A DNA stretch of 53,481 nt from Candidatus Aenigmatarchaeota archaeon. GTDB taxonomy: Archaea; Aenigmatarchaeota; Aenigmatarchaeia; QMZS01. The DNA lies in assembly GCA_016932615.1 (NCBI GenBank), contig JAFGCN010000011.1, forward strand, positions 1-53,481, written 5' to 3'. The notes under the pieces were generated by a model that was not told the origin of the DNA, did not search any database, and saw nothing but the letters and a program-made list of their open reading frames with translations. Within the stretch, counting starts at the first letter, position 1. Each line of letters starts with the position of its first letter. Both the position numbers and the translations under genes were made by a program. Of this stretch, positions 1 through 53,481 are shown piece after piece.

Positions 1-60
1 GACTTTTTTTGCCGCGGTCTTTTTTACTGATGATACTTTTTTCTTGACCATCCCAATCAT
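1..60 (-). CDS. Partial CDS, lysine-rich N-terminus (cut by window edge)
   Basis: Reading leftward from position 60 there is an open frame of 20 codons to the window edge. It begins Met-Ile-Gly-Met-Val and is rich in Lys, Ser, Thr and Ala. A TATA box centred about 26 nt upstream of the ATG at 60 supports that start over the in-frame ATG at 51. Lysine-rich starts like this occur in DNA-binding, ribosomal and RNA-binding proteins, but too little is visible to name a family. It is transcribed divergently from mcm. Confidence 0.55.
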   Translation of the reverse strand, partial: MIGMVKKKVSSVKKTAAKKV

Positions 61-78
61 AAATAATACTATCAATTA

Positions 79-92
79 TCATATATATAATT
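79..92 (-). promoter_or_regulatory. TATA box of the leftward partial gene
   Basis: An AT-only run (ATATATATAA on the plus strand) is centred near 86, about 26 nt from the ATG at 60. This is the spacing seen at most genes in the window, where transcription would begin at or next to the start codon. Confidence 0.5.
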
Positions 93-222
93 TCATAGGG
101 ATTCTGGATTGTTTATGATTGGATACTAATCTTTTGTAAAACTTTTTCCGTAACTATACGGTAGGCTCCCTTCCGTGAATGCTCTTTTCAACTCCCGTAA
201 AGGATAAACTTGCTATTAACTT

Positions 223-2214
223 ATGGAACTCAAGGAGCAGATATACGATTTCATACGGGCAGAGTGTTATGACCCTCTTGTATTGGCGTCAACGCATGGA
301 AAGCCGCTTGTGATAAACTTCGCTAACCTTGACAAGTTTGCGCCAGAGATTGGAGAAAAGCTTCTTGAGTCGCCTGAGGAATATATTGCTCTCTTTGAGG
401 AGGTTGTCGAGGACTTTGACCTGCCGAAAGTGCCGGCCATTCAGTTCAGGAATCTTCCAAAAAATGTTGACATAAGGATAAGGAACCTCAGGGTGAGCAA
501 TCTCGAGAAGTTCATCACTGTTGATGGGGTGGTGAAGATTGCTTCTGACGTCAAGCCGCGCATATACATGACTCTTCATGAATGCCAGGAGTGCGGAAAC
601 GTTTTCGAGCAGGAGCAGAGGGGCTCAGCCATAGTAAAGCCCTTCGTATGCCCCAATTGCGGCAGGCGAGAGGGCTCAAAGCTGGTCGAAAAGAAGATGT
701 ATGATTCGAGGTGGCTTACAGTAGGCGAACCGTTTGAGATTACAACCGGAGAAAAGCCGGGAGAACTCAAGGTATTTTTGCGTAAAGAGCTTACGACGCC
801 TGATCTTCAGAGAAAAAGCGACCCCGGAAACAGGATTATAATTACCGGAATTCTTAAGGAGCTTCCAAGAAAGCTGGGCCACCAGGATTCAACGCAGACT
901 GACATTTACCTTGAGGCAAACTATGTGGAGCCCGCAGAGGAGGATATAGAGGATATAACCATCTCAAAGGATGATGAGGGGAAGATTTTGGCTCTTTCAA
1001 AAGACCCTGACGTAGTAATGAAGCTGGTAAGGTCTATGGCGCCTTCCATTTATGGAAATGATGAGATTAAGGAAGCTGTGCTTATGCAGCTCTTCGGGGG
1101 AGTCCCGATGGAACACCCCGATGGGACCAGAATCAGGGGGGATATACACATACTTCTTGTTGGAGACCCTGCAACTGCAAAGTCTCAGCTTCTAAAGCTT
1201 ACCTCCAGAATACTTCCCCGGTCCAAGTATGTTTCTGGTAAGGGTGTGTCCGGTGCAGGGCTTATTTCAACGGTCCGAAAGGATGAGTTTACTGGCGGCT
1301 GGGTGCTGGAGGCAGGAGCGCTTGTACTTTGCAACCACGGGCTTCTTGCAATAGACGAGTTCGAGAAGATGGCCATGGAAGACATAGTCTCTATGCACGA
1401 GGCGCTTGAGCAGGGAACGGTTTCAATTGCAAAGGCAAGCATTGTTGCAACTCTTCCTGCGCAGACCACTGTTCTGGCAGGCGCAAACCCCAAGCTTGGA
1501 AGGTTTAACATCTACACTCCAATTTCAGAGCAGATTACTGTTCCCACAACTATCATGTCTCGTTTTGACCTTAAGTTTGTTCTAAGGGATGTCCCAAATC
1601 CCGAAATGGACGAAAAGCTAGTAAGCCATGTCCTGAAGCTTAGAAGCCACCCCGAAGAAATCATTACAGACATAGACCATGTGCTTTTGAGAAAATATGT
1701 CGTTTACGCAAGAAGGAATGTGCGAAATGTCAAGCTTGGGGACGATGCCCTTGCCGAATTCAAGAGATTTTTTGTCGAAATGAGAGGCAAATACACTGAA
1801 GATGACCAGATTGTTCCCATAACCTTCAGGCAGTTTGAGGGGCTTATGCGCATTGCCCAGGCATCGGCAAAGGTTCACCTCCGCGACTATACCACCAAGG
1901 AAGATGCGGACAGGGCAATCAAGCTTATGCAGGTTTCGCTTCGGCAGCTTGGGTTCGATCCAGAGATGGGAAAGCTGGACATTGATAGGGTAGAGTCTTC
2001 GGTTTCGGGAGGCCAGAGGTCGAAAATGAAGATCCTTATGGACCTGATAGAGCGCATGGAAAAGGATTCCGGAGCTCAGGACGGAATCCCGATGGAGGAT
2101 CTTGAGGCGCAGGCGGAAGAAGAGGGAATCCAGAACTGGAGTGATATGGTCCAGAAGATGATTAACGAGGGCGTGCTTTACAAGCCAAGGTCTGGGTTCA
2201 TCAAGAAAATCTAA
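223..2214 (+). CDS. mcm: Replicative DNA helicase MCM
   Basis: This is the archaeal hexameric 3'-5' replicative helicase, 663 residues, a normal length. The N-terminal domain carries a zinc-binding module (CxxC near residues 121-124 and CPNC near 140-143) inside the OB region. The AAA+ core shows the MCM Walker A GDPATAKSQ near residue 313, Walker B IDEFEKM near 378 and an arginine finger SRFD about 70 residues later. The C-terminus looks like the usual winged helix. It stands alone, head-to-head with the leftward partial gene, with no GINS gene beside it. The start at 223 is preceded by the AACTTATGG context common here. The family call is secure. Confidence 0.97.
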   Translation: MELKEQIYDFIRAECYDPLVLASTHGKPLVINFANLDKFAPEIGEKLLESPEEYIALFEEVVEDFDLPKVPAIQFRNLPKNVDIRIRNLRVSNLEKFITVDGVVKIASDVKPRIYMTLHECQECGNVFEQEQRGSAIVKPFVCPNCGRREGSKLVEKKMYDSRWLTVGEPFEITTGEKPGELKVFLRKELTTPDLQRKSDPGNRIIITGILKELPRKLGHQDSTQTDIYLEANYVEPAEEDIEDITISKDDEGKILALSKDPDVVMKLVRSMAPSIYGNDEIKEAVLMQLFGGVPMEHPDGTRIRGDIHILLVGDPATAKSQLLKLTSRILPRSKYVSGKGVSGAGLISTVRKDEFTGGWVLEAGALVLCNHGLLAIDEFEKMAMEDIVSMHEALEQGTVSIAKASIVATLPAQTTVLAGANPKLGRFNIYTPISEQITVPTTIMSRFDLKFVLRDVPNPEMDEKLVSHVLKLRSHPEEIITDIDHVLLRKYVVYARRNVRNVKLGDDALAEFKRFFVEMRGKYTEDDQIVPITFRQFEGLMRIAQASAKVHLRDYTTKEDADRAIKLMQVSLRQLGFDPEMGKLDIDRVESSVSGGQRSKMKILMDLIERMEKDSGAQDGIPMEDLEAQAEEEGIQNWSDMVQKMINEGVLYKPRSGFIKKI

Positions 2215-2235
2215 TTGAAAGGATGTGCTTTGAGT

Positions 2236-3036
2236 CTACAGGTCAAGCTTTTTTTGCAGGTCGTCCGGGCTGCCGATGTCGATAATCATCCCGTCAGTTG
2301 CAGCTATTGTCCTTATCCCGGTTTCTTTTTCGGCCCATTCGGCTTCCCGTTCGGCAACTCCAAAAAGCATCTTCATTCCCAGGTGCTGGAGTATGGCGAT
2401 TTTTGGCCTTGCTTTTTCAATCAGGTTTTTTGCACCGTCCGTGGTCATATGGCCGTAGTTTTTCGCAAACCTGGAGCGAAGTGAGTTTATTATGAGCCCG
2501 TCGCATTTTTTGAAATATTCTTCCTGGCCGGGGTAGTATGCGCCGTCGGCAGTATAGCCAAGCCGTACCCCAAACTCATCCTCAAGCACAAAGCCGATGC
2601 ATTTTTCCTCCTTGTGCCTGCAGGGGGTCGCGGAAAGTTTTGCGCCAGGCACTTTCGCAGATTCTCCTGGCTTAAGGGCATAATACGCTTCCAGGGAGTT
2701 GAGGTGGTAGCTGGAAACAATGGGGCGGTATTCCCCTGAACCCTTAAGCACATTTTCGTTTGTAACTAGCAGGCCTCTTTTCTTTCTGGTTCCAAGAGTA
2801 ATGGCCTCGAGAACCATCTCAAGGTCAGTATAATGGTCGGGGTGGGCGTGCGAGACGAAAACACAATTCAGTTTTTTCAGGTCTTTTCTGTACTGCCTTG
2901 CCCTTACAAGGGCGCCAGGCCCGGGGTCCACATGCATTTTCAGCTTTCCGCTCTCCACAATAAAGCCGCCGGTTGCCCGAAGCTGGCTTATTACCACGTG
3001 CCTTCCGCCGCCTGTTCCAAGAAAGGTTACTTTCAT
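2236..3036 (-). CDS. MBL-fold metal-dependent hydrolase
   Basis: A 266-residue metallo-beta-lactamase fold protein. The metal-binding motif SHAHPDH lies near residues 61-67 after a hydrophobic strand, and further conserved positions include CRHKEE, the metal-bridging-type Asp in YTADGAYY, and a late ILQHLGMKM histidine. The N-terminal GTGGGRH and overall spacing resemble PhnP/RNase Z-like phosphodiesterases. Lack of the RNase Z exosite argues against tRNA 3' processing. It converges with mcm and its substrate is unknown. Confidence 0.8.
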   Translation of the reverse strand: MKVTFLGTGGGRHVVISQLRATGGFIVESGKLKMHVDPGPGALVRARQYRKDLKKLNCVFVSHAHPDHYTDLEMVLEAITLGTRKKRGLLVTNENVLKGSGEYRPIVSSYHLNSLEAYYALKPGESAKVPGAKLSATPCRHKEEKCIGFVLEDEFGVRLGYTADGAYYPGQEEYFKKCDGLIINSLRSRFAKNYGHMTTDGAKNLIEKARPKIAILQHLGMKMLFGVAEREAEWAEKETGIRTIAATDGMIIDIGSPDDLQKKLDL

Positions 3037-3110
3037 AAACTAAGGAGCAGAATCGTTAAGAAAATGTGTAGTGCCCTATCGACAGTATTGGATAGGCACT
3101 AATCTCAGGT

Positions 3111-3512
3111 CTAGATGCTTATCGTCCTCTTTGCCCCGCAGGCCTCGCATTTTATAACAAAGAAGCGGTCTTCTCTCTGGATTATCGTGTCAGGCCTCTT
3201 GCATTCCGAGCAGTAGACGAAGTTTTTCAGGTATTTCTCGATTTTGTCCTTTACCAGAGGCGATTTTGTCTGAAGCGTGAGCCGTCCCCTGTCAAGGGAA
3301 CCAGAAGAAGCAAGCTCCTTGTAGAGGAATTTTGCGACCTGGTGGCCATCCCGCCGAATGGAGTCGCAGAACTTGTCAAAGTTTGAGATTATTGTCTTGC
3401 TGCCCTGGACGGAAATCATTGGCTGAACAATCTGTATTCTTTCCTCGATAGTCCCTTTTTTTACCACGCCATATACCTGGCTAAGCATTTCATTGTAGTC
3501 CATAATAATCAT
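3111..3512 (-). CDS. Translation initiation factor aIF2 subunit beta
   Basis: A 133-residue aIF2 beta, part of the heterotrimeric aIF2 that delivers initiator Met-tRNA to the small ribosomal subunit. The central alpha/beta domain (MISVQGSKTIISNFDKFC) is followed by a C-terminal zinc ribbon with two cysteine pairs (YCSECKRPD and KCEACGAKR). An in-frame ATG at 3503 in the local ATTATTATGG context is an equally good start and would remove three residues. The alpha subunit is encoded about 17 kb away at 20809, so the two are not in one operon. Confidence 0.95.
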   Translation of the reverse strand: MIIMDYNEMLSQVYGVVKKGTIEERIQIVQPMISVQGSKTIISNFDKFCDSIRRDGHQVAKFLYKELASSGSLDRGRLTLQTKSPLVKDKIEKYLKNFVYCSECKRPDTIIQREDRFFVIKCEACGAKRTISI

Positions 3513-3593
3513 AAGTAAAGCTAAAGTTAGTTTTTGGCAACACGAGATTTTTGGTTTTGTAAGTGTTAAGATAAGGCATATTTAAGGATAATT

Positions 3594-4496
3594 ATGATAA
3601 GCTACTACAAGCGTTCGGTCAAAGATAAGGCGCTTGAAGTGCTGGAGAATTTTTCTGTCGGGTCCTGGATAAGTGTCGTGAACCCTACGCAGGAGGAGCT
3701 TAAGCTTTTGTCAGACCGGTTTGGCTTGGACGAGCAGAACCTTCTTTCGGGGCTTGACCGAAATGAAGTGCCTAGAATTGAGTTTGAGGATGGCCTGACC
3801 TATATTATTGTGAAGATTCTCTCAAGGGATGCGGGCTTTCTGGATACCTGCCTTATTGTGGTTTCAGACCGATATATCCTGACTTTGTCACGGGCAGAGC
3901 CATTATTTACGAGGAAAATCCTGGATGGCAAAATAGATCTGTTTACCACCCAGCGGCTTAAAACACTTATCAAGTTTCTTTCCCTCATAAGCAAAGAATT
4001 CGAGAAGGAAACGATGGAGTCGGTAAGGATAGTAAATGCCAAGAAGAGCGAGAGTGAAGAGATGCCCGAAAAAGACCTTCGCCTTCTCCTTCACCACGAA
4101 GAAAAGCTGAACTCGTATATATCCAGCTACACTTATATGAAGCCGATATATGAGAGGATGCTCAAGAAGACACGTTTTTTTGAAGACGACAAGGAGATGA
4201 TTGAAGACCTCCTGATAGACTCCGAGCAGGGCCTTGATATCTGCAGGTCTTCCCTAAAGACTATATCGAACATAAGGAATTACCAGACCATAATTTTGTC
4301 CAACAAAACCAGCCGCACAATTACCACTCTTACGATTGTGACTATCTTCTTTAGTATATTTACCGCAATATTTGGCTTTTATGGGATGAACATTCCGCTT
4401 CCTTTTCAGGACAGCCCCTATGCTTATGCGCTCATAGCAGTTTTTTCATTTCTGGCAGGGCTTGCCATAGCAGCGTACCTTAAAAAAGAACTTTAA
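3594..4496 (+). CDS. corA: CorA-family magnesium/divalent cation channel
   Basis: A 300-residue CorA-type membrane channel for Mg2+ or related ions. A long soluble N-terminal domain with helical segments (about residues 1-235) is followed by two C-terminal membrane helices. The first ends in the diagnostic GMN selectivity loop (FYGMNIPLP near residues 255-263), and the second runs to the C-terminal AAYLKKEL. Length and order match the family. It is followed 19 nt later by a HIT protein on the same strand. Confidence 0.92.
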   Translation: MISYYKRSVKDKALEVLENFSVGSWISVVNPTQEELKLLSDRFGLDEQNLLSGLDRNEVPRIEFEDGLTYIIVKILSRDAGFLDTCLIVVSDRYILTLSRAEPLFTRKILDGKIDLFTTQRLKTLIKFLSLISKEFEKETMESVRIVNAKKSESEEMPEKDLRLLLHHEEKLNSYISSYTYMKPIYERMLKKTRFFEDDKEMIEDLLIDSEQGLDICRSSLKTISNIRNYQTIILSNKTSRTITTLTIVTIFFSIFTAIFGFYGMNIPLPFQDSPYAYALIAVFSFLAGLAIAAYLKKEL

Positions 4497-4515
4497 AGCC
4501 AGGTATTCATAATTT

Positions 4516-4947
4516 ATGCCAGAAGGATGCAAGCTTTGCAGGGAACTTGAAGAAGGTGATATGGTGGTTTACAGAGACGACTATTGCTTTTGTATTTTCG
4601 CAAAGTGGCCCATAAAGGAAGGCCACCTGATGGTTCTTCCCGTAAGGCATGTGGGCGACGTTTCTGACCTGACTGAGAAGGAATCCAAAGCAATGTTTGG
4701 CTGTATTGGCTTGTTTCAGAAGGTCCTGCCGGAGCTATATGGGGCGCACGCAATGGTGATTCAAAACCCGGTCCAGAAAAGGACAGAGGAACACCTGCAT
4801 TACCATATTCTTCCCAGCACAGGAGGAATCAGGGACCTGTTCACAAACTTTGAAAAAACGCCCTACCGGGTGGACGTGCCAAGGGAGGAGATGGGGCGAA
4901 CTGCCGAGCATATCCGTTCGGCTCTTGGAAAATACTTGAAGGATTAA
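4516..4947 (+). CDS. HIT family nucleotide hydrolase/transferase
   Basis: A 143-residue histidine-triad protein. The triad is EHLHYHILP near residues 93-101, matching the HxHxHxx active site. An N-terminal CKLCRELEEGD segment gives the CxxC often seen in zinc-containing HIT proteins, and DYCFCIFAKWPIKEGHLMVLP is the usual substrate-binding strand. Such enzymes hydrolyse AMP-lysine-type or dinucleoside phosphate substrates; the exact substrate cannot be read from sequence. It lies closely downstream of corA, possibly co-transcribed, and just upstream of tRNA-Tyr. Confidence 0.88.
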   Translation: MPEGCKLCRELEEGDMVVYRDDYCFCIFAKWPIKEGHLMVLPVRHVGDVSDLTEKESKAMFGCIGLFQKVLPELYGAHAMVIQNPVQKRTEEHLHYHILPSTGGIRDLFTNFEKTPYRVDVPREEMGRTAEHIRSALGKYLKD

Positions 4948-4971
4948 AAGCTTAAAACCAAGTAATTTTAT

Positions 4972-5415
4972 CCCGCGGTGGCTCAATGGCTGAAGCTTTT
5001 TCTTTTAGAAAAAGAAAAAGCCCCATGCGCAAAAAGAAAAGGATTTTTCCGCTGCTTTGCAGCGATTATATCCCTTTAGCGCTTGAATTCCATTATAGAG
5101 CGTCCGGCTGTAGTGCAGGGCTTTCTTGCCTTGTGCGTTCGCTAACGCTTGACCGCAGGCACCGGAAGGTTGTGAGTGAACCCTTTTCTTGCGAAGAAAA
5201 GGCTTCAAGCCCAAAAAGAACCTGCATTTCGCCAAAGCGAAATGAGGCCTCATTTGCCTAGCGGCAAATGCAGGGCAGTTTACTGCTTCGCAGAAAGACT
5301 ACCGTAAGTTTGGCAGAAAGCGAAAGCTTCCGTTAAGCTTGCTTTTGGGGTGAAGACCTTTTTAGCCAAGATAACTGGAAAAGGTTTTCCACAAATTCAA
5401 CTCTCACCCGCGGGA
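4972..5415 (+). tRNA. tRNA-Tyr(GUA) with three BHB introns
   Basis: The mature tRNA is read from four exons: 4972-4991, 5096-5113, 5161-5176 and 5396-5415 (74 nt). Acceptor CCCGCGG pairs with CCGCGGG plus discriminator A, giving the archaeal tRNA-Tyr C1-G72. D-stem GCTC/GAGC, anticodon stem TCCGG/CCGGA with GTA at 5110-5112, T-stem GTGAG/CTCAC and T-loop TTCAACT all pair. Intron 1 (4992-5095, D-loop) has central helix ATGG/CCAT. Intron 2 (5114-5160, position 37/38) has CTGT/GCAG. Intron 3 (5177-5395, position 53/54, 219 nt) has TGTG/CACA. Each has 3-nt bulges cut after the second base. Introns make up about five sixths of the gene. Confidence 0.9.
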
Positions 5416-5480
5416 TTTACACTTCTCTTCAAACTTCACCCCGCTCAGTTTTTAATTTATAGTATAATCAAAGCAATATT

Positions 5481-6215
5481 ATGGCTACTTTGCAGGCAAT
5501 GATTTGCACCCTGTTTCACTTTGGAAAGGTGTGCAACACCATGGCTATGGACAAGCTTATGATTGAGTACCTGCTTGTGCCCTCGATAATCACAATTATC
5601 ATTGTTTACCTTACGGCAGGGAACCTTATGAGGGGAATCGGGCTGAAGATGCACGCCTTAATTTCCATAATGCTTTACATTGTTTTTGTCTACTCTGGCC
5701 TTTTTGGGGCATTTGCGCCGCTGATGTATAACTTTGCGTTTCTGTTCATCCTTCTTGGCACTGGCCTATTCTTCGTAACGCGCGTAATTTCCCCAAGCCA
5801 GATGAGGACTCTTGGAACCGTCACCTCCAAATTAGCCGAAAAGCAGCATGACATAAAGCTAATACGGAATTCGGCGAGGGTTAAGAAGGAACAAATTGAT
5901 GATTTGACGAAAACGATTGAAGGCATGGAGGGGATTATGGGTCCTAGGGAATATCAGGTCTTTCAGGTTTTGCTTCACCAGGCAAGGGCAGAATTGGATA
6001 TTCTTAATAGCCAGATAAGGGATCTTAATAAAACGGGCTCAATTGCTTCGGGTCAGATATTTGCCCAGGAGGAGCAAAATATCCAGTCCACCCAGGCAAA
6101 TATCGAGAAGGTGATCTTTGAGATTGCAGAGAACCTTAAGATGGACCCTAATCTGGCGCAGAATATTGCTTTTCAGAAAAAGATCGCCCGAACGCTTGGC
6201 ATGGGCGCAAGATAA
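5481..6215 (+). CDS. Membrane protein with cytoplasmic coiled coil, function unknown
   Basis: A 244-residue protein I cannot assign to a family. The start at 5481 lies about 26 nt from a TATA-like AATTTATAG; in-frame Met23 is an alternative. Hydrophobic segments at about residues 30-47, 58-78 and 80-101 predict three membrane helices. From about residue 108 the protein is charged and heptad-like (SKLAEKQHDIKLIRNS, LTKTIEGMEGIMG, LDILNSQIRDLNK), indicating a long coiled coil outside the bilayer. The layout resembles scaffold or sensor anchors but carries no catalytic motif. Confidence 0.7.
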   Translation: MATLQAMICTLFHFGKVCNTMAMDKLMIEYLLVPSIITIIIVYLTAGNLMRGIGLKMHALISIMLYIVFVYSGLFGAFAPLMYNFAFLFILLGTGLFFVTRVISPSQMRTLGTVTSKLAEKQHDIKLIRNSARVKKEQIDDLTKTIEGMEGIMGPREYQVFQVLLHQARAELDILNSQIRDLNKTGSIASGQIFAQEEQNIQSTQANIEKVIFEIAENLKMDPNLAQNIAFQKKIARTLGMGAR

Positions 6216-6239
6216 CACTTGGACTGTTTCTTGGAAACC

Positions 6240-7016
6240 TTAGTATTTACGGGCGGCTTTTTCTTCCTTATCCGTTTCTGCCCCTTCCATGACTTTTCCA
6301 AAATAGTGCCACAGCACGTTATCCCTGAGCCCTTTTATCTGCTCAGAGTAAGTTTTCATGTCTTTGTTTATGCTTTCCATGTATGTTTTTATCTCTTCAA
6401 GGTCGCTTTTGCTTGCGTAAACCCCTTTCTCCACGCCTTCAAGCCGTCCGTAAAGGTCTTTAAGCTGGGTGTCTATCTGCCCTTTGTAAGCCAGAAGCTC
6501 TTTAGCGCTTTTTGCAATTTCTTCGTCTGACTTTCCTCCTTTTTTGGGCGCTTCCGGAGTTGCCCACTGAAGGGCAAACAGCACCGTGTCGAGGTAGTCC
6601 TCAACAGTTCTTGAAAGCTGCTCAAGCTCTGTCTTGAACGCAAGGCCTCCCGCAACGTCCTGGATGTAAGCTTCCTGCGCAAGCTTTGTCCCAAACCAGG
6701 CAATAGGGACGCCAAATACGTACTGGCCAACTTCAAACAAGCTTGTCCCATTGTCATAAAGGGAAAGCACCGACTCCGTTCTTGGCTTTATTGTGACCTT
6801 TCCGGTTTGTGGGTCCATCTCGACTTCTCCTTTCTGAACAGAAAACAGGCGATTTACGAAATCATCAGAACTCCAACTAAGTTCCTGTATCGTTTTTAAA
6901 GTGCCAGAGTCTATCTTTGCTGCTTTTTCTTTTCTTTTATCGGCTAGACCCTGCACAAAGGCAAGTAATCTTGCATCCCCTGCGACCGAACTGGCCGCTG
7001 CCGTTCCATTTGTCAT
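6240..7016 (-). CDS. Uncharacterised alpha-helical protein, leadered gene
   Basis: A 258-residue protein with no recognised domain. It is soluble-looking, with Lys/Glu-rich helices and a coiled-coil stretch in the last 90 residues (about 170-245). One moderately hydrophobic patch (VGQYVFGVPIAWFG) is too polar for a clear membrane helix. The ATG at 7016 is preferred to 7028 because GGTGGT sits just upstream and a TATA box lies 36 nt away, matching five other genes here. Its neighbour is a PRC-barrel protein in the same orientation with its own promoter. Confidence 0.72.
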   Translation of the reverse strand: MTNGTAAASSVAGDARLLAFVQGLADKRKEKAAKIDSGTLKTIQELSWSSDDFVNRLFSVQKGEVEMDPQTGKVTIKPRTESVLSLYDNGTSLFEVGQYVFGVPIAWFGTKLAQEAYIQDVAGGLAFKTELEQLSRTVEDYLDTVLFALQWATPEAPKKGGKSDEEIAKSAKELLAYKGQIDTQLKDLYGRLEGVEKGVYASKSDLEEIKTYMESINKDMKTYSEQIKGLRDNVLWHYFGKVMEGAETDKEEKAARKY

Positions 7017-7020
7017 TTTC

Positions 7021-7057
7021 ACCACCAAATTATAATTAACGACAGGTATATATATTA
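7021..7057 (-). promoter_or_regulatory. TATA box plus GGTGGT ribosome-binding site
   Basis: Reading leftward, a TATATATA core is centred near 7052, then a short leader carries GGTGGT complementary to the 3' end of 16S rRNA, then the ATG at 7016. TATA-to-start distance is about 36 nt, longer than the 26 nt of leaderless genes nearby. Confidence 0.55.
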
Positions 7058-7139
7058 ATTTCTGTTCCGGAAAGTATATTTTTGAAAAGATATTTCCTTC
7101 TCAGACATAAAAAATCCACCAAAAAACCGAAAAAAGCCC

Positions 7140-7394
7140 TTAAAGAATCTCTTTTTCTGAGACAATCACGAAATCGCCTACACTTTTTACCGTTGAAAAT
7201 GGGATGATGAAGTTGCCCCGGTCATCAGTTTCGAAGTTCATCTGCTCTACAATCTTGGTTGGAGCTTCGATTTTTATGTTCAAAAGTTCGCCGCTTTCAA
7301 TGATGAAGTTAATGTCGCCAATAAGGCCGAATTTCCTGCCGGTTTCCTCAGAAACAATGACTTTGCCTATAAGGTCCTTGCACATCGCGTCCAT
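7140..7394 (-). CDS. PRC-barrel domain protein
   Basis: An 84-residue single-domain protein whose order of short strands (GKVIVSEETGRKFG, GDINFIIESGELLNIKI, FIIPFSTVKSVGDFVIV) matches PRC-barrel proteins found in most archaea, often near translation or cell-division genes. The role of the small archaeal versions is not settled; some members in haloarchaea act with the FtsZ division machinery. The leaderless start at 7394 has a TATATATA box about 25 nt upstream. It is divergent from uS11. Confidence 0.82.
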   Translation of the reverse strand: MDAMCKDLIGKVIVSEETGRKFGLIGDINFIIESGELLNIKIEAPTKIVEQMNFETDDRGNFIIPFSTVKSVGDFVIVSEKEIL

Positions 7395-7464
7395 AATTAT
7401 CGACAGATATATAAATAATATCTGCCTGTGGGGTGAGATTTCTTATTATTTATTTTCCCATATT

Positions 7465-8118
7465 ATGGCAAAGAAATCTGCAAAGGAAGCTGAAGTGACA
7501 CAAGTTGTTGAGGAAATAAAAGAGGGAACTGTTGAGGCAGTTTCTCCTGATGCTGGGGAGAAAAAAGAAAAAGCCGAAACAAAGCCCAAGAAGGCAAAAT
7601 CAGCCCCCAAGAAGAAAAAGGAAGAGGTTTCCAAGGCAGAAGAAGCTGCTGAAGAGAAGCAGGAAGTGCCTGAAAAGGCGGAAAAGCCAGTAGAGGCACC
7701 AAAAGAGGCAAAAGCGGCGGAAGAGCCAAAGAAACCGGGAAAGAAGGCAATTGTTCACATTTATTCAAGCGGCAACAACACGATTATTCATGTAACTGAC
7801 GTTACCGGGGCTGAGACCGTTTCAAGGGTGTCTGGCGGAATGGTAACGAAGCAGGACCGGCTTAAGGGTGCACCTTTCCAGGCGATGCTTGCTGCCGGAA
7901 AGGCAATTGAGGCAACAGAAGCCCAGGGATTCACCGAAATTGATATTCTTGTCAGGGCTCCGGGGGGCCATAAGGAGCTTGACGTAGGGAAAGGCGCTGA
8001 GCAGGCAATAAAGGCATTTACCAAGAGCCGCCTTTCAATCGGCGTTGTCGAGGATGTTACCCCCATAATCCACGGAAGAATGAAGAGGAAGGGTGGAAGA
8101 AGGGGCAGGAGATTGTAA
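7465..8118 (+). CDS. rps11: Small-subunit ribosomal protein uS11 with long charged N-terminal extension
   Basis: 217 residues. Residues from about 93 onward are a full archaeal uS11 (AIVHIYSSGNNTIIHVTD, RAPGGHKELDVGKGAEQAI, and the terminal KRKGGRRGRRL tail that binds 16S rRNA in the platform). The first 90 residues are an Ala/Glu/Lys/Pro-rich low-complexity extension, which is unusual because archaeal uS11 is normally about 130 residues. The ATG at 7465 follows CCATATT and begins MAKKSAKE. A longer upstream reading frame exists but runs into the PRC-barrel gene's promoter and is rejected. No S13, S4 or rpoD lies alongside, so the usual alpha-type operon is broken. Confidence 0.95.
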   Translation: MAKKSAKEAEVTQVVEEIKEGTVEAVSPDAGEKKEKAETKPKKAKSAPKKKKEEVSKAEEAAEEKQEVPEKAEKPVEAPKEAKAAEEPKKPGKKAIVHIYSSGNNTIIHVTDVTGAETVSRVSGGMVTKQDRLKGAPFQAMLAAGKAIEATEAQGFTEIDILVRAPGGHKELDVGKGAEQAIKAFTKSRLSIGVVEDVTPIIHGRMKRKGGRRGRRL

Positions 8119-8281
8119 ATCCCGCCCAGCAAATTGGATAGTTTATATGGAATTTGAGTCTTTTATAAACCCCTTTCCCTTTTATGGATTTCTGGGCAGA
8201 TACTGGATCAAATCTAGTTAGAATCTTATTCCAAAATACAATCCCGGGATAAAAATCAATCGCTTTTCCTGAAAGGTGCTA

Positions 8282-8977
8282 TTACTTCCTTTTCCTTTTT
8301 CCAGTCCGTTTCGGTGCGATAGAACCTACTTTCTGGCCGGGAGGGGCATTTCTGGATACGCTTGTCGACTGTCCAGGCCCGGTCTTTCCGCCGAATGGGT
8401 GGTCACAAGGGTTCATCTTGCTCCCAGAGGTAACTGGCCAAAGCTTTCCTCTGGCTTTTTTGCTTCTCCACATTAAGCTTGCCTTAAGAAATGGCTTTGC
8501 CTTTCTGCCTGCTCCTGCCGGCTTTCCTACAACTGCCCTGCATGCTCCATCGAACTTCTTAAGCACTCTGGAAGGCATCTGCAGGTGAGCATAGCCCTTT
8601 TCATGGGATTTTACGACCGCAAACGAGCCGGAAGACTTGCAAAGCTTCCCTCCGTCTCCGTTGCTCTTTTCTATGCAGAATACTGCAGTTCCTTCAGGTA
8701 TCTTGTTTAATGGCAATATATTCCCAGTTTGCGGCTTTGCTTCGCCTGAAAACTCGATAATATCTCCAGTAGAAATGTTCTCTGGAGCGATAAGCTCAGA
8801 AGTGGTGCCATCTTCAAAGGCAACCCTCATAATAGGGGTGTTTCTTGCAGAAACATGGTATATATCCTCGACAGTAGCTTTCCCTGTCTTGTGGGGGAGC
8901 CGTACTGCGAGCTTTCCCTGTGCTCGGTATCTTGCGCTTCCCTTACCCCTCCTTCTGGAGATTATCCATTTTCCCAT
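8282..8977 (-). CDS. rpl2: Large-subunit ribosomal protein uL2
   Basis: A 231-residue uL2, a peptidyl-transferase-centre protein binding 23S rRNA. The C-terminal hallmark DHPFGGKTGPGQSTSVSRNAPPGQKVG contains the conserved glycine/histidine loop. It ends in a basic RTGKRKRK tail. The ATG at 8977 (MGKWIISRRRGKG) is preferred to an upstream in-frame TTG two codons earlier. uL2 normally sits in the S10 operon between uL23 and uS19; here it stands alone, convergent with uS11. Confidence 0.96.
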   Translation of the reverse strand: MGKWIISRRRGKGSARYRAQGKLAVRLPHKTGKATVEDIYHVSARNTPIMRVAFEDGTTSELIAPENISTGDIIEFSGEAKPQTGNILPLNKIPEGTAVFCIEKSNGDGGKLCKSSGSFAVVKSHEKGYAHLQMPSRVLKKFDGACRAVVGKPAGAGRKAKPFLKASLMWRSKKARGKLWPVTSGSKMNPCDHPFGGKTGPGQSTSVSRNAPPGQKVGSIAPKRTGKRKRK

Positions 8978-9020
8978 AACCAATGTTTGAAAAAATATTA
9001 ATCTACTTCTTTTAGCCCCT

Positions 9021-9818
9021 TTACATCAATATTGGGTATGCCTCGATATATGCGCCAATAATCAGCATTGCTACGGCCAGAACTGTCAAAAGGACTGCAT
9101 CCTTTAGGATAAACCTGAAATGCTCCCTGCTTTCCTTGTGCCTTGTAACCGCAACAGACAGGATGCCTCCCGCTATTGCTGCCAGGATATAGCCGAGAAA
9201 CTCAAAACTGCCGTGAGGCGCATAAGACAGCAGAACCAGTGGTATCGCGTGAAAACCCGCCAGGGCTTTTGCGCCCTGCCCCACCACTACACCCAGGACT
9301 GTGGCATTCCAGGCAATAAGAAATATCGCGCCTGAGGCATAGAATAGGGAGAAAACAAAGCAGATTGCCATAACACCCAGGTTATTTACAAGTATCATCG
9401 AAAACAGGTCCGGCCTTGTAACGTTTCCTGTAATCTCACCAATGACCCTGACCTGGTCAGAATATATCATCGAGGCAGTTTGATCCGGGATTATTAGGTA
9501 TGAGCATGCTATCGTGACAGATATGCCCAGGATTAGGAATATATAGTCAAGAATAAGGGCGCCATGCCTGCTTAAAAAGCCCCCTTCGTAGCAGTATTTC
9601 CAGAATTCCTGGTTTTCGCTTTGCTTTTCGTCGTGTCTTATCTGGATTATGACTGAAGGCAGAAGGGCAAGAGTGATAAGCATTGTAAGGAAAAGGCCGC
9701 TTTGGGCGAGAATCTGGCACACAAATATGGCAACTGCAGTTCCTGCTGCGCCCTGTATTATTGCTTCGCTAGGGTGCCTTCTGAGCGTGCAGGGGCTTAT
9801 GAGTGCTTCCAGGACCAT
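9021..9818 (-). CDS. Stage II sporulation M-like (SpoIIM/DUF95) membrane protein
   Basis: A 265-residue integral membrane protein with about six hydrophobic segments. The order and motifs (FLVNN-like ILVNNLGVMAICFVFSLFYASGAIFLIAWNA, then GFHAIPLVLLSYAPHGSFEFLGYILA) match the archaeal DUF95 family, in which HG(I/S)xE in a late helix is typical. Function in archaea is unknown; a role in membrane remodelling or cell envelope is only inferred from bacterial SpoIIM. It lies just upstream of uL2 on the same strand but is separated by a TATA-like run. Confidence 0.82.
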   Translation of the reverse strand: MVLEALISPCTLRRHPSEAIIQGAAGTAVAIFVCQILAQSGLFLTMLITLALLPSVIIQIRHDEKQSENQEFWKYCYEGGFLSRHGALILDYIFLILGISVTIACSYLIIPDQTASMIYSDQVRVIGEITGNVTRPDLFSMILVNNLGVMAICFVFSLFYASGAIFLIAWNATVLGVVVGQGAKALAGFHAIPLVLLSYAPHGSFEFLGYILAAIAGGILSVAVTRHKESREHFRFILKDAVLLTVLAVAMLIIGAYIEAYPILM

Positions 9819-9934
9819 AACTTAGCTTTGCTATAAACTATTGGTTTCCTTTTTGAGCAAGTTGGCTCTATTTCACATCACAGTGGAGTAGTAATATTTT
9901 GAGTTACTTTATATAATTTTGCTTTTTTCTAATT

Positions 9935-10348
9935 ATGAGATACGGCCAACTTGGATGGAAACAGGCTTTTGAAAAACTAGACCCTAGGACCAAGACCTAT
10001 CTGGTGGATGTGGCTCTTGAGCGATATAATTCTCCTCCTTTCTTGTCCCCCAAAAGGCAGATTTATCAGAGAACTTCTTTGAATTCAAGTTCCAATCCGC
10101 CAGAAGTTACCCGTCAGGAACTATCCTCTGGCACATCAGACTACAATCCTGCGGCTGGCCGAAAATTTGACTTAAAGGGTTTTTTGGGGCAACTTGAAAA
10201 AAATGGCACAAATCTTGATGAATTGAACTTTCGGCATAGTCAAATTGATTCTGGAGTGGTTTACTCCCAAGGGCCGCACTGCCCTCTACCTTGTGACCCG
10301 GTCAAGCAGGTAGAAACCTGCGGAATTAAACCTCACAGACGGTGCTAA
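9935..10348 (+). CDS. Hypothetical protein
   Basis: 137 residues, unrecognised. The leaderless start is supported by a TATATAA box about 24 nt upstream and the AATTATGAG context. The N-terminal 30 residues look helical (GWKQAFEKLDPRTKTYLVDV). The middle is Ser/Pro-rich and probably disordered. The last 30 residues contain four cysteines (CPLPCDPVKQVETC then a terminal Cys) that could bind metal. It is close to, and convergent with, the tRNA-Gly gene. Confidence 0.55.
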   Translation: MRYGQLGWKQAFEKLDPRTKTYLVDVALERYNSPPFLSPKRQIYQRTSLNSSSNPPEVTRQELSSGTSDYNPAAGRKFDLKGFLGQLEKNGTNLDELNFRHSQIDSGVVYSQGPHCPLPCDPVKQVETCGIKPHRRC

Positions 10349-10365
10349 ATTAGCAATTGATTAAA

Positions 10366-10504
10366 TGCGTCGACCGGGATTCGAACCCGGATTGTTGGCT
10401 ATCTTCTTGACCGTTGGAATCTGCTTCTTTTTGGTCCTGGAGCTTTTTCTTGCAAGAAAAAGCTTCAATGGAAGGCCAATGTCCTGCCATTAGACTATCG
10501 ACGC
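10366..10504 (-). tRNA. tRNA-Gly(UCC) with anticodon-loop intron
   Basis: Exons are 10504-10469 and 10400-10366. Acceptor GCGTCGA/TCGACGC with discriminator A, D-stem GTCT/GGAC, anticodon stem TTGGC/GCCAA and T-arm CCGGG-TTCGAAT-CCCGG all pair. The loop CTTCCA+A gives anticodon TCC. The 68-nt intron sits at the canonical 37/38 site, with a textbook BHB: central helix CTTC/GAAG and bulges CA^T and AT^A. The intron holds the shared hairpin core found in other tRNA introns here. Confidence 0.95.
10401..10468 (-). repeat. tRNA-Gly intron, member of the shared intron family
   Basis: In the tRNA sense the intron reads as a perfect hairpin (GAAGCTTTTTCTTG/CAAGAAAAAGCTTC-like), then GCTCCAGGACCAAAAAGAA and GCAGATTC. 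The 19-nt core is identical in the tRNA-Val(UAC) intron at 13273-13291 and in the copy upstream of rfcL at 42476-42494. Confidence 0.85.
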
Positions 10505-10528
10505 ATAAATATGGTTAATTAAAATATT

Positions 10529-11044
10529 ATGAACGCCCTGGCGTCTGAGCCGGTTGAATTGATGGATGTGGTCGATAAGACCGACCAGGTTATCGGGACT
10601 GCAACCCGCCCCAAAATCTACAAGGAGTTTCTCACCCACCGCATTGTTCATGTGCTTATTTTCAACAAGGAGGGCAAAATGGCGCTTCAATTGAGGGCGA
10701 AACACTGCTCTTTTTGCCCCCACCACTGGTCGACAACCGTTGGCGGGCATGTGCAGTCAGGTGAGACTTACGAAGAGGCGGCGGAGCGGGAATATCTGGA
10801 GGAATTAGGAACAAAGAGCAATCTTGAGTTTTTCCAAAAGGACCTCTATTCGGACTTGAGGGGAATCAGCATGTTTCTGGCGACTTTCAAGGCGAGCAGT
10901 GACGGCCCATTTACCTTCGATGACGGCTCGGTCGAAAAAGTGGACTTCTTCTCAACAGAAGAGCTTCAGGAGATGGTTGACCGGGGCGAGAAGTTTCACC
11001 CGGAGCTTCTTTTTTTGCTTCGGAAGTATTTTGGAATAAATTAG
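10529..11044 (+). CDS. Nudix hydrolase, isopentenyl-diphosphate-isomerase-like
   Basis: 171 residues with a full Nudix box near residues 73-95 (GHVQSGETYEEAAEREYLEELG fits Gx5Ex7REUxEExGU). The N-terminal MDVVDKTDQVIGTATR and strand LTHRIVHVLIFNKEGKMALQLR resemble the YfcD/IDI-1-like branch of the family. A mevalonate kinase is also in the window, so a role in isoprenoid supply is possible. The residues specific to true IDI-1 (the WTNSCCSHP-type motif) are replaced here by CPHHWSTTVGGH, so generic Nudix activity is equally likely. Its stop abuts the start region of the HD protein, indicating co-transcription. Confidence 0.8.
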   Translation: MNALASEPVELMDVVDKTDQVIGTATRPKIYKEFLTHRIVHVLIFNKEGKMALQLRAKHCSFCPHHWSTTVGGHVQSGETYEEAAEREYLEELGTKSNLEFFQKDLYSDLRGISMFLATFKASSDGPFTFDDGSVEKVDFFSTEELQEMVDRGEKFHPELLFLLRKYFGIN

Positions 11045-11062
11045 ATGCGGGGTGATTGGATT

Positions 11063-11614
11063 ATGGAACGAACAGAAGCAAAAAAACTTCTTGCGGAAAA
11101 TGTCTCGAACAGGAACATAAGAAGCCATAGTGTTGCCGTTGCCGCCATTATGGAGGGTTTGGCCGAGAAACTGGGTGGAGATAAGGACACCTGGTGGCTG
11201 ACAGGAATTCTTCACGACCTTGATTATGAAAAGACCTCCACCCGCATCGAAAAGCATGGGCTTGAAACGGCAGAGCTTTTGGAGGGAAAAGTTGCTGAAG
11301 AAATAATCTACGCGATAAAGGCGCATAATGGGGTTCATACGGGGATCGGCGCAAAGTCAAATATGGACATAGCCCTTATTGCTTCAGACGCGCTTTCCGG
11401 GCTAATAATCTCAACGGCTCTCATAATGCCTTCAAAGAAGCTTTCAGAGGTTACGGTCGAAAGTGTCATGAAAAAGTTCAAAAAGAAGGACTTTGCCAAA
11501 GCCGTGTCAAGGGAGAAGATTATGACCTGCCAGCGGCTTAACTTAAGTCAGGAGGAGTTTTTGGGCATTGGCCTTGCCGCTCTTTGCAAGGTGTCTGAAG
11601 AGATGGGCCTATAG
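11063..11614 (+). CDS. HD-domain phosphohydrolase
   Basis: About 183 residues from the ATG at 11063 (MERTEAKKLL, in the ATTATGG context); an ATG at 11045 directly after the Nudix stop would add six residues. The HD signature is present: an early His (RSHSVAVAAIMEGLAEKLG), then GILHDLDYEK near residues 50-59, then a later AHNG and an Asp in IASDALSGL. These coordinate a divalent metal for phosphomonoester or diester hydrolysis. The substrate is unknown. It follows the Nudix gene directly, suggesting a two-gene nucleotide or phosphate clean-up operon. Confidence 0.85.
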   Translation: MERTEAKKLLAENVSNRNIRSHSVAVAAIMEGLAEKLGGDKDTWWLTGILHDLDYEKTSTRIEKHGLETAELLEGKVAEEIIYAIKAHNGVHTGIGAKSNMDIALIASDALSGLIISTALIMPSKKLSEVTVESVMKKFKKKDFAKAVSREKIMTCQRLNLSQEEFLGIGLAALCKVSEEMGL

Positions 11615-11644
11615 GTTTTTAATTTTCCTTTGAAGCAATATTAT

Positions 11645-11834
11645 GACCGGAATGGTGTAGCCTGGTAGCATAAGAGACTGTGGAAGGCATTTCTTTTTCA
11701 AAAAAAATGCCTTCAGCCGAAAGAAAACACAATTCCATATCATCTCTGCGGCTTTGCAGACATCTCTTGGGGTGGGTTCAAAGTCGGGCTTTTTCTTTAA
11801 AGAAAAAGGCTGAATGAAAATCCCGCTTCCGGTC
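11645..11834 (+). tRNA. tRNA-His(GUG) with two BHB introns
   Basis: G-1 at 11645 is encoded and faces C73 at 11834, the tRNA-His identity pair. Acceptor ACCGGAA/TTCCGGT, anticodon stem AGAGA/TCTCT and T-stem GTGGG/CCCGC pair. GTG is the anticodon. Exons are 11645-11683, 11762-11782 and 11821-11834. Intron 1 (11684-11761, 37/38) has BHB helix CTGT/GCAG with bulges GG^A and AC^A. Intron 2 (11783-11820, 38 nt, T-loop 59/60) has helix TTCA/TGAA with bulges AA^G and AA^T. The D-stem contains two G-U pairs, and the variable loop is 4 nt. Confidence 0.9.
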
Positions 11835-11842
11835 CATTAAAT

Positions 11843-12100
11843 TTACTCCCCATCCAAAATCCTGTGCATCAGGATTCCACAAACGTAGAAGTTGAGCTTT
11901 TCAAGGCCTTTTTCCATTCTCTCGAGTTGCTCTTCATCAAGCCCTGTCTTGTCAACCCCTTCCTTCATTTCTGCCTCGGAAAGCGCTTCAAGCTGTGGCA
12001 GCGGCATGTTTTTCAGATTTCGCAGAGTTTCATTAATTTTGCCCTCAGACATGGCGAGCGCAAGGTCTCGCCTTAACTTGGGAATATTCTGTTTCTCCAT
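11843..12100 (-). CDS. Small helical hypothetical protein
   Basis: 85 residues, unrecognised, with a charged helical composition (LRRDLALAMSEGKINETLRNLKNM, LEALSEAEMKEGVD, LDEEQLERMEKGLEKLNF). There are no membrane segments and no catalytic motif. The start at 12100 has the TTATGG context and is divergent from the paralogue pair beginning at 12151. A short adaptor or DNA-associated role is possible but nothing in the sequence shows it. Confidence 0.62.
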   Translation of the reverse strand: MEKQNIPKLRRDLALAMSEGKINETLRNLKNMPLPQLEALSEAEMKEGVDKTGLDEEQLERMEKGLEKLNFYVCGILMHRILDGE

Positions 12101-12150
12101 AATAAAGCCATCTTCGGATTAAGGATATATCTAATCCACATACATAGATT

Positions 12151-12666
12151 ATGGGATATGTTCCTTCCGGGAGCAAATTAGTGCTTTGGAATGAGCTTTA
12201 TAAGAGGGGGGCAAAGCCAGGCCTTAAGAATCTTGCTTATTCTTACCAGGGGAAGAATCCTGACAAACTGATTCACTTTCTCCCAAAGCTTGTCAAGCTT
12301 GTATTTAACCCCAGCACCTGGCAGCAAAAGGAGATAAACGTGGGCGAGGGGAGTTACAAGAGCGACTGGTTTTTGTTCAAGGATTTAGATACCTATACAT
12401 ATTTCAGGGTGGATGTTTCGCTTAGCGTCAAGTACAAGGACGGGTTTGGAAGCGCGACGATAAAGATGGGCGAGCCGGTAATAATCACAGAGTACCCTCA
12501 GGAGACCTTATGGCAAAAGAGCTTTTTTTATGAGATTATCCGGATGTTTTGGCACACTTACTTCTATAACAAAAAGCTTATCGAGCATCTGGACTGGGGC
12601 CGGCTGCAGGTATCCTGCTTTGAGGAAAAACTTCTTCGTTATTTTGAGCACCTGAACAATGAGTGA
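12151..12666 (+). CDS. Hypothetical protein, first of a tandem paralogue pair
   Basis: 171 residues, not recognised. The central part (about 85-115) forms a strand-rich region ending in GSATIKMGEPVIITEYP, followed by an aromatic helix near 125-140 (FFYEIIRMFWHTYFYNKKLIEHL). The downstream gene has the same order, with GECSISMSPKFVTEV then WWMYYYLYYKNQRIY. The aromatic stretch may lie at the membrane surface. The leaderless start at 12151 follows CATACATAGATTATGG. It overlaps the next gene by 8 nt, so the two are co-translated. Confidence 0.7.
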   Translation: MGYVPSGSKLVLWNELYKRGAKPGLKNLAYSYQGKNPDKLIHFLPKLVKLVFNPSTWQQKEINVGEGSYKSDWFLFKDLDTYTYFRVDVSLSVKYKDGFGSATIKMGEPVIITEYPQETLWQKSFFYEIIRMFWHTYFYNKKLIEHLDWGRLQVSCFEEKLLRYFEHLNNE

Positions 12667-13153
12667 CAAGTACGCTTTTACAGATAACCTGGTCTATCCG
12701 AAGGAAAAAGAGGTTTTAAAGTACAAGGGCCCGGAGCCGTTTCGGTTTTACGGCTCTGGAAAAAAGCTTTTCCTGGATGTGTTTGAATTGGCAGGAAAGG
12801 ATATCTTCGAGCCGAAGATTAAATGGGACGCGACAGGAGAAACCAAGACGTTTTGGGTTAAGTGGGAATTTGCAAAAAATATGGATTCCTGGTCGAAGTT
12901 GAAGCTTTCCATAACCTTTCAGGGCTGCCAGAACTCGAGGACACGGCTTGGAGAGTGCTCGATTTCAATGTCCCCAAAGTTTGTAACTGAAGTAAAAACT
13001 GGGTTTCTGCAAAGGTATTTTTGGTGGATGTATTACTACCTTTACTACAAGAATCAAAGGATCTACCAGTTTTACAGGGCCAAGACAATCTTCAACCAGT
13101 TCAAGCTGAAGGTGGGGGAGGTCTATGGGATGCAGGTTGAGGAGTCGATTTAA
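12659..13153 (+). CDS. Hypothetical protein, second of a tandem paralogue pair
   Basis: 164 residues, apparently a diverged duplicate of the preceding gene. Both have a strand-rich middle, a short Gly-Glu-containing strand pair, and an aromatic helix (here about residues 118-140, rich in Trp and Tyr) followed by a basic amphipathic C-terminus. The first 45 residues differ. No enzyme motif is visible. The 8-nt overlap with its neighbour suggests that the products form a complex. It ends 33 nt before tRNA-Val. Confidence 0.7.
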   Translation: MSDKYAFTDNLVYPKEKEVLKYKGPEPFRFYGSGKKLFLDVFELAGKDIFEPKIKWDATGETKTFWVKWEFAKNMDSWSKLKLSITFQGCQNSRTRLGECSISMSPKFVTEVKTGFLQRYFWWMYYYLYYKNQRIYQFYRAKTIFNQFKLKVGEVYGMQVEESI

Positions 13154-13186
13154 GCCAATTTATTACTTGCTTTCTACCCAATATAT

Positions 13187-13338
13187 GGGCTCGTAGTCCA
13201 GCTCGGCTAAGACGTCGCCTTTACACGGCGAAGATCCCCAGTTCAAATGAAGCTTTTTCTTGCAAGAAAAAAGCTCCAGGACCAAAAAGAAGCAGATTCG
13301 TGCTTCGCACAATAAAAATGAAAATCTGGGCGGGCCCA
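13187..13338 (+). tRNA. tRNA-Val(UAC) with T-loop intron
   Basis: Exons are 13187-13247 and 13325-13338. Acceptor GGGCTCG/CGGGCCC (one G-U) with discriminator A, anticodon stem TCGCC/GGCGA around TTTACAC, and T-stem CCCAG/CTGGG pair. The 77-nt intron interrupts the T-loop at 59/60 (TTCAAA^...^T). Its BHB is central helix TTCA/TGAA with bulges AA^T and AA^T. The intron carries the same hairpin and 19-nt core as the tRNA-Gly intron. Confidence 0.95.
13248..13324 (+). repeat. tRNA-Val(UAC) intron, member of the shared intron family
   Basis: Starts TGAAGCTTTTTCTTGCAAG, then the core GCTCCAGGACCAAAAAGAA (13273-13291), then GCAGATTC and a second small hairpin (GTGCTTCGCAC). The first 50 nt are nearly identical to the tRNA-Gly intron although the insertion site in the tRNA is different. 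Confidence 0.85.
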
Positions 13339-13458
13339 TATATTCAAAATAGTCTTGTATTAGAATTGTTTTCTTGGAGGTGTCGGGCGTTCTTTTTCAA
13401 AGAAGGTCTGACGGCGGGCCATTTCAAATTACTAATTGTGTCTTTTGGAAGCATTCTA

Positions 13459-13781
13459 TTAGAGAAATCCTCCATAAAAACTTTCTGGACTCGTCCTTTC
13501 CCCAGGACCCAATTTTTTCCCTAGCGGGTATGCGGCGAATAAGCCATTATAAGGTTGCTCATCGGAACCAATGCGTCTCCCAAGGACTATTTGCAGAGCA
13601 TCCTACCCAAATCCCAGGTTTCCTGATTCATCTCCTCTTTTATCCAATGCCAGAGCCAGTTCTAATCTTGCTTCTTTTGTTGGGTTTTCTGGGTCGATTT
13701 CGATACCGCAGCCTCTTTATATTGATCGATTAGATTGAGCACATACTTATCGACTCCCGTACCTATAATGTTAGCAACCAT
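13459..13781 (-). pseudogene. Decayed small gene with a frameshift and an internal amber codon
   Basis: Reading leftward from the ATG at 13781, 25 codons (MVANIIGTGVDKYVLNLID...) run until a one-base loss in a G run (GCTGCGGTATC). In the shifted frame the protein-like sequence continues (IEIDPENPTKEARLELALALD), meets TAG at 13605-13603, and continues in the same frame (DALQIVLGRRIGSDEQPYNG) to TAA at 13461-13459. A TATA box (CATATAAATAG) lies about 29 nt upstream of the ATG. The product would be about 107 residues of unknown family. A sequencing error could explain the shift but not also the TAG. The 120 nt between it and tRNA-Val hold only an imperfect T-rich hairpin. Confidence 0.6.
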
Positions 13782-13803
13782 AATGTACTATAATAATCCC
13801 TTG

Positions 13804-13816
13804 GCTATTTATATGC
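13804..13816 (-). promoter_or_regulatory. TATA box of the decayed gene
   Basis: On the minus strand CATATAAATAG is centred about 29 nt upstream of the ATG at 13781. An intact leaderless promoter here argues that the broken frame below it was a functional gene. Confidence 0.4.
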
Positions 13817-13906
13817 CGTTACCCGATGAAATCCCTCTGCTGGCCTTTTTGCACAGAAGGCACTCTTGATTATGAAAGCTGCCTAATATGTATATTGGCA
13901 TGAACT

Positions 13907-15004
13907 ATGGCTAAGATTCTGGCAATGGACTTGGGAGGAACCGGCTTGAAACTGGGTTTGTTTGAGGGGGAAAATCTTACAAGGACTTCCGGTGGGAGGC
14001 ATAACTACACTTCTGCAGATCTGGAAACCGTTAAAAAGGATATCTCTTTGAGGGTGGACTCTTTTCTTTCCGGAGATGAAGTTTCCGCAATTGGAATCGG
14101 TATTGCGGGCCTGCTGTCACAGGATAATGCCTTATACCGCTCTACAGTATTTCCCTCTCTTATCGGGTTTAACCTTGCGGAGTATCTGGGCGGGCGCTTC
14201 GGTGTGCCTGCAAGCATAGACAATGATGCGGACTGCGGTGCTTTGGGAGAATATTATTTTAAGGGTGGAGATTTTTTCTATGTAGTCCTGGGGCATGGAA
14301 TAGGAAGCGCTTTTGTCCGAAAAGACGGGACTCTTCCGTACAGTGTCAGGTTTGGCCAGGGAACCGTTTTTGATGAGGCAAAAAACCCCCTTCCCAATGA
14401 CTTGGGCTTAAGGGTGCTGATTTCCCGGAAGGAAGCTTACCCTTTTTTTGAAAGACACGGGATTTCGAAAGATTCAGTCGACAGGGCACTAGGCAAGCTT
14501 ATTTCTCCGGACTATCCGGGAAACTTCCGGATTGGAGCACTTGGCTCTCCGAGGGCATTAAGAAACCTTCTTGAAGTTGCCTGTGGCGGCGACTTTTACT
14601 CAGAAGGGAACCGGGATTACTACGAAGGATTTCTTGGGGAGAAGGGGCTTGAAGGAATCGGGGTTGAGGACTTAATGCTGCCGTTTGACTCGGCAATTCC
14701 AATAGCAAGGATTGCACAGGAAGGCGAGCCGAACTGCCTTAAAGCTTACCGGCTGATGGGAGAATTTCTCGGATATGGCATTTTAAAGGCAGAAGAGGTA
14801 ATCAGGAAAGACTATGGCCTGGAGCCAGAGGCAAGGATTGCAGGTCCAGTAATGAATGATGCAGATTTGTTTTTGCCTTCATTGAAGAGCTACTTGTCCG
14901 GGCATAATAAGCTTTACAGTGCTGCACCTGCCTGCTCTTTTATGGCTGGAGAGAATCCTAACCTGAGGGGAGCTTTTTTTAAGGCGAGGCAGCTGATCGA
15001 TTAG
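13907..15004 (+). CDS. ROK-family sugar kinase
   Basis: 365 residues. The N-terminal phosphate-binding loop MDLGGTGLKLGLFEG (near residues 6-20), the IGIGIAGLL segment, the catalytic-Asp motif SIDNDADCGALGEYYF (near 103-118) and the VVLGHGIGSAFV strand (near 127-138) are all characteristic of ROK glucokinase-like enzymes. It is somewhat longer than typical 300-residue members, with an insertion around residues 170-240, and the ROK zinc-binding CxCGxxGC cluster is not present. It likely phosphorylates a hexose or N-acetylhexosamine. It begins a same-strand series with a tiny membrane protein and a YbjQ-like protein. Confidence 0.85.
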   Translation: MAKILAMDLGGTGLKLGLFEGENLTRTSGGRHNYTSADLETVKKDISLRVDSFLSGDEVSAIGIGIAGLLSQDNALYRSTVFPSLIGFNLAEYLGGRFGVPASIDNDADCGALGEYYFKGGDFFYVVLGHGIGSAFVRKDGTLPYSVRFGQGTVFDEAKNPLPNDLGLRVLISRKEAYPFFERHGISKDSVDRALGKLISPDYPGNFRIGALGSPRALRNLLEVACGGDFYSEGNRDYYEGFLGEKGLEGIGVEDLMLPFDSAIPIARIAQEGEPNCLKAYRLMGEFLGYGILKAEEVIRKDYGLEPEARIAGPVMNDADLFLPSLKSYLSGHNKLYSAAPACSFMAGENPNLRGAFFKARQLID

Positions 15005-15036
15005 TAGATAGGGAATAATTCCTGAGGAAGTATATT

Positions 15037-15216
15037 ATGAACAGCCAGGAAAAGTGGGGATGGGGCTTTCTGGCAATTGCATTTGTTCTGGTTTTGGTGG
15101 TACTGGCAAATCCGGACATTTTTCCGCTGCTGATATACTCGATAATACTCGGGCTTATGGGCTCTGCGCTTATAATCTACCGCAATCGGGAAAGTAAAAT
15201 AGATAGCGGAAAATAA
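15037..15216 (+). CDS. Small two-helix membrane protein
   Basis: 59 residues, beginning MNSQEKWGWG and ending SKIDSGK. Two hydrophobic segments (about residues 11-25, FLAIAFVLVLVVLAN, and 28-46, FPLLIYSIILGLMGSALII) predict a membrane hairpin with both ends on the same side. The ATG follows TATATT. The stop is 2 nt before the next start, so it is almost certainly co-transcribed with the YbjQ-like gene. No family is recognised. Confidence 0.65.
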   Translation: MNSQEKWGWGFLAIAFVLVLVVLANPDIFPLLIYSIILGLMGSALIIYRNRESKIDSGK

Positions 15217-15218
15217 TT

Positions 15219-15593
15219 ATGGCAGAAATTGTTTTGACAACTCTGGAATTCGTGCCTGGCTTTGAGATAACCGGATCTTTAGGAGTCGTCAATGGAAACA
15301 CTGTGCGCTCAAAACATCTTGGAAAAGACATCATGGCGGGGCTTAAGAATCTCGTTGGCGGTGAGATACAGGAATACACGGAAATGCTTTCGGAATCCCG
15401 GCAGGAATCCCTCAATAGGATGGTCAGGGAGGCAAAAAAGCTGGGGGCTGATGGGGTTGTAGGCATAAGGTTTATGACTTCAGCGGTAACTGCGGGCGCA
15501 GCAGAGCTTCTGGCGTTTGGAACTGCAGTAAAACTCAGGAAAATCGGAAGGAAGATAGGTGTTAAGCCCAGCAAGGCAAAAGGCAGGCGATAG
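15219..15593 (+). CDS. YbjQ/DUF74 family protein
   Basis: 124 residues that match the YbjQ (heavy-metal-binding domain, DUF74) family, which forms a pentameric barrel. The order LTTLEFVPGFEITGSLGVV, then NTVRSKHLGKDIMAGLKNLVGGEI, then AKKLGADGVVGIRF is diagnostic. The biological function is unknown. It is translationally linked to the tiny membrane protein upstream (2-nt gap), which could tether it to the membrane. It ends in a basic tail (KIGVKPSKAKGRR). Confidence 0.9.
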   Translation: MAEIVLTTLEFVPGFEITGSLGVVNGNTVRSKHLGKDIMAGLKNLVGGEIQEYTEMLSESRQESLNRMVREAKKLGADGVVGIRFMTSAVTAGAAELLAFGTAVKLRKIGRKIGVKPSKAKGRR

Positions 15594-15653
15594 CTGCCTT
15601 CCCGAGGAGATACTTTTCTCATTTCTTTTCAAGAATCAAAAACTAGCAAAAAA

Positions 15654-15947
15654 TTAGAACTTGAGAAGCCCCGAAAGGAGCTTTTCTTTTTCGCCCTGGT
15701 GGCCTTCGAACAAGTGGTTGAGGACCCTTTCGATGTACGAAACTCTTGCCTCGAGCTTGTTTACCATTTTCATCATCTCTATGAGTGCGCACCAGACTTG
15801 GGCAACCTGGACATTGTCCGAGCTGTGGTAAGCGCACCTGTGCCTTCTGGCTGCCTCAAGAAGCTCATTAAGCTTCTGCTCGTCTTCTACACAGAGGTGG
15901 TCTTTCCAGTCGCTTGCCCGGTTTTCCTTGGGATTTGCAGTTATCAT
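15654..15947 (-). CDS. Hypothetical helical protein, leadered gene
   Basis: 97 residues from the ATG at 15947 (MITANPKENR). Unrecognised. It has a His/Cys-containing middle (ARRHRCAYHSSDNVQ) and a coiled-coil-like helix (MMKMVNKLEARVSYIERVL). The start is chosen over an in-frame GTG three codons upstream because AGGTGAT lies 4-5 nt before this ATG and that GTG is part of the ribosome-binding site itself. The TATA box is 36 nt upstream. Confidence 0.65.
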   Translation of the reverse strand: MITANPKENRASDWKDHLCVEDEQKLNELLEAARRHRCAYHSSDNVQVAQVWCALIEMMKMVNKLEARVSYIERVLNHLFEGHQGEKEKLLSGLLKF

Positions 15948-15951
15948 TTTT

Positions 15952-15988
15952 ATCACCTAAATATAGTTACTATTAAAGTATAAATACT
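15952..15988 (-). promoter_or_regulatory. TATA box plus AGGTGAT ribosome-binding site
   Basis: On the minus strand GTATTTATAC is centred near 15983, then ATATTTAGGTGAT (Shine-Dalgarno part at 15958-15952), then the ATG at 15947. Spacing and sequence match the starts at 50558 and 50907. Confidence 0.6.
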
Positions 15989-16123
15989 TCGCAGAGGTAT
16001 TCTTTCAAGTTACGCATTGAATAGTAATGCTTTTGTATAATTATTGTATATCTAAGGTATTACATATGTAGTGCTTAAATGCACAGGATTGTGCAAATAT
16101 ATACAATTACAGCAAGTACAGTT

Positions 16124-17641
16124 ATGAATAAGAAGTGGCTATTGTTGATAGCAGTAGTTGCACTAGGACTTTTAGCGGTTTCAGCGAAGGCATATTCTGA
16201 CGGAAAAGACGTTACATCAGAGCCCTACATAATGTTTGTATCTCACACCGAGTACTGGAGCGGAGACAATGCTTCAACCATTGTCCGGCTTACGGACTAC
16301 AAGGGGGACCCTTATGACGTTGACATCTGCATTGCAAACATATTTTACCCAAACAAGACAGCATATGTTTCAAATCAGCCCTTGCAGCCCTCTTCAATCC
16401 CTGGAAACTGGTACAGAACTGACCCTGCCCCGCTTGCGGAAGGCACTTACGAGCAGGAGGTTACCTGCACTTATGGTGGGAGCAAGACGACCAAGGCATC
16501 ACAGTCTTTCCATGTAAACCCTGCGCTTAACCTTATCAGGAACCTCAGCGAACAAAATATTGCTTTGGACCTTAACCTTGGCGAGATAAACCTGACCCTT
16601 ACAGGAACTATAGAGAACACGACGGCAGGCCTTTCAGGGCAGATAAACTCCACAGAAACCACCCTTTCCGGGCTTATCCGGGACATAAACGAGACACTGG
16701 CACAGGACATTGCCTCATCAAATGCAGAGGTGGACACGCGGCTCATTGACATGGAGATTTCACTTAAGGGAAAAATTGCCGAAAATGGCCAGCAGATTGT
16801 CTCTAACCTCAGCGTTGTAGAGGGAAACCTGACTGCGCTTATTGAGCAGGTAAATTCTGATTTGCAGAGCCAGCTAAGCGCAAATGGCGCAAGCATTGAC
16901 TCGGGGCTTTTGGACGTTCAGGTAAATGTCACGGGCACTGTCGAAAACGCAAAGACCCAGATTATCCTGGAAGTGCAGGATACAGAGACCACTATAACCT
17001 CTGCAATTGGGCAGCTTGACACGGACTTGTCGGGTGAGCTTTCCAAGGTCAACGCAAGCATAGACTCAAAGCTTACGGATGTTAGCATAGGCATTTCTGC
17101 GCAGGTGGCTGGCTCCAGGGATGCTATTCAGGCGCAGCTTACAGGCGTCAATGGCAGCATAAGCGACTTAGTCAATGCAACACAGAGCACGATGCTTTCC
17201 TATATGGGCGGCTATCTGCCCTATATGAACCAGACTCTGGAGGGCATAAGGCAGGATACAGAGTGGCTTGTAAGTAATGCGATGGGCGGTGGAAACATGA
17301 CTGAAATCAACCAAAGATTTGATTCCGTGGATGCAGACCTGGCTTCTCTTCAGGCAATGTGCGGAGACGAGATAACAAATGATTCGCAGCTTTGCAGGGA
17401 CGTGTTTTCGCTAAAGGAAACCGTACAGTCCCTAAAGTCAGAGCAAACTGCTTATCTTGAAGATATAAATGCAACCACTGCAAGCACCTGGCAGCTTTTG
17501 AGCGGAGACTTTGCGGCAAAGCTCGATTCAATCCTTTTGGATCTTGGGCTGATAAAGGCCCAGACTTCTGAAATAAACCAGACCTTAAGCCAGATGAGGG
17601 ATGACCAGCTAAACCAGGTAAACATCCACATTATCTCCTAG
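16124..17641 (+). CDS. Secreted or surface coiled-coil protein with N-terminal beta domain
   Basis: 505 residues from the ATG at 16124, about 25 nt downstream of AATATATACA. Residues 1-25 (MNKKWLLLIAVVALGLLAVSAKA) are a signal peptide or anchor. Residues about 30-135 are a beta-sandwich-like domain (SHTEYWSGDNASTIVRLTD to SFHVNPALNLI) shared with the gene at 17974. The rest is a long repetitive region with alternating NxT/S sequons and a roughly 30-residue period (LTLTGTIENTTAGLSGQ, TTLSGLIRDINETL, and so on), predicted coiled coil and likely heavily N-glycosylated. There is no C-terminal anchor. It is probably an extracellular filament or stalk protein. Confidence 0.72.
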   Translation: MNKKWLLLIAVVALGLLAVSAKAYSDGKDVTSEPYIMFVSHTEYWSGDNASTIVRLTDYKGDPYDVDICIANIFYPNKTAYVSNQPLQPSSIPGNWYRTDPAPLAEGTYEQEVTCTYGGSKTTKASQSFHVNPALNLIRNLSEQNIALDLNLGEINLTLTGTIENTTAGLSGQINSTETTLSGLIRDINETLAQDIASSNAEVDTRLIDMEISLKGKIAENGQQIVSNLSVVEGNLTALIEQVNSDLQSQLSANGASIDSGLLDVQVNVTGTVENAKTQIILEVQDTETTITSAIGQLDTDLSGELSKVNASIDSKLTDVSIGISAQVAGSRDAIQAQLTGVNGSISDLVNATQSTMLSYMGGYLPYMNQTLEGIRQDTEWLVSNAMGGGNMTEINQRFDSVDADLASLQAMCGDEITNDSQLCRDVFSLKETVQSLKSEQTAYLEDINATTASTWQLLSGDFAAKLDSILLDLGLIKAQTSEINQTLSQMRDDQLNQVNIHIIS

Positions 17642-17644
17642 TTT

Positions 17645-17680
17645 CTTTCTTTTTTTGAGTTTTGGTTTTTGTTTTTATAC
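17645..17680 (+). terminator. Poly-T termination region
   Basis: Directly after the stop at 17641 come three T-runs (TTTCTTTCTTTTTTT, TTTTGGTTTTTG, TTTTTAT) with no strong hairpin, the form of archaeal polymerase termination. The last T-run overlaps the TATA-like sequence of the next gene. Confidence 0.45.
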
Positions 17681-17694
17681 GGGAGATTATAATT

Positions 17695-17964
17695 ATGGAG
17701 CTATTGTTGAGAGTTAACTATAAGCCAACTATTTTGAAGATTCTGATTGTCTGCGTTTTTCTCCTCCTTCTGCTGGTTTTCGCAACCTCCTTTACTGGAA
17801 ACTTTGTCCTGGCAGACCCAAAACTCAGCGTTTATGCAGATTTTCCAGACATATTCTTCATTGGAATCGGCGACGGCATACTAAATGGACAGATTTATGA
17901 CAAGAAGCACTCTACGGAGATATTGGAGCCGCGGCTTCTTGACAAGATGACCATAATCTCCTGA
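17695..17964 (+). CDS. Short membrane-anchored hypothetical protein
   Basis: 89 residues from the ATG at 17695 (ATTATAATTATGG context); an upstream in-frame ATG at 17662 falls in the terminator and is rejected. A single hydrophobic helix (about residues 15-35, LKILIVCVFLLLLLVFATSF) is followed by a short external domain rich in Phe, Ile and Asp. It lies between the two paralogous surface proteins, 9 nt before the next start, and probably functions with them. Confidence 0.62.
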   Translation: MELLLRVNYKPTILKILIVCVFLLLLLVFATSFTGNFVLADPKLSVYADFPDIFFIGIGDGILNGQIYDKKHSTEILEPRLLDKMTIIS

Positions 17965-17973
17965 GCCCTAAAA

Positions 17974-18705
17974 ATGAGCAAAATTTCCTTTCAGCCCAAA
18001 CATTACGAATCAGATGAGCCCAGCAAAAGGAGGCTTGTTTTGCCACTTCTTCTGGTGGTTTTTGCAATCCTCGCGTTTTTTGCGTTTGCGTATTTTCGGG
18101 GCGGCGAAGCTAATCTGAGAATGGTTTCCGGAACCGAGTACATCAGCGGTGAATACGGCCAGGTGATAATCCGGCTTGCAGATAACAGCGGAAATCCCAT
18201 AGAAAACGCGAATTGCTTTGCAACCATTCTCTACCCGGACAAGTCCTATTTCCTGACAGACTACCCAATGCAGCCGTCAAGCGAGCCAGGAAACTATTAT
18301 GGCCAATTCATGACGCCAACAGTAAACGGAATCTACGAGGAGACGATAACCTGCCATTTCGAGCGGAGGGGAAGCCAGCAAACAATGAAGATTTCTTCTT
18401 CCTTTCATGTCTCGCCCGCCCTTAACTTCATCGTGGAGATGTCCCAGCTTCAGGCGCAAAGGTACCAGGACCTCGTAAACCGGATAAATGACAGCCGCCT
18501 CGACATTATGCAGGAGATAAACGCGACATTTAACAAGAGCTTCGATGAACTTGTGCAAAACCAGACCGCTCTCATAAGAGAGGACCTAAACCAGTCCAAA
18601 AATGAGACAATTTCCCGCATTGATGATAGATTTGAGAAAATCTACTCTGACATGGACAAGCTCGGCAGGAGCATGCAGGAGATTTTTGGAAATGAGACAG
18701 GATAA
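17974..18705 (+). CDS. Membrane-anchored surface protein, paralogue of the 16124 protein
   Basis: 243 residues. A cytoplasmic basic N-terminus is followed by one membrane helix (about residues 21-37, LVLPLLLVVFAILAFFAFAYF). Residues about 47-150 are the same beta domain as in the 16124 protein: GTEYISGEYGQVIIRLAD aligns with HTEYWSGDNASTIVRLTD, MQPSSEPGNYY with LQPSSIPGNWY, and SFHVSPALNFI with SFHVNPALNLI. A C-terminal coiled coil with several N-glycosylation sequons follows. It may be the membrane receptor or base for the longer secreted paralogue. Confidence 0.72.
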   Translation: MSKISFQPKHYESDEPSKRRLVLPLLLVVFAILAFFAFAYFRGGEANLRMVSGTEYISGEYGQVIIRLADNSGNPIENANCFATILYPDKSYFLTDYPMQPSSEPGNYYGQFMTPTVNGIYEETITCHFERRGSQQTMKISSSFHVSPALNFIVEMSQLQAQRYQDLVNRINDSRLDIMQEINATFNKSFDELVQNQTALIREDLNQSKNETISRIDDRFEKIYSDMDKLGRSMQEIFGNETG

Positions 18706-18708
18706 GTT

Positions 18709-19092
18709 TTAGAACTTCTCAAAAAACCCAATGTCAAACCCTTTTTCGGCTATAAGGTCGTTTGAGGCAATGCCTTTGTTTTCCTTTACGTCCTCTGCCT
18801 GAAGAAACTTCCAGCCGTCGTTTGCCGCTTTTACCGCGACAATTGGCTTGGCCCCAGCTTTTTCCGCAAAAGACAGAAGCGCATTCATCTGGCGCTCGTC
18901 GATTCGGACAGTGTTTGCCCAGAACTTCGACTCGAAGACAAATATTTTTGGGCCGTATGGCGTGTTCTTGCAGGCAAGAAGGTCAATGGTGTCTTTTCCT
19001 GATTTTGGCGCCCTGAGAACCGCGTATCCAAGAGAGCCCAGAAGCTTCATAAGCTCATGCTCTGCCCTAAAGCCCTTTTTGTAATTGTGCAT
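18709..19092 (-). CDS. hjc: Holliday junction resolvase Hjc
   Basis: 127 residues from the ATG at 19092 (MHNYKKGFRAEHELMKLL); an ATG at 19113 would add seven residues. This is the archaeal PD-(D/E)xK nuclease that cuts four-way junctions symmetrically. Catalytic residues are visible: Glu in FRAEHEL, Asp in KDTIDLLAC, and ExK in VFESKFW. Length is typical (120-140). It converges with the surface-protein gene, only 3 nt from that gene's stop, and is divergent from the small gene at 19264. Confidence 0.93.
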   Translation of the reverse strand: MHNYKKGFRAEHELMKLLGSLGYAVLRAPKSGKDTIDLLACKNTPYGPKIFVFESKFWANTVRIDERQMNALLSFAEKAGAKPIVAVKAANDGWKFLQAEDVKENKGIASNDLIAEKGFDIGFFEKF

Positions 19093-19263
19093 AATTGTTT
19101 TTACCCAAAGCATTTAGGTCTTATTGTCTTACTGGATTTCGTATATATTGAAGTAATTATGGTATAGTCACAACGGTTTGATAGTTTAGTTGGTCGGGGG
19201 ATAGAGGTAGATACTGGAATTAAAGGTCTCACTCTAGTCTATCTTGGACCTTCTGAAAGCTTT

Positions 19264-19518
19264 GTGACCAAAGAAGACTATGGGGCTTTCATAAGAGACG
19301 TTGCCGCCCATTATGGCCTTCGACACCCGGTTGGGCCTCTGATAAGGGGCAGGTATTTTTATCCTGCCTGGGGGTTCTGGAAGCAAGGCGATGACCTTGA
19401 AATTCATTATATTTATCCTGATTTTGGTCTTGTTAGTTCCGGTAAGATAAAGAATCTTAGGTGCAGAGTTAAGCTTTCCAGGAAAGAGCTAAAGGATTAT
19501 CTGTCGGGCTTGGTCTAA
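19264..19518 (+). CDS. Small basic hypothetical protein, 5' end uncertain (in-frame TAG upstream)
   Basis: 84 residues from a GTG at 19264, unrecognised. It is rich in aromatics (GRYFYPAWGFWKQGDDLEIHYIYPDFG), with a basic C-terminus. The same frame is open and protein-like upstream (TGIKGLTLVYLGPSESF) to a TAG at 19165, which is codon 3 after an ATG at 19159 in the usual AATTATGG context. No other ATG, GTG or TTG lies between 19168 and 19264. Either the GTG is the true start, or the longer gene has acquired a stop at codon 3. Confidence 0.5.
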   Translation: MTKEDYGAFIRDVAAHYGLRHPVGPLIRGRYFYPAWGFWKQGDDLEIHYIYPDFGLVSSGKIKNLRCRVKLSRKELKDYLSGLV

Positions 19519-19541
19519 GGGACTCTGTAACGTGGCAGAAA

Positions 19542-19799
19542 TTACCCAAACCTAAGCTTCATCACAAGCAGGGAGAGCAGGAGAACAATAGATACAGAGT
19601 TTGCTGCCATAAGCGGAATGTCCCTGGCCAAAAATCCATAAAAAAGCCACAAAAACACACCCGAAGCGGTTAGGACTATCCAGGGAGTGGAAATATCGCG
19701 CGTCTTCCTGGTCTTCCAACTCTTTATTATCTGCGGGATGCTTGCAAGCGTTGTGAGTAGGCCAGCCATTAGCCCGAGAATAATCGTAAACTCCATCAT
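19542..19799 (-). CDS. SemiSWEET/PQ-loop sugar transporter
   Basis: 85 residues from the ATG at 19799 (another ATG at 19796). Three membrane helices form a single triple-helix bundle: residues about 4-20, 34-56 and 60-80. The PQ motif is in ASIPQIIKSWKTRKTRDIS after helix 1, the hallmark of SemiSWEETs, which dimerise to form a sugar uniporter. Length matches bacterial SemiSWEETs (85-100). Confidence 0.88.
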   Translation of the reverse strand: MMEFTIILGLMAGLLTTLASIPQIIKSWKTRKTRDISTPWIVLTASGVFLWLFYGFLARDIPLMAANSVSIVLLLSLLVMKLRFG

Positions 19800-19876
19800 A
19801 CAATATGCAATATATTCTCTATAAGCTGTTTGGTGAAGCCACACACCAACCCTACCTTAAAATTTTAACCTTTATT

Positions 19877-20812
19877 ATGGAGCTGGAGGAACTCAAGGAG
19901 AAAATTTCAAAGGAAGCAAGCATTCCAAAGGACGAGCTTGAGCAGAGGATTGAGGACAAGATTATTGAGCTTTCCGGGCTTGTTTCCGAAGAAGGCGCTG
20001 CCTATATAATTGCAAAAGAGGAGGGGCTCGACCTGCTTGAAAAGAGGGACCTAAGCTTGAAGATAAAAAATGTTGTTCCCGGGCTTAAGTCTGTGGATGT
20101 AGTAGGAAAGATTGTTTCGCTTTCAGAGGTGAGAGAATTTTCGAAGGCAGACCGTAAAGGAAAGGTGCAAAATGTCGTTATCGGCGACGAAACCGGAACT
20201 ATAAGGGTGGTTTTCTGGAACGAGAAGGTGAAGGAAGCAGAAGCATTAAAGCCCGGAGATGTCATAAGGGTCAACCGGTGCATTACAAAGCCGAATTCTT
20301 TTGGAATTCCTGAGATACATACAGGACAGTCGAGCATCATCCAGAAGGTTGACCGGGACATAAAGGTTGCTGAAAACAGCAAGCCCTTTGGCGAAGGTTA
20401 TTCCGGGGGACAGATTTCTGCAAAAAGGCGGCAGCTTGATGAGCTCAGGGAAAATGATTTTGCAGAAACAAGGGCGATAATAGTTTCGACAACAGAAAAC
20501 GAGTACCTTACCTGCCCAAAATGCGAAGGGCGCGTGGAGGACAGCGATGGGGATTACAGGTGCGAAAAGGATGGAAAAGTCGAGCCGAAAAGAAACCTGA
20601 TTGTAAAAGGATACCTTGACGACGGCACTTCTGCGAAAAGGTTTGTTTCTTTCCGGGATGTCGCCCAGAAGATAAAGAAGGATAAGCTTGTCGGAAAAGA
20701 GATGCTGTTTGTCGGAAAGGTCAGGAAGAATGAATTTTTTGGCGACAGCGAACTCATACTGAATGACATACGGCTGGTTAATTTTGAAGAAGAGGTTGAA
20801 AAGCTACTATGA
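19877..20812 (+). CDS. Replication protein A, OB-fold single-strand DNA-binding protein
   Basis: 311 residues from the ATG at 19877 (TTATTATGG context). The order is a helical N-terminus (about 1-65), an RPA70-like OB fold (VVGKIVSLSEVREFSKADRKGKVQNVVIGDETGTIRVVFWN, about 75-160), and a C-terminal zinc-binding OB domain with CPKCEGRV and one later Cys near residue 220 plus RFVSFRDVAQKI. It is shorter than multi-OB euryarchaeal RPAs. It overlaps the aIF2 alpha start by 4 nt (ATGA), so replication and translation factors are co-expressed. Confidence 0.9.
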   Translation: MELEELKEKISKEASIPKDELEQRIEDKIIELSGLVSEEGAAYIIAKEEGLDLLEKRDLSLKIKNVVPGLKSVDVVGKIVSLSEVREFSKADRKGKVQNVVIGDETGTIRVVFWNEKVKEAEALKPGDVIRVNRCITKPNSFGIPEIHTGQSSIIQKVDRDIKVAENSKPFGEGYSGGQISAKRRQLDELRENDFAETRAIIVSTTENEYLTCPKCEGRVEDSDGDYRCEKDGKVEPKRNLIVKGYLDDGTSAKRFVSFRDVAQKIKKDKLVGKEMLFVGKVRKNEFFGDSELILNDIRLVNFEEEVEKLL

Positions 20813-21531
20813 GTTTGAGGCCGAAGAGGGGGGACCTTGTCGTTGCAGAGATCACTGAGGTTCACTCGAACTCGATTGCAGCCCGCCTGTCTGAGTACGA
20901 CATGCCTGCATTTTTGAATGTCGCAAACGTTCCGGGGCTCTGGATCAGGGATATAAGGAAGTTCATGAGGAAAGGAGACCTCATAGTTGCAAAGATTGCG
21001 CATATTGATGGGCAGGTGGAGCTGTCAATGAAAGACGTTTCAAAATATGACTCGGAAAAGAAGCTTGAGCACTTCCGGAAGGAGAGAAAATCCGCCCGGA
21101 TGTTCAGGATGGTTTCAAAGGAGTTTGGAATTCCTGACACAAGGGTCGACGAGGCGATAGGCCGGCTTAAGGAGAAGTTTGGAGGTGTTTACTCTTCCAT
21201 GCGGCTGATGAGGGAGGGAGAGACTGACCTTGGGCTTGGAGAGGACTTTTCCTCCGTAATTGAGAGATTCAGTACTGGAGAAAAGACCTATGAGTTCAAG
21301 GGGGAGATAGAGCTCCATTCTAATTCCGGCAGGGGCGTTGACTGCATAAAAAAAGCCCTTGAGGAGCTTGGCGACATTGAGGCAACGTACCTTGGCAATA
21401 CGAAGTTCCTGCTTAAGCTGAAGACAAAAGACCCGAAAAAAGGGCAGGCAATGCTTGAAAAAAGAGCGAACTCTGCAGTTAAGAAGATGGAGTCACTGAA
21501 GGGAACTGGGAAGTTCACGCTTGTAAAGTAG
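20809..21531 (+). CDS. Translation initiation factor aIF2 subunit alpha
   Basis: 240 residues. Residues about 8-85 are an S1 OB domain (GDLVVAEITEVHSNSIAARL ... KGDLIVAKIAHIDGQVELSMKDV), followed by the helical middle and the C-terminal alpha/beta domain (YLGNTKFLLKLKTKDPKKGQ) that contacts aIF2 gamma. It is translationally coupled to RPA by an ATGA overlap. In many archaea aIF2 alpha instead follows rps27e and precedes nop10, so this pairing is lineage-specific. Confidence 0.95.
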   Translation: MSLRPKRGDLVVAEITEVHSNSIAARLSEYDMPAFLNVANVPGLWIRDIRKFMRKGDLIVAKIAHIDGQVELSMKDVSKYDSEKKLEHFRKERKSARMFRMVSKEFGIPDTRVDEAIGRLKEKFGGVYSSMRLMREGETDLGLGEDFSSVIERFSTGEKTYEFKGEIELHSNSGRGVDCIKKALEELGDIEATYLGNTKFLLKLKTKDPKKGQAMLEKRANSAVKKMESLKGTGKFTLVK

Positions 21532-21654
21532 GTGGGGTCTTTGCTTGTTGCAACTTTTACAAAATCTACTTTCTGAGTGTAACCATAGAATCCTCATGCG
21601 CAGGCACGCACCCAGTAAAACCAAATATAAAAAAGCAGGCGAAGATGTTTTGGG

Positions 21655-21849
21655 TTAATCTTTTGTTTCCTTTATCTCAATCGCATCGACAGGACAAATC
21701 TCCTTGGCTTTTTTGTTGCACCCGATTTCCTTTACAGAGCCGTTTACTGGGGCAGCCTTTCCATCGTCACCAATTTCCCAGTTATTGCAAACCGCAACGC
21801 AAGAGCCGCAGCCAATGCATTTTTCCTTGTCTATAGATAATTTGAACAT
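21655..21849 (-). CDS. Single-cluster [4Fe-4S] ferredoxin
   Basis: 64 residues from the ATG at 21849 (MFKLSIDKEKCIGCG). Cluster ligands are CIGCGSC plus the distant CP in EICPVDAIEI. The two extra cysteines (VCNNW and GCNKK) sit where Pyrococcus-type ferredoxins have a disulfide. It is probably a low-potential electron carrier. There is no obvious redox partner gene next to it. Confidence 0.92.
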   Translation of the reverse strand: MFKLSIDKEKCIGCGSCVAVCNNWEIGDDGKAAPVNGSVKEIGCNKKAKEICPVDAIEIKETKD

Positions 21850-21895
21850 AAAATAACATCTCAAAAAAGATAAAATGGTTTTTTGCCTGCGGGTT

Positions 21896-22204
21896 TTAGG
21901 CCTTTTTCAGGGCATCCAGCAGTTTTGAGTCGACTTCTGGCTTCTGGGACTCGATTTTTTTCTCAAGCGCCTCCATTCTCTGCTCAAGCACCCGCATATT
22001 CTTTTTCATCAGCTCAAGGTCGTTCTGCTTGAGCATACTGACGTCTGTCCTTATTCTTTCAATTTTGCTGTTCTGGGTGTTCAGCTTTTCCTTTAGAATG
22101 TTTACAAGCTCGGAAAGAAAGTCCTGCACTTTTGTGCTGCTAGGCCTTTCTTCCCTTTCTGCTGTTCTGGCGTCTTTTACGATTCCGCGTATTTCGATTG
22201 CCAT
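21896..22204 (-). CDS. Coiled-coil hypothetical protein
   Basis: 102 residues, unrecognised. A short N-terminal strand (MAIEIRGIVKD) is followed by a near-continuous heptad pattern from residue 28 to 88 (VQDFLSELVNILKEKLNTQ, IRTDVSMLKQNDLELM, MEALEKKIESQ), indicating a parallel coiled coil. No membrane segment. The leaderless-type start at 22204 follows AATGTTATGG. Confidence 0.65.
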   Translation of the reverse strand: MAIEIRGIVKDARTAEREERPSSTKVQDFLSELVNILKEKLNTQNSKIERIRTDVSMLKQNDLELMKKNMRVLEQRMEALEKKIESQKPEVDSKLLDALKKA

Positions 22205-22316
22205 AACATTCTTGGGCTTGATTTAGTTAATTTCCAGTTTTGTAATTGTTGCGTAGTGCTTTTCAATTATGATTCTCCTGAAGCGCTTCAAAATATTATC
22301 TGTGTTGCTTATTTAT

Positions 22317-22400
22317 GGGCTCGTAGTCCCCTATCCCTTTCTTGCAAGAAAGGTCTTAGGGTCACCCCAAAGAAGCAGATTCCTGCTTCGCAGATATATA
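22317..22400 (+). pseudogene. tRNA-Val 5' fragment fused to an intron-family sequence
   Basis: Positions 22317-22329 are the first 13 nt of tRNA-Val (GGGCTCGTAGTCC), with the same ATATGGG-like upstream context. They run straight into a T-rich/A-rich hairpin (CCCTTTCTTGCAAGAAAGG) followed by CCCCAAAGAAGCAGATTC and a second small hairpin, the layout of the tRNA-Val(UAC) intron. No matching 3' exons follow before the complete tRNA-Val(CAC) at 22435. It is probably a recombination remnant. Confidence 0.6.
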
Positions 22401-22434
22401 CGCCTTTTATTGCTTGTCATTTCGATTAATATAT

Positions 22435-22585
22435 GGGCTCGTAGTCCAGCCCGGCTAAGACGCTTCCTTCACATGGAAGAGATCCCCAGTTCAAATGAAG
22501 CTTTTCTTTGCAAAAGAAAAGCCCCAAGCGCAAAAGAAAGCAGTTACCGCTTGCGCGAATATTCTTGAGAATCTGGGCGGGCCCA
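22435..22585 (+). tRNA. tRNA-Val(CAC) with T-loop intron
   Basis: Exons are 22435-22495 and 22572-22585. Acceptor GGGCTCG/CGGGCCC plus A, anticodon stem CTTCC/GGAAG around TTCACAT, and T-stem CCCAG/CTGGG all pair. The 76-nt intron is at T-loop 59/60, with BHB helix TTCA/TGAG (one G-U) and bulges AA^T and AA^T. Its hairpin and GCGCAAAAGAAAGCAG segment are a diverged version of the shared intron core. Confidence 0.94.
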
Positions 22586-22608
22586 TATAATTTAAGATTT
22601 TGTCAGGT

Positions 22609-23496
22609 CTAGTTCGGGCGGAGGTATTTTTTCTCCAAACCCAAGGTCATGTTCTGGTATGTTGCAATTGCTTCACTAGGAAGACCTGAAAGCAATAGCG
22701 AGGTGGTGGCTGCTATCTGAGGGTAGACTTCCCCCTCCCAGATTCTTTTTGCATTTGGCCTTTTATTTACTGCTTCTACTATTCGTGGCGCGACTTCTTC
22801 GTAGTGTGCCAGTAGCATTCTTCCTTCAGGCGTGTTTGCGAGCACATCATCTCTAAAAGTTCTCAGAGCCGAAAGATCCCGGCCGTTATCATCTAAACCC
22901 ATTACACCCACACATGCAGTGGTGAGGTAACAGTCGTCGTTCAATCCACGACGGGAGTGCTTGGAGCGGTCTTCTGAGGAGGAGAAACTTTTTTCTGGAG
23001 GCCTTTCGGACCTTCTTGGATCTGAGCAATACCCCCGTATTTCCATGGTGGAATCAAGTTCTGGGCTAATTTCCGGTGCTTTTGGAGGTTCTAAGATACC
23101 TTTTCCGATATATGCCTCGTTTTCTTCAGCAATTCTTTTAGCCCTGAGCAGATATTTCACGGTGGGTCTCCTGAAACCTTCTAGAACATTTTCGCCAGCC
23201 CGGGTGCAATCAAGAACAGCTTTTAGTGGAGCATAATGGTCTATAAATAGGTCTCCTGTATGCGTTGAGGATTCTGGAATTTCAATGCCCAACATTTCGA
23301 ATTTAGTCTCGGCTAGCCCCAGCCAATCTCTTGGAAAAGGTTCTCCGTTGCGGTATTTTTCAAGGGCTGTATTCAGATAACCTCTAATTTTGTCCAGGCC
23401 TTCTCGTCTATCACCTAGCAAATCATACTCTCTTTGAAGTCGGTCTTCTTCTAGTCTCTCGACTATGTTGCTTGAGTCCGAACCCTTATCTGACAT
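22609..23496 (-). CDS. CFI-box-like C-terminal domain protein, function unknown
   Basis: 295 residues from the ATG at 23496. The C-terminal part (about residues 190-260) has CYLTTACVGVMG, then LSALRTFRDDVLANTPEGRMLLAHYEEVAPRI, the layout of the CFI-box domain (C-hydrophobic-AT/TTA ... LRxFRDxxL ... G ... YYxxSPxI) found at the end of diverse secreted or enzymatic proteins. The middle (about 145-185) is Pro/Ser/Arg-rich and disordered. The frame stays open and protein-like for about 50 codons upstream of the ATG, to a TGA near 23655, but without an in-frame ATG, GTG or TTG. Confidence 0.65.
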   Translation of the reverse strand: MSDKGSDSSNIVERLEEDRLQREYDLLGDRREGLDKIRGYLNTALEKYRNGEPFPRDWLGLAETKFEMLGIEIPESSTHTGDLFIDHYAPLKAVLDCTRAGENVLEGFRRPTVKYLLRAKRIAEENEAYIGKGILEPPKAPEISPELDSTMEIRGYCSDPRRSERPPEKSFSSSEDRSKHSRRGLNDDCYLTTACVGVMGLDDNGRDLSALRTFRDDVLANTPEGRMLLAHYEEVAPRIVEAVNKRPNAKRIWEGEVYPQIAATTSLLLSGLPSEAIATYQNMTLGLEKKYLRPN

Positions 23497-23716
23497 AACT
23501 GGCGGCCTAAACGTGGTTGGGCGACTTCCTTTGGCTTCTTCTTGCCTCAGGTGCCGGGCATGCTGGTCTGCCTTACTCCTCCCAAGAGCAATTTCTCGGG
23601 GATTGCGTTTTCTTTCATCTATAGACCCTCTCCCTCCTGTGTGTACCCTATCTACTCATTTGGAATAACGTATTTAAGCCGGAATGTAAGTGGAGTGTAA
23701 TATAAAAAGACTATGC

Positions 23717-23863
23717 TTATTCCTCCTCAGAATCGACATCCAATTCTTCTCCGCAGGAAGAGCAGCAGACAGGGCCTTCATAGCCGTCATAGAACACCCT
23801 TAGCGGTATCTCAGTCTTTTTTCCGCAATTTGGGCATGATATAACTATTACCTTTTCCTGCAT
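23717..23863 (-). CDS. Small zinc-ribbon protein
   Basis: 48 residues, beginning MQEKVIVISCPNCGKKTE and ending in an acidic DVDSEEE tail. Four ligands (CPNC near residues 10-13 and CSSC near 34-37, with an extra adjacent Cys) form a two-knuckle zinc ribbon. The start codon is 5 nt from, and divergent to, carS at 23869, so the two genes share a very compact promoter zone. A role in transcription or as a metal-binding adaptor cannot be told. Confidence 0.7.
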   Translation of the reverse strand: MQEKVIVISCPNCGKKTEIPLRVFYDGYEGPVCCSSCGEELDVDSEEE

Positions 23864-23868
23864 AAGTT

Positions 23869-24393
23869 ATGTGGGACATAATACTTAATAGCCTGTGGCT
23901 GGTGATTCCCGCATATTGCGCTAATTTCATGCCGGTCTTCATCCGGGGAAAGACTCCAATCGACGGGAAACGAAATTTCAGTGACGGCCGGCGCTGGTTT
24001 GGCGATGGAAAGACTTATGAAGGGCTTATTGGGGGGACAATATTCGGGATAATTGCCGGCCTTGTCCTGATTTTGCTTCAGAATGCCGGCTTTGCCGGGT
24101 ACGCAGGAATTTCATTTGAGCACACTTTCCTCACGATATTTATGCTTTCATTTTTTGCGCTTCTGGGGGACTTGGTTGGCTCTTTTTTCAAGCGCCGCCT
24201 TGATATGCCCCGAGGCGCGCCTGCTCCGATTCTTGACCAGCTGGACTTCCTGATTTTTTCGCTTTGCTCTCTCTCACTTTTCTACAGAATGCCTCTTGAC
24301 TGGGTCGTGTTTCTGGTAATTGTTACCCCCTTTATCCACAAGGCCTCAAATGTTTTTGGCTATATTATCAAGTTAAAAAAGGAGCCCTGGTAG
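23869..24393 (+). CDS. carS: CDP-archaeol synthase
   Basis: 174 residues. CarS (DUF46) transfers CTP to unsaturated archaetidic acid, making the CDP-activated precursor of all polar archaeal lipids. Diagnostic sequences are AYCANFMPVF near the N-terminus, DGRRWFGDGKTYEGLIGG near residues 39-57, LGDLVGSFFKRRLDMPRGAPAP near 104-125 and LDQLDFL-like DQLDFLIFS. Four to five membrane helices fit the family. GGGP synthase (29325) and mevalonate kinase (49483) are elsewhere in the window, so the lipid genes are dispersed. Confidence 0.94.
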   Translation: MWDIILNSLWLVIPAYCANFMPVFIRGKTPIDGKRNFSDGRRWFGDGKTYEGLIGGTIFGIIAGLVLILLQNAGFAGYAGISFEHTFLTIFMLSFFALLGDLVGSFFKRRLDMPRGAPAPILDQLDFLIFSLCSLSLFYRMPLDWVVFLVIVTPFIHKASNVFGYIIKLKKEPW

Positions 24394-24416
24394 GGGCGGT
24401 AATTCCTTTGCGGTTT

Positions 24417-24818
24417 TTAGCTGCCAGAGCTTGCTTTTTCACTACCCTGCGGCAAGCTTATCTGCGGAGCCATGCCATAACTTTTCAAAAATCCTCCTAA
24501 AAATCCCGCTGCTGCGCCGGCCTTGTCAAGGTTTCCCTGAAGCGCTTCTGCCGACTGGCTTGCATAGTCCGGGCTTACAAAGTTTCCAAGATACTCGAAC
24601 CCATTTATGACTGCCTCCCCAAGGTATGGCGTATGGTCGAGCACTTCTCCGCTTACGGCGCCCATCAAGGCCCCGGCAATGGAGCCAATGACTATGAGGC
24701 CCCCAAGCGCGGCAAGCCCTCCAATGCCGTAAACTGCCTTTTTGCTGGGGGAAGTGTTTCCCCACCACTCTCTTATTGCCATTTCGTATTCTTTTCCTTG
24801 TTTGCTTTTGTCATCCAT
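24417..24818 (-). CDS. Membrane hypothetical protein with glycine-zipper helix
   Basis: 133 residues, unrecognised. A basic N-terminus (SKQGKEYEMAIREWWG) precedes one or two close hydrophobic helices with small-residue spacing (residues about 29-56, GIGGLAALGGLIVIGSIAGALMG) typical of helix packing in membranes. The C-terminal half is Ala/Gly-rich (DKAGAAAGFLGGFLKS). It converges with carS. It shares this general style with the proteins encoded at 33036, 48388 and 51981, all lineage-specific membrane proteins. Confidence 0.6.
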   Translation of the reverse strand: MDDKSKQGKEYEMAIREWWGNTSPSKKAVYGIGGLAALGGLIVIGSIAGALMGAVSGEVLDHTPYLGEAVINGFEYLGNFVSPDYASQSAEALQGNLDKAGAAAGFLGGFLKSYGMAPQISLPQGSEKASSGS

Positions 24819-24824
24819 AATAGC

Positions 24825-25106
24825 TTAGAGCTTGCATTTGGAATATTCGTATGCTGCCGCTACGACATTCGGAGACACCCCCCAGGGGCTTCGTCTTGCA
24901 ATGTACTGAGGTCCGCTTTCTTCCAGACCATCTGATTTTAGCCCGCTTCGACAAAAGGCATCGGCAGCCAACAGGTGTGCAGGAGTAAGTATAAGTTTTT
25001 TGGAATCGTCTATTAGAGTCATTGCGAGGGCAACTCCTATTGAACTACTGCCTAGGGCATCTCTCATATCTTTTGGAGCCATGTCATAAACCCGAATTTG
25101 TCCCAT
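24825..25106 (-). CDS. Small hypothetical protein
   Basis: 93 residues, unrecognised. The start at 25106 is in GATTATGGG. The sequence (MGQIRVYDMAPKDMRDALGS, then LILTPAHLLAADAFCR, then ARRSPWGVSPNVVAAAYEY) looks like a compact alpha/beta domain with two alanine-rich helices. It lies 6 nt upstream of the next minus-strand gene, so the two are likely co-transcribed. Confidence 0.52.
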   Translation of the reverse strand: MGQIRVYDMAPKDMRDALGSSSIGVALAMTLIDDSKKLILTPAHLLAADAFCRSGLKSDGLEESGPQYIARRSPWGVSPNVVAAAYEYSKCKL

Positions 25107-25159
25107 AATCTAACCTCTCCAAAAGTATTCCTTTGCAGAAAGCACTACGATTGTGGTTC

Positions 25160-25948
25160 TTATGTAATCTTATACGCTGTGGTGGGCATGTTATACTGGG
25201 CAACGAGTTTGGGAATATTGCTTTTTACACCACCCCCCCGGCTTTTTTTGAGCATTCCCGGAAGAACTATATCTCCCAAAAAAGCCACATGCGGTTTTGG
25301 CTTGCGGCTTTCTCCATAATCTTCCAGAATCATTTCTCCCCCTTCATTAAGATGCATGCTTCCTCTGGGCCTAAGCCGGATGTCAATTTTTCTTGGCTCA
25401 TAACCGTCATCCAAAAGGCCGCCTACAAGCCGAGGCACCATTTTAACTGCCTCTGGATGCTTGTCTTTCCACTCTTCCCTGTCCCAAATGTGGCTATAGT
25501 AATATATTTCTGCGCTTAGGGGCTTATTTGTCTCATCAGGCTTTATGTGTCTGTTATAAAGGTGGGTGAGTTCCGTCAGGTCGGTGCGATTCTTATCGCC
25601 TATACCGACAATATGCCTTAAGCCGCTTTCGGCGCTGAAGGGTAAGTCACAATAGAGGTATGCGAAAGGAAGCATTTGTTTTTCATTTATCCAATGGTTT
25701 CCTTCATTCATTACTTTCTCGATTTCAGGATCCATTCTTGGAGTATACTTAGTGGTACAATTGAAGGTGCCAGGCAAATCATAGTGCTGTTTGACTTTTC
25801 CTAAAAATACCTCATCCTCTTTAGAAATAGGCAATTGCAAGCCAATTTCTACGCTTTCAAATTTTCTGTTTTCAAGAATCTCGGTTAAATCTCCCTTTCC
25901 AATTTCTTCTAATATTCCTACCAAAGCTTCCTGCTGCGAAGTTCTCAT
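25160..25948 (-). CDS. Hypothetical soluble protein
   Basis: 262 residues, no recognised domain. The N-terminal third is helical and acidic (QQEALVGILEEIGKGDLTEIL). The middle has aromatic and charged stretches (HWINEKQMLPFAYLYCDLPF, YNRHIKPDETNKPLSAEIYYYSH), and the C-terminal third is basic with a poly-Gly patch (KKSRGGGVKSN). No signal peptide or clear membrane helix. It lies just downstream of topA on the same strand, 25 nt away, so it may be co-transcribed. Confidence 0.6.
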   Translation of the reverse strand: MRTSQQEALVGILEEIGKGDLTEILENRKFESVEIGLQLPISKEDEVFLGKVKQHYDLPGTFNCTTKYTPRMDPEIEKVMNEGNHWINEKQMLPFAYLYCDLPFSAESGLRHIVGIGDKNRTDLTELTHLYNRHIKPDETNKPLSAEIYYYSHIWDREEWKDKHPEAVKMVPRLVGGLLDDGYEPRKIDIRLRPRGSMHLNEGGEMILEDYGESRKPKPHVAFLGDIVLPGMLKKSRGGGVKSNIPKLVAQYNMPTTAYKIT

Positions 25949-25973
25949 AAATCTATCTATCCTTTAGTAATAT

Positions 25974-28175
25974 TTATTCCTCTTTTGTCTTCCTTGGAGC
26001 CCTCTTCTTGGTGGTTTTGCCCGCCTTTTCCCGGGGCGCTTTTTTCTTTCTCACTGCCTTTGGCTTTGTTTTATTGGCCGTTTCTCCTGCCTTTGGGATT
26101 ACGGCGCCTTCAGGAGAGGCATCTTCCGGCTTTTCCTTCTTTTTTGCGCCCCAGTCTTTCTTGGTTTCGCAGTTAGGGTCAAGGCACATGGTGAACGGGC
26201 GGTGGCCTTTTCTGATTATCTTCAAAATAGGAGTATTGCACTTTTCGCAGGTTTTGCCGGTCTTTTCAATCGCGCAGTTGTAAGGGAGTGGATAAGCATT
26301 CTTGCAGTTTGGGTAATTGGTGCAGCCGACAAACCTCGAGCCGTTGTACATCCTGATGAATTTCAGCTCTCCGTCGTCGCACTTCAGGCAGGGGCCGAGC
26401 TTATTTTGGATTTCCTGCGTCTCCAGCGCCGAGCCGGAAAGCTCCTGCCCGATTTCTTTTTCGTGAGCCCGGAACTTTTTGAAGGTGCTCGTAAGGTTTT
26501 CCTTTGCTTCTTCGAGGACGTTTTCGCGCTTGTTTGTTCCTTCCTGAATCTGCTCCATTTCGCTTTCAAGCTTTACCGTCAGTTCTTCGGACACAATTTC
26601 GGGCACGAATTTTTCAAGAGTGGTAATGAGCCGCACGCCAAGAGTGGTTGCTTTTATCTTCTGCCCTTCGATGTAGTTTCTGTCATAGAGAATCTGGATG
26701 ATGGCGGCTCTTGTGGACTTTGTGCCAAGGTTTCGCTTTTCAAGCTCCTTGATTAAGCTTGCCTGGTTGTACCGTTTTGGGGGCTGGGTTTCCTTGTCAA
26801 GCATGTTGAGGGCGTCGACAATCAGGACGGTTCCTTTCTCCTGGCTGGGAAGCTCTACTTCTTCAAGCTTTGCGTAAGGGTACATTTCAAGCCAGTTCTT
26901 TGCGATAGTCCTTGCACCTGTGCAGTTGAAGGCATAAGCGTCGATAAGGGCGGTAACCTTCATGGACATCCTTTCCGCCGGCTGGCCGAATATGGCAAAG
27001 AATCTGTGGACTATAAGCTCGTAAAGCTTTTCAGCATCCTTGTCCAGTTTCTCCGGCTCTTCTCCGGTCGGGTAAATTGACGGGTGGGCCGGGTCGGTCT
27101 TGTTTCCTTCATTTGGCTTAAGGTCTTTTCCGAGAAGCTGCTTTCCAAGTGGGTACCTTTTGGCGAGCTTTTCCAGGATCGGCTTGTACTCAATAGACTC
27201 AGGAAGCTTCTGGGAAGAAGTTCGGGGGTATGAAATTACCCCCTGCAGGTAGAGCCCCTGGGCGATGCTCTGCGTCCTTGACGGGGCATAGCCGAATACA
27301 CGGTAAGCTTCTGACTGGAGGTCTGTTAAATTGAAAGGTGTCGGGGGGTTAAGCTTGTGCTTTTTTGTCTGGATATTGTCAACGACTGCATTTTTTCCCT
27401 GGCAACTGGAAAATATCTTTTCTGCCTCCGGCTTTTCCCAGATTTTGTCAGTTTCGTACTCAAAGGTGAGCGTTTCCGGGAACTTTTCGCCTTTTCCGTT
27501 CCTGCTTGTCTGAAAATTAATCTGCCAGTATGGAACCGGCTTGAACGCCTCGATTTCAAGCTCGCGCTTTACTATGAGAGCAAGAGTCGGGCCCTGAACC
27601 CTTCCGGAAGAAAGAAGCTGGTAGCGGTTTGTCGCAGTCCGAATCGAGCCTGTAAGCGCCTTTGAAATATTGACGCCGTAGAAAAAATCCAGGTAGTGCC
27701 TTGTAAGCCCTGCCTCAGCCAGCCCCAGGTTTACACCATTCTTTCTTGTATCAAACGCTTTTTTAAGCTCTGGCTTTGTGAGTGTTGAAAAGCACATCCT
27801 TGTTGCCCTGCTTTTCCCGCAAAGGAAGCGGTAAATGTTGTACCCGATAACTTCGCCCTCGACATCGTAATCTGTTGCGATTGTGGTTTCCGTTGACATC
27901 TTTCCGAGGTGCATCAATACCTTGTGGAATTTCGCAGTAAAGCTGTTTTTCTTGAAAGCCGGCGCCCAGGAGAGGTCGAAATTCGGGTAGGGCCTTTTCT
28001 TTTCCTCCTCAAGCCCGAAGATATGGCCTGCGGCTGAAGCGACTATTGTATTGCCATCGGGCGACTCGAAGTAGCTCACGCCCCCTGTCGCTTTTTTGGC
28101 GGTGTAGTTATCAAGAATCGCGTCTGCAATCTTCTTTGCCGCAGTCGGCTTTTCGGCTATAATCAGGTGAACCAT
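25974..28175 (-). CDS. topA: DNA topoisomerase I, type IA
   Basis: 733 residues; relaxes negative supercoils and resolves intermediates by a 5'-phosphotyrosine cut. Toprim motifs are MVHLIIAEKPTAAKKIA at the N-terminus and TDYDVEGEVIGY (acidic metal triad) near residue 96-108. The catalytic tyrosine is in VISYPRTSSQ near residue 316. The C-terminus carries two zinc modules (CLKCDD ... CTNYPNC and CEKCNTP ... CLDPNC, about residues 595-675) and a Lys/Arg/Pro-rich tail of about 50 residues. Length and order fit archaeal TopA/III-like enzymes. No reverse gyrase helicase domain is fused. Confidence 0.95.
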   Translation of the reverse strand: MVHLIIAEKPTAAKKIADAILDNYTAKKATGGVSYFESPDGNTIVASAAGHIFGLEEEKKRPYPNFDLSWAPAFKKNSFTAKFHKVLMHLGKMSTETTIATDYDVEGEVIGYNIYRFLCGKSRATRMCFSTLTKPELKKAFDTRKNGVNLGLAEAGLTRHYLDFFYGVNISKALTGSIRTATNRYQLLSSGRVQGPTLALIVKRELEIEAFKPVPYWQINFQTSRNGKGEKFPETLTFEYETDKIWEKPEAEKIFSSCQGKNAVVDNIQTKKHKLNPPTPFNLTDLQSEAYRVFGYAPSRTQSIAQGLYLQGVISYPRTSSQKLPESIEYKPILEKLAKRYPLGKQLLGKDLKPNEGNKTDPAHPSIYPTGEEPEKLDKDAEKLYELIVHRFFAIFGQPAERMSMKVTALIDAYAFNCTGARTIAKNWLEMYPYAKLEEVELPSQEKGTVLIVDALNMLDKETQPPKRYNQASLIKELEKRNLGTKSTRAAIIQILYDRNYIEGQKIKATTLGVRLITTLEKFVPEIVSEELTVKLESEMEQIQEGTNKRENVLEEAKENLTSTFKKFRAHEKEIGQELSGSALETQEIQNKLGPCLKCDDGELKFIRMYNGSRFVGCTNYPNCKNAYPLPYNCAIEKTGKTCEKCNTPILKIIRKGHRPFTMCLDPNCETKKDWGAKKKEKPEDASPEGAVIPKAGETANKTKPKAVRKKKAPREKAGKTTKKRAPRKTKEE

Positions 28176-28344
28176 TATTTAAAGGGGCAGTATCTTTTTT
28201 AAGGTTGATGCTATGGAAGGGCAAAAAATACATCCTGCATCAGGAAGCTTTCTGGAGATTGCATCTATGATTTTGCTGTGGCATGGACAACGAATGGACT
28301 AATATCCGCTTCAATATATAGCTTATTTTTCCCTATTATTAATA

Positions 28345-29232
28345 ATGCCCAAACAGGACTTGTTTGTTTGGCTTTTTGTAGCCCTCTCGGTTTGCATTGC
28401 AATATTCTTTCCATATCTTGTCTTTCTAGTCCAGTCGCCGGTTTCAGCATCGCAGCTTGCTATTTTGATGAATCTGGTGCTGCCTTTGCTTTTTATTGCC
28501 TTCTTTGGAGAGTTTATTCTTCACCCCCATAAGGCAAAGAGTCATGGCAAAGGGCATAGAAAAGCCCCCCGTGCAAAAGCTTCAGTTTTACAGTTAGTTG
28601 GGCTCAAAGTACCCGTCTGGCTTGTTTCAGTTCTTCTTGGCCTTTGCGTGATGCTGCCTGGGTTTGCAGGCCTTATCTGGTATTCGGGGGCTATGGCTTA
28701 CCCCAGCACGGAGCTTTTTGAAGGCATATTCTACAATATGTTTCTGGTGCTTGGCGCTGCAATAGCAGTTATTTCCTATACTCATCTGTGCAGCAGGAAC
28801 CTCTTGGAAAAGAGGTTTCTGACTTTTCAGCTTCATGCGCCGGTTTTGGGGGTTCTGTTTGGGCTTATTGGCGCGTTTCACGTCCTGCTTATGATGGTGT
28901 TTGGCTATTTCTGGTCATATACTGAGTTTTTCCCCACGCTCTTCTATGGGGCATTTGCCCAGACATTTTATGATATGATGATCCTTGCGGGGGTAAATCT
29001 GGTGATGCCTTTCGAACTGGAGTTCATATTTGGTTTTTTTCTGATTGAGATGGTAACTCTGCTTACGATTTACTTTACGAGGCGCACCTATGGGTCTGAC
29101 CATGTAATGGAGCAGGGAATGCTTGCAAGAAACCTCGCTCTGGCAATGTTCTTTTATGCCGTGCTGTTTGTCTTAATACCTATGTTGTTCTATCCATTTT
29201 TCATGACCTCAGTCTTTGGATACGCGATATAG
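28345..29232 (+). CDS. Polytopic membrane protein, function unknown
   Basis: 295 residues with about seven hydrophobic helices: roughly residues 6-26, 36-55, 90-112, 125-147, 165-190, 205-230 and 265-285. A basic, His-rich loop (HPHKAKSHGKGHRKAPRAK) lies between helices 2 and 3. No transporter signature is seen. Start at 28345 (ATTAATAATGCC), with a TATATA box about 30 nt upstream. The 170 nt between topA and this gene hold only divergent promoters. Confidence 0.65.
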   Translation: MPKQDLFVWLFVALSVCIAIFFPYLVFLVQSPVSASQLAILMNLVLPLLFIAFFGEFILHPHKAKSHGKGHRKAPRAKASVLQLVGLKVPVWLVSVLLGLCVMLPGFAGLIWYSGAMAYPSTELFEGIFYNMFLVLGAAIAVISYTHLCSRNLLEKRFLTFQLHAPVLGVLFGLIGAFHVLLMMVFGYFWSYTEFFPTLFYGAFAQTFYDMMILAGVNLVMPFELEFIFGFFLIEMVTLLTIYFTRRTYGSDHVMEQGMLARNLALAMFFYAVLFVLIPMLFYPFFMTSVFGYAI

Positions 29233-29324
29233 TCAGTTATTTTTTAAGTTTGGCTACCGGGCCTGCTATTTGGATTTAGTGAAAAGTGACCCTACTGCCG
29301 AATGCTTTAGGATAATGGCTGTAA

Positions 29325-30062
29325 TTACCTGTATTTCTTGATTGTGCCTATAATCTCCCTTAACTTTTCGCGGTTTCCTTCGTTTATTGTCCCTGTGACG
29401 ATAATGTCTGCGCCAGCATTTAGCTTTTCCAAGGCAGTTGACTTGTCCCTTATGCCGCCGCCCACGATTACGGGGATATTAACATTCCTTTTTACATGCT
29501 CTATGACCTGGTTTGAGACAGGGTTTTCCGCTCCACTCCCCGCCTCAAGGTAAAGAAGCTTCATTCCAAGGAACTGGGCGGCAAGAGCGTAGCTTGTTGC
29601 GATCTCCGGCTTGCTGTTTGGAAGAAGCTTTGCCCTTCCCACAAACTGGGATGTGCAGGTCTTTCCTGACTCAAACATAAGGTAGCCCATCGGGATTGGC
29701 TCGATTCCATAGGCCTTTATCAGGGGAGCCCCCTTGACGGGCTCTTCTATAACATAGTTTACGTCTGCTGAGTTCAAAAGACTCATAAAGAATATTGCAT
29801 CTGCATGCTTTGAGATTCCCGCATGTGAGTGTGGGAAAAGGATTACTGGAAGCTTGCATGCCTCTTTTATTGCCTTTACGGTTTCATCCAAGCTAATTAC
29901 TACTGTTGGGGAAGACCCGCCAATCATGAATGCATCGGTTCCGCATTCTTTTGCGAATTTTGCAAGCTTTACCGCCTCCTCCACGGGCTGTTTGTCCGGG
30001 TCAATAAGCGTGAAGTGCAGCTTTTGCGACTTGCCTTTTTCGGCCAATTCATCAAATATCAT
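29325..30062 (-). CDS. Geranylgeranylglyceryl phosphate synthase
   Basis: 245-residue TIM-barrel prenyltransferase that makes the first ether bond of archaeal lipids, joining sn-glycerol-1-phosphate to geranylgeranyl diphosphate. Family motifs include HFTLIDPDK (near residues 16-24), DAFMIGGSS (near 43-51), ILFPHSHAGIS (near 73-83), LYLEAGSGAENPVS (near 170-183) and IVGGGIRD (near 199-206) with GADIIVTG. Length matches group II GGGPS. The start at 30062 follows a TTTAAAC-type TATA box. Confidence 0.96.
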   Translation of the reverse strand: MIFDELAEKGKSQKLHFTLIDPDKQPVEEAVKLAKFAKECGTDAFMIGGSSPTVVISLDETVKAIKEACKLPVILFPHSHAGISKHADAIFFMSLLNSADVNYVIEEPVKGAPLIKAYGIEPIPMGYLMFESGKTCTSQFVGRAKLLPNSKPEIATSYALAAQFLGMKLLYLEAGSGAENPVSNQVIEHVKRNVNIPVIVGGGIRDKSTALEKLNAGADIIVTGTINEGNREKLREIIGTIKKYR

Positions 30063-30134
30063 AATAATATCTTAGTTTAAATAAGGTTTTTGGGGCGGTT
30101 CTTTTTATATTTATTTAACTCTAAAATTTGGGGC

Positions 30135-30272
30135 ATGCTCTTTTCTGGCAATATAGTCACTAAAGAACCGTTTGTGAGTGGTAATCCTTGGGGAACATTT
30201 AAGAGCCAGTATTGGGCGAAAGATTGCCTTAAGCGGATTCCTTCTCGTGAAGGTACTCTACGTATTTGCTAA
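30135..30272 (+). CDS. Possible short leaderless ORF overlapping the 3' end of secD
   Basis: 45 codons from the ATG at 30135 (MLFSGNIVTKEPFVSGNPWG...). A good TATA-like stretch (CTTTTTATATTTATTT) is centred about 26 nt upstream, the leaderless spacing seen elsewhere. It overlaps the last 44 nt of secD on the opposite strand. Apart from promoter spacing there is no supporting evidence; the peptide has no recognisable domain. Confidence 0.22.
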   Translation: MLFSGNIVTKEPFVSGNPWGTFKSQYWAKDCLKRIPSREGTLRIC

Positions 30273-31923
30273 AAGCCGGCCTTGTGATGAGTATCCCTAC
30301 AAGGACACCTACAATGGTGGTGAGCGCAAAGCCGCCGATTTCCTTGAATATGCCAAAGCCAAGGAACAGTATTGGGATCATTGCAAATATAGTTGTGGCG
30401 CCTGAGCCAAGTATCATGGTGTAGGCCCTCTTAAGGCCCTCTCGTAAGGTGTATTTTTCCTTCTTCTTTGTGGTTTCGTCAACAATGAATATCTGGTTAT
30501 CGACTCCAAAGCCGATTGCTGCAATAAGTCCCGAGAGGGCAAGGGAGGACAGGTTCCATTGGGTAAGGGCTGCAAAGCCAAGGATTATCACGACTTCGCA
30601 GAGCATTGTCGCTATCACTCCCAGGGAAATCCTGAATTTCCGGTACCGGATAAATATGGCCGCGCTTACCACAAGTATGGCGCTAAGCCCTGCAAGAAGA
30701 ATCATTCTGAGGTAGCTTTCCCCAACCGTTGAATTAAGCCGGTCGATGGACACAATTTCCACTTTTGTCGGCAAGTCGCCGGATTTCAGGACCGCTTTAA
30801 GCGTGTCCCTGCTCTTTTTGGCGCTTTCTTCTGTGTCGCCGTATCCAGTGATAACCGGGTTTGTGACTTGCTTTCCTTTCAGTGAGGCAGAGATCCCAAG
30901 GGCGTCAAACTCCTTTTCGTCAAGGTAGAGGTGGATTTTTTCCGAAAGAGAGCCCTCGTCCGAGCCGGGAATGGTGTTTAGGTTCTGAGTAAGCTCGGCA
31001 AACCTTTTTGAGCCGCTTTCCGAAATAACCACGCCAAACTGGTACCTGTAGCCGGTTCCGGACCTTTGAAGGTAGCTTGCCTCAGGAGGTATGCCTACAT
31101 TAATTATATCCTTGCTGGTGAAGACCTGCCCCTCGATTACCGAAAGCTTGGCTGTTACGTTTTTGACGCTGAAAACAATGCCATTAAGCTCAAAAATGTC
31201 CCCTGTTTCGTAGGTCTTGCCGTTTATAGTAATGCTTGTTTCATCCTTAATCTTGAGGGTGTACTCTTCATTCTGTCCCCCCGTATATTTTCCAAGCAGG
31301 AATGTCCCCTTGTCCTTTATTGTAAGGGGGATTGTCGCCTTGAAGTCGCCCCTTCTTGAAAGGAGCTGTTCGATTTCCTGAGGGCTTCCGCCAGCAATGG
31401 AAACCATCAGAAGCTTTTCGTCCCCCACTTCGACTTTCCTGAATTCTGTCTGCCTCAGCCCGTAAACGTCGATTCTGGTCTGCAGGACTGAAACAATGTC
31501 ATCAAGAGTTGAGTTTGTAAGGTTTTCGGGCCTGAGCAGCGCCCTTGTGCCTCCCTGTATGTCGAGCCCGAATTTCAGGTTAGAGCCCGGGATTTTTTCA
31601 GTAGTGAGGTTGAATGTGTCGTTTCCATCGAGTAGGATGGTTTGTGTTCCATAATCTGTCCTGAGGGTAAGGTAGCCGGTTTTTCCCTGGAAATCTGCAA
31701 GCTGTGCGGGGCTGGTAAGGTCTGTAAGAGTCCCTTCCCCCAGCATTCCTGCGGCATAGATTATAGTCCCCGACTTGAGGTTTCCGTAAAAGGGGCCATA
31801 CCCGACAGACGTGACTTCCAGGCCTTTTGGGCTGGGATCCGGGGAAATCGCCCAGATAGATACTGCAAGCGCCACAAACAAGATTAGCATTTGCCAGCTC
31901 AAAACCAGTTTCCTGAGGCCCAT
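30229..31923 (-). CDS. secD: Protein-export membrane protein SecD
   Basis: 564 residues. SecD works with SecF at the SecYE translocon, using ion motive force for late steps of secretion. There is one N-terminal helix (about 10-27), a large extracytoplasmic region including DIQGGTRALLRPEN (SecD D1 motif, near residue 120), and five C-terminal helices. These hold GLIAAIGFGVDNQIFIVDETTK (the D5-type motif), RMILLAGLSAILVV and GFALTTIVGVLVGILITRPAF. secF is normally adjacent in archaea but no secF-like frame is seen on either side. Confidence 0.95.
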   Translation of the reverse strand: MGLRKLVLSWQMLILFVALAVSIWAISPDPSPKGLEVTSVGYGPFYGNLKSGTIIYAAGMLGEGTLTDLTSPAQLADFQGKTGYLTLRTDYGTQTILLDGNDTFNLTTEKIPGSNLKFGLDIQGGTRALLRPENLTNSTLDDIVSVLQTRIDVYGLRQTEFRKVEVGDEKLLMVSIAGGSPQEIEQLLSRRGDFKATIPLTIKDKGTFLLGKYTGGQNEEYTLKIKDETSITINGKTYETGDIFELNGIVFSVKNVTAKLSVIEGQVFTSKDIINVGIPPEASYLQRSGTGYRYQFGVVISESGSKRFAELTQNLNTIPGSDEGSLSEKIHLYLDEKEFDALGISASLKGKQVTNPVITGYGDTEESAKKSRDTLKAVLKSGDLPTKVEIVSIDRLNSTVGESYLRMILLAGLSAILVVSAAIFIRYRKFRISLGVIATMLCEVVIILGFAALTQWNLSSLALSGLIAAIGFGVDNQIFIVDETTKKKEKYTLREGLKRAYTMILGSGATTIFAMIPILFLGFGIFKEIGGFALTTIVGVLVGILITRPAFSKYVEYLHEKESA

Positions 31924-32065
31924 AAGATTATGACAAAATTAATAATTTGGCAGAAAGGGCTGCTTTCGGCGCTGATTCAGATGTAATACCTACTCTTATA
32001 TATATCTTTCCTGCTAAGTAAGTTATCGGCTATCCGTCAATTGACTATTCCTTTAAATGTTTTTT

Positions 32066-32082
32066 GATAAGCTATTTATATA
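32066..32082 (+). promoter_or_regulatory. TATA box of the TrmB-like regulator
   Basis: CTATTTATATATAAG is centred about 25 nt upstream of the ATG at 32102. This supports the start at 32102 over the in-frame ATG at 32057, which would precede the transcript. Confidence 0.5.
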
Positions 32083-32101
32083 TAAGAAAATAACCTATAA
32101 T

Positions 32102-32926
32102 ATGGTCATAACACAAATCGTACCAAGGAAAGTCTTGGAGGGTCTGAGGGGCATTGGCTTGAACCTTTATGAGAGAAATATCTATGCCGCTTTGCTTATC
32201 AAGAAAGTAGCTACTGCAAGTGAGCTTTCAGACTTGTCCGGAGTTCCCAGAGCAAGAGCTTATGACGTGCTCGAGTCACTTGAAGAGAAAGGGATGGTAA
32301 TCATACAGAGCGGAAGCCCATTCAAGTATGTGGCAGTGGAGCCAATGGAAGCAGTGGAGAGGATGAGAATGAACATTCTCAAGCACGCTGAGGCATCAGG
32401 AAAGCGGCTGCGGGAACTTAAAGACAGCGAGATAATGAGGGATTTGACAACCCTTTTCCAGAAAGACCTTCATGTTGTCAACCCTTCTGACTTCAGCGGT
32501 GTCATAAAGTCCGAAGACAAGGTCAACTTTCACGTCAAGTCGATGCTTGGCAAAACAACCAAGTATGCAAAGATTTTGACTTCAGAAAGGGGGCTTGAGA
32601 ACCTGACATACCACATAAAGACGCTTAGCAAGCTTAAGGGCGCAAAGGTGCCGGTCTTTGTTGCAGCGCCAATAACCGACAGGAACAAGAGCATTGTTGC
32701 AGAGCTTTTGCCTTATGTGGAGATAAGGGACATTTCGGGGCTCAAGAAAGACTACTCTAGGATGCACATCTTCGACGGAGCGCATGTCATCTTGGGGCTT
32801 ACCGACGAAAAGGAAGTCGAGTCAACACAGGACACAGTCTTCTGGACGCAGAGCGAACACATGGCAAAGAACCTAATGGAGCCGGTTTTCGACCACTTGT
32901 GGAAAAAGGGAACCCCTCCTAAGTAG
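32102..32926 (+). CDS. TrmB-family transcriptional regulator
   Basis: 274 residues from the ATG at 32102. The N-terminal winged helix (GIGLNLYERNIYAALLIKKVATASELSDLSGVPRARAYDVLESLEEKGMV, about residues 15-65) is the TrmB DNA-binding domain, with the recognition helix around VPRARAYDVL. A coiled-coil linker follows (MEAVERMRMNILKHAEASGKRLREL), then a C-terminal alpha/beta effector-type domain (about 120-270). TrmB proteins sense sugars or other small molecules; the ligand is unknown here. It is divergent from secD. Confidence 0.85.
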   Translation: MVITQIVPRKVLEGLRGIGLNLYERNIYAALLIKKVATASELSDLSGVPRARAYDVLESLEEKGMVIIQSGSPFKYVAVEPMEAVERMRMNILKHAEASGKRLRELKDSEIMRDLTTLFQKDLHVVNPSDFSGVIKSEDKVNFHVKSMLGKTTKYAKILTSERGLENLTYHIKTLSKLKGAKVPVFVAAPITDRNKSIVAELLPYVEIRDISGLKKDYSRMHIFDGAHVILGLTDEKEVESTQDTVFWTQSEHMAKNLMEPVFDHLWKKGTPPK

Positions 32927-33035
32927 ATTCTATATTATTTTTGCTGTTTTTTAAGCTTGAATTGTTTAAACTCTGATTAGGGGCTTAGCCATAGATTTGC
33001 CTGAATCGCTTTTGGGGTAGCCACAAGGCATTCGA

Positions 33036-33578
33036 CTAGTTTGGCAGTGTTTCTTTTTCTCTTGATCCATATTCCTTCCCTATGTATCCCCCCACGCCTC
33101 CGATCAGGAGGTCGCCAAGGGTATCTTTTTCAAATCCGCAGCCGAATATGCCAAAAGAGGCCTCAACAAACTCCCAGCCAAGCATTAGGCCAAGTATTGC
33201 GGGCATCACGTATTTCTGATAGTTTTTGCCTTTTGCCTTTCCGTAGGAATCGGCAAACCGTGAAAGCCCGTAGCCAATTGCAAAGACCGAAGCAAGATGC
33301 ATTGGAATGTCATAGCCCTCCTTGCTGTAAAAGTACCCTAAGAGATAATCGTTTGGGTCTGCCTGAGACATATCCTCAAAGGTGATGGACTCGTAGACCC
33401 TTTTTGCATTTTCAGGGAGATTTCCCAGGCCCTTTATTTCCTCTGTTCCAGGCAGCCCGTCCTTGTAAATGCTCATAAAGCCCGCAGTGTCAAGCACGCC
33501 TGCAATTGCAGCAGAGTATATGAGCTTATCATCAGGCACTGCCTTTATGGATTCCCAGAAACTTTCCTTTTCAGACAT
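33036..33578 (-). CDS. Membrane hypothetical protein
   Basis: 180 residues, unrecognised. The N-terminal half is soluble (LPENAKRVYESITFEDMSQADPNDY). From about residue 90 there are three hydrophobic stretches (MHLASVFAIGYGLSRFA, YVMPAILGLMLGWEFVEASFGIFGC, DLLIGGVGGYIGKEYG). The WEFVEASFGIFGCGF plus DTLGDLLIGGVGGYIG arrangement resembles the helix pair of VanZ/DUF2238-type membrane proteins, but this is only a resemblance. TATA-like ATATTTAAAA lies upstream. Confidence 0.62.
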   Translation of the reverse strand: MSEKESFWESIKAVPDDKLIYSAAIAGVLDTAGFMSIYKDGLPGTEEIKGLGNLPENAKRVYESITFEDMSQADPNDYLLGYFYSKEGYDIPMHLASVFAIGYGLSRFADSYGKAKGKNYQKYVMPAILGLMLGWEFVEASFGIFGCGFEKDTLGDLLIGGVGGYIGKEYGSREKETLPN

Positions 33579-33635
33579 ACTTATGAATGTTTTTAAATAT
33601 TATATTACTTTAAAGTGACACTTATTTTCAGAGGG

Positions 33636-34457
33636 TTACCTAAACAAAAGCCCGCCGTAACCCACAATTGCCGAAACGTCATGCGAAACAGAAAATGATG
33701 TGTCATATGCGATTTTTTCCACCGTTTTGGCGCCGAGAATCTTCATGACCTCCATGAGAAGGGCAATTGGGACATAGCCGCAGACAGTCATGTCATTGTC
33801 CTCGATGAAGTCAACGAATTTTTTCGTGTCGCCCTGAACAATTAGGTCGATAATTTTGGAGTCAAGAGTTTTTACATATTCGTCCGGCCCGTAGATGCTC
33901 TCCTTTGGCACAAATCCGTAATTTGAGCCGAAATGCGTGAAGTCAGAGGATGCGATGTAGATTGTATTTTTGTCGGCTATTATTTTTGCAAGATCCTTAA
34001 TCTCGTCGAGCGGGAGTCTTGGAACCTGCAGCGGCACAAAGGTGAAGTCACTGAACAGGTACTGGAGGAAGGGAATCTGGACCTCTATGGAGTGTTCACT
34101 TTTCATTTCCCCGGGCGCTTCCATTATGGCCTGCTCTTTAGTGATGCGCTTTATCATCTCAAGGTTTACTTTTGCGTTTCCAAGCGGCGTTGACCAGTCT
34201 TCAGTTGAAGTTGCTATTATACCTTTGCCATAATGGTCGGTTCCAAGAATTACGAAGTTTTTCTTGTCGCTTCTTGAAACGGCTTTGTATGTTTTTGCTG
34301 CAACGGGCCCTGAAAACAGGTAGCCCGCATGAGGCACAATGAGCCCCCTTGCTTCCGGGAAGTGCGTGGTTTCAGCCCCAAAGAACATCTCAAGCCCGGA
34401 TATAAGCTCCCCATGGTCTGCAGGGTAAAACGTGCCTGCGCCAATCGGCAATCTCAT
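33636..34457 (-). CDS. MEMO1-family protein (AmmeMemoRadiSam system protein B)
   Basis: 273 residues. Family motifs are AGTFYPADHGELISGLEMFF (near residues 7-26), GLIVPHAGYLFSGPVAAKTYKAV (near 40-62, metal-binding His), VILGTDHYG (near 70-78), ASSDFTHFGSNYGF (near 167-180) and a late CGYVPIALLMEVMK. In archaea it is often linked to a radical SAM protein and an AMMECR1 protein; neither is adjacent here. The biochemical role is still unclear; the active site resembles extradiol dioxygenases. Confidence 0.92.
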   Translation of the reverse strand: MRLPIGAGTFYPADHGELISGLEMFFGAETTHFPEARGLIVPHAGYLFSGPVAAKTYKAVSRSDKKNFVILGTDHYGKGIIATSTEDWSTPLGNAKVNLEMIKRITKEQAIMEAPGEMKSEHSIEVQIPFLQYLFSDFTFVPLQVPRLPLDEIKDLAKIIADKNTIYIASSDFTHFGSNYGFVPKESIYGPDEYVKTLDSKIIDLIVQGDTKKFVDFIEDNDMTVCGYVPIALLMEVMKILGAKTVEKIAYDTSFSVSHDVSAIVGYGGLLFR

Positions 34458-34501
34458 AACATTAGGTCTTTTGATTTATATGGTGGGAAGCGGCAATTAT
34501 T

Positions 34502-34984
34502 ATGGGGGCCTTTAGAATTCCTTTTCTTGGAGCAAAAGGGCAGATGCGTCTAATAGAGTCCAATTTTCTTTGCAGGATTGCTTTTGGAGGAAGCGAATTC
34601 CCATATATTGCACCTTTCTTTTACGTCCTTGAAAAGGGCCGGATTTATGTTATCGCTTCCAACTATGGGCTAAAGCTGGCACTTATGGAAAGCCGGCCAA
34701 AAGTGTGCCTTGAGATAGAGAGCAATTCTGGCGATTTTTCCAGCTTTTTCTTCGTACGGCTTCTTGGAACTATTTCCATTGTAAAGGATGCAACCGAGGA
34801 AAAGGCAGTGAGAATGAGATTTTTCAAGCTTTTTTCTTCCGGGAAGGTTTCGGAGAGGGCGCTTACAGCAATAGGGCTTTTGGAGACCGACCCCCCGGAA
34901 GCGATTCTGGAAACTTCACAAAATCTGGTCTGGCGTTTGGACGTTTCAGAAAGCAGGGCGCTTGGTTTTGGAGAGTTACCTTGA
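34502..34984 (+). CDS. Pyridoxamine 5'-phosphate oxidase-like flavin-binding protein
   Basis: 160 residues with a split-barrel flavin-binding pattern: CRIAFGGSEFPYIAPFFYVLEKGRIYVIASNYGLKLALMESRPKVCLEI is the usual barrel with substrate-side strand, and SSFFFVRLLGTISIV follows. The first ATG at 34502 gives MGAFRIPFLGAKGQMRLIES. It probably binds FMN or F420, with unknown substrate. It is divergent from the MEMO gene and upstream of another flavin split-barrel protein on the same strand, so the two may form a redox operon with Nfo. Confidence 0.75.
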   Translation: MGAFRIPFLGAKGQMRLIESNFLCRIAFGGSEFPYIAPFFYVLEKGRIYVIASNYGLKLALMESRPKVCLEIESNSGDFSSFFFVRLLGTISIVKDATEEKAVRMRFFKLFSSGKVSERALTAIGLLETDPPEAILETSQNLVWRLDVSESRALGFGELP

Positions 34985-35057
34985 AGAAACCAGGTGCAGG
35001 AGCGGCAGTGTGCAGGCACCCCTAAAATCGGTCTTTATATGCCGCCTTGCTTTAATT

Positions 35058-35543
35058 ATGAGGATAAGCGAGCAGATTTTTCCAAGGGCGGTTGCGCTTC
35101 TTGGCACCTGCGGAAAAGATGGGCGGCCGAACCTGATGTCAGTTAGCTTCATAATGCCAATCAGCTTTGACCCCAAATATGTCGCGTTTTCCATCGCCCC
35201 CCACAGATTCAGCTATTATAATCTTCAGCAGGTAGAGGAGTTTACTCTCAACTTTCTTGATACCCGTCAAAAAGAGCTTGCAGCAATATGCGGCGCCTAT
35301 TCCGGGCGGGACAAGGACAAGTTTCAGATGTGCGGGCTTGACCCGATAAGGTCTAGGAAGGTTTTTCCTCCCGTGGTTTACTGCCCGGTAAGCTACGAGT
35401 GCCAGGTTATGGACATGAAAGAGCTTGGAGACCATGTCCTGGTTGTCGGGGCTGTACTGGAAGAATGGGTCAGGCGAAAGGACTTTACGCCGCTTCTTCA
35501 CAAGGGCGGAAGTGAGTATATGTCTCCTGTGGGGCTAAAATGA
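35058..35543 (+). CDS. Flavin reductase family protein (FMN-binding split barrel)
   Basis: 161 residues from the ATG at 35058 (TTAATTATGAGG). The sequence RAVALLGTCGKDGRPNLMSVSFIMPISFDPKYVAFSIAPHRFSYYNLQQVEEFTLNFL is the classic flavin reductase-like domain that binds FMN between barrel subunits. CGLDPIRSRKVFPPVV and YECQVMDMKELGDHVLVVGAVLE continue the fold. It uses reduced pyridine nucleotide to reduce flavin or an unknown acceptor. It overlaps the nfo start by 4 nt (ATGA), so the pair is translationally coupled. Confidence 0.88.
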   Translation: MRISEQIFPRAVALLGTCGKDGRPNLMSVSFIMPISFDPKYVAFSIAPHRFSYYNLQQVEEFTLNFLDTRQKELAAICGAYSGRDKDKFQMCGLDPIRSRKVFPPVVYCPVSYECQVMDMKELGDHVLVVGAVLEEWVRRKDFTPLLHKGGSEYMSPVGLK

Positions 35544-36331
35544 TTTGCCTTGGGCCGGGGGGCCTTCCGACAATAACGAAGGGAGACACCATTCAGGGGC
35601 TCAAGGATCTGCATTCAATTGGCCTGAACTTCATGGAACTCGAATTTGTCCACAGCATTTATCTCAAGAAAGACAAGGCAATAGAAATAGGCAAAGCTGC
35701 AAAAGAGCTTGGCATAGGGCTTTCAGTCCATGGGCCGTATTATGTCAACTTTGGAAACCCCGAAAAATTTGCCCCAAGCAAGAAGAGGATTCTTGACTCC
35801 TGCGAAATCGCGCATCACCTGGGCGCAAAATACGTTGTTTTTCATCCCGGCTTTTACGGAAAATTGGCGCCTGAGACGGTTTACAAAATGGTGCTGAAAA
35901 ACTGCCTTGAAATACAGGAGGTGATTCTTTCAAACAATTGGGACGTGAAATTGGGGCTTGAAACAACAGGCAAAAAGTCGCAGTTTGGCACACTTGACGA
36001 ACTGATAAGGATTTGCTCTGAGCTTAAAGTTGCTGAGCCGGTTATCGACTTTTCCCACATTTATGCAAGGCAGGGCGGCCACATTGACTACAAGGAAGTC
36101 CTGGACAAAGTTAAGCACTTAAAACACCTCCACACGCACTTTTCGAACATCGAGTATACGGATGCAGGCGAGAGGAGGCACCTGCCGCTTGGGACAGCAG
36201 GGCCGGACTTTGAGGAGCTTGCCAGGGAAATTGTAAAAAGAAACATTGACATCACGATAATCTGCGAAACGCCACTTCTGGAGCAGGACAGCCTGAAGAT
36301 GAAGGGGTTTTTCGAGGAAATACAAAACTAG
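35540..36331 (+). CDS. nfo: Endonuclease IV-type AP endonuclease
   Basis: 263-residue TIM barrel of the Nfo/AP endonuclease 2 family, which cleaves DNA 5' to abasic sites in base-excision repair with a three-metal centre. Metal-ligand motifs are GLSVHGPYYVNFGNPEK (near residue 54-70), VVFHPGFYG (near 98-106), GLETTGK (near 138-144), DFSHIYARQGG (near 172-182), HLHTHFSN (near 194-201) and ICETPLLEQD near the C-terminus. Sugar isomerase-like paralogues share the fold, so substrate is not proven. Overlap with the flavin reductase gene suggests co-expression. Confidence 0.85.
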   Translation: MICLGPGGLPTITKGDTIQGLKDLHSIGLNFMELEFVHSIYLKKDKAIEIGKAAKELGIGLSVHGPYYVNFGNPEKFAPSKKRILDSCEIAHHLGAKYVVFHPGFYGKLAPETVYKMVLKNCLEIQEVILSNNWDVKLGLETTGKKSQFGTLDELIRICSELKVAEPVIDFSHIYARQGGHIDYKEVLDKVKHLKHLHTHFSNIEYTDAGERRHLPLGTAGPDFEELAREIVKRNIDITIICETPLLEQDSLKMKGFFEEIQN

Positions 36332-36332
36332 C

Positions 36333-37796
36333 TTAGCCGATGTCTGCTTCAGAACTGAATGGCGTTTTTTCTAGCCCCTCAAAATGGTAGGGGTATATTC
36401 CTTTGACACAGCCATAGCAGCAGTTGCCGCATATCTTTTTGGCTCCTTCATTGGATAGGTAGCCCACGCTGTCAAAACCACTATGTTCTGCCAGTTTTTT
36501 CTCGAACGCCTCATGGTTTTCCGCTACCTTTCGGGGGTCAAATTTCAAAGCAGTCACGATTAGGTCCTCCATATGAGTATCTATGCCGCTTCCGCACGGT
36601 CCAATTATCGGAGGTGAGCCAACTCTGATATGGACTTCGCTGGCGCCCTTTTTCCTTAGTTTTTCTGCAGCAACTGGGCCAACAGTGTTTCTTACAATTG
36701 AATCGTCAACCATAATGACGGGTCTGTCACGGACTTCGCCAATTACTGAGAGTCCATTTCTTGCCTTCTCTTTTCTAAGCTCGGGCTGGTCAAACATAAA
36801 GGATCTTAGGAACTCTTGGGTGGGATTTTTCATGAAAATGTTCCTGTCAGTTGCCCCATACCCACCCCCATAGCTAAGGCCTGAATTTGGAAGCCCTACA
36901 ATAATAGCATTTGGCACTGCAGGATGTTCTAGTTTTAACATTCCCCCCAGAGCTTGCCTGAGATAATTAAGAGGTTTGCCCATGGCTAGCGAATCAGGTC
37001 TCATCTCATAGACATATTCAAAGAAACAGGGGGGATTTGAACGGTCCATTCTTTTGGTTTCAAATTCTCCACTTCCTATGTTGTAGACGCCTATTTCGCC
37101 AGCATTGACTTCCGTTATGTTTTTTCCACCAAGATTCTCAAATGGAGCTGTTTCGGAGGCAAAGGCAATAAAATCTTCCTGGTCTGAGCTGAATTCACAC
37201 CTGCTTAGTGGTCGTATGCCATCTCGGGCATAAAACATACAGTCATTCTCCCTTTTAGGGTCTTTGTAGAGGCCGATAAGCGTAAACCCTCCATAGCCGA
37301 AGATCTTGTTGTACGTGGATTCAAGGGCTTCAAGTGGGTCTTTCTTCTCACAACATTCCTGAAGAAGGATCCCTCCAATAGTTGAGGTGTCATTGCCAGA
37401 GCCGTAAAAATCCACCCCTTTTCTTTCAAGTTCATCTCTCCAGAGATGATGCTCGGATATTTCACCGTTCATGGTGAGATCTAGGGTCAGACCGTTTTTG
37501 CTTACCCTGACCGGGTGGGCATTTGCGGGGCTGTTTTTCCCCTTGGTCTTGTATCGTGTATGCCCGATGCCCACCTTTCCCCGAAAGGCACTGTTTTCTA
37601 TCACGGTTGGCGCGAAGACTTCCTTTGGCAGCCCTAGACCCCTATATCTTTGGAGGCCGGAATCGTCATACATTGTAATTCCACACCCCTGCTGGCCTCG
37701 GGTCTTCAGTTCTTCAAGCAAATATCTTGTGAATCCAAAGGTTTCAGCACTTGAGTTTCCACCTTGGTTAATGACCGCCATCACTCCGCAACCCAT
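36333..37796 (-). CDS. purF: Amidophosphoribosyltransferase
   Basis: 487 residues. First committed step of de novo purine synthesis, making phosphoribosylamine from PRPP and glutamine. The N-terminal MGCGVMAVIN places the catalytic Cys at position 3, to be exposed by processing; RGQQGCGITMYDD and GIGHTRYKT are glutaminase motifs. The PRPP loop is VIMVDDSIVRNTVGP, followed by HIRVGSPPI. Cysteines in GPCGSG and the ICGNCCYGC cluster near the C-terminus suggest the [4Fe-4S] type. No other pur genes are adjacent. It is divergent from gpmI. Confidence 0.96.
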   Translation of the reverse strand: MGCGVMAVINQGGNSSAETFGFTRYLLEELKTRGQQGCGITMYDDSGLQRYRGLGLPKEVFAPTVIENSAFRGKVGIGHTRYKTKGKNSPANAHPVRVSKNGLTLDLTMNGEISEHHLWRDELERKGVDFYGSGNDTSTIGGILLQECCEKKDPLEALESTYNKIFGYGGFTLIGLYKDPKRENDCMFYARDGIRPLSRCEFSSDQEDFIAFASETAPFENLGGKNITEVNAGEIGVYNIGSGEFETKRMDRSNPPCFFEYVYEMRPDSLAMGKPLNYLRQALGGMLKLEHPAVPNAIIVGLPNSGLSYGGGYGATDRNIFMKNPTQEFLRSFMFDQPELRKEKARNGLSVIGEVRDRPVIMVDDSIVRNTVGPVAAEKLRKKGASEVHIRVGSPPIIGPCGSGIDTHMEDLIVTALKFDPRKVAENHEAFEKKLAEHSGFDSVGYLSNEGAKKICGNCCYGCVKGIYPYHFEGLEKTPFSSEADIG

Positions 37797-37863
37797 AATT
37801 GAACTTTATCTATATAGAGGGCTTTTGGAGGGGCTATTGTTAAGTAATATTTTCAGGTTATTT

Positions 37864-39408
37864 ATGCGGAAAATCATCCTGATTATCATGGATGGCTGGG
37901 GCTGTGCTCCTGCGGGACCCGGAAATTTCATAAGCATGGCAGAAAAGCCCAATTTTGACTGCTATTTCAAAAATTACCCTTATGCTGAAAATGACGCTTC
38001 CGGGGAGGCCGTTGGACTTCCTCCCGGCACGCAGGGCAACTCAGAGGTGGGGCATCTTCACCTGGGGGCTGGAAGGATTGTGCTCCAGAAATATGGCCGG
38101 ATTAACAAGTCTATAGAAAGCGGCGACTTTATAAAGAATAAGGAGCTAACTAAAGCTTTTGACCTGGCAAAAAGAAGAAAAGCCAGGGTTCACCTGGTCG
38201 GGCTTTGCTCGGATGAGGCGATACACGCGCACACGGACCATCTGCTCGCGCTTCTTGACATGGCTAAGAAGAGGGGCGCAAAAAACGTCTTTGTGCACTT
38301 TATTGCTGATGGAAGGGACGTGCCGGAGCACTCGGCCCACCGGTATGTCGGGATGATCGAGGAAAGGATGGGGGAGCTGAAGGTTGGCAAAATCGCTTCA
38401 GTTGTCGGAAGGTACTACGCAATGGACAGGGACAAGAACTGGGACCGGACAAAAGAGGCGTATGGCCTGATGGCTCTTGGAGTGGGGCACAAGGCAAAAA
38501 GCGCAAATGAGGCAATAGATAATGCCTACCAGAGAGGGGACAAGACCGACTATTATATCCAGCCGACAGTGATTGTTGGGAAAAATGATAAGCCAATTGG
38601 GCTTGTGAAAGAAGGCGACTGCGTAATTTTTTTCAATTTCCGCTCAGACAGGCCTCGCCAGCTTACCGAGGCCTTTATATCGAAGGATTTTAAGGGTTTT
38701 GACAGGCAGGCATGGCCTAAGACTAAGTTTGTGACCTTTACGCAGTATGACTCCACTTTTGACTGCCCTTTTGCGTTTGGAGAGGAGGACATTCCAAATA
38801 ACCTTGGAAGCATTTTGTCTTCAAGCAAGGTTCGCCAACTGCGGATTGCCGAGACGGAAAAGTACCCGCATGTGACTTTCTTTTTCAATTCACAGGTTGA
38901 AAAGCCGTATCCTGGGGAGGAAAGAATTGTGGTTCCTTCCCCGAAAGTCCCATCTTACGACAAGAAGCCGGAGATGTCTGCTAGTGAAGTTACCGAAACG
39001 CTCCTTGAAGAAATCGAGAGTGGGGAATTTGGCTTCATACTCGTAAATTACGCAAACTGCGACCTTGTGGGGCACTCTGCAGTAAAAAGCGCGATAATAA
39101 AAGCAACTGAGGTTGTAGATGACTGTGTTGGGAAGGTTGTGGACGCAGGGCTTGACAATGGCTATACTGTGCTTGTTACCGCTGACCATGGAAACGCTGA
39201 GGACAAGCTCTATCCCGACGGAAAGCTAAAACCAAGCCATTCCCTGAATAAGGTCCCGTTCCTGCTGATTTCCCCTGAAAAGGAGCTCCGTAATATCCGG
39301 CTTCGCTGCGGGGGGCTAATCGACGTCGCCCCGACAATCCTGGATATCATGGGGATAAATAAGCCCACCGAAATGACGGGCGAGAGCTTGATTTCGAACA
39401 GAAATTAA
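37864..39408 (+). CDS. gpmI: 2,3-bisphosphoglycerate-independent phosphoglycerate mutase, bacterial GpmI type
   Basis: 514 residues from the ATG at 37864; the frame extends upstream only through antisense purF. It interconverts 3- and 2-phosphoglycerate. MRKIILIIMDGWG and GTQGNSEVGHLHLGAGR carry the metal-binding Asp and catalytic Ser. VHFIADGRDVPEHSA, GRYYAMDRDKNWDR and VLVTADHGNAEDK complete the active site. This is the long GpmI architecture with the inserted transferase domain, not the shorter ApgM enzyme usual in archaea. Confidence 0.95.
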   Translation: MRKIILIIMDGWGCAPAGPGNFISMAEKPNFDCYFKNYPYAENDASGEAVGLPPGTQGNSEVGHLHLGAGRIVLQKYGRINKSIESGDFIKNKELTKAFDLAKRRKARVHLVGLCSDEAIHAHTDHLLALLDMAKKRGAKNVFVHFIADGRDVPEHSAHRYVGMIEERMGELKVGKIASVVGRYYAMDRDKNWDRTKEAYGLMALGVGHKAKSANEAIDNAYQRGDKTDYYIQPTVIVGKNDKPIGLVKEGDCVIFFNFRSDRPRQLTEAFISKDFKGFDRQAWPKTKFVTFTQYDSTFDCPFAFGEEDIPNNLGSILSSSKVRQLRIAETEKYPHVTFFFNSQVEKPYPGEERIVVPSPKVPSYDKKPEMSASEVTETLLEEIESGEFGFILVNYANCDLVGHSAVKSAIIKATEVVDDCVGKVVDAGLDNGYTVLVTADHGNAEDKLYPDGKLKPSHSLNKVPFLLISPEKELRNIRLRCGGLIDVAPTILDIMGINKPTEMTGESLISNRN

Positions 39409-39447
39409 GCAAAGACCTCTTCTTATTGCTATTTAATCAACCAAGCT

Positions 39448-39954
39448 TTAGAACCTTGGAGACTTTCGCACCTTTGCTCCCGAAAGATACCTGACCTCCG
39501 TAGGAAATAGCGCGCCGCCCCAAACTTGCTGCCTGTACCTTTCGGCTTCTGGCTTGCTGTTAAAGAAGTAGGGAAAGAGCGTCCTTTTGGGGCCGATATT
39601 TAAGCCAAAGCCATCAAAAACTCCCCAACCGCGCTCTACATTTAAAGTGCCATTTTCTTCAAACTGGTCGTAAATTATGGGGGTTATCGTATAAAACCCA
39701 GTTTTTTCCTCACCATCCCGAAGTTCTTCAAACCTATCCCATCTGACGCCATCGATTCCAAAAATGCCACCTACTTCTCCAAGGAGTTGTTCTTCCAAGC
39801 TTGTTCTTTCAGGTTCTGGAAGCTCTTCAAAGCGTTTACCCACATATGCTGAGACTGCTTTGTAGAAGGGAGTTTTATCTATCGGAGTGTGCAGTGGGCT
39901 TCCTTCAGTGTCTCCGAAGAGGCCTTCCCCGAAGTGGGCTTGTACTCGTGCCAT
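39448..39954 (-). CDS. Hypothetical protein
   Basis: 168 residues, unrecognised. Soluble, with a Glu-rich helix (RFEELPEPERTSLEEQLLGEVGG), strand-rich centre (EEKTGFYTITPIIYDQF, GWGVFDGFGLNIGP) and basic end (SGAKVRKSPRF). The start at 39954 is in GATTATGGC. It converges with gpmI and is divergent from the TrmB-like gene at 40041. No signal peptide or membrane helix. Confidence 0.58.
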   Translation of the reverse strand: MARVQAHFGEGLFGDTEGSPLHTPIDKTPFYKAVSAYVGKRFEELPEPERTSLEEQLLGEVGGIFGIDGVRWDRFEELRDGEEKTGFYTITPIIYDQFEENGTLNVERGWGVFDGFGLNIGPKRTLFPYFFNSKPEAERYRQQVWGGALFPTEVRYLSGAKVRKSPRF

Positions 39955-40040
39955 AATCCAACTAGCTTCCCGGGGTGGTAAACGGGTGAGGTGTTGCCCA
40001 CCACCACAAGGGATTGCTTTTTGCTATTATTCATTAGTTT

Positions 40041-40781
40041 ATGCAGCTTGACGAAATTCTCATAGGGCTTGGGCTTACGGAGGGCGAAGCCAAGCTTTAC
40101 CTGAAACTGCTCACACTCAAGGAGGCAACGGCAAGCGGGCTTGGAAAGGCGGCAAAAGTGGAGCGCCGGACAGCTTATGACATTGTCCGGCGGCTTAAGC
40201 AAAAAGGGCTTGTCTCTTCCATAGAGAAGGAGGGCAAGACATTTTACCAGCCGCTAAAGCCAAATAAGCTTCTTGACCTTATTGGGGAGCGGGAGGAAAA
40301 TCTTGCCCGGATTAAGTCGGAGTTCGTGAAAGTATTGCCTGGTCTTGAATCTGTTTTTGGAGGCAGTGGCGACAAGGTCAATGCGAAAGTCCTTTCGGGA
40401 AAAGAGGGCCTGAAGGCGATGTTTATGGATGAGCTTGAAACTGGCGAGACAATTTACATAATCTGCACGGCTATAGTAAATGCCGAGGACTCGCTTCGCT
40501 ACTTTCTTCCAAGGTTTACAAAGGAGCGGATTCGGCGCGGAATAGAAATGAAGATCCTGACAGCCGAAAGCTCGAGAAGGTTCCTGGAAAAGTACGGCCT
40601 CGTTGATATTCGGTTTTTGCCAGACGAGTATGTAAGCCCGGCAGGCATCACAATCTATGGAAACAAGCTTGCATTTTCAATCTGGTCGGGCGAGATGATA
40701 ACCGTTCTTATCGAAAGCTCGGAAGTTTCTGAGAGCTTCAGGAAATACTTTTCCCTCATTTGGAATCTTGCGAAAAACTAA
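40041..40781 (+). CDS. TrmB-like HTH transcriptional regulator
   Basis: 246 residues. The N-terminal winged helix (LIGLGLTEGEAKLYLKLLTLKEATASGLGKAAKVERRTAYDIVRRLKQKGLV, about residues 7-60) is of the TrmB type. A short linker (IGEREENLARIKSEFVKV) and an alpha/beta regulatory domain with a phospholipase-D-like layout (VLSGKEGLKAMFMDELETGETIYIICTA ... IRRGIEMKILTAE) follow. This is a distant paralogue of the regulator at 32102. The gene it controls is not evident; upstream and divergent is the 39448 protein. Confidence 0.84.
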   Translation: MQLDEILIGLGLTEGEAKLYLKLLTLKEATASGLGKAAKVERRTAYDIVRRLKQKGLVSSIEKEGKTFYQPLKPNKLLDLIGEREENLARIKSEFVKVLPGLESVFGGSGDKVNAKVLSGKEGLKAMFMDELETGETIYIICTAIVNAEDSLRYFLPRFTKERIRRGIEMKILTAESSRRFLEKYGLVDIRFLPDEYVSPAGITIYGNKLAFSIWSGEMITVLIESSEVSESFRKYFSLIWNLAKN

Positions 40782-40806
40782 AACCCAAAAAATTTTTTAG
40801 GGTTTT
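40781..40806. terminator. Perfect inverted repeat between convergent genes
   Basis: AAACCCAAAAAA followed by TTTTTTAGGGTTT forms a 12-bp stem with one unpaired A. It starts at the TrmB-like gene's stop codon and ends just before the stop of the minus-strand decayed frame, so it could end transcription from both sides. Confidence 0.45.
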
Positions 40807-40970
40807 CTAGAGGCAGTCCCTGAAGTTTGTCAGAAGCAGTTCTATTTCTCCGCTTCCTTTCAGGGGCAGGCCAATCAGATGGGGAAGCTGTCAGAGTACT
40901 CCCTAAGATTGTTTGGACTAGTGGCGTATATCGATGATTGGTGTTGCCCTGTAACACCTCTAAGAATCAT
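40807..40970 (-). pseudogene. Frameshifted small gene remnant
   Basis: From the ATG at 40970 the minus strand reads MILRGVTGQHQSSIYATSPN and continues for 31 codons to a TGA. One base earlier in phase the frame continues with protein-like sequence (LPHLIGLPLKGSGEIELLL) to TAG at 40809-40807. A TATA-like CTAAATAG lies about 26 nt upstream of the ATG. Together these suggest a 55-residue leaderless gene broken by one frameshift. The family is unknown; a sequencing error is the alternative. Confidence 0.42.
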
Positions 40971-40996
40971 TACACTTTTTATGGATGACTGGCTAT

Positions 40997-41245
40997 TTAG
41001 AAGAGTTTAGGATTATTGGCCGAATGTAGGGGGATCCTGGCCCCAGGACTTTCCAATATAAGCAATTCGTATGCTTTGCTACCCTTTTTCAAGTACACCT
41101 CCCAACCAGAAGGCTGGCTTGGAACCACCAAGTGGTTTTGGCTTTCGCTATAAATCTCTAACAGTCGACTTTTGGATTCTCCAGAACTAAGACTTGTCAG
41201 GTAATGCCACTTCCTAGAATTCGGAGGAGTTGTTTCTGAAATCAT
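40997..41245 (-). CDS. Small hypothetical protein
   Basis: 82 residues, unrecognised. It is polar and strand-rich (KWHYLTSLSSGESKSRLLEIY, SQPSGWEVYLKKGSKAYELLILESPG). The TATATATA run about 35 nt upstream of 41245 is consistent with a promoter. It lies just upstream of the frameshifted remnant on the same strand; both might once have been part of a small-gene cluster. No functional clue. Confidence 0.48.
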   Translation of the reverse strand: MISETTPPNSRKWHYLTSLSSGESKSRLLEIYSESQNHLVVPSQPSGWEVYLKKGSKAYELLILESPGARIPLHSANNPKLF

Positions 41246-41353
41246 ATTTTCGCGTAAAATAATTTCGCCTTGCAGAAATATATATGCGGGTATTACTGGT
41301 TATTCCTTAACAGGAATTATTGTGAGGTAGTTTTTTGGTGGATTGAATACTCT

Positions 41354-42445
41354 TCATTTATTTATGAACTGCTTCAGGTAAGGCATCTCCTCGCTTATCA
41401 CGTGCTTTGAGGTGTGCATCTTTCTTGCCATTTCGGCTAGTTCTTCCTGCTCCTCAGCGGACTTTTTAGCGCCGCCCATCTTTGTGACATATGTCGGAAA
41501 GCCATAGGGGATGTATTTCTGGTACATTTCCTTTTTCGAGAGGGCGACGCCAATCGTTATGAAGTCAATGTAATATTTTAAGAGGTTCCAGTCCTGGCGC
41601 TTCATAATCCTTTTCCGGTAGATATCGGCCAAGGCAAGCCACTCAAGCGCTTTCCTAAGGTCTTCACCTGCGTACTCCCGGCAGGCATTTTCCTCAATCC
41701 ACCAGAACAAGTCTTCAGGCGACCGGTCCATCCGTTTGACAACGCTTTTTACCACGTCAATTTTCCTGGTTTTCAGTATCACCTTCACTAGGTCAAAAAT
41801 GTTTTCCTCAGTATCGCGTTCGGAGAGGTACGAGAGGTCAAGGAGTTTTCCCTCGACAATTAAGCTTTCCATGTCATTTACCGCAGAGCGGACGCTTCCG
41901 TTTGACCTCTGGGCAATTCCCTTCAGGGTCTGCTCGTCGCACTCAGCTCCTTCCTTCTGGCAGATTTCCCTCAGGTGCTTAGCAATAGACAGGTAATTTA
42001 TTTTTGTAAATGGCACTAAAAGGACATAGCTTCTCAATGATTGGAGCTTCTTGTCGTAAGCGTCGTTTGCGGTAAGGATTGTCGGGCAGGCGTGGTCTTT
42101 CAGGACTTTTATAAGCTCGGTTATGCCTCCCCGGTCGGTTCCTGACATTCCATCCACTTCGTCTACAAGGATGAGCCGCTTTTTTCCAAACAGTGTCGTC
42201 TGCTTTGCGATATTGGCCAGTCGCTTCATGCTTTCCTGGTCTCGGTAGTCTGAAGCATTGACCTCGTACAGGTCATAATTGAGCTTTTTTGCAACTAGGT
42301 GCGCAAGCAGCGTTTTTCCGACACCCGGGGCTCCGTGCAGTAAAATGGGCTTTTTGCTGATGTTCATCAAAACATCCTGGACAGCTTTGCTGTTTCCGAT
42401 AAACTGCCGAAGGTCCAAAGACCTGTATTTTTCAAGGAGGGACAT
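41354..42445 (-). CDS. rfcL: Replication factor C large subunit
   Basis: 363 residues from the ATG at 42445 (MSLLEKYRSLDLRQFIGN). This is the clamp-loader large subunit that with RfcS opens PCNA. The AAA+ core shows HGAPGVGKTLLAHLVAKKL (Walker A near residues 37-55) and KRLILVDEVDGMSG (Walker B), then sensor and collar helices. It ends soon after the collar (EEMPYLKQFINK), whereas many archaeal RfcL proteins are 450-500 residues with a charged tail and terminal PCNA-binding motif; these are absent. An intron-family element lies directly upstream of its start. Confidence 0.92.
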   Translation of the reverse strand: MSLLEKYRSLDLRQFIGNSKAVQDVLMNISKKPILLHGAPGVGKTLLAHLVAKKLNYDLYEVNASDYRDQESMKRLANIAKQTTLFGKKRLILVDEVDGMSGTDRGGITELIKVLKDHACPTILTANDAYDKKLQSLRSYVLLVPFTKINYLSIAKHLREICQKEGAECDEQTLKGIAQRSNGSVRSAVNDMESLIVEGKLLDLSYLSERDTEENIFDLVKVILKTRKIDVVKSVVKRMDRSPEDLFWWIEENACREYAGEDLRKALEWLALADIYRKRIMKRQDWNLLKYYIDFITIGVALSKKEMYQKYIPYGFPTYVTKMGGAKKSAEEQEELAEMARKMHTSKHVISEEMPYLKQFINK

Positions 42446-42449
42446 AATT

Positions 42450-42506
42450 GAATCTTTTTCTTTTGAAAAGAAAAAGCTCCAGGACCAAAAAGAAACCGCT
42501 CGATTC
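42450..42506 (+). repeat. Solo copy of the tRNA-intron-family element upstream of rfcL
   Basis: On the plus strand GAATC, a perfect hairpin (CTTTTTCTTTTGAAAAGAAAAAG), the 19-nt core GCTCCAGGACCAAAAAGAA (42476-42494), then ACCGCTC and a closing GATTC that pairs with the first GAATC. No tRNA exons flank it. It occupies the gap between rfcL (start 42445, minus) and the 42525 gene. On the rfcL transcript it would place a hairpin directly before the start codon. Confidence 0.75.
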
Positions 42507-42524
42507 TTAAATAAGTGAGTTATT

Positions 42525-43349
42525 ATGGTGTACAAGAAAGTTTTAGGGTCAGTTTTGCTTGGAAGTGTAGGTCTTTTCTTTCTGGTCTATTCAGCAAGTA
42601 TTCCTGTAGAATTGCCTGGAGGAATCTATGTTCTTGAGATTTCTACTAGTCCAACAAATCCAGACCTCAAGTTGAACAGCTTCTTATGGAAACATAATTT
42701 TGAAACCAATGAAGGGCAAATTAATTTCACTTTGACAAGTGATGCCGCTGTAGACCACGTTCTTTTAGACTTTCCGATTTTTTTGAATGAGGATAAATAT
42801 TCTGCAATTTGTACGACTCATGACAGTACTGTCAAAAATATTTTTACAGATTTGAAAGGTTCAGATGATCCTTCTAGGCATTCCGTGCTGATTCTATACA
42901 ATGTTTCCAATTGTAAAAGCATAAACGTAAGCTATGATTTGGCGTTGGTTCCAAGTGGAGCTTTTATCCTAAGTCACCCTCAAGTTGACCTTTATGATTA
43001 TAAGTACGGGATTAATTTTGTTTTGGGTCCTAATTACTTTTGTAGTGATTGCCTAAAAATTGAGAAAAGCAATGGAGTTAAGTCCTATGTGGGGAGTAGC
43101 AATAAGGATATAAAATTAGTTTTAGATACTGCTATTGAGAGTTGTATTTTGGATAATTGCCGTAAATGGCATTTGGTTAAATTAGAATCTCAAAATACCT
43201 CCTTTTGCAAGGATTTTTGCTTTGGTATTGGTGTTTCTCTGATTAGTGCTGCTATCGTATGGCTTTTTGAGATTTTCGTCAAAAATGGAGCGTTTGGTGG
43301 TGATGGTAAGCATACTCGTAATAAATCTAAGAAAAAGAAGCTCAAGTAG
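42525..43349 (+). CDS. Extracytoplasmic membrane-anchored hypothetical protein
   Basis: 274 residues, unrecognised. The first about 28 residues hold a hydrophobic helix (VLGSVLLGSVGLFFLVYSA), and a second lies near the C-terminus (about 235-255, CFGIGVSLISAAIVWLFEIFV) before a Lys-rich tail. The region between is extracytoplasmic-looking, with several N-glycosylation sequons and paired cysteines (CSDCLK, CILDNC, CKDFC). Codon third positions are visibly more A/T-rich than in neighbours, suggesting recent acquisition. Confidence 0.65.
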   Translation: MVYKKVLGSVLLGSVGLFFLVYSASIPVELPGGIYVLEISTSPTNPDLKLNSFLWKHNFETNEGQINFTLTSDAAVDHVLLDFPIFLNEDKYSAICTTHDSTVKNIFTDLKGSDDPSRHSVLILYNVSNCKSINVSYDLALVPSGAFILSHPQVDLYDYKYGINFVLGPNYFCSDCLKIEKSNGVKSYVGSSNKDIKLVLDTAIESCILDNCRKWHLVKLESQNTSFCKDFCFGIGVSLISAAIVWLFEIFVKNGAFGGDGKHTRNKSKKKKLK

Positions 43350-43404
43350 GTCTTGTTAGACCGTCTGGAATTTCTTTAAGCATTTAGAAAAAACCTTTTA
43401 TCTT

Positions 43405-43824
43405 ATGAAATACCGCTTTATTTCGGACCTGACTTCTGACGTCATGTTTGAGGCGCTTGGAAAGACTGAAGGGGAACTTCTTGAAAACTCTGCAGAGGCG
43501 ATTTTTGCGGTGCAGGCAAAAATTGACCAGATTAGGCCGCTAAAAACCTTGGAATTTGACTTTTTTGGAGAAGACCTGCGCCAGACTCTTTTTCACTTTC
43601 TGAACCGGCTCTTGGCGGAAGCTGAAATCGCTGAGCTTTTCCTGTGCCAGTTCAAGGTGGAATTGGAAAAGCTGCCCGAGGGCTACAGGGGACACTTAAC
43701 CGCAAAGGGCGAGCCGATTACCCCCGAAAAGGGCGGAACCGTCGTAAAAGCGGTAACGCTATATAATTTTAAGGTTGAGGAAACTGAAGGCGGCTTTAGG
43801 GCGACAGTTGTCTGTGACATCTGA
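43405..43824 (+). CDS. Archease, activator of the tRNA-splicing ligase RtcB
   Basis: 139 residues matching archease. The family pattern is visible: YRFISDLTSDVMFEALGKTEGELLENSAEAIFAV at the N-terminus, a central FDFFGEDLRQTLFHFLNRLLAEAE, and the C-terminal KGGTVVKAVTLYNFKVEET. Acidic residues (Asp8, Asp12 region and a late Asp) bind the metal used to promote RtcB guanylylation and multiple turnover. Its presence fits the need to ligate many tRNA exons. rtcB itself and the splicing endonuclease are not in this window. Confidence 0.92.
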   Translation: MKYRFISDLTSDVMFEALGKTEGELLENSAEAIFAVQAKIDQIRPLKTLEFDFFGEDLRQTLFHFLNRLLAEAEIAELFLCQFKVELEKLPEGYRGHLTAKGEPITPEKGGTVVKAVTLYNFKVEETEGGFRATVVCDI

Positions 43825-43838
43825 TTTTTATAAAATGA

Positions 43839-46091
43839 TTAAACTCCGCCAGCAATTGTTACGTACTTTTTGACTGCTGTAGGAATTCCAGTCAGGCATA
43901 TTAAGGAAACCCTTACAATCCCTCTTTCGGTTGGAGTGAAGCTTCTTGTTACTGGTGTGTTTTCGAAATAGACAATTCTTTCCTTTGTCACGTCAATCGG
44001 ACTTCCTTCAGTGTTTGTAAGCACGATTATGCTTTTGCTACATCCAAGCGTGATGAATGTGCAGGGCTGGTTAAGGGCGCAGTCTTCATTAATCATAAGC
44101 TGTAGGGAGCTGTTCTGGCCGCCGCAGTCAGAAGGGCATAGCATAAGTGTTTCGCCGCAGTTGCAAACTCCATCTCCGCAGGACGGCACGAGGGTGCAGC
44201 TGGAGCCGCATTTTTTTAGGGCTGTTCCTGAGCAGGAGTTTGCGACAAGCCCGTCACATTCTGCGGGTGCAGTGCAGTCCGAAACTCCAGTTTTTCTGCA
44301 TATTTTGTCGGGCCGGTCTTCCGGCTGGCAGGTTTCAGAGCACTGGTCGTGAATCTGGGGTTTTCCACCGTAAGCGCAATAGGATATTGCATCCAGCGGT
44401 TTTTTGCCAATGCAGATTTTGGCAGAGCCGCAGTCCAGGTTGCAGTTTCCGGAGGAATCTACTCCCAGCACCGGGCAGGAGATTGTTATTGTAAATTCCT
44501 TTCCTGAATTGTTTAGCTCGTAGCGGTAGCTGTTGTCAGTGTCCAGACCATAAACATACAATTTATGTGTGCTGTTTTTGAGGTTCTCGGGGAGCTTGAA
44601 CTGAAATCCGTGATCTCCCGAATAGCCCGTAGCGTTGTTTACGTCAGGCCGGGAAAGGCCGGTATCTACTTCACCCACCTTTTGCCCGCTTCCCAGGGGG
44701 CCGTCCAGGTAGAATTCAAGGGTTATGGCTTCATTGTGGTCATCAGGGTCAAGCGCCCATCCGGAAACAAGCCCGGCAGAATTTATTGCGTCAAGGTAGC
44801 CAATTGGGCTTTTTCCTTTCTCGTCTGCGAAAAGCTCGTAAAGCTTGTTCATGGCGACAATTACGTCATTAAGGGATCCGATAATCGGGTAGCAGCGGTA
44901 GGTAAATTCATCGTCTTTTTCAAGGCCATATTCCCTGAAAACACAGTTCCATTTTACGCATGCGTTTCCCGCTCCGGGGTACTGGCTTTCAGGAAATCTC
45001 CACCTTCCATAACCAAGGTGCGCGCCCTGGTGTGCCGGCAGGTCCGGCGAGAAAATGCCCATTGCGTAAGTTGCGTTTGGGGTTGCAAATATGAGGGGGT
45101 ATCCCTGCTCACCGGGTCCGTCGGAAATCGCATAGAGCCGCTTGGTTTCCGGGTCGTATTTCCAGAACCTTGAAAATTCGGGCGGCATATAGCCAGTTAG
45201 TGCTTCAAACACGCCGTAGCTTCTGGCTTCAGGAACTGTGAAAGTTATTTCATACTCTATGACATTGTCGATTCCTTCGTAGCCGATAGCAACTTCCTTA
45301 GAAACAACATAATCCGAAACGTTGACAGTATTCATTGCAGAAGTTGCGCCCGTACAATAACTGCTCGTCTGTCCGGGCTTAAGCCAGAATGCCATCTGTG
45401 TTTTTGCTGCGAGCCGGTTTTCACTGGCTTCAAGGAAACGGAGAACGCTTTTTGTCGTGTTGCCTTTGCCGTCGGCGGCAGAGCCAGCTTCAGTCGGGTT
45501 ATAACATTCGCTGTAGCTGTCAAGTGAGCAGGCCGACTGGAGCTCCCTTCCGTGGTCATAGCTGTTTATGAACTCCATCCCCCTCCAGGTAAGAGAACTT
45601 ATTGCTCCGGCGGTTCTTTCGCTGGTTTTTATTGTGACATTATCTCCGTCAAATTCTGCAACTATCTCTGAGGTTGCGTTTGGCTTGGGGAGAGGCGTCT
45701 TTGGGGAGTCGGTGAGCTTGAAGTTTGTCCCTCCTTCAGTGTCAATAGCATAGCCATATGTCTCGTAGTAGCCATTCTGATAAATTTCCGGAATTTCCCA
45801 GGCAAAGCCATGATCGCCGGGAAAGCCAGTGGCATGGTTTACATCCGGCCGGGACATATTTGCAAGCACTTTTCCGATATATTTTTTTGACCCTTCAGGT
45901 ACCGAGACATAGAAGTGAACATATATTGGGTCCATGGGCATGTCAGGGTCAACCGCCCAGCCGATTGCCCACGCCCCGCCGGATATTGCTTCAAAGGTGC
46001 CTACTGGAACATCATTTGCAAGGCAGAGTTGTGGATATGATATGAAGAAAATTGTCAGAAATGTGAGGAAATGCAATAAGCGGATTTGCAT
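43839..46091 (-). CDS. Large secreted protein with repeated GWAxDPD domains and Cys-rich tail
   Basis: 750 residues from the ATG at 46091 (MQIRLLHFLTFLTIFFISYPQ, a signal peptide). Two copies of an about 95-residue module are present, at about residues 27-125 and 425-525: GWAVDPDMPMDPIYVHFYV and GWALDPDDHNEAITLEFYL, each followed by SRPDVNxATGxxGDHGF. Between them is a beta-rich region of about 280 residues. The C-terminal 200 residues contain more than 25 cysteines (CGDGVCNCGETLMLCPSDC and similar), then an Ig-like end. No anchor. It is likely cell-surface or exported, perhaps carbohydrate-binding; not assigned to a named family. Confidence 0.75.
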   Translation of the reverse strand: MQIRLLHFLTFLTIFFISYPQLCLANDVPVGTFEAISGGAWAIGWAVDPDMPMDPIYVHFYVSVPEGSKKYIGKVLANMSRPDVNHATGFPGDHGFAWEIPEIYQNGYYETYGYAIDTEGGTNFKLTDSPKTPLPKPNATSEIVAEFDGDNVTIKTSERTAGAISSLTWRGMEFINSYDHGRELQSACSLDSYSECYNPTEAGSAADGKGNTTKSVLRFLEASENRLAAKTQMAFWLKPGQTSSYCTGATSAMNTVNVSDYVVSKEVAIGYEGIDNVIEYEITFTVPEARSYGVFEALTGYMPPEFSRFWKYDPETKRLYAISDGPGEQGYPLIFATPNATYAMGIFSPDLPAHQGAHLGYGRWRFPESQYPGAGNACVKWNCVFREYGLEKDDEFTYRCYPIIGSLNDVIVAMNKLYELFADEKGKSPIGYLDAINSAGLVSGWALDPDDHNEAITLEFYLDGPLGSGQKVGEVDTGLSRPDVNNATGYSGDHGFQFKLPENLKNSTHKLYVYGLDTDNSYRYELNNSGKEFTITISCPVLGVDSSGNCNLDCGSAKICIGKKPLDAISYCAYGGKPQIHDQCSETCQPEDRPDKICRKTGVSDCTAPAECDGLVANSCSGTALKKCGSSCTLVPSCGDGVCNCGETLMLCPSDCGGQNSSLQLMINEDCALNQPCTFITLGCSKSIIVLTNTEGSPIDVTKERIVYFENTPVTRSFTPTERGIVRVSLICLTGIPTAVKKYVTIAGGV

Positions 46092-46139
46092 AAAATAAGT
46101 GGGTTCTTCTATTATATATTGTCTTGGAGACAATTAGGG

Positions 46140-47081
46140 CTATTTCTCCCCTAATCCCGCCAAAAAGGCCTCCATCTGGATTGTGGGGTTGCTTCCTTCA
46201 ACAATCCGAAAGTCGCACTCTGCAATCATCTTGATTATCTGAACCTTTGAATCTTCAGGCAGGTCCAGCTTGAAAATCTGCTGGTAGATTTGCTTTAGGA
46301 GGTAGTCGCTGCTTATCCCTTGCTCAAGCGTCAGCTTGTATAACTTTTCCCTGGCTTTCAGGAATTTCTTGTCGAGAGCAAGCTTCAGGAGTTCTTCTAT
46401 ATCAGAATTTTTTGCCCTCCCCACGACTTCAAGGACAATGTCTTCAGTGATTTTTGCGTCAATTGCCGCGCATGCCTGGAGAATGTTTGTCGATTTCCTG
46501 AGGTCGCCTCCACACTCCTCAAATATGGCATTTGACGCGGCTTCGTCAAGAGTGAGCTTTTCTCCCTTGGCAATTCGTGCAAGGTACATTTTTACATCCT
46601 CTTCTGAAAGCGGCTTGAATCGGAAAACAACACACCGGGACTGGATGGGCTCAATAAGGTTTGAGGAATAATTGCAGTCAAGAATAAAGCGGCAGATTGA
46701 GGAGTAATTTTCCATTGTTCTCCTGAGCGCCTGCTGGGCGTCTTTTGTAAGCGAATCTGCCTCATCCAGAAGGATAATCTTGAATTCTGCGTCGCCCATT
46801 GGCTTTGTCCGGGCAAAGTCCTTGATTTTGACTCTTACTGTGTCGATTCCCCTTTCATCTGACGCGTTAAGCTCGATAAAGTTGCTTGTTGAATTTTCCC
46901 TGAAAAGCTCGTTTACCATGCAAAGGGCGGCAGTTGTTTTTCCGGTTCCCTGCATGCCTGCGAAAAGCAGGTTTGGTATTGATTTTCTTTCCACAAATGC
47001 CTTCAGGCGCTTGACAATATGCTCCTGCCCTACAATATCCTCCAATTTATGCGGTCGATACTTTTCAGTCCAGATTTCCAT
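46140..47081 (-). CDS. rfcS: Replication factor C small subunit
   Basis: 313 residues. The clamp-loader small subunit. EKYRPHKLEDIVGQEHIVKRL at the N-terminus, Walker A FAGMQGTGKTTAAL (near residues 39-52), Walker B IILLDEADSLTKDAQQAL, and the SRC sensor/arginine finger in IQSRCVVFRFKPL are all present, followed by the collar domain. It is encoded 3.7 kb from rfcL on the same strand but not in the same operon, with the archease and secreted-protein genes between them. Confidence 0.96.
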   Translation of the reverse strand: MEIWTEKYRPHKLEDIVGQEHIVKRLKAFVERKSIPNLLFAGMQGTGKTTAALCMVNELFRENSTSNFIELNASDERGIDTVRVKIKDFARTKPMGDAEFKIILLDEADSLTKDAQQALRRTMENYSSICRFILDCNYSSNLIEPIQSRCVVFRFKPLSEEDVKMYLARIAKGEKLTLDEAASNAIFEECGGDLRKSTNILQACAAIDAKITEDIVLEVVGRAKNSDIEELLKLALDKKFLKAREKLYKLTLEQGISSDYLLKQIYQQIFKLDLPEDSKVQIIKMIAECDFRIVEGSNPTIQMEAFLAGLGEK

Positions 47082-47152
47082 AATAATAGTTAGATTATTT
47101 AACCGATTCCTTTGGAGTTTTCAGATATAAATCATAACTGCCAGCAATAATT

Positions 47153-48313
47153 ATGGCTTCCGGAAACTTCATGTTTACCTCGGAATCAATGACTGAGGGA
47201 CACCCAGACAAAGTATGCGACCAGATTTCAGACGCAGTTCTTGATGCTATTCTCGAAAGGGACCCAGTTGCGAGGGTTGCATGCGAAACGATGGCAGGGA
47301 TGGGATATATTGTTGTTGCGGGGGAAATCACCACCAACGCCACATTCAATGTTCAGGATATTGTGAGAGATGTCCTAAAGAGGGCTGGGTACACAAAAAC
47401 AGAATATGGCTTTGACTACCGCTCCGTTGGTGTGCTGGTTTCCCTTCACGAGCAAAGCCCCGATATTTCCCAGGGGGTTTCAAAACCGGCGTGCGGGGCG
47501 GTCGGAGCGGGAGACCAGGGGATGATGTCCGGGTATGCCACCAATGAAACTCCTGAGCTTATGCCACTCCCCATAATGCTTGCCCATAAGCTTGCCCGAA
47601 AGCTTGCAGAGGTCAGGAAAAATGGAACGCTTTCCTACCTTCGGCCGGACGGAAAGACGCAGGTTACGGTTGAGTATGTTTCAAATGTGCCTAAGCGTGT
47701 CGAGGCAGTGGTTATTGCCGCGCAGCATGACCCGGATGTGGATATGGAGGACTTAAGGCGGGACATAAAGGAAAAGGTAATCCTTCCCGTTTGTGGCAAG
47801 TACATGGATGGGCGCACGAAGTGCTACATAAACAATACGGGGTGGTTTGTTGTTGGAGGGCCTGTGGCAGACACTGGCTGTACTGGCAGGAAAATCATTG
47901 TGGACACTTATGGCGGGATAGGAAACCACGGAGGCGGCGCTTTTTCCGGAAAGGACCCGACAAAGGTTGACCGAACCGGGGCGTACTACGCAAGGTACAT
48001 AGCCAAGAATATTGTGGCTTCAGGACTTGCTGAGCGCTGCCAGATTCAGGTGTCTTATGTAATTGGCGGTGAAAAGCCGATTTCGGTTTATGTGGAAACT
48101 TTTGGGACGGGGAAAGTTTCGGACACCCGACTGCAGGAGCTTGTTTTAAAGCACTTTGACCTGACTCCTGCCGGAATGATTTCTGAGCTTGACCTCAGGC
48201 GCCCCATATTTAGCAAGCTTGCAAGTTATGGTCATTTTGGGCGCGAGGAAGCGGATTTTGCATGGGAGAAAGTGGACAAGGCAGAAATTTTGAGAAAAGA
48301 AGCCGGAATTTGA
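47153..48313 (+). CDS. metK: S-adenosylmethionine synthetase, bacterial/eukaryotic MetK type
   Basis: 386 residues. It joins ATP and methionine. Motifs of the classical MetK family are [27 protein letters not shown] (N-terminal), [21 protein letters not shown] (near residues 110-130) and the [29 protein letters not shown] loop (near 259-287). Most archaea use the highly diverged archaeal MAT instead, so this looks acquired. The leaderless start at 47153 has a TATA box (GATATAAATC) about 27 nt upstream. Confidence 0.97.
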
Positions 48314-48345
48314 ATATGTATTTGGCAGTTGGAGCCAGAATAAAC

Positions 48346-48380
48346 TCTATAAATACTTATATGTTACTATTATATTGTGG
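48346..48380 (+). promoter_or_regulatory. TATA box and short leader of the 48388 gene
   Basis: CTCTATAAATAC is centred near 48351, 37 nt before the ATG at 48388. The leader includes TTGTGGTACTAAT, with a GTGGT that is a weaker match to the ribosome-binding element of the other leadered genes. Confidence 0.45.
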
Positions 48381-48387
48381 TACTAAT

Positions 48388-48744
48388 ATGAACAAAAATC
48401 AATCTGAATTTGGGTATGCTCAGTTGGAGAATATGGGCTATACCCCCGATAAATATGCCTCTGACCTTAAGGGTTTCCTGAGCTTTGATGCTGGGCTTAT
48501 CGAAAAGCACCCTGGAGTTTACGCAACTATTATGGCTCCATTGGCATACACTGCAAGTTCCCTTGGGAACTACATAAGGGACAATCCGGAATCCGTGCAG
48601 GATAACCTTGAGTTTGCGGTTGGTTTCACTGTGCTGTATGCTTTGGCAACAATTGGCCTTGACAAATACCTCAAGCGCAGGGAAGGCAAAACGCAGGAAA
48701 CAGAAGCAGCAAATCCTACCTCCAAGAAAGAGGACAAGGAATAG
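48388..48744 (+). CDS. Small membrane-associated hypothetical protein, leadered gene
   Basis: 118 residues from the ATG at 48388 (MNKNQSEFGYAQ); longer in-frame starts overlap the metK end and the promoter. There are two hydrophobic segments: about 50-65 (YATIMAPLAYTASSLG) and 80-97 (LEFAVGFTVLYALATIGL). The C-terminus is charged. Unrecognised. The combination of a 37-nt TATA-to-start distance and small size puts it with the tandem genes at 50558 and 50907. Confidence 0.6.
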   Translation: MNKNQSEFGYAQLENMGYTPDKYASDLKGFLSFDAGLIEKHPGVYATIMAPLAYTASSLGNYIRDNPESVQDNLEFAVGFTVLYALATIGLDKYLKRREGKTQETEAANPTSKKEDKE

Positions 48745-48806
48745 CTGTCCTGTGAAAACAGGGTTTTTTACTCGGTTAACTTGGGGCTATTTTTCAGGAT
48801 TAGGTT

Positions 48807-49427
48807 CTAATCGGCCATCATTTTCTTTAAGTTAGCTACATTGAATTCGGTGTTTGCGCACCCGTTCTTTGTAAGAGGCAAGCCGAGGGTGGGAATCCTT
48901 TTGTCCTTGAGGGCAGCTTTTCCAAGCTTTAGTTCCTCCCCACAGGCAATTCCGATTATGGCTTCGCACTGGACTTTTTTCATCAGCTTTTTTATGCAGG
49001 AGCCGCCTGGTAGAATGTAGACCTGGTAGCCCTTGTCATTTGCGGCTTTTGTCGCCCGGTTTGCAAAGCAGTCCTTGGAGCAGTTGTTGCAAAAGTATGA
49101 GGCATATTCGGCGTCAAACTTTGCCTTACAGCGGGAATCCATGTATTTCCGGCAGCAGTGGGGAACGAGCAGGATTTTTTGGCGGGCTTTTTTTACGTCT
49201 TCGACGCTTAGTATGTTGTCTATGTAAGTGTCAACAAGGTCTTCTACGATAGTCACTGCATCATCCAAGGGCACGCCAAGCCGCTCATTAACCCTGAATT
49301 TTTTTACAATGTTTCTCGAGGTTTTTCCAAGCTTTCTGTGGATTTTATGCTTTTTTGCGGCTTTTGTCAGGTCAAGAAAAAAATCCTTTGGAAGTTTCCT
49401 GAGATTGAACTCAAAGTTATAAGCCAT
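48807..49427 (-). CDS. DUF116 family cysteine-rich protein
   Basis: 206 residues. The pattern KILLVPHCCRKYMDSRCKAKFDAEYASYFCNNCSKDCFANRATKAANDKGYQVYILPGGSCIKKLM with IIGIACGEELKLGKAAL fits the DUF116 family: many conserved cysteines, likely metal- or Fe-S-binding, of unknown function. The N-terminal 60 residues are basic and helical. Start at 49427 (TTTATGGC). It converges with the 48388 gene. Confidence 0.85.
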   Translation of the reverse strand: MAYNFEFNLRKLPKDFFLDLTKAAKKHKIHRKLGKTSRNIVKKFRVNERLGVPLDDAVTIVEDLVDTYIDNILSVEDVKKARQKILLVPHCCRKYMDSRCKAKFDAEYASYFCNNCSKDCFANRATKAANDKGYQVYILPGGSCIKKLMKKVQCEAIIGIACGEELKLGKAALKDKRIPTLGLPLTKNGCANTEFNVANLKKMMAD

Positions 49428-49482
49428 AAATGAAGCTTTTGATTAATTAAGAAAGGAAGTTTTTCAGACCGCAGAAAACGCT

Positions 49483-50433
49483 CTATAACCCGGCTACGCC
49501 AATTTCCGTCTTGTAAACATGGCAGAACGAGAGGCGCTCGGCTATTTTTTCCTGTTTTGTTTTGTCGGCCAGGATTATTGCAGCCCCTCCTTTCCCGCCG
49601 CCGGAAAGTTTTGCGCCGTAAGCTCCGCTGTCAAGGGCGACTTTTATGACTTTATTCAACTTGGGGTGCGAAACGCCCAGGTCATAAGCAAGGATCTGGT
49701 GGTTTTCGCTCATGAGCTTTCCAAGCTTTACAAGGTCGGTTGTTTTTATTGCCTTCTCCCCCTCTTCCACGAGGGACTGAATCCTGTCAAAAACCTCCTC
49801 GTAGGACTCCATGTCGAGCGTCCAGCCGCTTTTTACATAGGGCACTGTTTCTGCAGTTTTTGCCTCTACGCCGGTGTTTACAATCATTATAGGGAGCTCA
49901 ATGTTTCCCAGGCCCTCTCTCTGGAGCGGGTTTATCCTTATCTTGTTGTAGCCGCCGAATGTTGAGGAAAATATCTCTGCGCCTGAGGCCTTTCCTCCAT
50001 GGATTTTCTGCTGGAAGGGCAGAAGAAAGCCATAATAGCTTTCTTTTTCGAGGCAAGGCCGCAGCTTGTTCAGGGCATCCAGAACAGAAGACAGGACTGC
50101 TGTTGATGAGCTCATTCCCCCGGAATTTCTGGGTATGTTGGAGGATATCTCAAGCCGTACCCCGGTTTTAAGGTTAAATTTGCCTGAAAATTCCGCAAAG
50201 AGGTCGATTATCGGGTCAAGGGGGCTCTGGTACTCGGTGGGCTTCTTTAGATTTTCCAGCTTTGACTCGAATTTGCCGTATCCGGCAGAGGCTATTTCCA
50301 GGGATTTTTCGCTTATCTTTTCTGCCCGGCAGAAGGTTTTGAGGCCAATAGCCGCAATTATCGCACTTCTGCCATAAACTACAGAGTGTTCGCCCAGAAG
50401 GAAAATATTTCCCGGTGCAGAAGACACGGCCAT
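49483..50433 (-). CDS. mvk: Mevalonate kinase
   Basis: 316-residue GHMP kinase that phosphorylates mevalonate for isoprenoid (archaeol) synthesis. N-terminal SSAPGNIFLLGEHSVVYGRSAIIAAI is the first GHMP motif. The ATP loop appears as SNIPRNSGGMSSSTAVLSSVL, slightly divergent from the usual GAGLGSSAA. The third motif is GAYGAKLSGGGKGGAAIIL, with the catalytic-Asp region in between. Length is standard. Phosphomevalonate steps are not in the window. Confidence 0.93.
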   Translation of the reverse strand: MAVSSAPGNIFLLGEHSVVYGRSAIIAAIGLKTFCRAEKISEKSLEIASAGYGKFESKLENLKKPTEYQSPLDPIIDLFAEFSGKFNLKTGVRLEISSNIPRNSGGMSSSTAVLSSVLDALNKLRPCLEKESYYGFLLPFQQKIHGGKASGAEIFSSTFGGYNKIRINPLQREGLGNIELPIMIVNTGVEAKTAETVPYVKSGWTLDMESYEEVFDRIQSLVEEGEKAIKTTDLVKLGKLMSENHQILAYDLGVSHPKLNKVIKVALDSGAYGAKLSGGGKGGAAIILADKTKQEKIAERLSFCHVYKTEIGVAGL

Positions 50434-50517
50434 ATTATTAGTTTGGGGGTTATCTATATTAGCGGGAAATTTCGGTAGAATTAGCTACTAAAGGATATAT
50501 TTTACACAACAGAAAAG

Positions 50518-50553
50518 TATATATACTATCAATATCTACTATATTTAGGTGGT
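50518..50553 (+). promoter_or_regulatory. TATA box plus AGGTGGT ribosome-binding site
   Basis: GTATATATAC is centred at 50522, then ATATTTAGGTGGT (Shine-Dalgarno at 50547-50553), then 4 nt and the ATG at 50558. Distance TATA-to-start is 36 nt. Confidence 0.62.
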
Positions 50554-50557
50554 AAAT

Positions 50558-50743
50558 ATGGAAGACTTAATCGTGAAATATTTCCTCGGCGGCCTTATAG
50601 GCGCTGCCGCACTTGGAGCTTATAGAGTCCTTTCTGACCCCTATGCAGATACTGAAACGGCAATGTACAAGATGGCAAAGAACATGGCGGTCTTTACTGG
50701 GGCAAGTTTGATGGGCGGAGGCCTTTTGTATGCTTTGGACTAA
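50558..50743 (+). CDS. Tiny membrane protein, first of tandem duplicates
   Basis: 61 residues (MEDLIVKYFLGGLIGAAALG...). Two hydrophobic segments (about residues 6-20, LIVKYFLGGLIGAAALGAY, and 44-58, FTGASLMGGGLLYAL) are joined by a polar loop (RVLSDPYADTETAMYKMAKN). It is nearly identical in its first 27 residues to the copy at 50907, at DNA level too, indicating recent duplication. It has a strong promoter and ribosome-binding site, so likely well expressed. No family recognised. Confidence 0.68.
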   Translation: MEDLIVKYFLGGLIGAAALGAYRVLSDPYADTETAMYKMAKNMAVFTGASLMGGGLLYALD

Positions 50744-50865
50744 TGGCCTTGAATTTGGCGTTTTTATATTTCTTGGTTTTATTGTGTCTGGGGACTCAAC
50801 ACGAGGCAATCAGAAGTTTTTTTGAGATTATGTATATTCTAGACTATATGTTTTAGTTGTGGAAT

Positions 50866-50902
50866 GTATTTATATATGTATTGTTTATTATATTTAGGTG
50901 AT
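50866..50902 (+). promoter_or_regulatory. TATA box plus AGGTGAT ribosome-binding site
   Basis: GTATTTATATATG is centred near 50871, then ATATTTAGGTGAT (Shine-Dalgarno at 50896-50902), then 4 nt and the ATG at 50907. The arrangement is the same as at the upstream paralogue. Confidence 0.62.
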
Positions 50903-50906
50903 AACT

Positions 50907-51095
50907 ATGGTAGAGGATTTGATAGTGAAATATTTCCTCGGCGGCCTTATAGGCGCTGCCGCACTTGGAGCTTACAGAGTCCTTTCTGACCCTTATGTGG
51001 ATACCGATACTGCGCTTTACAAGATGGCAAAGAACATGTCCCTTTATACGGGTGCAAGCTTGATGGGTCTGGGCATACTGTATGCATTGGATTAG
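50907..51095 (+). CDS. Tiny membrane protein, second of tandem duplicates
   Basis: 62 residues, starting MVEDLIVKYFLGG. Same two-helix layout as the 50558 product. The middle loop differs by a few residues (DPYVDTDTALYKMAKNMSLY), and the second helix is TGASLMGLGILYALD. About 160 nt separate the two copies, each with its own TATA box and Shine-Dalgarno element, so both are kept as separate units. The stop is 26 nt from the next start. Confidence 0.68.
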   Translation: MVEDLIVKYFLGGLIGAAALGAYRVLSDPYVDTDTALYKMAKNMSLYTGASLMGLGILYALD

Positions 51096-51119
51096 CTAGG
51101 AAATACTTGGGGGGGTAGT

Positions 51120-51938
51120 ATGGAAACATATAGTATTGCAGGTTTAGTTTTTTCCGAAAATTCGGTTCCCGAACCGGATGATGGAGTCTACGCTCCCCCC
51201 GTTTGGTTTAGCCACTTAAATGAGCTGATTATTGGGGAGGATTATGTCCAGAAATTTTACCGTTCCTCAAGGTCCGACCTGACTCAGAAGGTCTGGTCCA
51301 GATTTGGCTCGATTTATCCCCAGTCGTATTCTTCGCCTCAGGAGAGAAAGGGGCGCGAAGAAGAGGTCTTAAAAACGCTTTATGAGGCGGGTCTTCCTGT
51401 CCCGAAAGTTATCTCTTCTGATGTAGACAGCATAAGGATGGAGAAGGTTCCCGGCGCTCAGTTGAATGAGGTTTACCAAAACCCAAAAACAAAAAAAGAG
51501 ACCAAGCAAAAGCTGGTAAAGGCATCAGGAAAGCTTATGAGGGAGATTCATAATACTGGAGAGCATCATGGGGAGCCGTTGGTGAAGCAGTTTATGCTTG
51601 ATTATGAGGGAGATGATGTCAATGCCGCGGTAGCCGATGATAAGTTCAAGCTGTATGCATTGGACTTCGAGCTTGCAATAAAAGCGTACCCCGGTTTTGA
51701 GAAGGACATAGACAACTACATTCACACGATTTCTGCGGCATGCAGCACTGGCCTGACCTACAGGGAACTTCTGGAATCCTACGAAGAGGGCTATGGGAAG
51801 AAGATTGATGGAAAGCTGTTTCGTGAGAGCTTTCAGCTAAAGATTTACCTTTTGGCAAGAGGGCTTTTGCAGCCAGGCGGTGCATGTTCGCGTGAGCGCT
51901 TTACAGAAATTTATGACGTTTTGTACAATGAGAGATAA
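51120..51938 (+). CDS. Protein-kinase-fold (APH/Bud32-like) protein with altered catalytic loop
   Basis: 272 residues. Elements of the fold appear in order: ELIIGEDYVQKFYRSS (beta-3-like), EVLKTLYEAGLPVPKVISSDVDSIRMEKVPGAQL (helix C, hinge), LMREIHNTGEHHGEPLVKQFMLD (catalytic-loop position, normally HGDxxxxNxx) and KLYALDFELA (DFG position). In place of the catalytic HGD Asp there is Glu, and Gln replaces the usual Asn, so catalysis may be changed or lost. A helical C-terminal region follows. It is not the canonical Bud32, which has HGD and a basic tail. Confidence 0.6.
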   Translation: METYSIAGLVFSENSVPEPDDGVYAPPVWFSHLNELIIGEDYVQKFYRSSRSDLTQKVWSRFGSIYPQSYSSPQERKGREEEVLKTLYEAGLPVPKVISSDVDSIRMEKVPGAQLNEVYQNPKTKKETKQKLVKASGKLMREIHNTGEHHGEPLVKQFMLDYEGDDVNAAVADDKFKLYALDFELAIKAYPGFEKDIDNYIHTISAACSTGLTYRELLESYEEGYGKKIDGKLFRESFQLKIYLLARGLLQPGGACSRERFTEIYDVLYNER

Positions 51939-51980
51939 GGCGCTTCTAGTTTAAGAGTTTGCTGGAAAAAGAGCAGTATT

Positions 51981-52757
51981 TTACTGGATTTGCGGAGCGG
52001 AGGGGGCCTCTGTTTCGTAAACAGGGCTTATGTATAGAGGCATGTCTGCCATAGGAATGACTTCTTGGGGTGCGCCCCTTATGGCTTGTGAAACCTTCTG
52101 CTTGCCTTTTGAAAATATGCCTCTCTGCGCTCCAAATGCGGTTTTGTAGACCAGGTAAGCTCCAAGCAAGCTTGCGGCAATTGCCACTGCGGGCGTTACT
52201 AGGAAGTCAGAACCGTCCTGGATTATTTCCCGTCCCAGGTCTATGGCATCGTTCCATATATTGGTGCCCATGTTCTGCGCCTTGGTGCTAAATTCCGCAG
52301 CAATGTCGCTTCCTTCAGGTATTTCCACTAGGTCTTTTTTTTCAAACCCCAGCGAGGATGCGTATTCTGTAAGCTTGTCTGCGGTCCAGATGGCTGGTTT
52401 AGATAGGTACTGGTGTATCGGGCCGGTTTCGTCTATTGCGTAAGCATATGAATATGGGGTCGTTGCGAGGCCTATTGCCGCGGCAGGAACCCTCTCCACT
52501 ATGTTTTTTGCATTGTTTGCAACGCTAGTTATCAAGTAAACAGGAGGGCCCAGGGTAATATTGTAAATGCCTTTTCCAAGGCCGCTGGCTGCGCCCCCAA
52601 TAAGCTGCGCTGGGACCGATATGAGGTCACTTGCAATGGAGCTTTCAGGAGGCATCTGGGGAGCATATCTCGCAGGAGGGGCTGTTTGCGCTCCAATAAG
52701 TGTCTCTAGGCCAAACTCCTGAGCAGGATATAGCTCCGAGCTATAAGTTCCAGACAA
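51981..52757 (-). CDS. Hypothetical protein with membrane segments, TTG start
   Basis: 258 residues from a TTG at 52757, chosen because AGGGTGAT lies 4-5 nt upstream and a TATA box is 37 nt upstream. The in-frame GTG at 52766 is part of that ribosome-binding site. Unrecognised. Pro/Ser-rich N-terminus, a Gly/Ala-rich region (LIGGAASGLGKGIYNITLGPP), a probable membrane helix near residues 188-206 (FLVTPAVAIAASLLGAYLVY), then a basic segment and a Pro-rich tail. It might be a surface or envelope protein. Confidence 0.6.
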   Translation of the reverse strand: MSGTYSSELYPAQEFGLETLIGAQTAPPARYAPQMPPESSIASDLISVPAQLIGGAASGLGKGIYNITLGPPVYLITSVANNAKNIVERVPAAAIGLATTPYSYAYAIDETGPIHQYLSKPAIWTADKLTEYASSLGFEKKDLVEIPEGSDIAAEFSTKAQNMGTNIWNDAIDLGREIIQDGSDFLVTPAVAIAASLLGAYLVYKTAFGAQRGIFSKGKQKVSQAIRGAPQEVIPMADMPLYISPVYETEAPSAPQIQ

Positions 52758-52762
52758 TTTAA

Positions 52763-52798
52763 TCACCCTATTATAATTAACCTTGTGCGTATAAATAC
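52763..52798 (-). promoter_or_regulatory. TATA box plus AGGGTGAT ribosome-binding site
   Basis: On the minus strand GTATTTATACG is centred near 52794, followed by AATTATAATAGGGTGAT (Shine-Dalgarno at 52769-52763) and the TTG at 52757. Same geometry as the 15947 gene. Confidence 0.58.
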
Positions 52799-52893
52799 TT
52801 TTCTGGGCTTGTCTAAATTTGAACTTTTGTTACGTGGTTTGGGCAGGGCAAAATGTTTGGGCAATCTCATATAGTTTATAGGGGCAGCTATGT

Positions 52894-53415
52894 ATGTATA
52901 TGGACTTTTCTTCTGACCTTGTTTTGAAAAAAGAATGCCGGATGCTCCTTAGAGTGCCCTTGGGGAAAGTTGTTTCTTCCCCCTTTTCACTAGGGTTTAG
53001 CCTTGAAAGTGAAGCTATTGTGGCGGTGGGTGATAGGACGACCAAGAATTTTCTTGAGCGCGGCATTATTCCAAAACTTTCGATAGTTGATTACAAAGTT
53101 GAGCGGCGGCCTGTTGAAAATGAGTATGCGGGCTTTAGGGAAATTATTGCTGTAGAAAACCCTCCTGGAAAAATAACTGCCCCGGGTATTGATGCAGTTT
53201 CGAAAGCTCTATCTGGAGACAAGGTTCTTCTGGAGGTGGATGGTGAGGAGGATTTACTCGTTCTTCCTGCAATATTGCTTTCAAGGACTGGGACTTTGAT
53301 TTTTTATGGCCAGCCAAAAGAGGGGAGCGTTTTTGTGGAAGTTGGAAAGGAGTCAAAAAAGAAAGCAGAATATATTCTGAAAACCTGCTTTTCGAAATAT
53401 GTGGCCGGAAAATAG
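52894..53415 (+). CDS. GTP-dependent dephospho-CoA kinase
   Basis: 173 residues of the DUF359 family, shown in archaea to phosphorylate dephospho-CoA with GTP, the last step of CoA synthesis. Motifs are LRVPLGKVV near the N-terminus, AIVAVGDRTTKNFLERGIIPKLSIVDYKVERRP (near residues 43-75), AVENPPGKIT (near 88-97), LEVDGEEDLLVLPAILL (near 115-131) and IFYGQPKEG. An alternative ATG at 52900 has better TATA spacing (about 26 nt) and would remove two residues. The last 66 nt of the window after its stop contain no gene. Confidence 0.93.
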   Translation: MYMDFSSDLVLKKECRMLLRVPLGKVVSSPFSLGFSLESEAIVAVGDRTTKNFLERGIIPKLSIVDYKVERRPVENEYAGFREIIAVENPPGKITAPGIDAVSKALSGDKVLLEVDGEEDLLVLPAILLSRTGTLIFYGQPKEGSVFVEVGKESKKKAEYILKTCFSKYVAGK

Positions 53416-53481
53416 TGCTGCGATTTTTTTCCTGCAATACAGAATTCAAAAAATTGTTTGATAAGTTTGGAAAACTGTCTC

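Follow-up and report, generated by a model that had tools for sequence, protein, structure and literature searches.

A tRNA-Tyr gene with three introns in an Aenigmatarchaeota genome and the repeated element found in two of them

The window analysed here is a stretch of 53,481 nucleotides from a Candidatus Aenigmatarchaeota archaeon (contig JAFGCN010000011.1, assembly GCA_016932615.1). At positions 4972-5415 it holds the parts of a tRNA-Tyr separated by inserts. This raises the question of whether these parts make up one tRNA gene and, if so, where the sequences that interrupt it came from.

A tRNA-Tyr gene in four exons

A sequence-only reading had claimed a tRNA-Tyr(GUA) gene at this position, and direct reading of the DNA confirmed it, as a perfect cloverleaf is obtained once the gene is spliced. 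The three introns and the exon junctions of that reading proved exact, including the length and position of the 219-nt intron at 53/54. The gene is arranged as follows (BHB, bulge-helix-bulge; the element is described in the next section):

4972..4991, + strand: exon 1 (acceptor 5', D-stem 5' and part of the D-loop), from sequence, cloverleaf and BLAST
4992..5095, + strand: intron 1, in the D-loop, 104 nt, with an element copy at its start; BHB ATGG/CCAT
5096..5113, + strand: exon 2 (D-stem 3', anticodon stem 5', anticodon GTA), from cloverleaf and BLAST
5114..5160, + strand: intron 2, at the canonical 37/38 position, 47 nt, outside the repeated family; BHB CTGT/GCAG
5161..5176, + strand: exon 3 (anticodon stem 3', variable loop, T-stem 5'), from cloverleaf and BLAST
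5177..5395, + strand: intron 3, at position 53/54, 219 nt, with a forward element at its start; BHB TGTG/CACA
5396..5415, + strand: exon 4 (T-loop, T-stem 3', acceptor 3', discriminator A), from cloverleaf and BLAST

The joined exons read CCCGCGG TG GCTC AATGGCTTA GAGC G TCCGG CTGTAGA CCGGA AGGTT GTGAG TTCAACT CTCAC CCGCGGG A. They form 21 of 21 stem pairs, with anticodon GTA, the conserved positions kept and C1-G72, which is the archaeal tyrosine pair. ARAGORN identified the spliced sequence as tRNA-Tyr(gta). In the unspliced gene no tRNA was found by ARAGORN, even with introns of up to 3 kb allowed, nor by Rfam. The three proposed BHB motifs were likewise borne out, each possessing a 4-bp central helix and two 3-nt bulges at the junctions; the helices ATGG/CCAT and TGTG/CACA are Watson-Crick throughout, CTGT/GCAG includes one G-U pair, and the outer helix of the motif at 53/54 is weak. 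The cloverleaf score of the tRNA-Tyr was 30.6, against a best of approximately 24 in 11 dinucleotide shuffles with up to three BHB removals, a rough control as the greedy beam search behind it missed the real triple splice too. From these motifs, all three introns would be removed from the pre-tRNA-Tyr in the cell.

Alternatively, the locus might be a tRNA pseudogene in decay or a product of faulty assembly, with another tRNA doing the work, and the assembly, which is fragmented and 97% complete, could have missed an intact gene. An intact tRNA-Tyr elsewhere, with this locus silent, was also one of the two refuters named by the sequence-only reading; BLAST of the mature sequence against the whole genome matched these four exons alone, with no second tRNA-Tyr in the assembly. 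The complete set of stem pairs and conserved positions also speaks against decay. Furthermore, the tRNA-Tyr genes of two genomes of the same family (G006 and G007) are likewise interrupted by three introns, in the D-loop, the anticodon loop and the T-arm. Their T intron is a short form of approximately 27 nt at 59/60, 6 nt further on, containing CCAAAAGAA and TTGG, and a hand-spliced version was identified as tRNA-Tyr by ARAGORN (its D-loop junction was placed approximately). The same three-arm interruption thus recurs in independent genomes and is therefore no accident of assembly; we consider a pseudogene or artefact very improbable. The locus is probably the sole tRNA-Tyr gene (sole in the assembly) of a small-genome, DPANN-like archaeon, a confidence that belongs to the explanation favoured below as a whole.

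Interrupted tRNA genes and the element in their introns

The tRNA-Tyr gene was read correctly but had been treated as an isolated case, which it is not: two of its three introns are copies of an element repeated genome-wide. The Rfam tRNA model gave six above-threshold matches in the genome, every one spanning or ending at inserts, and no clean uninterrupted tRNA above threshold. Guided splicing resolved 17 tRNAs beyond Tyr (three Val, Gly, three Ser, Gln, three Ala, Asn, a tRNA with a CAT anticodon, Leu, Arg, Cys and Asp), with cloverleaf scores of at least 27, most of 28.6-30.4 and those of Cys and Asp among the lower. Approximately 30 tRNA loci were recognised in total, several of them resolved in part, so that no exact intron count is given. 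ARAGORN also reported an odd second tRNA-Asp(GTC) at G000:C17:42150-42227 (L008), with a long variable arm and a weak acceptor stem, which is possibly a pseudogene or the sole uninterrupted tRNA-like gene. Element-type introns are located at 59/60, 53/54, 37/38 and in the D-loop, and such introns are also carried by tRNAs of the relatives G002 and G008. Within the window, three further tRNA genes possess introns of this family:

10366..10504, - strand: tRNA-Gly(TCC), intron in the anticodon loop
13187..13338, + strand: tRNA-Val(TAC), intron in the T-loop at 59/60
22435..22585, + strand: tRNA-Val(CAC), intron in the T-loop at 59/60

The element common to the tRNA inserts consists of a hairpin (P1), of which GAAGCTTTTCTTTGCAAAAGAAAAGC is an example, with a CCAAAARGAA box after it. 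This hairpin and box pattern had 49 matches in the genome, against 8 for a reversed-pattern control. The strand that precedes the box (GACC, GCGC, CGTC, CCCC) is complementary to another close to the 3' end of its own intron; own-intron pairing scored 104.2 against 87.3 +/- 4.2 for swapped introns and was reached in 0 of 1000 swaps, a statistic that ignores the relatedness of the introns. In the tRNA-Tyr gene, a covariance model built from the hairpin and box matched intron 1 at 4992-5041 (E 4.5e-8) and the forward element of intron 3 at 5178-5224 (E 3.8e-12). Intron 3 contains a further part of the element, its inversion having been read by eye:

5342..5389, - strand: diverged inverted copy of the element end (CTTTTGGGGTGAAGACCTTTT...GGAAAAGGTTTTC)

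This inverted end has 29 nt in common with the intron of tRNA-Ala(TGC). Forward and inverted ends occur together in tRNA-Tyr intron 3 and at three loci of a relative (G061), most copies showing one end alone. A known ribozyme or riboswitch was considered for the introns and dropped, as an Rfam search at relaxed threshold matched no known RNA family; group I introns were dropped on size and for want of a match.

Could such introns have built up by ordinary means, that is, by vertical descent, duplication of tRNA genes together with their introns and the usual accumulation of BHB introns, with no mobile element? Part of the load does appear to be old and vertical, as the three-arm introns of tRNA-Tyr are kept across genera, and the three Val genes, which have T-loop introns in common, may be duplicates. 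When 22 introns were compared, however, 104 of 231 pairs were similar at E<1e-4, with identical runs of 29-33 nt between introns in different isotypes and at different positions. For example, the anticodon intron of tRNA-Gly and a T-loop intron of tRNA-Val share 32 identical nt. Near-identity between unrelated isotypes and positions, together with the element copies outside tRNA genes described below, makes this explanation quite unlikely. The reading that we judge likely is that the introns derive from a miniature inverted-repeat-like mobile element in tRNA genes and are spliced at their BHB motifs by the splicing endonuclease EndA.

Copies of the element across the class

Since a loose pattern proved uninformative over 95 relatives against their A+T-rich background, the covariance model was used instead. 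It gave 57 matches in the genome itself, most of them in tRNA introns, 30-31 in each of three relatives (G011, G032 and G061) and 22 in another (G089), and zero in 46 of the 95 genomes searched; given the A+T-rich, low-complexity P1 and the rough E-values, weak matches in other families may be due to chance. A strict DNA pattern matched named genomes at nine scattered places, all bacterial, which we attribute to chance. Among 13 genomes, a small and non-independent sample, element copy number was inversely related to the number of detectable tRNAs (Spearman -0.74, p 0.004).

Approximately 100 of the covariance model matches were placed in context: some lie within introns of tRNA genes or at tRNA 3' ends, others border protein genes or fall in a 23S rRNA insert. 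In G001 a 23S rRNA gene carries a copy (L209, approximately 1501-1546), which seems to occupy an rRNA intron. In two genera an element copy immediately adjoins the 3' end of tRNA-Cys, outside the tRNA itself (L086 in the genome itself; L138/L182 in G008). Copies at start codons are reversed relative to the gene, with 1-5 nt between them and the start codon of rfcS, rpl6, rps3ae and others, these gene names being presumptive and taken from our reading of the translations. Copies at stop codons are in forward orientation after the stop, the stop codon often being shared with the element. The window itself contains one copy of the former kind:

42450..42498, + strand: non-tRNA copy of the element, oriented against rfcL and lying 4 nt upstream of its start codon (ATG at 42445-42443, minus strand)

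In a ribosomal-protein operon of G061 (L212, 696-1518), the gap between rps8 and rpl6 is filled entirely by the element, with one end forward and one inverted: the rps8 stop codon TGA overlaps the forward element, and the inverted one stops a few nt before the rpl6 ATG. BHB splicing of intergenic copies was checked by hand and rejected, as the candidate motif would destroy the start codon.

These contexts bear on a second alternative, namely that the element is immobile and works, at transcript boundaries and at intron 5' ends, as a processing signal or a conserved functional RNA of the leader, trailer or terminator type. It could indeed be that the intergenic copies are not mobile DNA but conserved regulatory RNAs: they lie 0-5 nt from start or stop codons in fixed orientation, and one follows tRNA-Cys in both genera. 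In addition, the three host nt before the element are complementary to three nt inside it in 29 of 33 start and stop copies (permutation mean 11.3, maximum 19, relatedness uncontrolled). On the other hand, the genes that carry copies mostly differ between genomes, and the element is patchily spread, being absent from many families of the class. The gaps seen suggest a gene spacing so compact that any intergenic insert would abut codons. Tandem units within one intron also fit poorly with such a role; the T-loop intron of a tRNA-Arg gene in G002 (L153) contains three head-to-tail units GGGAACTTTTAGAAAAAGTTCCATCAAAAAAAGAA. On balance an immobile functional RNA seems unlikely.

For the mobile element favoured here, many similar and dispersed copies were found, and it is from such copies that we infer mobility; no clear target-site duplication was seen by eye. 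The D-loop and T-arm introns of tRNA-Tyr would then be members of a multicopy element made up of the P1 hairpin, the CCAAAARGAA box and a helix formed with the 3' portion of the intron. It would have spread through tRNA genes here and, in the class, have reached protein-gene gaps and a 23S rRNA gene too, most likely as DNA in the form of a miniature inverted-repeat-like element. Its survival in tRNA genes would follow from the fact that the insert can be spliced out.

The splicing endonuclease and comparable systems

EndA is encoded at G000:C18:45339-45839 (L134; PF01974 and PF02778 matched) and has one alpha-type core preceded by a charged N-terminal tail. It is closest to the enzymes of Methanocaldococcus and Nanoarchaeum. 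A lysine-rich insert, KLKRGPKS, has six residues extra relative to M. jannaschii, aligns with the N. equitans enzyme (3iey) and is kept in 10 genomes. The N-terminal tail is lysine/glutamate-rich, of approximately 130 residues, and varies in length among relatives. Neither a second EndA subunit nor a fused three-unit chain was found, with one PF01974 match per genome in the 10 family genomes with a match (E<=10), a search that a highly diverged beta subunit could escape. This EndA would cut the pre-tRNA-Tyr at its three BHB motifs, and the exons would then be ligated. In reviews, noncanonical introns are associated with endonucleases of the heteromeric (alpha-beta)2 or the epsilon2 type (PMC4090602, PMC12397907); because one EndA gene was found here, this rule is called into question. 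Lysine loops are described as giving crenarchaeal and ARMAN endonucleases their broad specificity (PMC12397907). ARMAN (Micrarchaeum) are likewise small-genome archaea with diverse intron positions, and their broad-specificity enzyme has such a lysine loop (PMC12397907), but the EndA described here combines a single alpha-type core with a Nanoarchaeum-like insert and is not a three-unit epsilon2 chain.

The sequence-only reading had placed the window outside Thermoproteales, and this part of it stands: genomes of relatives in the class are small (0.4-1.9 Mb), which with the likeness of EndA suggests a DPANN affiliation. Its second part, that multiple noncanonical introns are established mainly in Thermoproteales, needs correction, as they are not limited to that group. 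They are already reported for Nanoarchaeota and other groups (PMC4090602) and for ARMAN (PMC12397907). Interruption is near-total in Asgard genomes, with introns in 92-95% of the tRNAs of Atabeyarchaeia/Freyarchaeia, over half of these with several and often at noncanonical positions (PMC11291895). Intron transposition in Thermoproteales is known as well (PMC4090602), and Pyrobaculum calidifontis holds a record of 71 introns in 46 tRNAs (PMC8450103).

In Thermoproteales, as here, similar introns occur at several canonical and noncanonical positions across isotypes, with up to three per gene. Their tRNA introns were reportedly treated by Sugahara et al. 2008. The present lineage is a different one, and its class-wide hairpin and CCAAAARGAA element has copies also at protein-gene boundaries and in 23S rRNA (non-tRNA copies were examined in this class alone). 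Atabeyarchaeia/Freyarchaeia resemble the present case in their mostly interrupted tRNAs, multiple introns and noncanonical positions, but are Asgard archaea, and the part of the source available describes no common repeated element (PMC11291895). In Caldiarchaeum, heterogeneity of tRNA-Thr links archaeal tRNA intron gain to mobile DNA through plasmid-like integration (PMC3293823), at a single locus, whereas a short multicopy element is seen here. Eukaryotic introners (Roy et al. 2023, cited in PMC11782384) are likewise repeated and apparently mobile DNA elements that make many similar introns; they are spliceosomal, while splicing here would be of tRNA by BHB and EndA, with mobility judged from copies alone. 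In the open-access literature (subscription papers and preprints lying outside this scope), no report was found of one element common to tRNA introns and protein-gene boundaries.

In genomes of this kind, standard tRNA finders overlook nearly all tRNAs, so that the genomes appear tRNA-poor. Because related genomes carry the element within tRNA introns, in an insert of rRNA and between protein genes, and some families lack it, one can date when it was gained or lost and put its mechanism to the test; this makes the spread of archaeal introns concretely testable. The route by which BHB introns reach new tRNA sites has been stated to be unknown (PMC4090602). One tentative answer, which we hold at somewhat less than an even chance, is an archaeal introner, a DNA-mobile element entering near gene boundaries and RNA genes and carrying or generating a complement to its flank, such that a new insertion in a tRNA gene would have a ready BHB and be spliced from the start. 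If true, it would account for the appearance of archaeal tRNA introns at new sites.

Follow-up and report, generated by a model that had tools for sequence, protein, structure and literature searches.

A short repeat of triplex-type sequence in the tRNA introns of Aenigmatarchaeia and its possible movement between genes

Why should one short sequence recur in the introns of several different tRNAs, and once outside any tRNA, within a single archaeal genome? The question is raised by a 53,481-nt contig of a Candidatus Aenigmatarchaeota archaeon (JAFGCN010000011.1; the whole stretch is referred to here as the window). A preliminary description had reported a 19-nt core, identical in the anticodon-loop intron of tRNA-Gly, the T-loop intron of tRNA-Val(UAC) and a solo copy, with diverged versions in the tRNA-Tyr D-loop and T-arm, tRNA-Val(CAC) and tRNA-His introns. 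Such sharing across insertion sites was taken to argue for movement or copying and not for inheritance with each tRNA. The mechanism by which archaeal tRNA introns are gained was still called unknown in a 2014 review (PMC4090602).

Results

A core sequence dispersed among tRNA genes

The exact core occurs four times in the genome, and the three occurrences within the window are those originally named:

10425-10443, minus strand: exact 19-nt core, 37/38 intron of tRNA-Gly(UCC)
13273-13291, plus strand: exact 19-nt core, T-loop intron of tRNA-Val(UAC)
42476-42494, plus strand: exact 19-nt core, not within any tRNA

With up to three mismatches allowed, the window contains four matches against 0.03 expected from shuffles, and the whole genome 14 against one for the backward pattern. 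A gapped pattern joining hairpin and core matched 27 times in the genome and not at all in its backward control. The genome-wide covariance-model search that had been suggested recognizes ~57 copies, all of which, except the solo copy at 42.45 kb, lie inside tRNA introns or adjoin tRNA fragments. Rfam, at its gathering threshold, returned only tRNA and matched no known element. Copies in the window, with their covariance-model scores, are as follows:

4990-5042, plus strand: D-loop intron of tRNA-Tyr, 51.4 bits
5176-5224, plus strand: T-arm intron of tRNA-Tyr, 58 bits
10421-10468, minus strand: 37/38 intron of tRNA-Gly(UCC), 58.3 bits (model R1)
11682-11731, plus strand: weak copy, anticodon-loop intron of tRNA-His(GUG), 20.4 bits, E=0.016, supported by direct sequence reading
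11760-11814, minus strand: antisense copy, 3' end of the tRNA-His T-loop intron, 30 bits, E=7e-5
13247-13295, plus strand: T-loop copy of tRNA-Val(UAC), 52.7 bits
13366-13412, minus strand: antisense copy beside a tRNA-Val fragment, 24.7 bits, E=0.0015
22330-22378, plus strand: copy beside a tRNA-Val fragment, 39.7 bits
22495-22543, plus strand: T-loop intron of tRNA-Val(CAC), 58.9 bits
42448-42498, plus strand: solo copy outside any tRNA, 53.1 bits

All of the diverged versions proposed earlier are present, and the sharing is larger in extent than was first described: dozens of tRNA genes have received a copy of a ~50-nt element, which resides in their introns. The tRNA-Gly(UCC) copy is laid out as a Y-R hairpin, a linker and a mirror strand, M. 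The copy at 13366-13412 abuts a duplicated 3'-end fragment of tRNA-Val downstream of the intact gene, and that at 22330-22378 abuts a duplicated tRNA-Val 5' fragment upstream of the intact tRNA-Val(CAC). Both tRNA-Tyr copies fall outside the interval that the preliminary description had given for the family.

Bulge-helix-bulge junctions of the element introns

When ARAGORN was run in bacterial mode on the unedited window sequence, the Gly, Val, Tyr and His tRNAs carrying the element were not detected. Cutting out bulge-helix-bulge (BHB) introns of 68, 77 and 76 nt allowed the program to recover tRNA-Gly(UCC), tRNA-Val(UAC) and tRNA-Val(CAC), respectively:

10366-10504: tRNA-Gly(UCC), intron 10401-10468, BHB helix CUUC/GAAG
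13187-13338: tRNA-Val(UAC), intron 13248-13324, BHB helix UUCA/UGAA; removal restores the T loop UUCAAAU and the tRNA
22496-22571: intron of tRNA-Val(CAC), BHB helix UUCA/UGAG; removal restores the tRNA

The element introns meet the BHB criterion of a 4-bp central helix with 3-nt bulges at the exon-intron junctions, not only in Val and Gly but also in Gln (UUCG/CGAA), Ser, Arg and others. Indeed, canonical tRNAs were recovered for many genes once the element introns had been removed, and single genes hold up to three of them. Several clusters were left unresolved by our simple search, and a few of its automatic solutions are doubtful. These are, then, predicted BHB introns, and their cleavage and ligation by the host endonuclease is inferred without RNA or enzyme data. 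An archease gene lies at 43405-43824.

Copying between insertion sites

Cores from different tRNAs and insertion positions are 94-98% identical, as in Arg(CCU) 37/38 and Ser(CGA) 37/38 (0.98), the Val T-loop and Gly 37/38 (0.96) and two different T-arm introns (0.96). Their flanks are at random level (0.56 over 25 nt upstream, 0.60 over 45 nt downstream) and are shared only by the true paralogues Val(UAC)/Val(GAC). High identity of the core between random flanks demonstrates that the core has been copied between sites, and upholds across the genome the original argument against inheritance with each tRNA. That argument would have failed had the core proved to be no more than random low-complexity matches, or had the introns been more similar by tRNA identity than across tRNAs; the backward control disposes of the former, and identity runs across tRNA types. 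Gene conversion between existing introns is also a form of copying and is not excluded. A comparison of occupied and empty sites, proposed at the outset, found the tRNA-Gly 37/38 site empty in three genomes of the same family (G004, G005 and G010), whose tRNA-Gly is ~92% identical.

Copies are found in both orientations, directed away from the gene, and some spacers and introns have a sense copy at one end and an antisense copy at the other. Flanking direct repeats were found for few copies and vary in length, which counts against a mobile element. The two loci checked, where tRNA ends are directly repeated next to copies over 19 nt in the window (22311-22329 / 22429-22447, 95%) and over 21 nt at G011 tRNA-Val (100%), have no fixed length in common. 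The paired sense and antisense copies and these repeats are the observations that bear on the terminal inverted repeats and constant-length target duplication of MITEs.

Mirror register of the third strand

After the hairpin comes an A-rich strand that mirrors the hairpin purine arm, R. Their registers agree (nR = nM) in 123 of 142 copies, where within-genome permutation gives 52 +/- 5 with a maximum of 73, and in 29 of 30 copies of an independent set (permutation mean 16.9, maximum 25). For ten linkers, copies with an identical linker sequence fall into at least two register classes, and R and M nearly always match; the rule holds in 47 of 54 sense intron copies. Covariance model R1, used for detection, does not encode R-M coupling; the permutation tests do not fully correct for relatedness. 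Watson-Crick pairing of M was rejected as a candidate, since M mirrors the purine arm and does not complement it, making antiparallel pairing with Y impossible.

The element has its Y arm, its R arm and a mirrored third strand in matching register, and so satisfies the sequence criterion for an intrastrand triplex of class II/IV. The mirror coupling is new here; formation of the triplex is inferred from sequence alone. RNA folding of the solo region was no better than that of shuffles (z about 0), a measure that is unhelpful for a sequence so A/T-rich. RNA is reported to form triplexes of the pyrimidine type but not of the purine motif (PMC4666352), which suggests that sense copies in introns have their role at the level of DNA.

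Copies at gene edges

The solo copy runs antisense to rfcL and sits shortly before the start codon of that gene (minus-strand ATG at 42445), with the edge of its Y arm 9 nt from the ATG; it is closest to a Leu-type T-stem intron copy (identity 0.92). At the rfcL start of nine family relatives possessing the gene, no copy was found except for one weak match in G009. The intergenic regions could not be aligned, and only presence or absence was judged.

In the family of G011 and G086, the element lies directly against the start or stop codon of informational genes, in the same geometry as the solo copy. Within these two genomes, 18 of 37 copies adjoin a start codon on their own 5' side (background 4%) and one of 37 on its 3' side. 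The RpoF and L19e start codons are preceded by the element in two genera of the family, and the G086 leaders show complementary changes in the stem that encloses the M' loop, with a TATA-like box upstream. Placement at RpoF and L19e in two genera looks more like conserved function than random insertion, and counts against a mobile element.

Distribution and the search for a mover

Of 156 genomes in the phylum, 58 carry the family. Every one of these belongs to the same class as the window genome, Aenigmatarchaeia, a placement that rests on two named relatives. The spread is patchy, over 36 of 104 genera, and the other 98 genomes yielded no match at E<=0.001. No transposase was found linked to the element. 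The Y1 transposase domain PF01797 was found neither in the window genome (97% complete) nor in the copy-rich G086 and G032, and occurs in 18 of 58 element-bearing genomes versus 13 of 98 without elements, an association confounded by phylogeny. A viral vehicle was considered and rejected: two pattern scans of viral contigs returned only four matches, in tailed-phage coding sequence or a terminator-like hairpin, and revealed no viral carrier.

Discussion

We favor, with a probability of roughly 0.58, a non-autonomous mobile element of ~50-60 bp that would generate tRNA introns, its mechanism of movement being unknown and its triplex deduced from sequence. In its favor are the number of copies, the near-identical cores between random flanks, the mirror register, the tRNAs recovered on removal of the introns, the Gly site that is empty in relatives, the repeated tRNA ends beside copies, the patchy distribution and the outward-pointing copies in both orientations. 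The element would be a repeat of Aenigmatarchaeia, A/T-rich and of the intrastrand-triplex type. Of its two strands, the one comprising the Y arm, R arm, 7-16-nt linker and M would form a class II purine-motif triplex, and the opposite one (M'-Y'-R') a pyrimidine-motif triplex of class IV. Copies would be dispersed as DNA. Insertions into tRNA genes whose ends complete a BHB junction would persist as introns, removed by splicing endonuclease and ligase, and those at compact gene edges may persist as leaders or trailers, such as the solo copy before rfcL. That the triplex is real, acts at the DNA level and is used by the dispersal machinery is inferred. A bolder proposal, which we regard as doubtful, is that this ~50-bp DNA-triplex element is the unit of tRNA intron gain throughout the class, spreads via its three-stranded structure without a transposase of its own, and has been co-opted as a triplex leader at ribosomal, RNA-polymerase and replication genes, the opposite strand giving an RNA-competent U.A-U form.

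If the mobile reading is true, the moving unit of archaeal tRNA intron gain is narrowed to ~50 nt with a mirror-register rule amenable to mutation, and an element whose sites can be compared between close relatives, some occupied and some empty, and which is found inside and outside tRNAs, offers a handle on intron spread. It would also connect intrastrand triplex repeats with intron gain, and possibly with gene regulation, in DPANN archaea.

The strongest competitor, still distinctly the weaker reading in our judgment, is an RNA element conserved for a boundary or regulatory function. Its triplex-type hairpins at gene edges (5' leaders, 3' ends and intron ends) would serve as signals for starting translation, forming 3' ends or processing, with selection and gene conversion, not transposition, maintaining the similarity between copies. 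The start-codon bias, the shared RpoF and L19e copies with their complementary stem changes and TATA-like box, and an RNA-competent pyrimidine motif on the leader strand (PMC4666352) all suit it. This reading fits poorly with a window genome in which only a single copy is not associated with a tRNA, with a solo copy lacking a clear counterpart at rfcL in most family relatives, with sense intron copies that keep the mirror rule though a purine motif should not form in RNA, and with copies that, flanked by duplicated tRNA fragments, resemble insertions. Gene conversion or concerted evolution among pre-existing introns, without insertion at new sites, appears improbable. It would explain why introns have the core alone in common and not their 3' parts, and why linker/register mosaics are present, but leaves unexplained the solo copy, the gene-edge copies of relatives, the copies adjoining tRNA fragments and the empty Gly 37/38 site in close relatives.

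We give still less credence to the idea that a Y1 (RAYT/IS200-type) transposase mobilizes a REP-like palindrome by acting on its single-strand hairpin: a small hairpin, a T-purine-A at its foot, a possible orientation preference and the higher incidence of PF01797 in element-bearing genomes are set against the lack of that domain in the window genome and in G086 and G032, and against the phylogenetic confounding. The view that low-complexity sequences merely resemble one another by chance, or that each intron was simply inherited along with its tRNA, could appeal only to a core that is short and A/T-rich, and is ruled out by the pattern, 98-genome and identity controls.

Returning to the mobile element, its closest precedent is the transposed introns of Thermoproteales described in a 2010 study, for which DNA-level movement by an unknown mechanism was proposed (PMC4033280, PMC4090602). 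Both systems have BHB junctions and a similarity not explained by the tRNA bodies, and the Aenigmatarchaeia introns satisfy the requirement for near-identical introns in different tRNAs or sites beyond tRNA ancestry. They do not satisfy that of a wholly shared intron, the 45 nt downstream being random except in paralogues. The DPANN element further differs in that it belongs to another phylum, that only its ~50-nt structured core is shared and not the intron 3' part, and that this core is mirror-coupled, triplex-type and also found at CDS edges outside tRNAs. We read it as a new variant of known tRNA-intron transposition.

The TM-ECO/BoxC repeats (Holder et al. 2015, PMC4666352) are likewise short, dispersed and present in many copies per genome, with a Y-R-third-strand order giving a class II purine motif, and class IV on the opposite strand. 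TM-ECO is bacterial, G/C-rich and intergenic, with a 3-nt second loop and no strand bias, whereas the archaeal element is A/T-rich, has 7-16-nt linkers, occupies tRNA introns and start or stop codons, and shows orientation bias. REP/BIME and MITE elements are also small, non-coding, hairpin-forming and dispersed in both orientations, but the Aenigmatarchaeia element possesses a third-strand mirror rule, is removed as BHB introns in tRNAs and has no identified transposase partner; the host Y1 transposase expected of a REP/RAYT system is missing from the three genomes named above. Finally, intron gain with a duplicated tRNA fragment nearby has a counterpart in Caldiarchaeum tRNA-Thr, where a mobile element was invoked as the cause (Sugahara et al. 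2012, PMC3293823). That case concerns a single locus and a 1.8-kb segment that carries a recombinase, whereas the inserts in Aenigmatarchaeia are ~100-140 bp, gene-free and present at several tRNAs.

Copies of the element and the introns that carry it

The window is contig 11 of an archaeal genome of 1.26 Mb that is 97% complete. Its replication factor C large subunit has named relatives in Candidatus Aenigmatarchaeota and Candidatus Forterrea, from which the genome is inferred to belong to Aenigmatarchaeia. The exact 19-mer that the preliminary description had placed at three sites was found at all of them and at a fourth genomic site; when as many as 3 mismatches were allowed it gave 14 genome matches against 1 for a backward control, and a gapped hairpin-linker-core pattern gave 27 against 0. 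The genome-wide search proposed there, run with a covariance model (R1) of hairpin, linker and A-rich strand, returned approximately 57 distinct copies (E < 0.001). Genomic context was inspected for nearly all of these. About 50 start at an intron 5′ splice site, in D-arm, anticodon-loop, variable or T-arm positions; a few are antisense, at the 3′ end of T-loop introns, and a few adjoin duplicated tRNA fragments. Only one inspected copy (the solo copy, 42448-42498) has no tRNA context, and 9 nt separate it from the rfcL ATG. An archease gene (43405-43824) is found about 1 kb away; archease is a cofactor of RtcB RNA ligase. A few tRNA introns of this genome lack the element or retain only a hairpin remnant (C17:43276-43390 and C9:185514-185613, on other contigs).

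Judged by sequence, the element-bearing inserts in tRNA genes are introns, with junctions that satisfy the bulge-helix-bulge (BHB) rule. In tRNA-Val(UAC), intron UGAA pairs with exon UUCA, with bulges AAU and AAU and a spliced T loop of UUCAAAU; in tRNA-Gly(UCC), GAAG pairs with CUUC and the intron occupies position 37/38. Once element-bearing BHB introns had been removed automatically, ARAGORN recognized tRNAs that include those for Arg, Ser, Val, Gly, Gln, Asn, Cys and Thr, with at most three such introns per gene, although some clusters remained unresolved and a few solutions are doubtful.

A mirror rule and the strand order of a possible triplex

Each element consists of a hairpin (for example CTTTTTCTT-loop-AAGAAAAAG; pyrimidine arm Y, purine arm R), a linker and then CAAAAAGAA, a strand (M) that is the mirror image, not the complement, of the purine arm. 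The register, counted as the A residues from the basal G to the next G, ranges from 2 to 6. Of 142 copies (54 from this genome, 88 from relatives), 123 have the same register in arm and strand; when strands were shuffled inside each genome, 52 ± 5 agreed, with a maximum of 73 in 10,000 trials. Agreement in a second set from other genomes was 29/30, and in one relative AAAAGAGAAA mirrors AAAGAGAAAA. Ten sequence-identical linkers each carry at least two register classes, nearly always matched, which implies repeated double changes. Detection did not create the rule, because R1 contains no arm-strand coupling.

Judged from base order alone, the succession of Y, R and reverse-Hoogsteen strand matches a class II intrastrand triplex exactly, and the opposite strand (M′-Y′-R′) a class IV one (definitions in PMC4666352). 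According to the same paper, RNA forms pyrimidine-type triplexes and not purine-motif ones (PMC4666352); this suggests a DNA-level role for the sense intron copies, an inference for a triplex that is itself predicted from sequence only.

Copying between sites

The core of 50 nt is up to 94-98% identical between copies that sit in different tRNAs and at different insertion positions, while the flanks are at random level (0.56 over 25 nt upstream, 0.60 over 45 nt downstream); only Val paralogues share flanks in addition to core. This bears out the earlier proposal that sharing across insertion sites reflects copying. The nearest relative of the solo copy is a Leu-type T-stem intron copy (0.92). 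Occupied and empty sites could also be compared: the tRNA-Gly(UCC) anticodon-loop site is empty in three same-family relatives whose tRNA is ~92% identical, and the T-loop site of tRNA-Val carries an interruption in relatives of the family but none in more distant relatives. Some copies are flanked by tandem tRNA pieces (19 nt at 22311 and 22429 of the window), and in the relative G011 21 identical nt surround a copy behind tRNA-Val.

Several tRNA genes are followed by an antisense copy that directly adjoins a duplicate of their own acceptor 3′ strand.

Antisense copies with a duplicated acceptor 3′ strand
C17:41692, own genome
C18:33927, own genome
13366-13412, window

Copies at the edges of protein genes

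Of 37 copies examined in G011 and G086, relatives of one family, 18 place their 5′ end directly at the start codon of a gene read divergently, and 5 place it at a stop codon; the 3′ end abuts a start codon in only 1/37 (background ~4%). These 37 were the best-scoring copies, and the proportions are no census. In longer stretches from both genomes, most non-tRNA mirror elements either follow a stop by a few nt or keep the Y arm at 7-11 nt from an ATG, a range into which the solo copy at rfcL also falls. The edge genes, identified from translations, include Pop5, RfcS, RpoF, L19e, L6 and an L30e-like protein, with the element at RpoF and L19e in both genera. In G086, M′ occupies the loop of a second hairpin; between genes, the stem of this hairpin differs by complementary changes.

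Spacers that separate ribosomal protein genes of the G086 spc operon carry a sense copy directly past the stop and an antisense copy directly before the next ATG, pairs that resemble terminal inverted repeats. The rpoF gene of G086 is flanked on either side by outward-pointing copies (L291 581-1010).

G086 spacers with sense and antisense copies
L290 648-836, S8-L6 spacer
L289 597-767, L32e-L19e spacer

Several G011 leaders (L196, L197, L205 and others) have a second purine arm upstream of M′ (AAAGAAAGGTCTTTG in L196); being complementary to Y′, it makes two exclusive hairpins possible before the start codon.

Dispersal and distribution

Already known are transposition of tRNA introns in Thermoproteales (PMC4033280, PMC4090602), the intrastrand triplex repeats of bacteria (PMC4666352) and, in Caldiarchaeum, a gain of tRNA introns accompanied by fragments (PMC3293823). 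None of the open-licence papers that we found describes a triplex architecture of transposed tRNA introns, or such introns at CDS edges. The main rival explanation is that the sequence is a functional boundary element, which would have spread via gene conversion. For copying between sites, the dispersal route is unknown, since no Y1 transposase (PF01797-type) was found in the window genome, G086 or a further relative, G032; recombination through structure, reverse transcription or some transposase outside those tested may remain as candidates.

R1 matches occur in 58 of 156 phylum genomes, which represent 36 of 104 genera and belong without exception to the class of the window, with many clean negatives among the genomes searched; two scans of viral contigs gave chance matches only. 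Related T-loop introns with the linker CCTAAGNNTCACCCC are present in tRNA genes of distant families of the class (L274 and L276, from G142 and G152).
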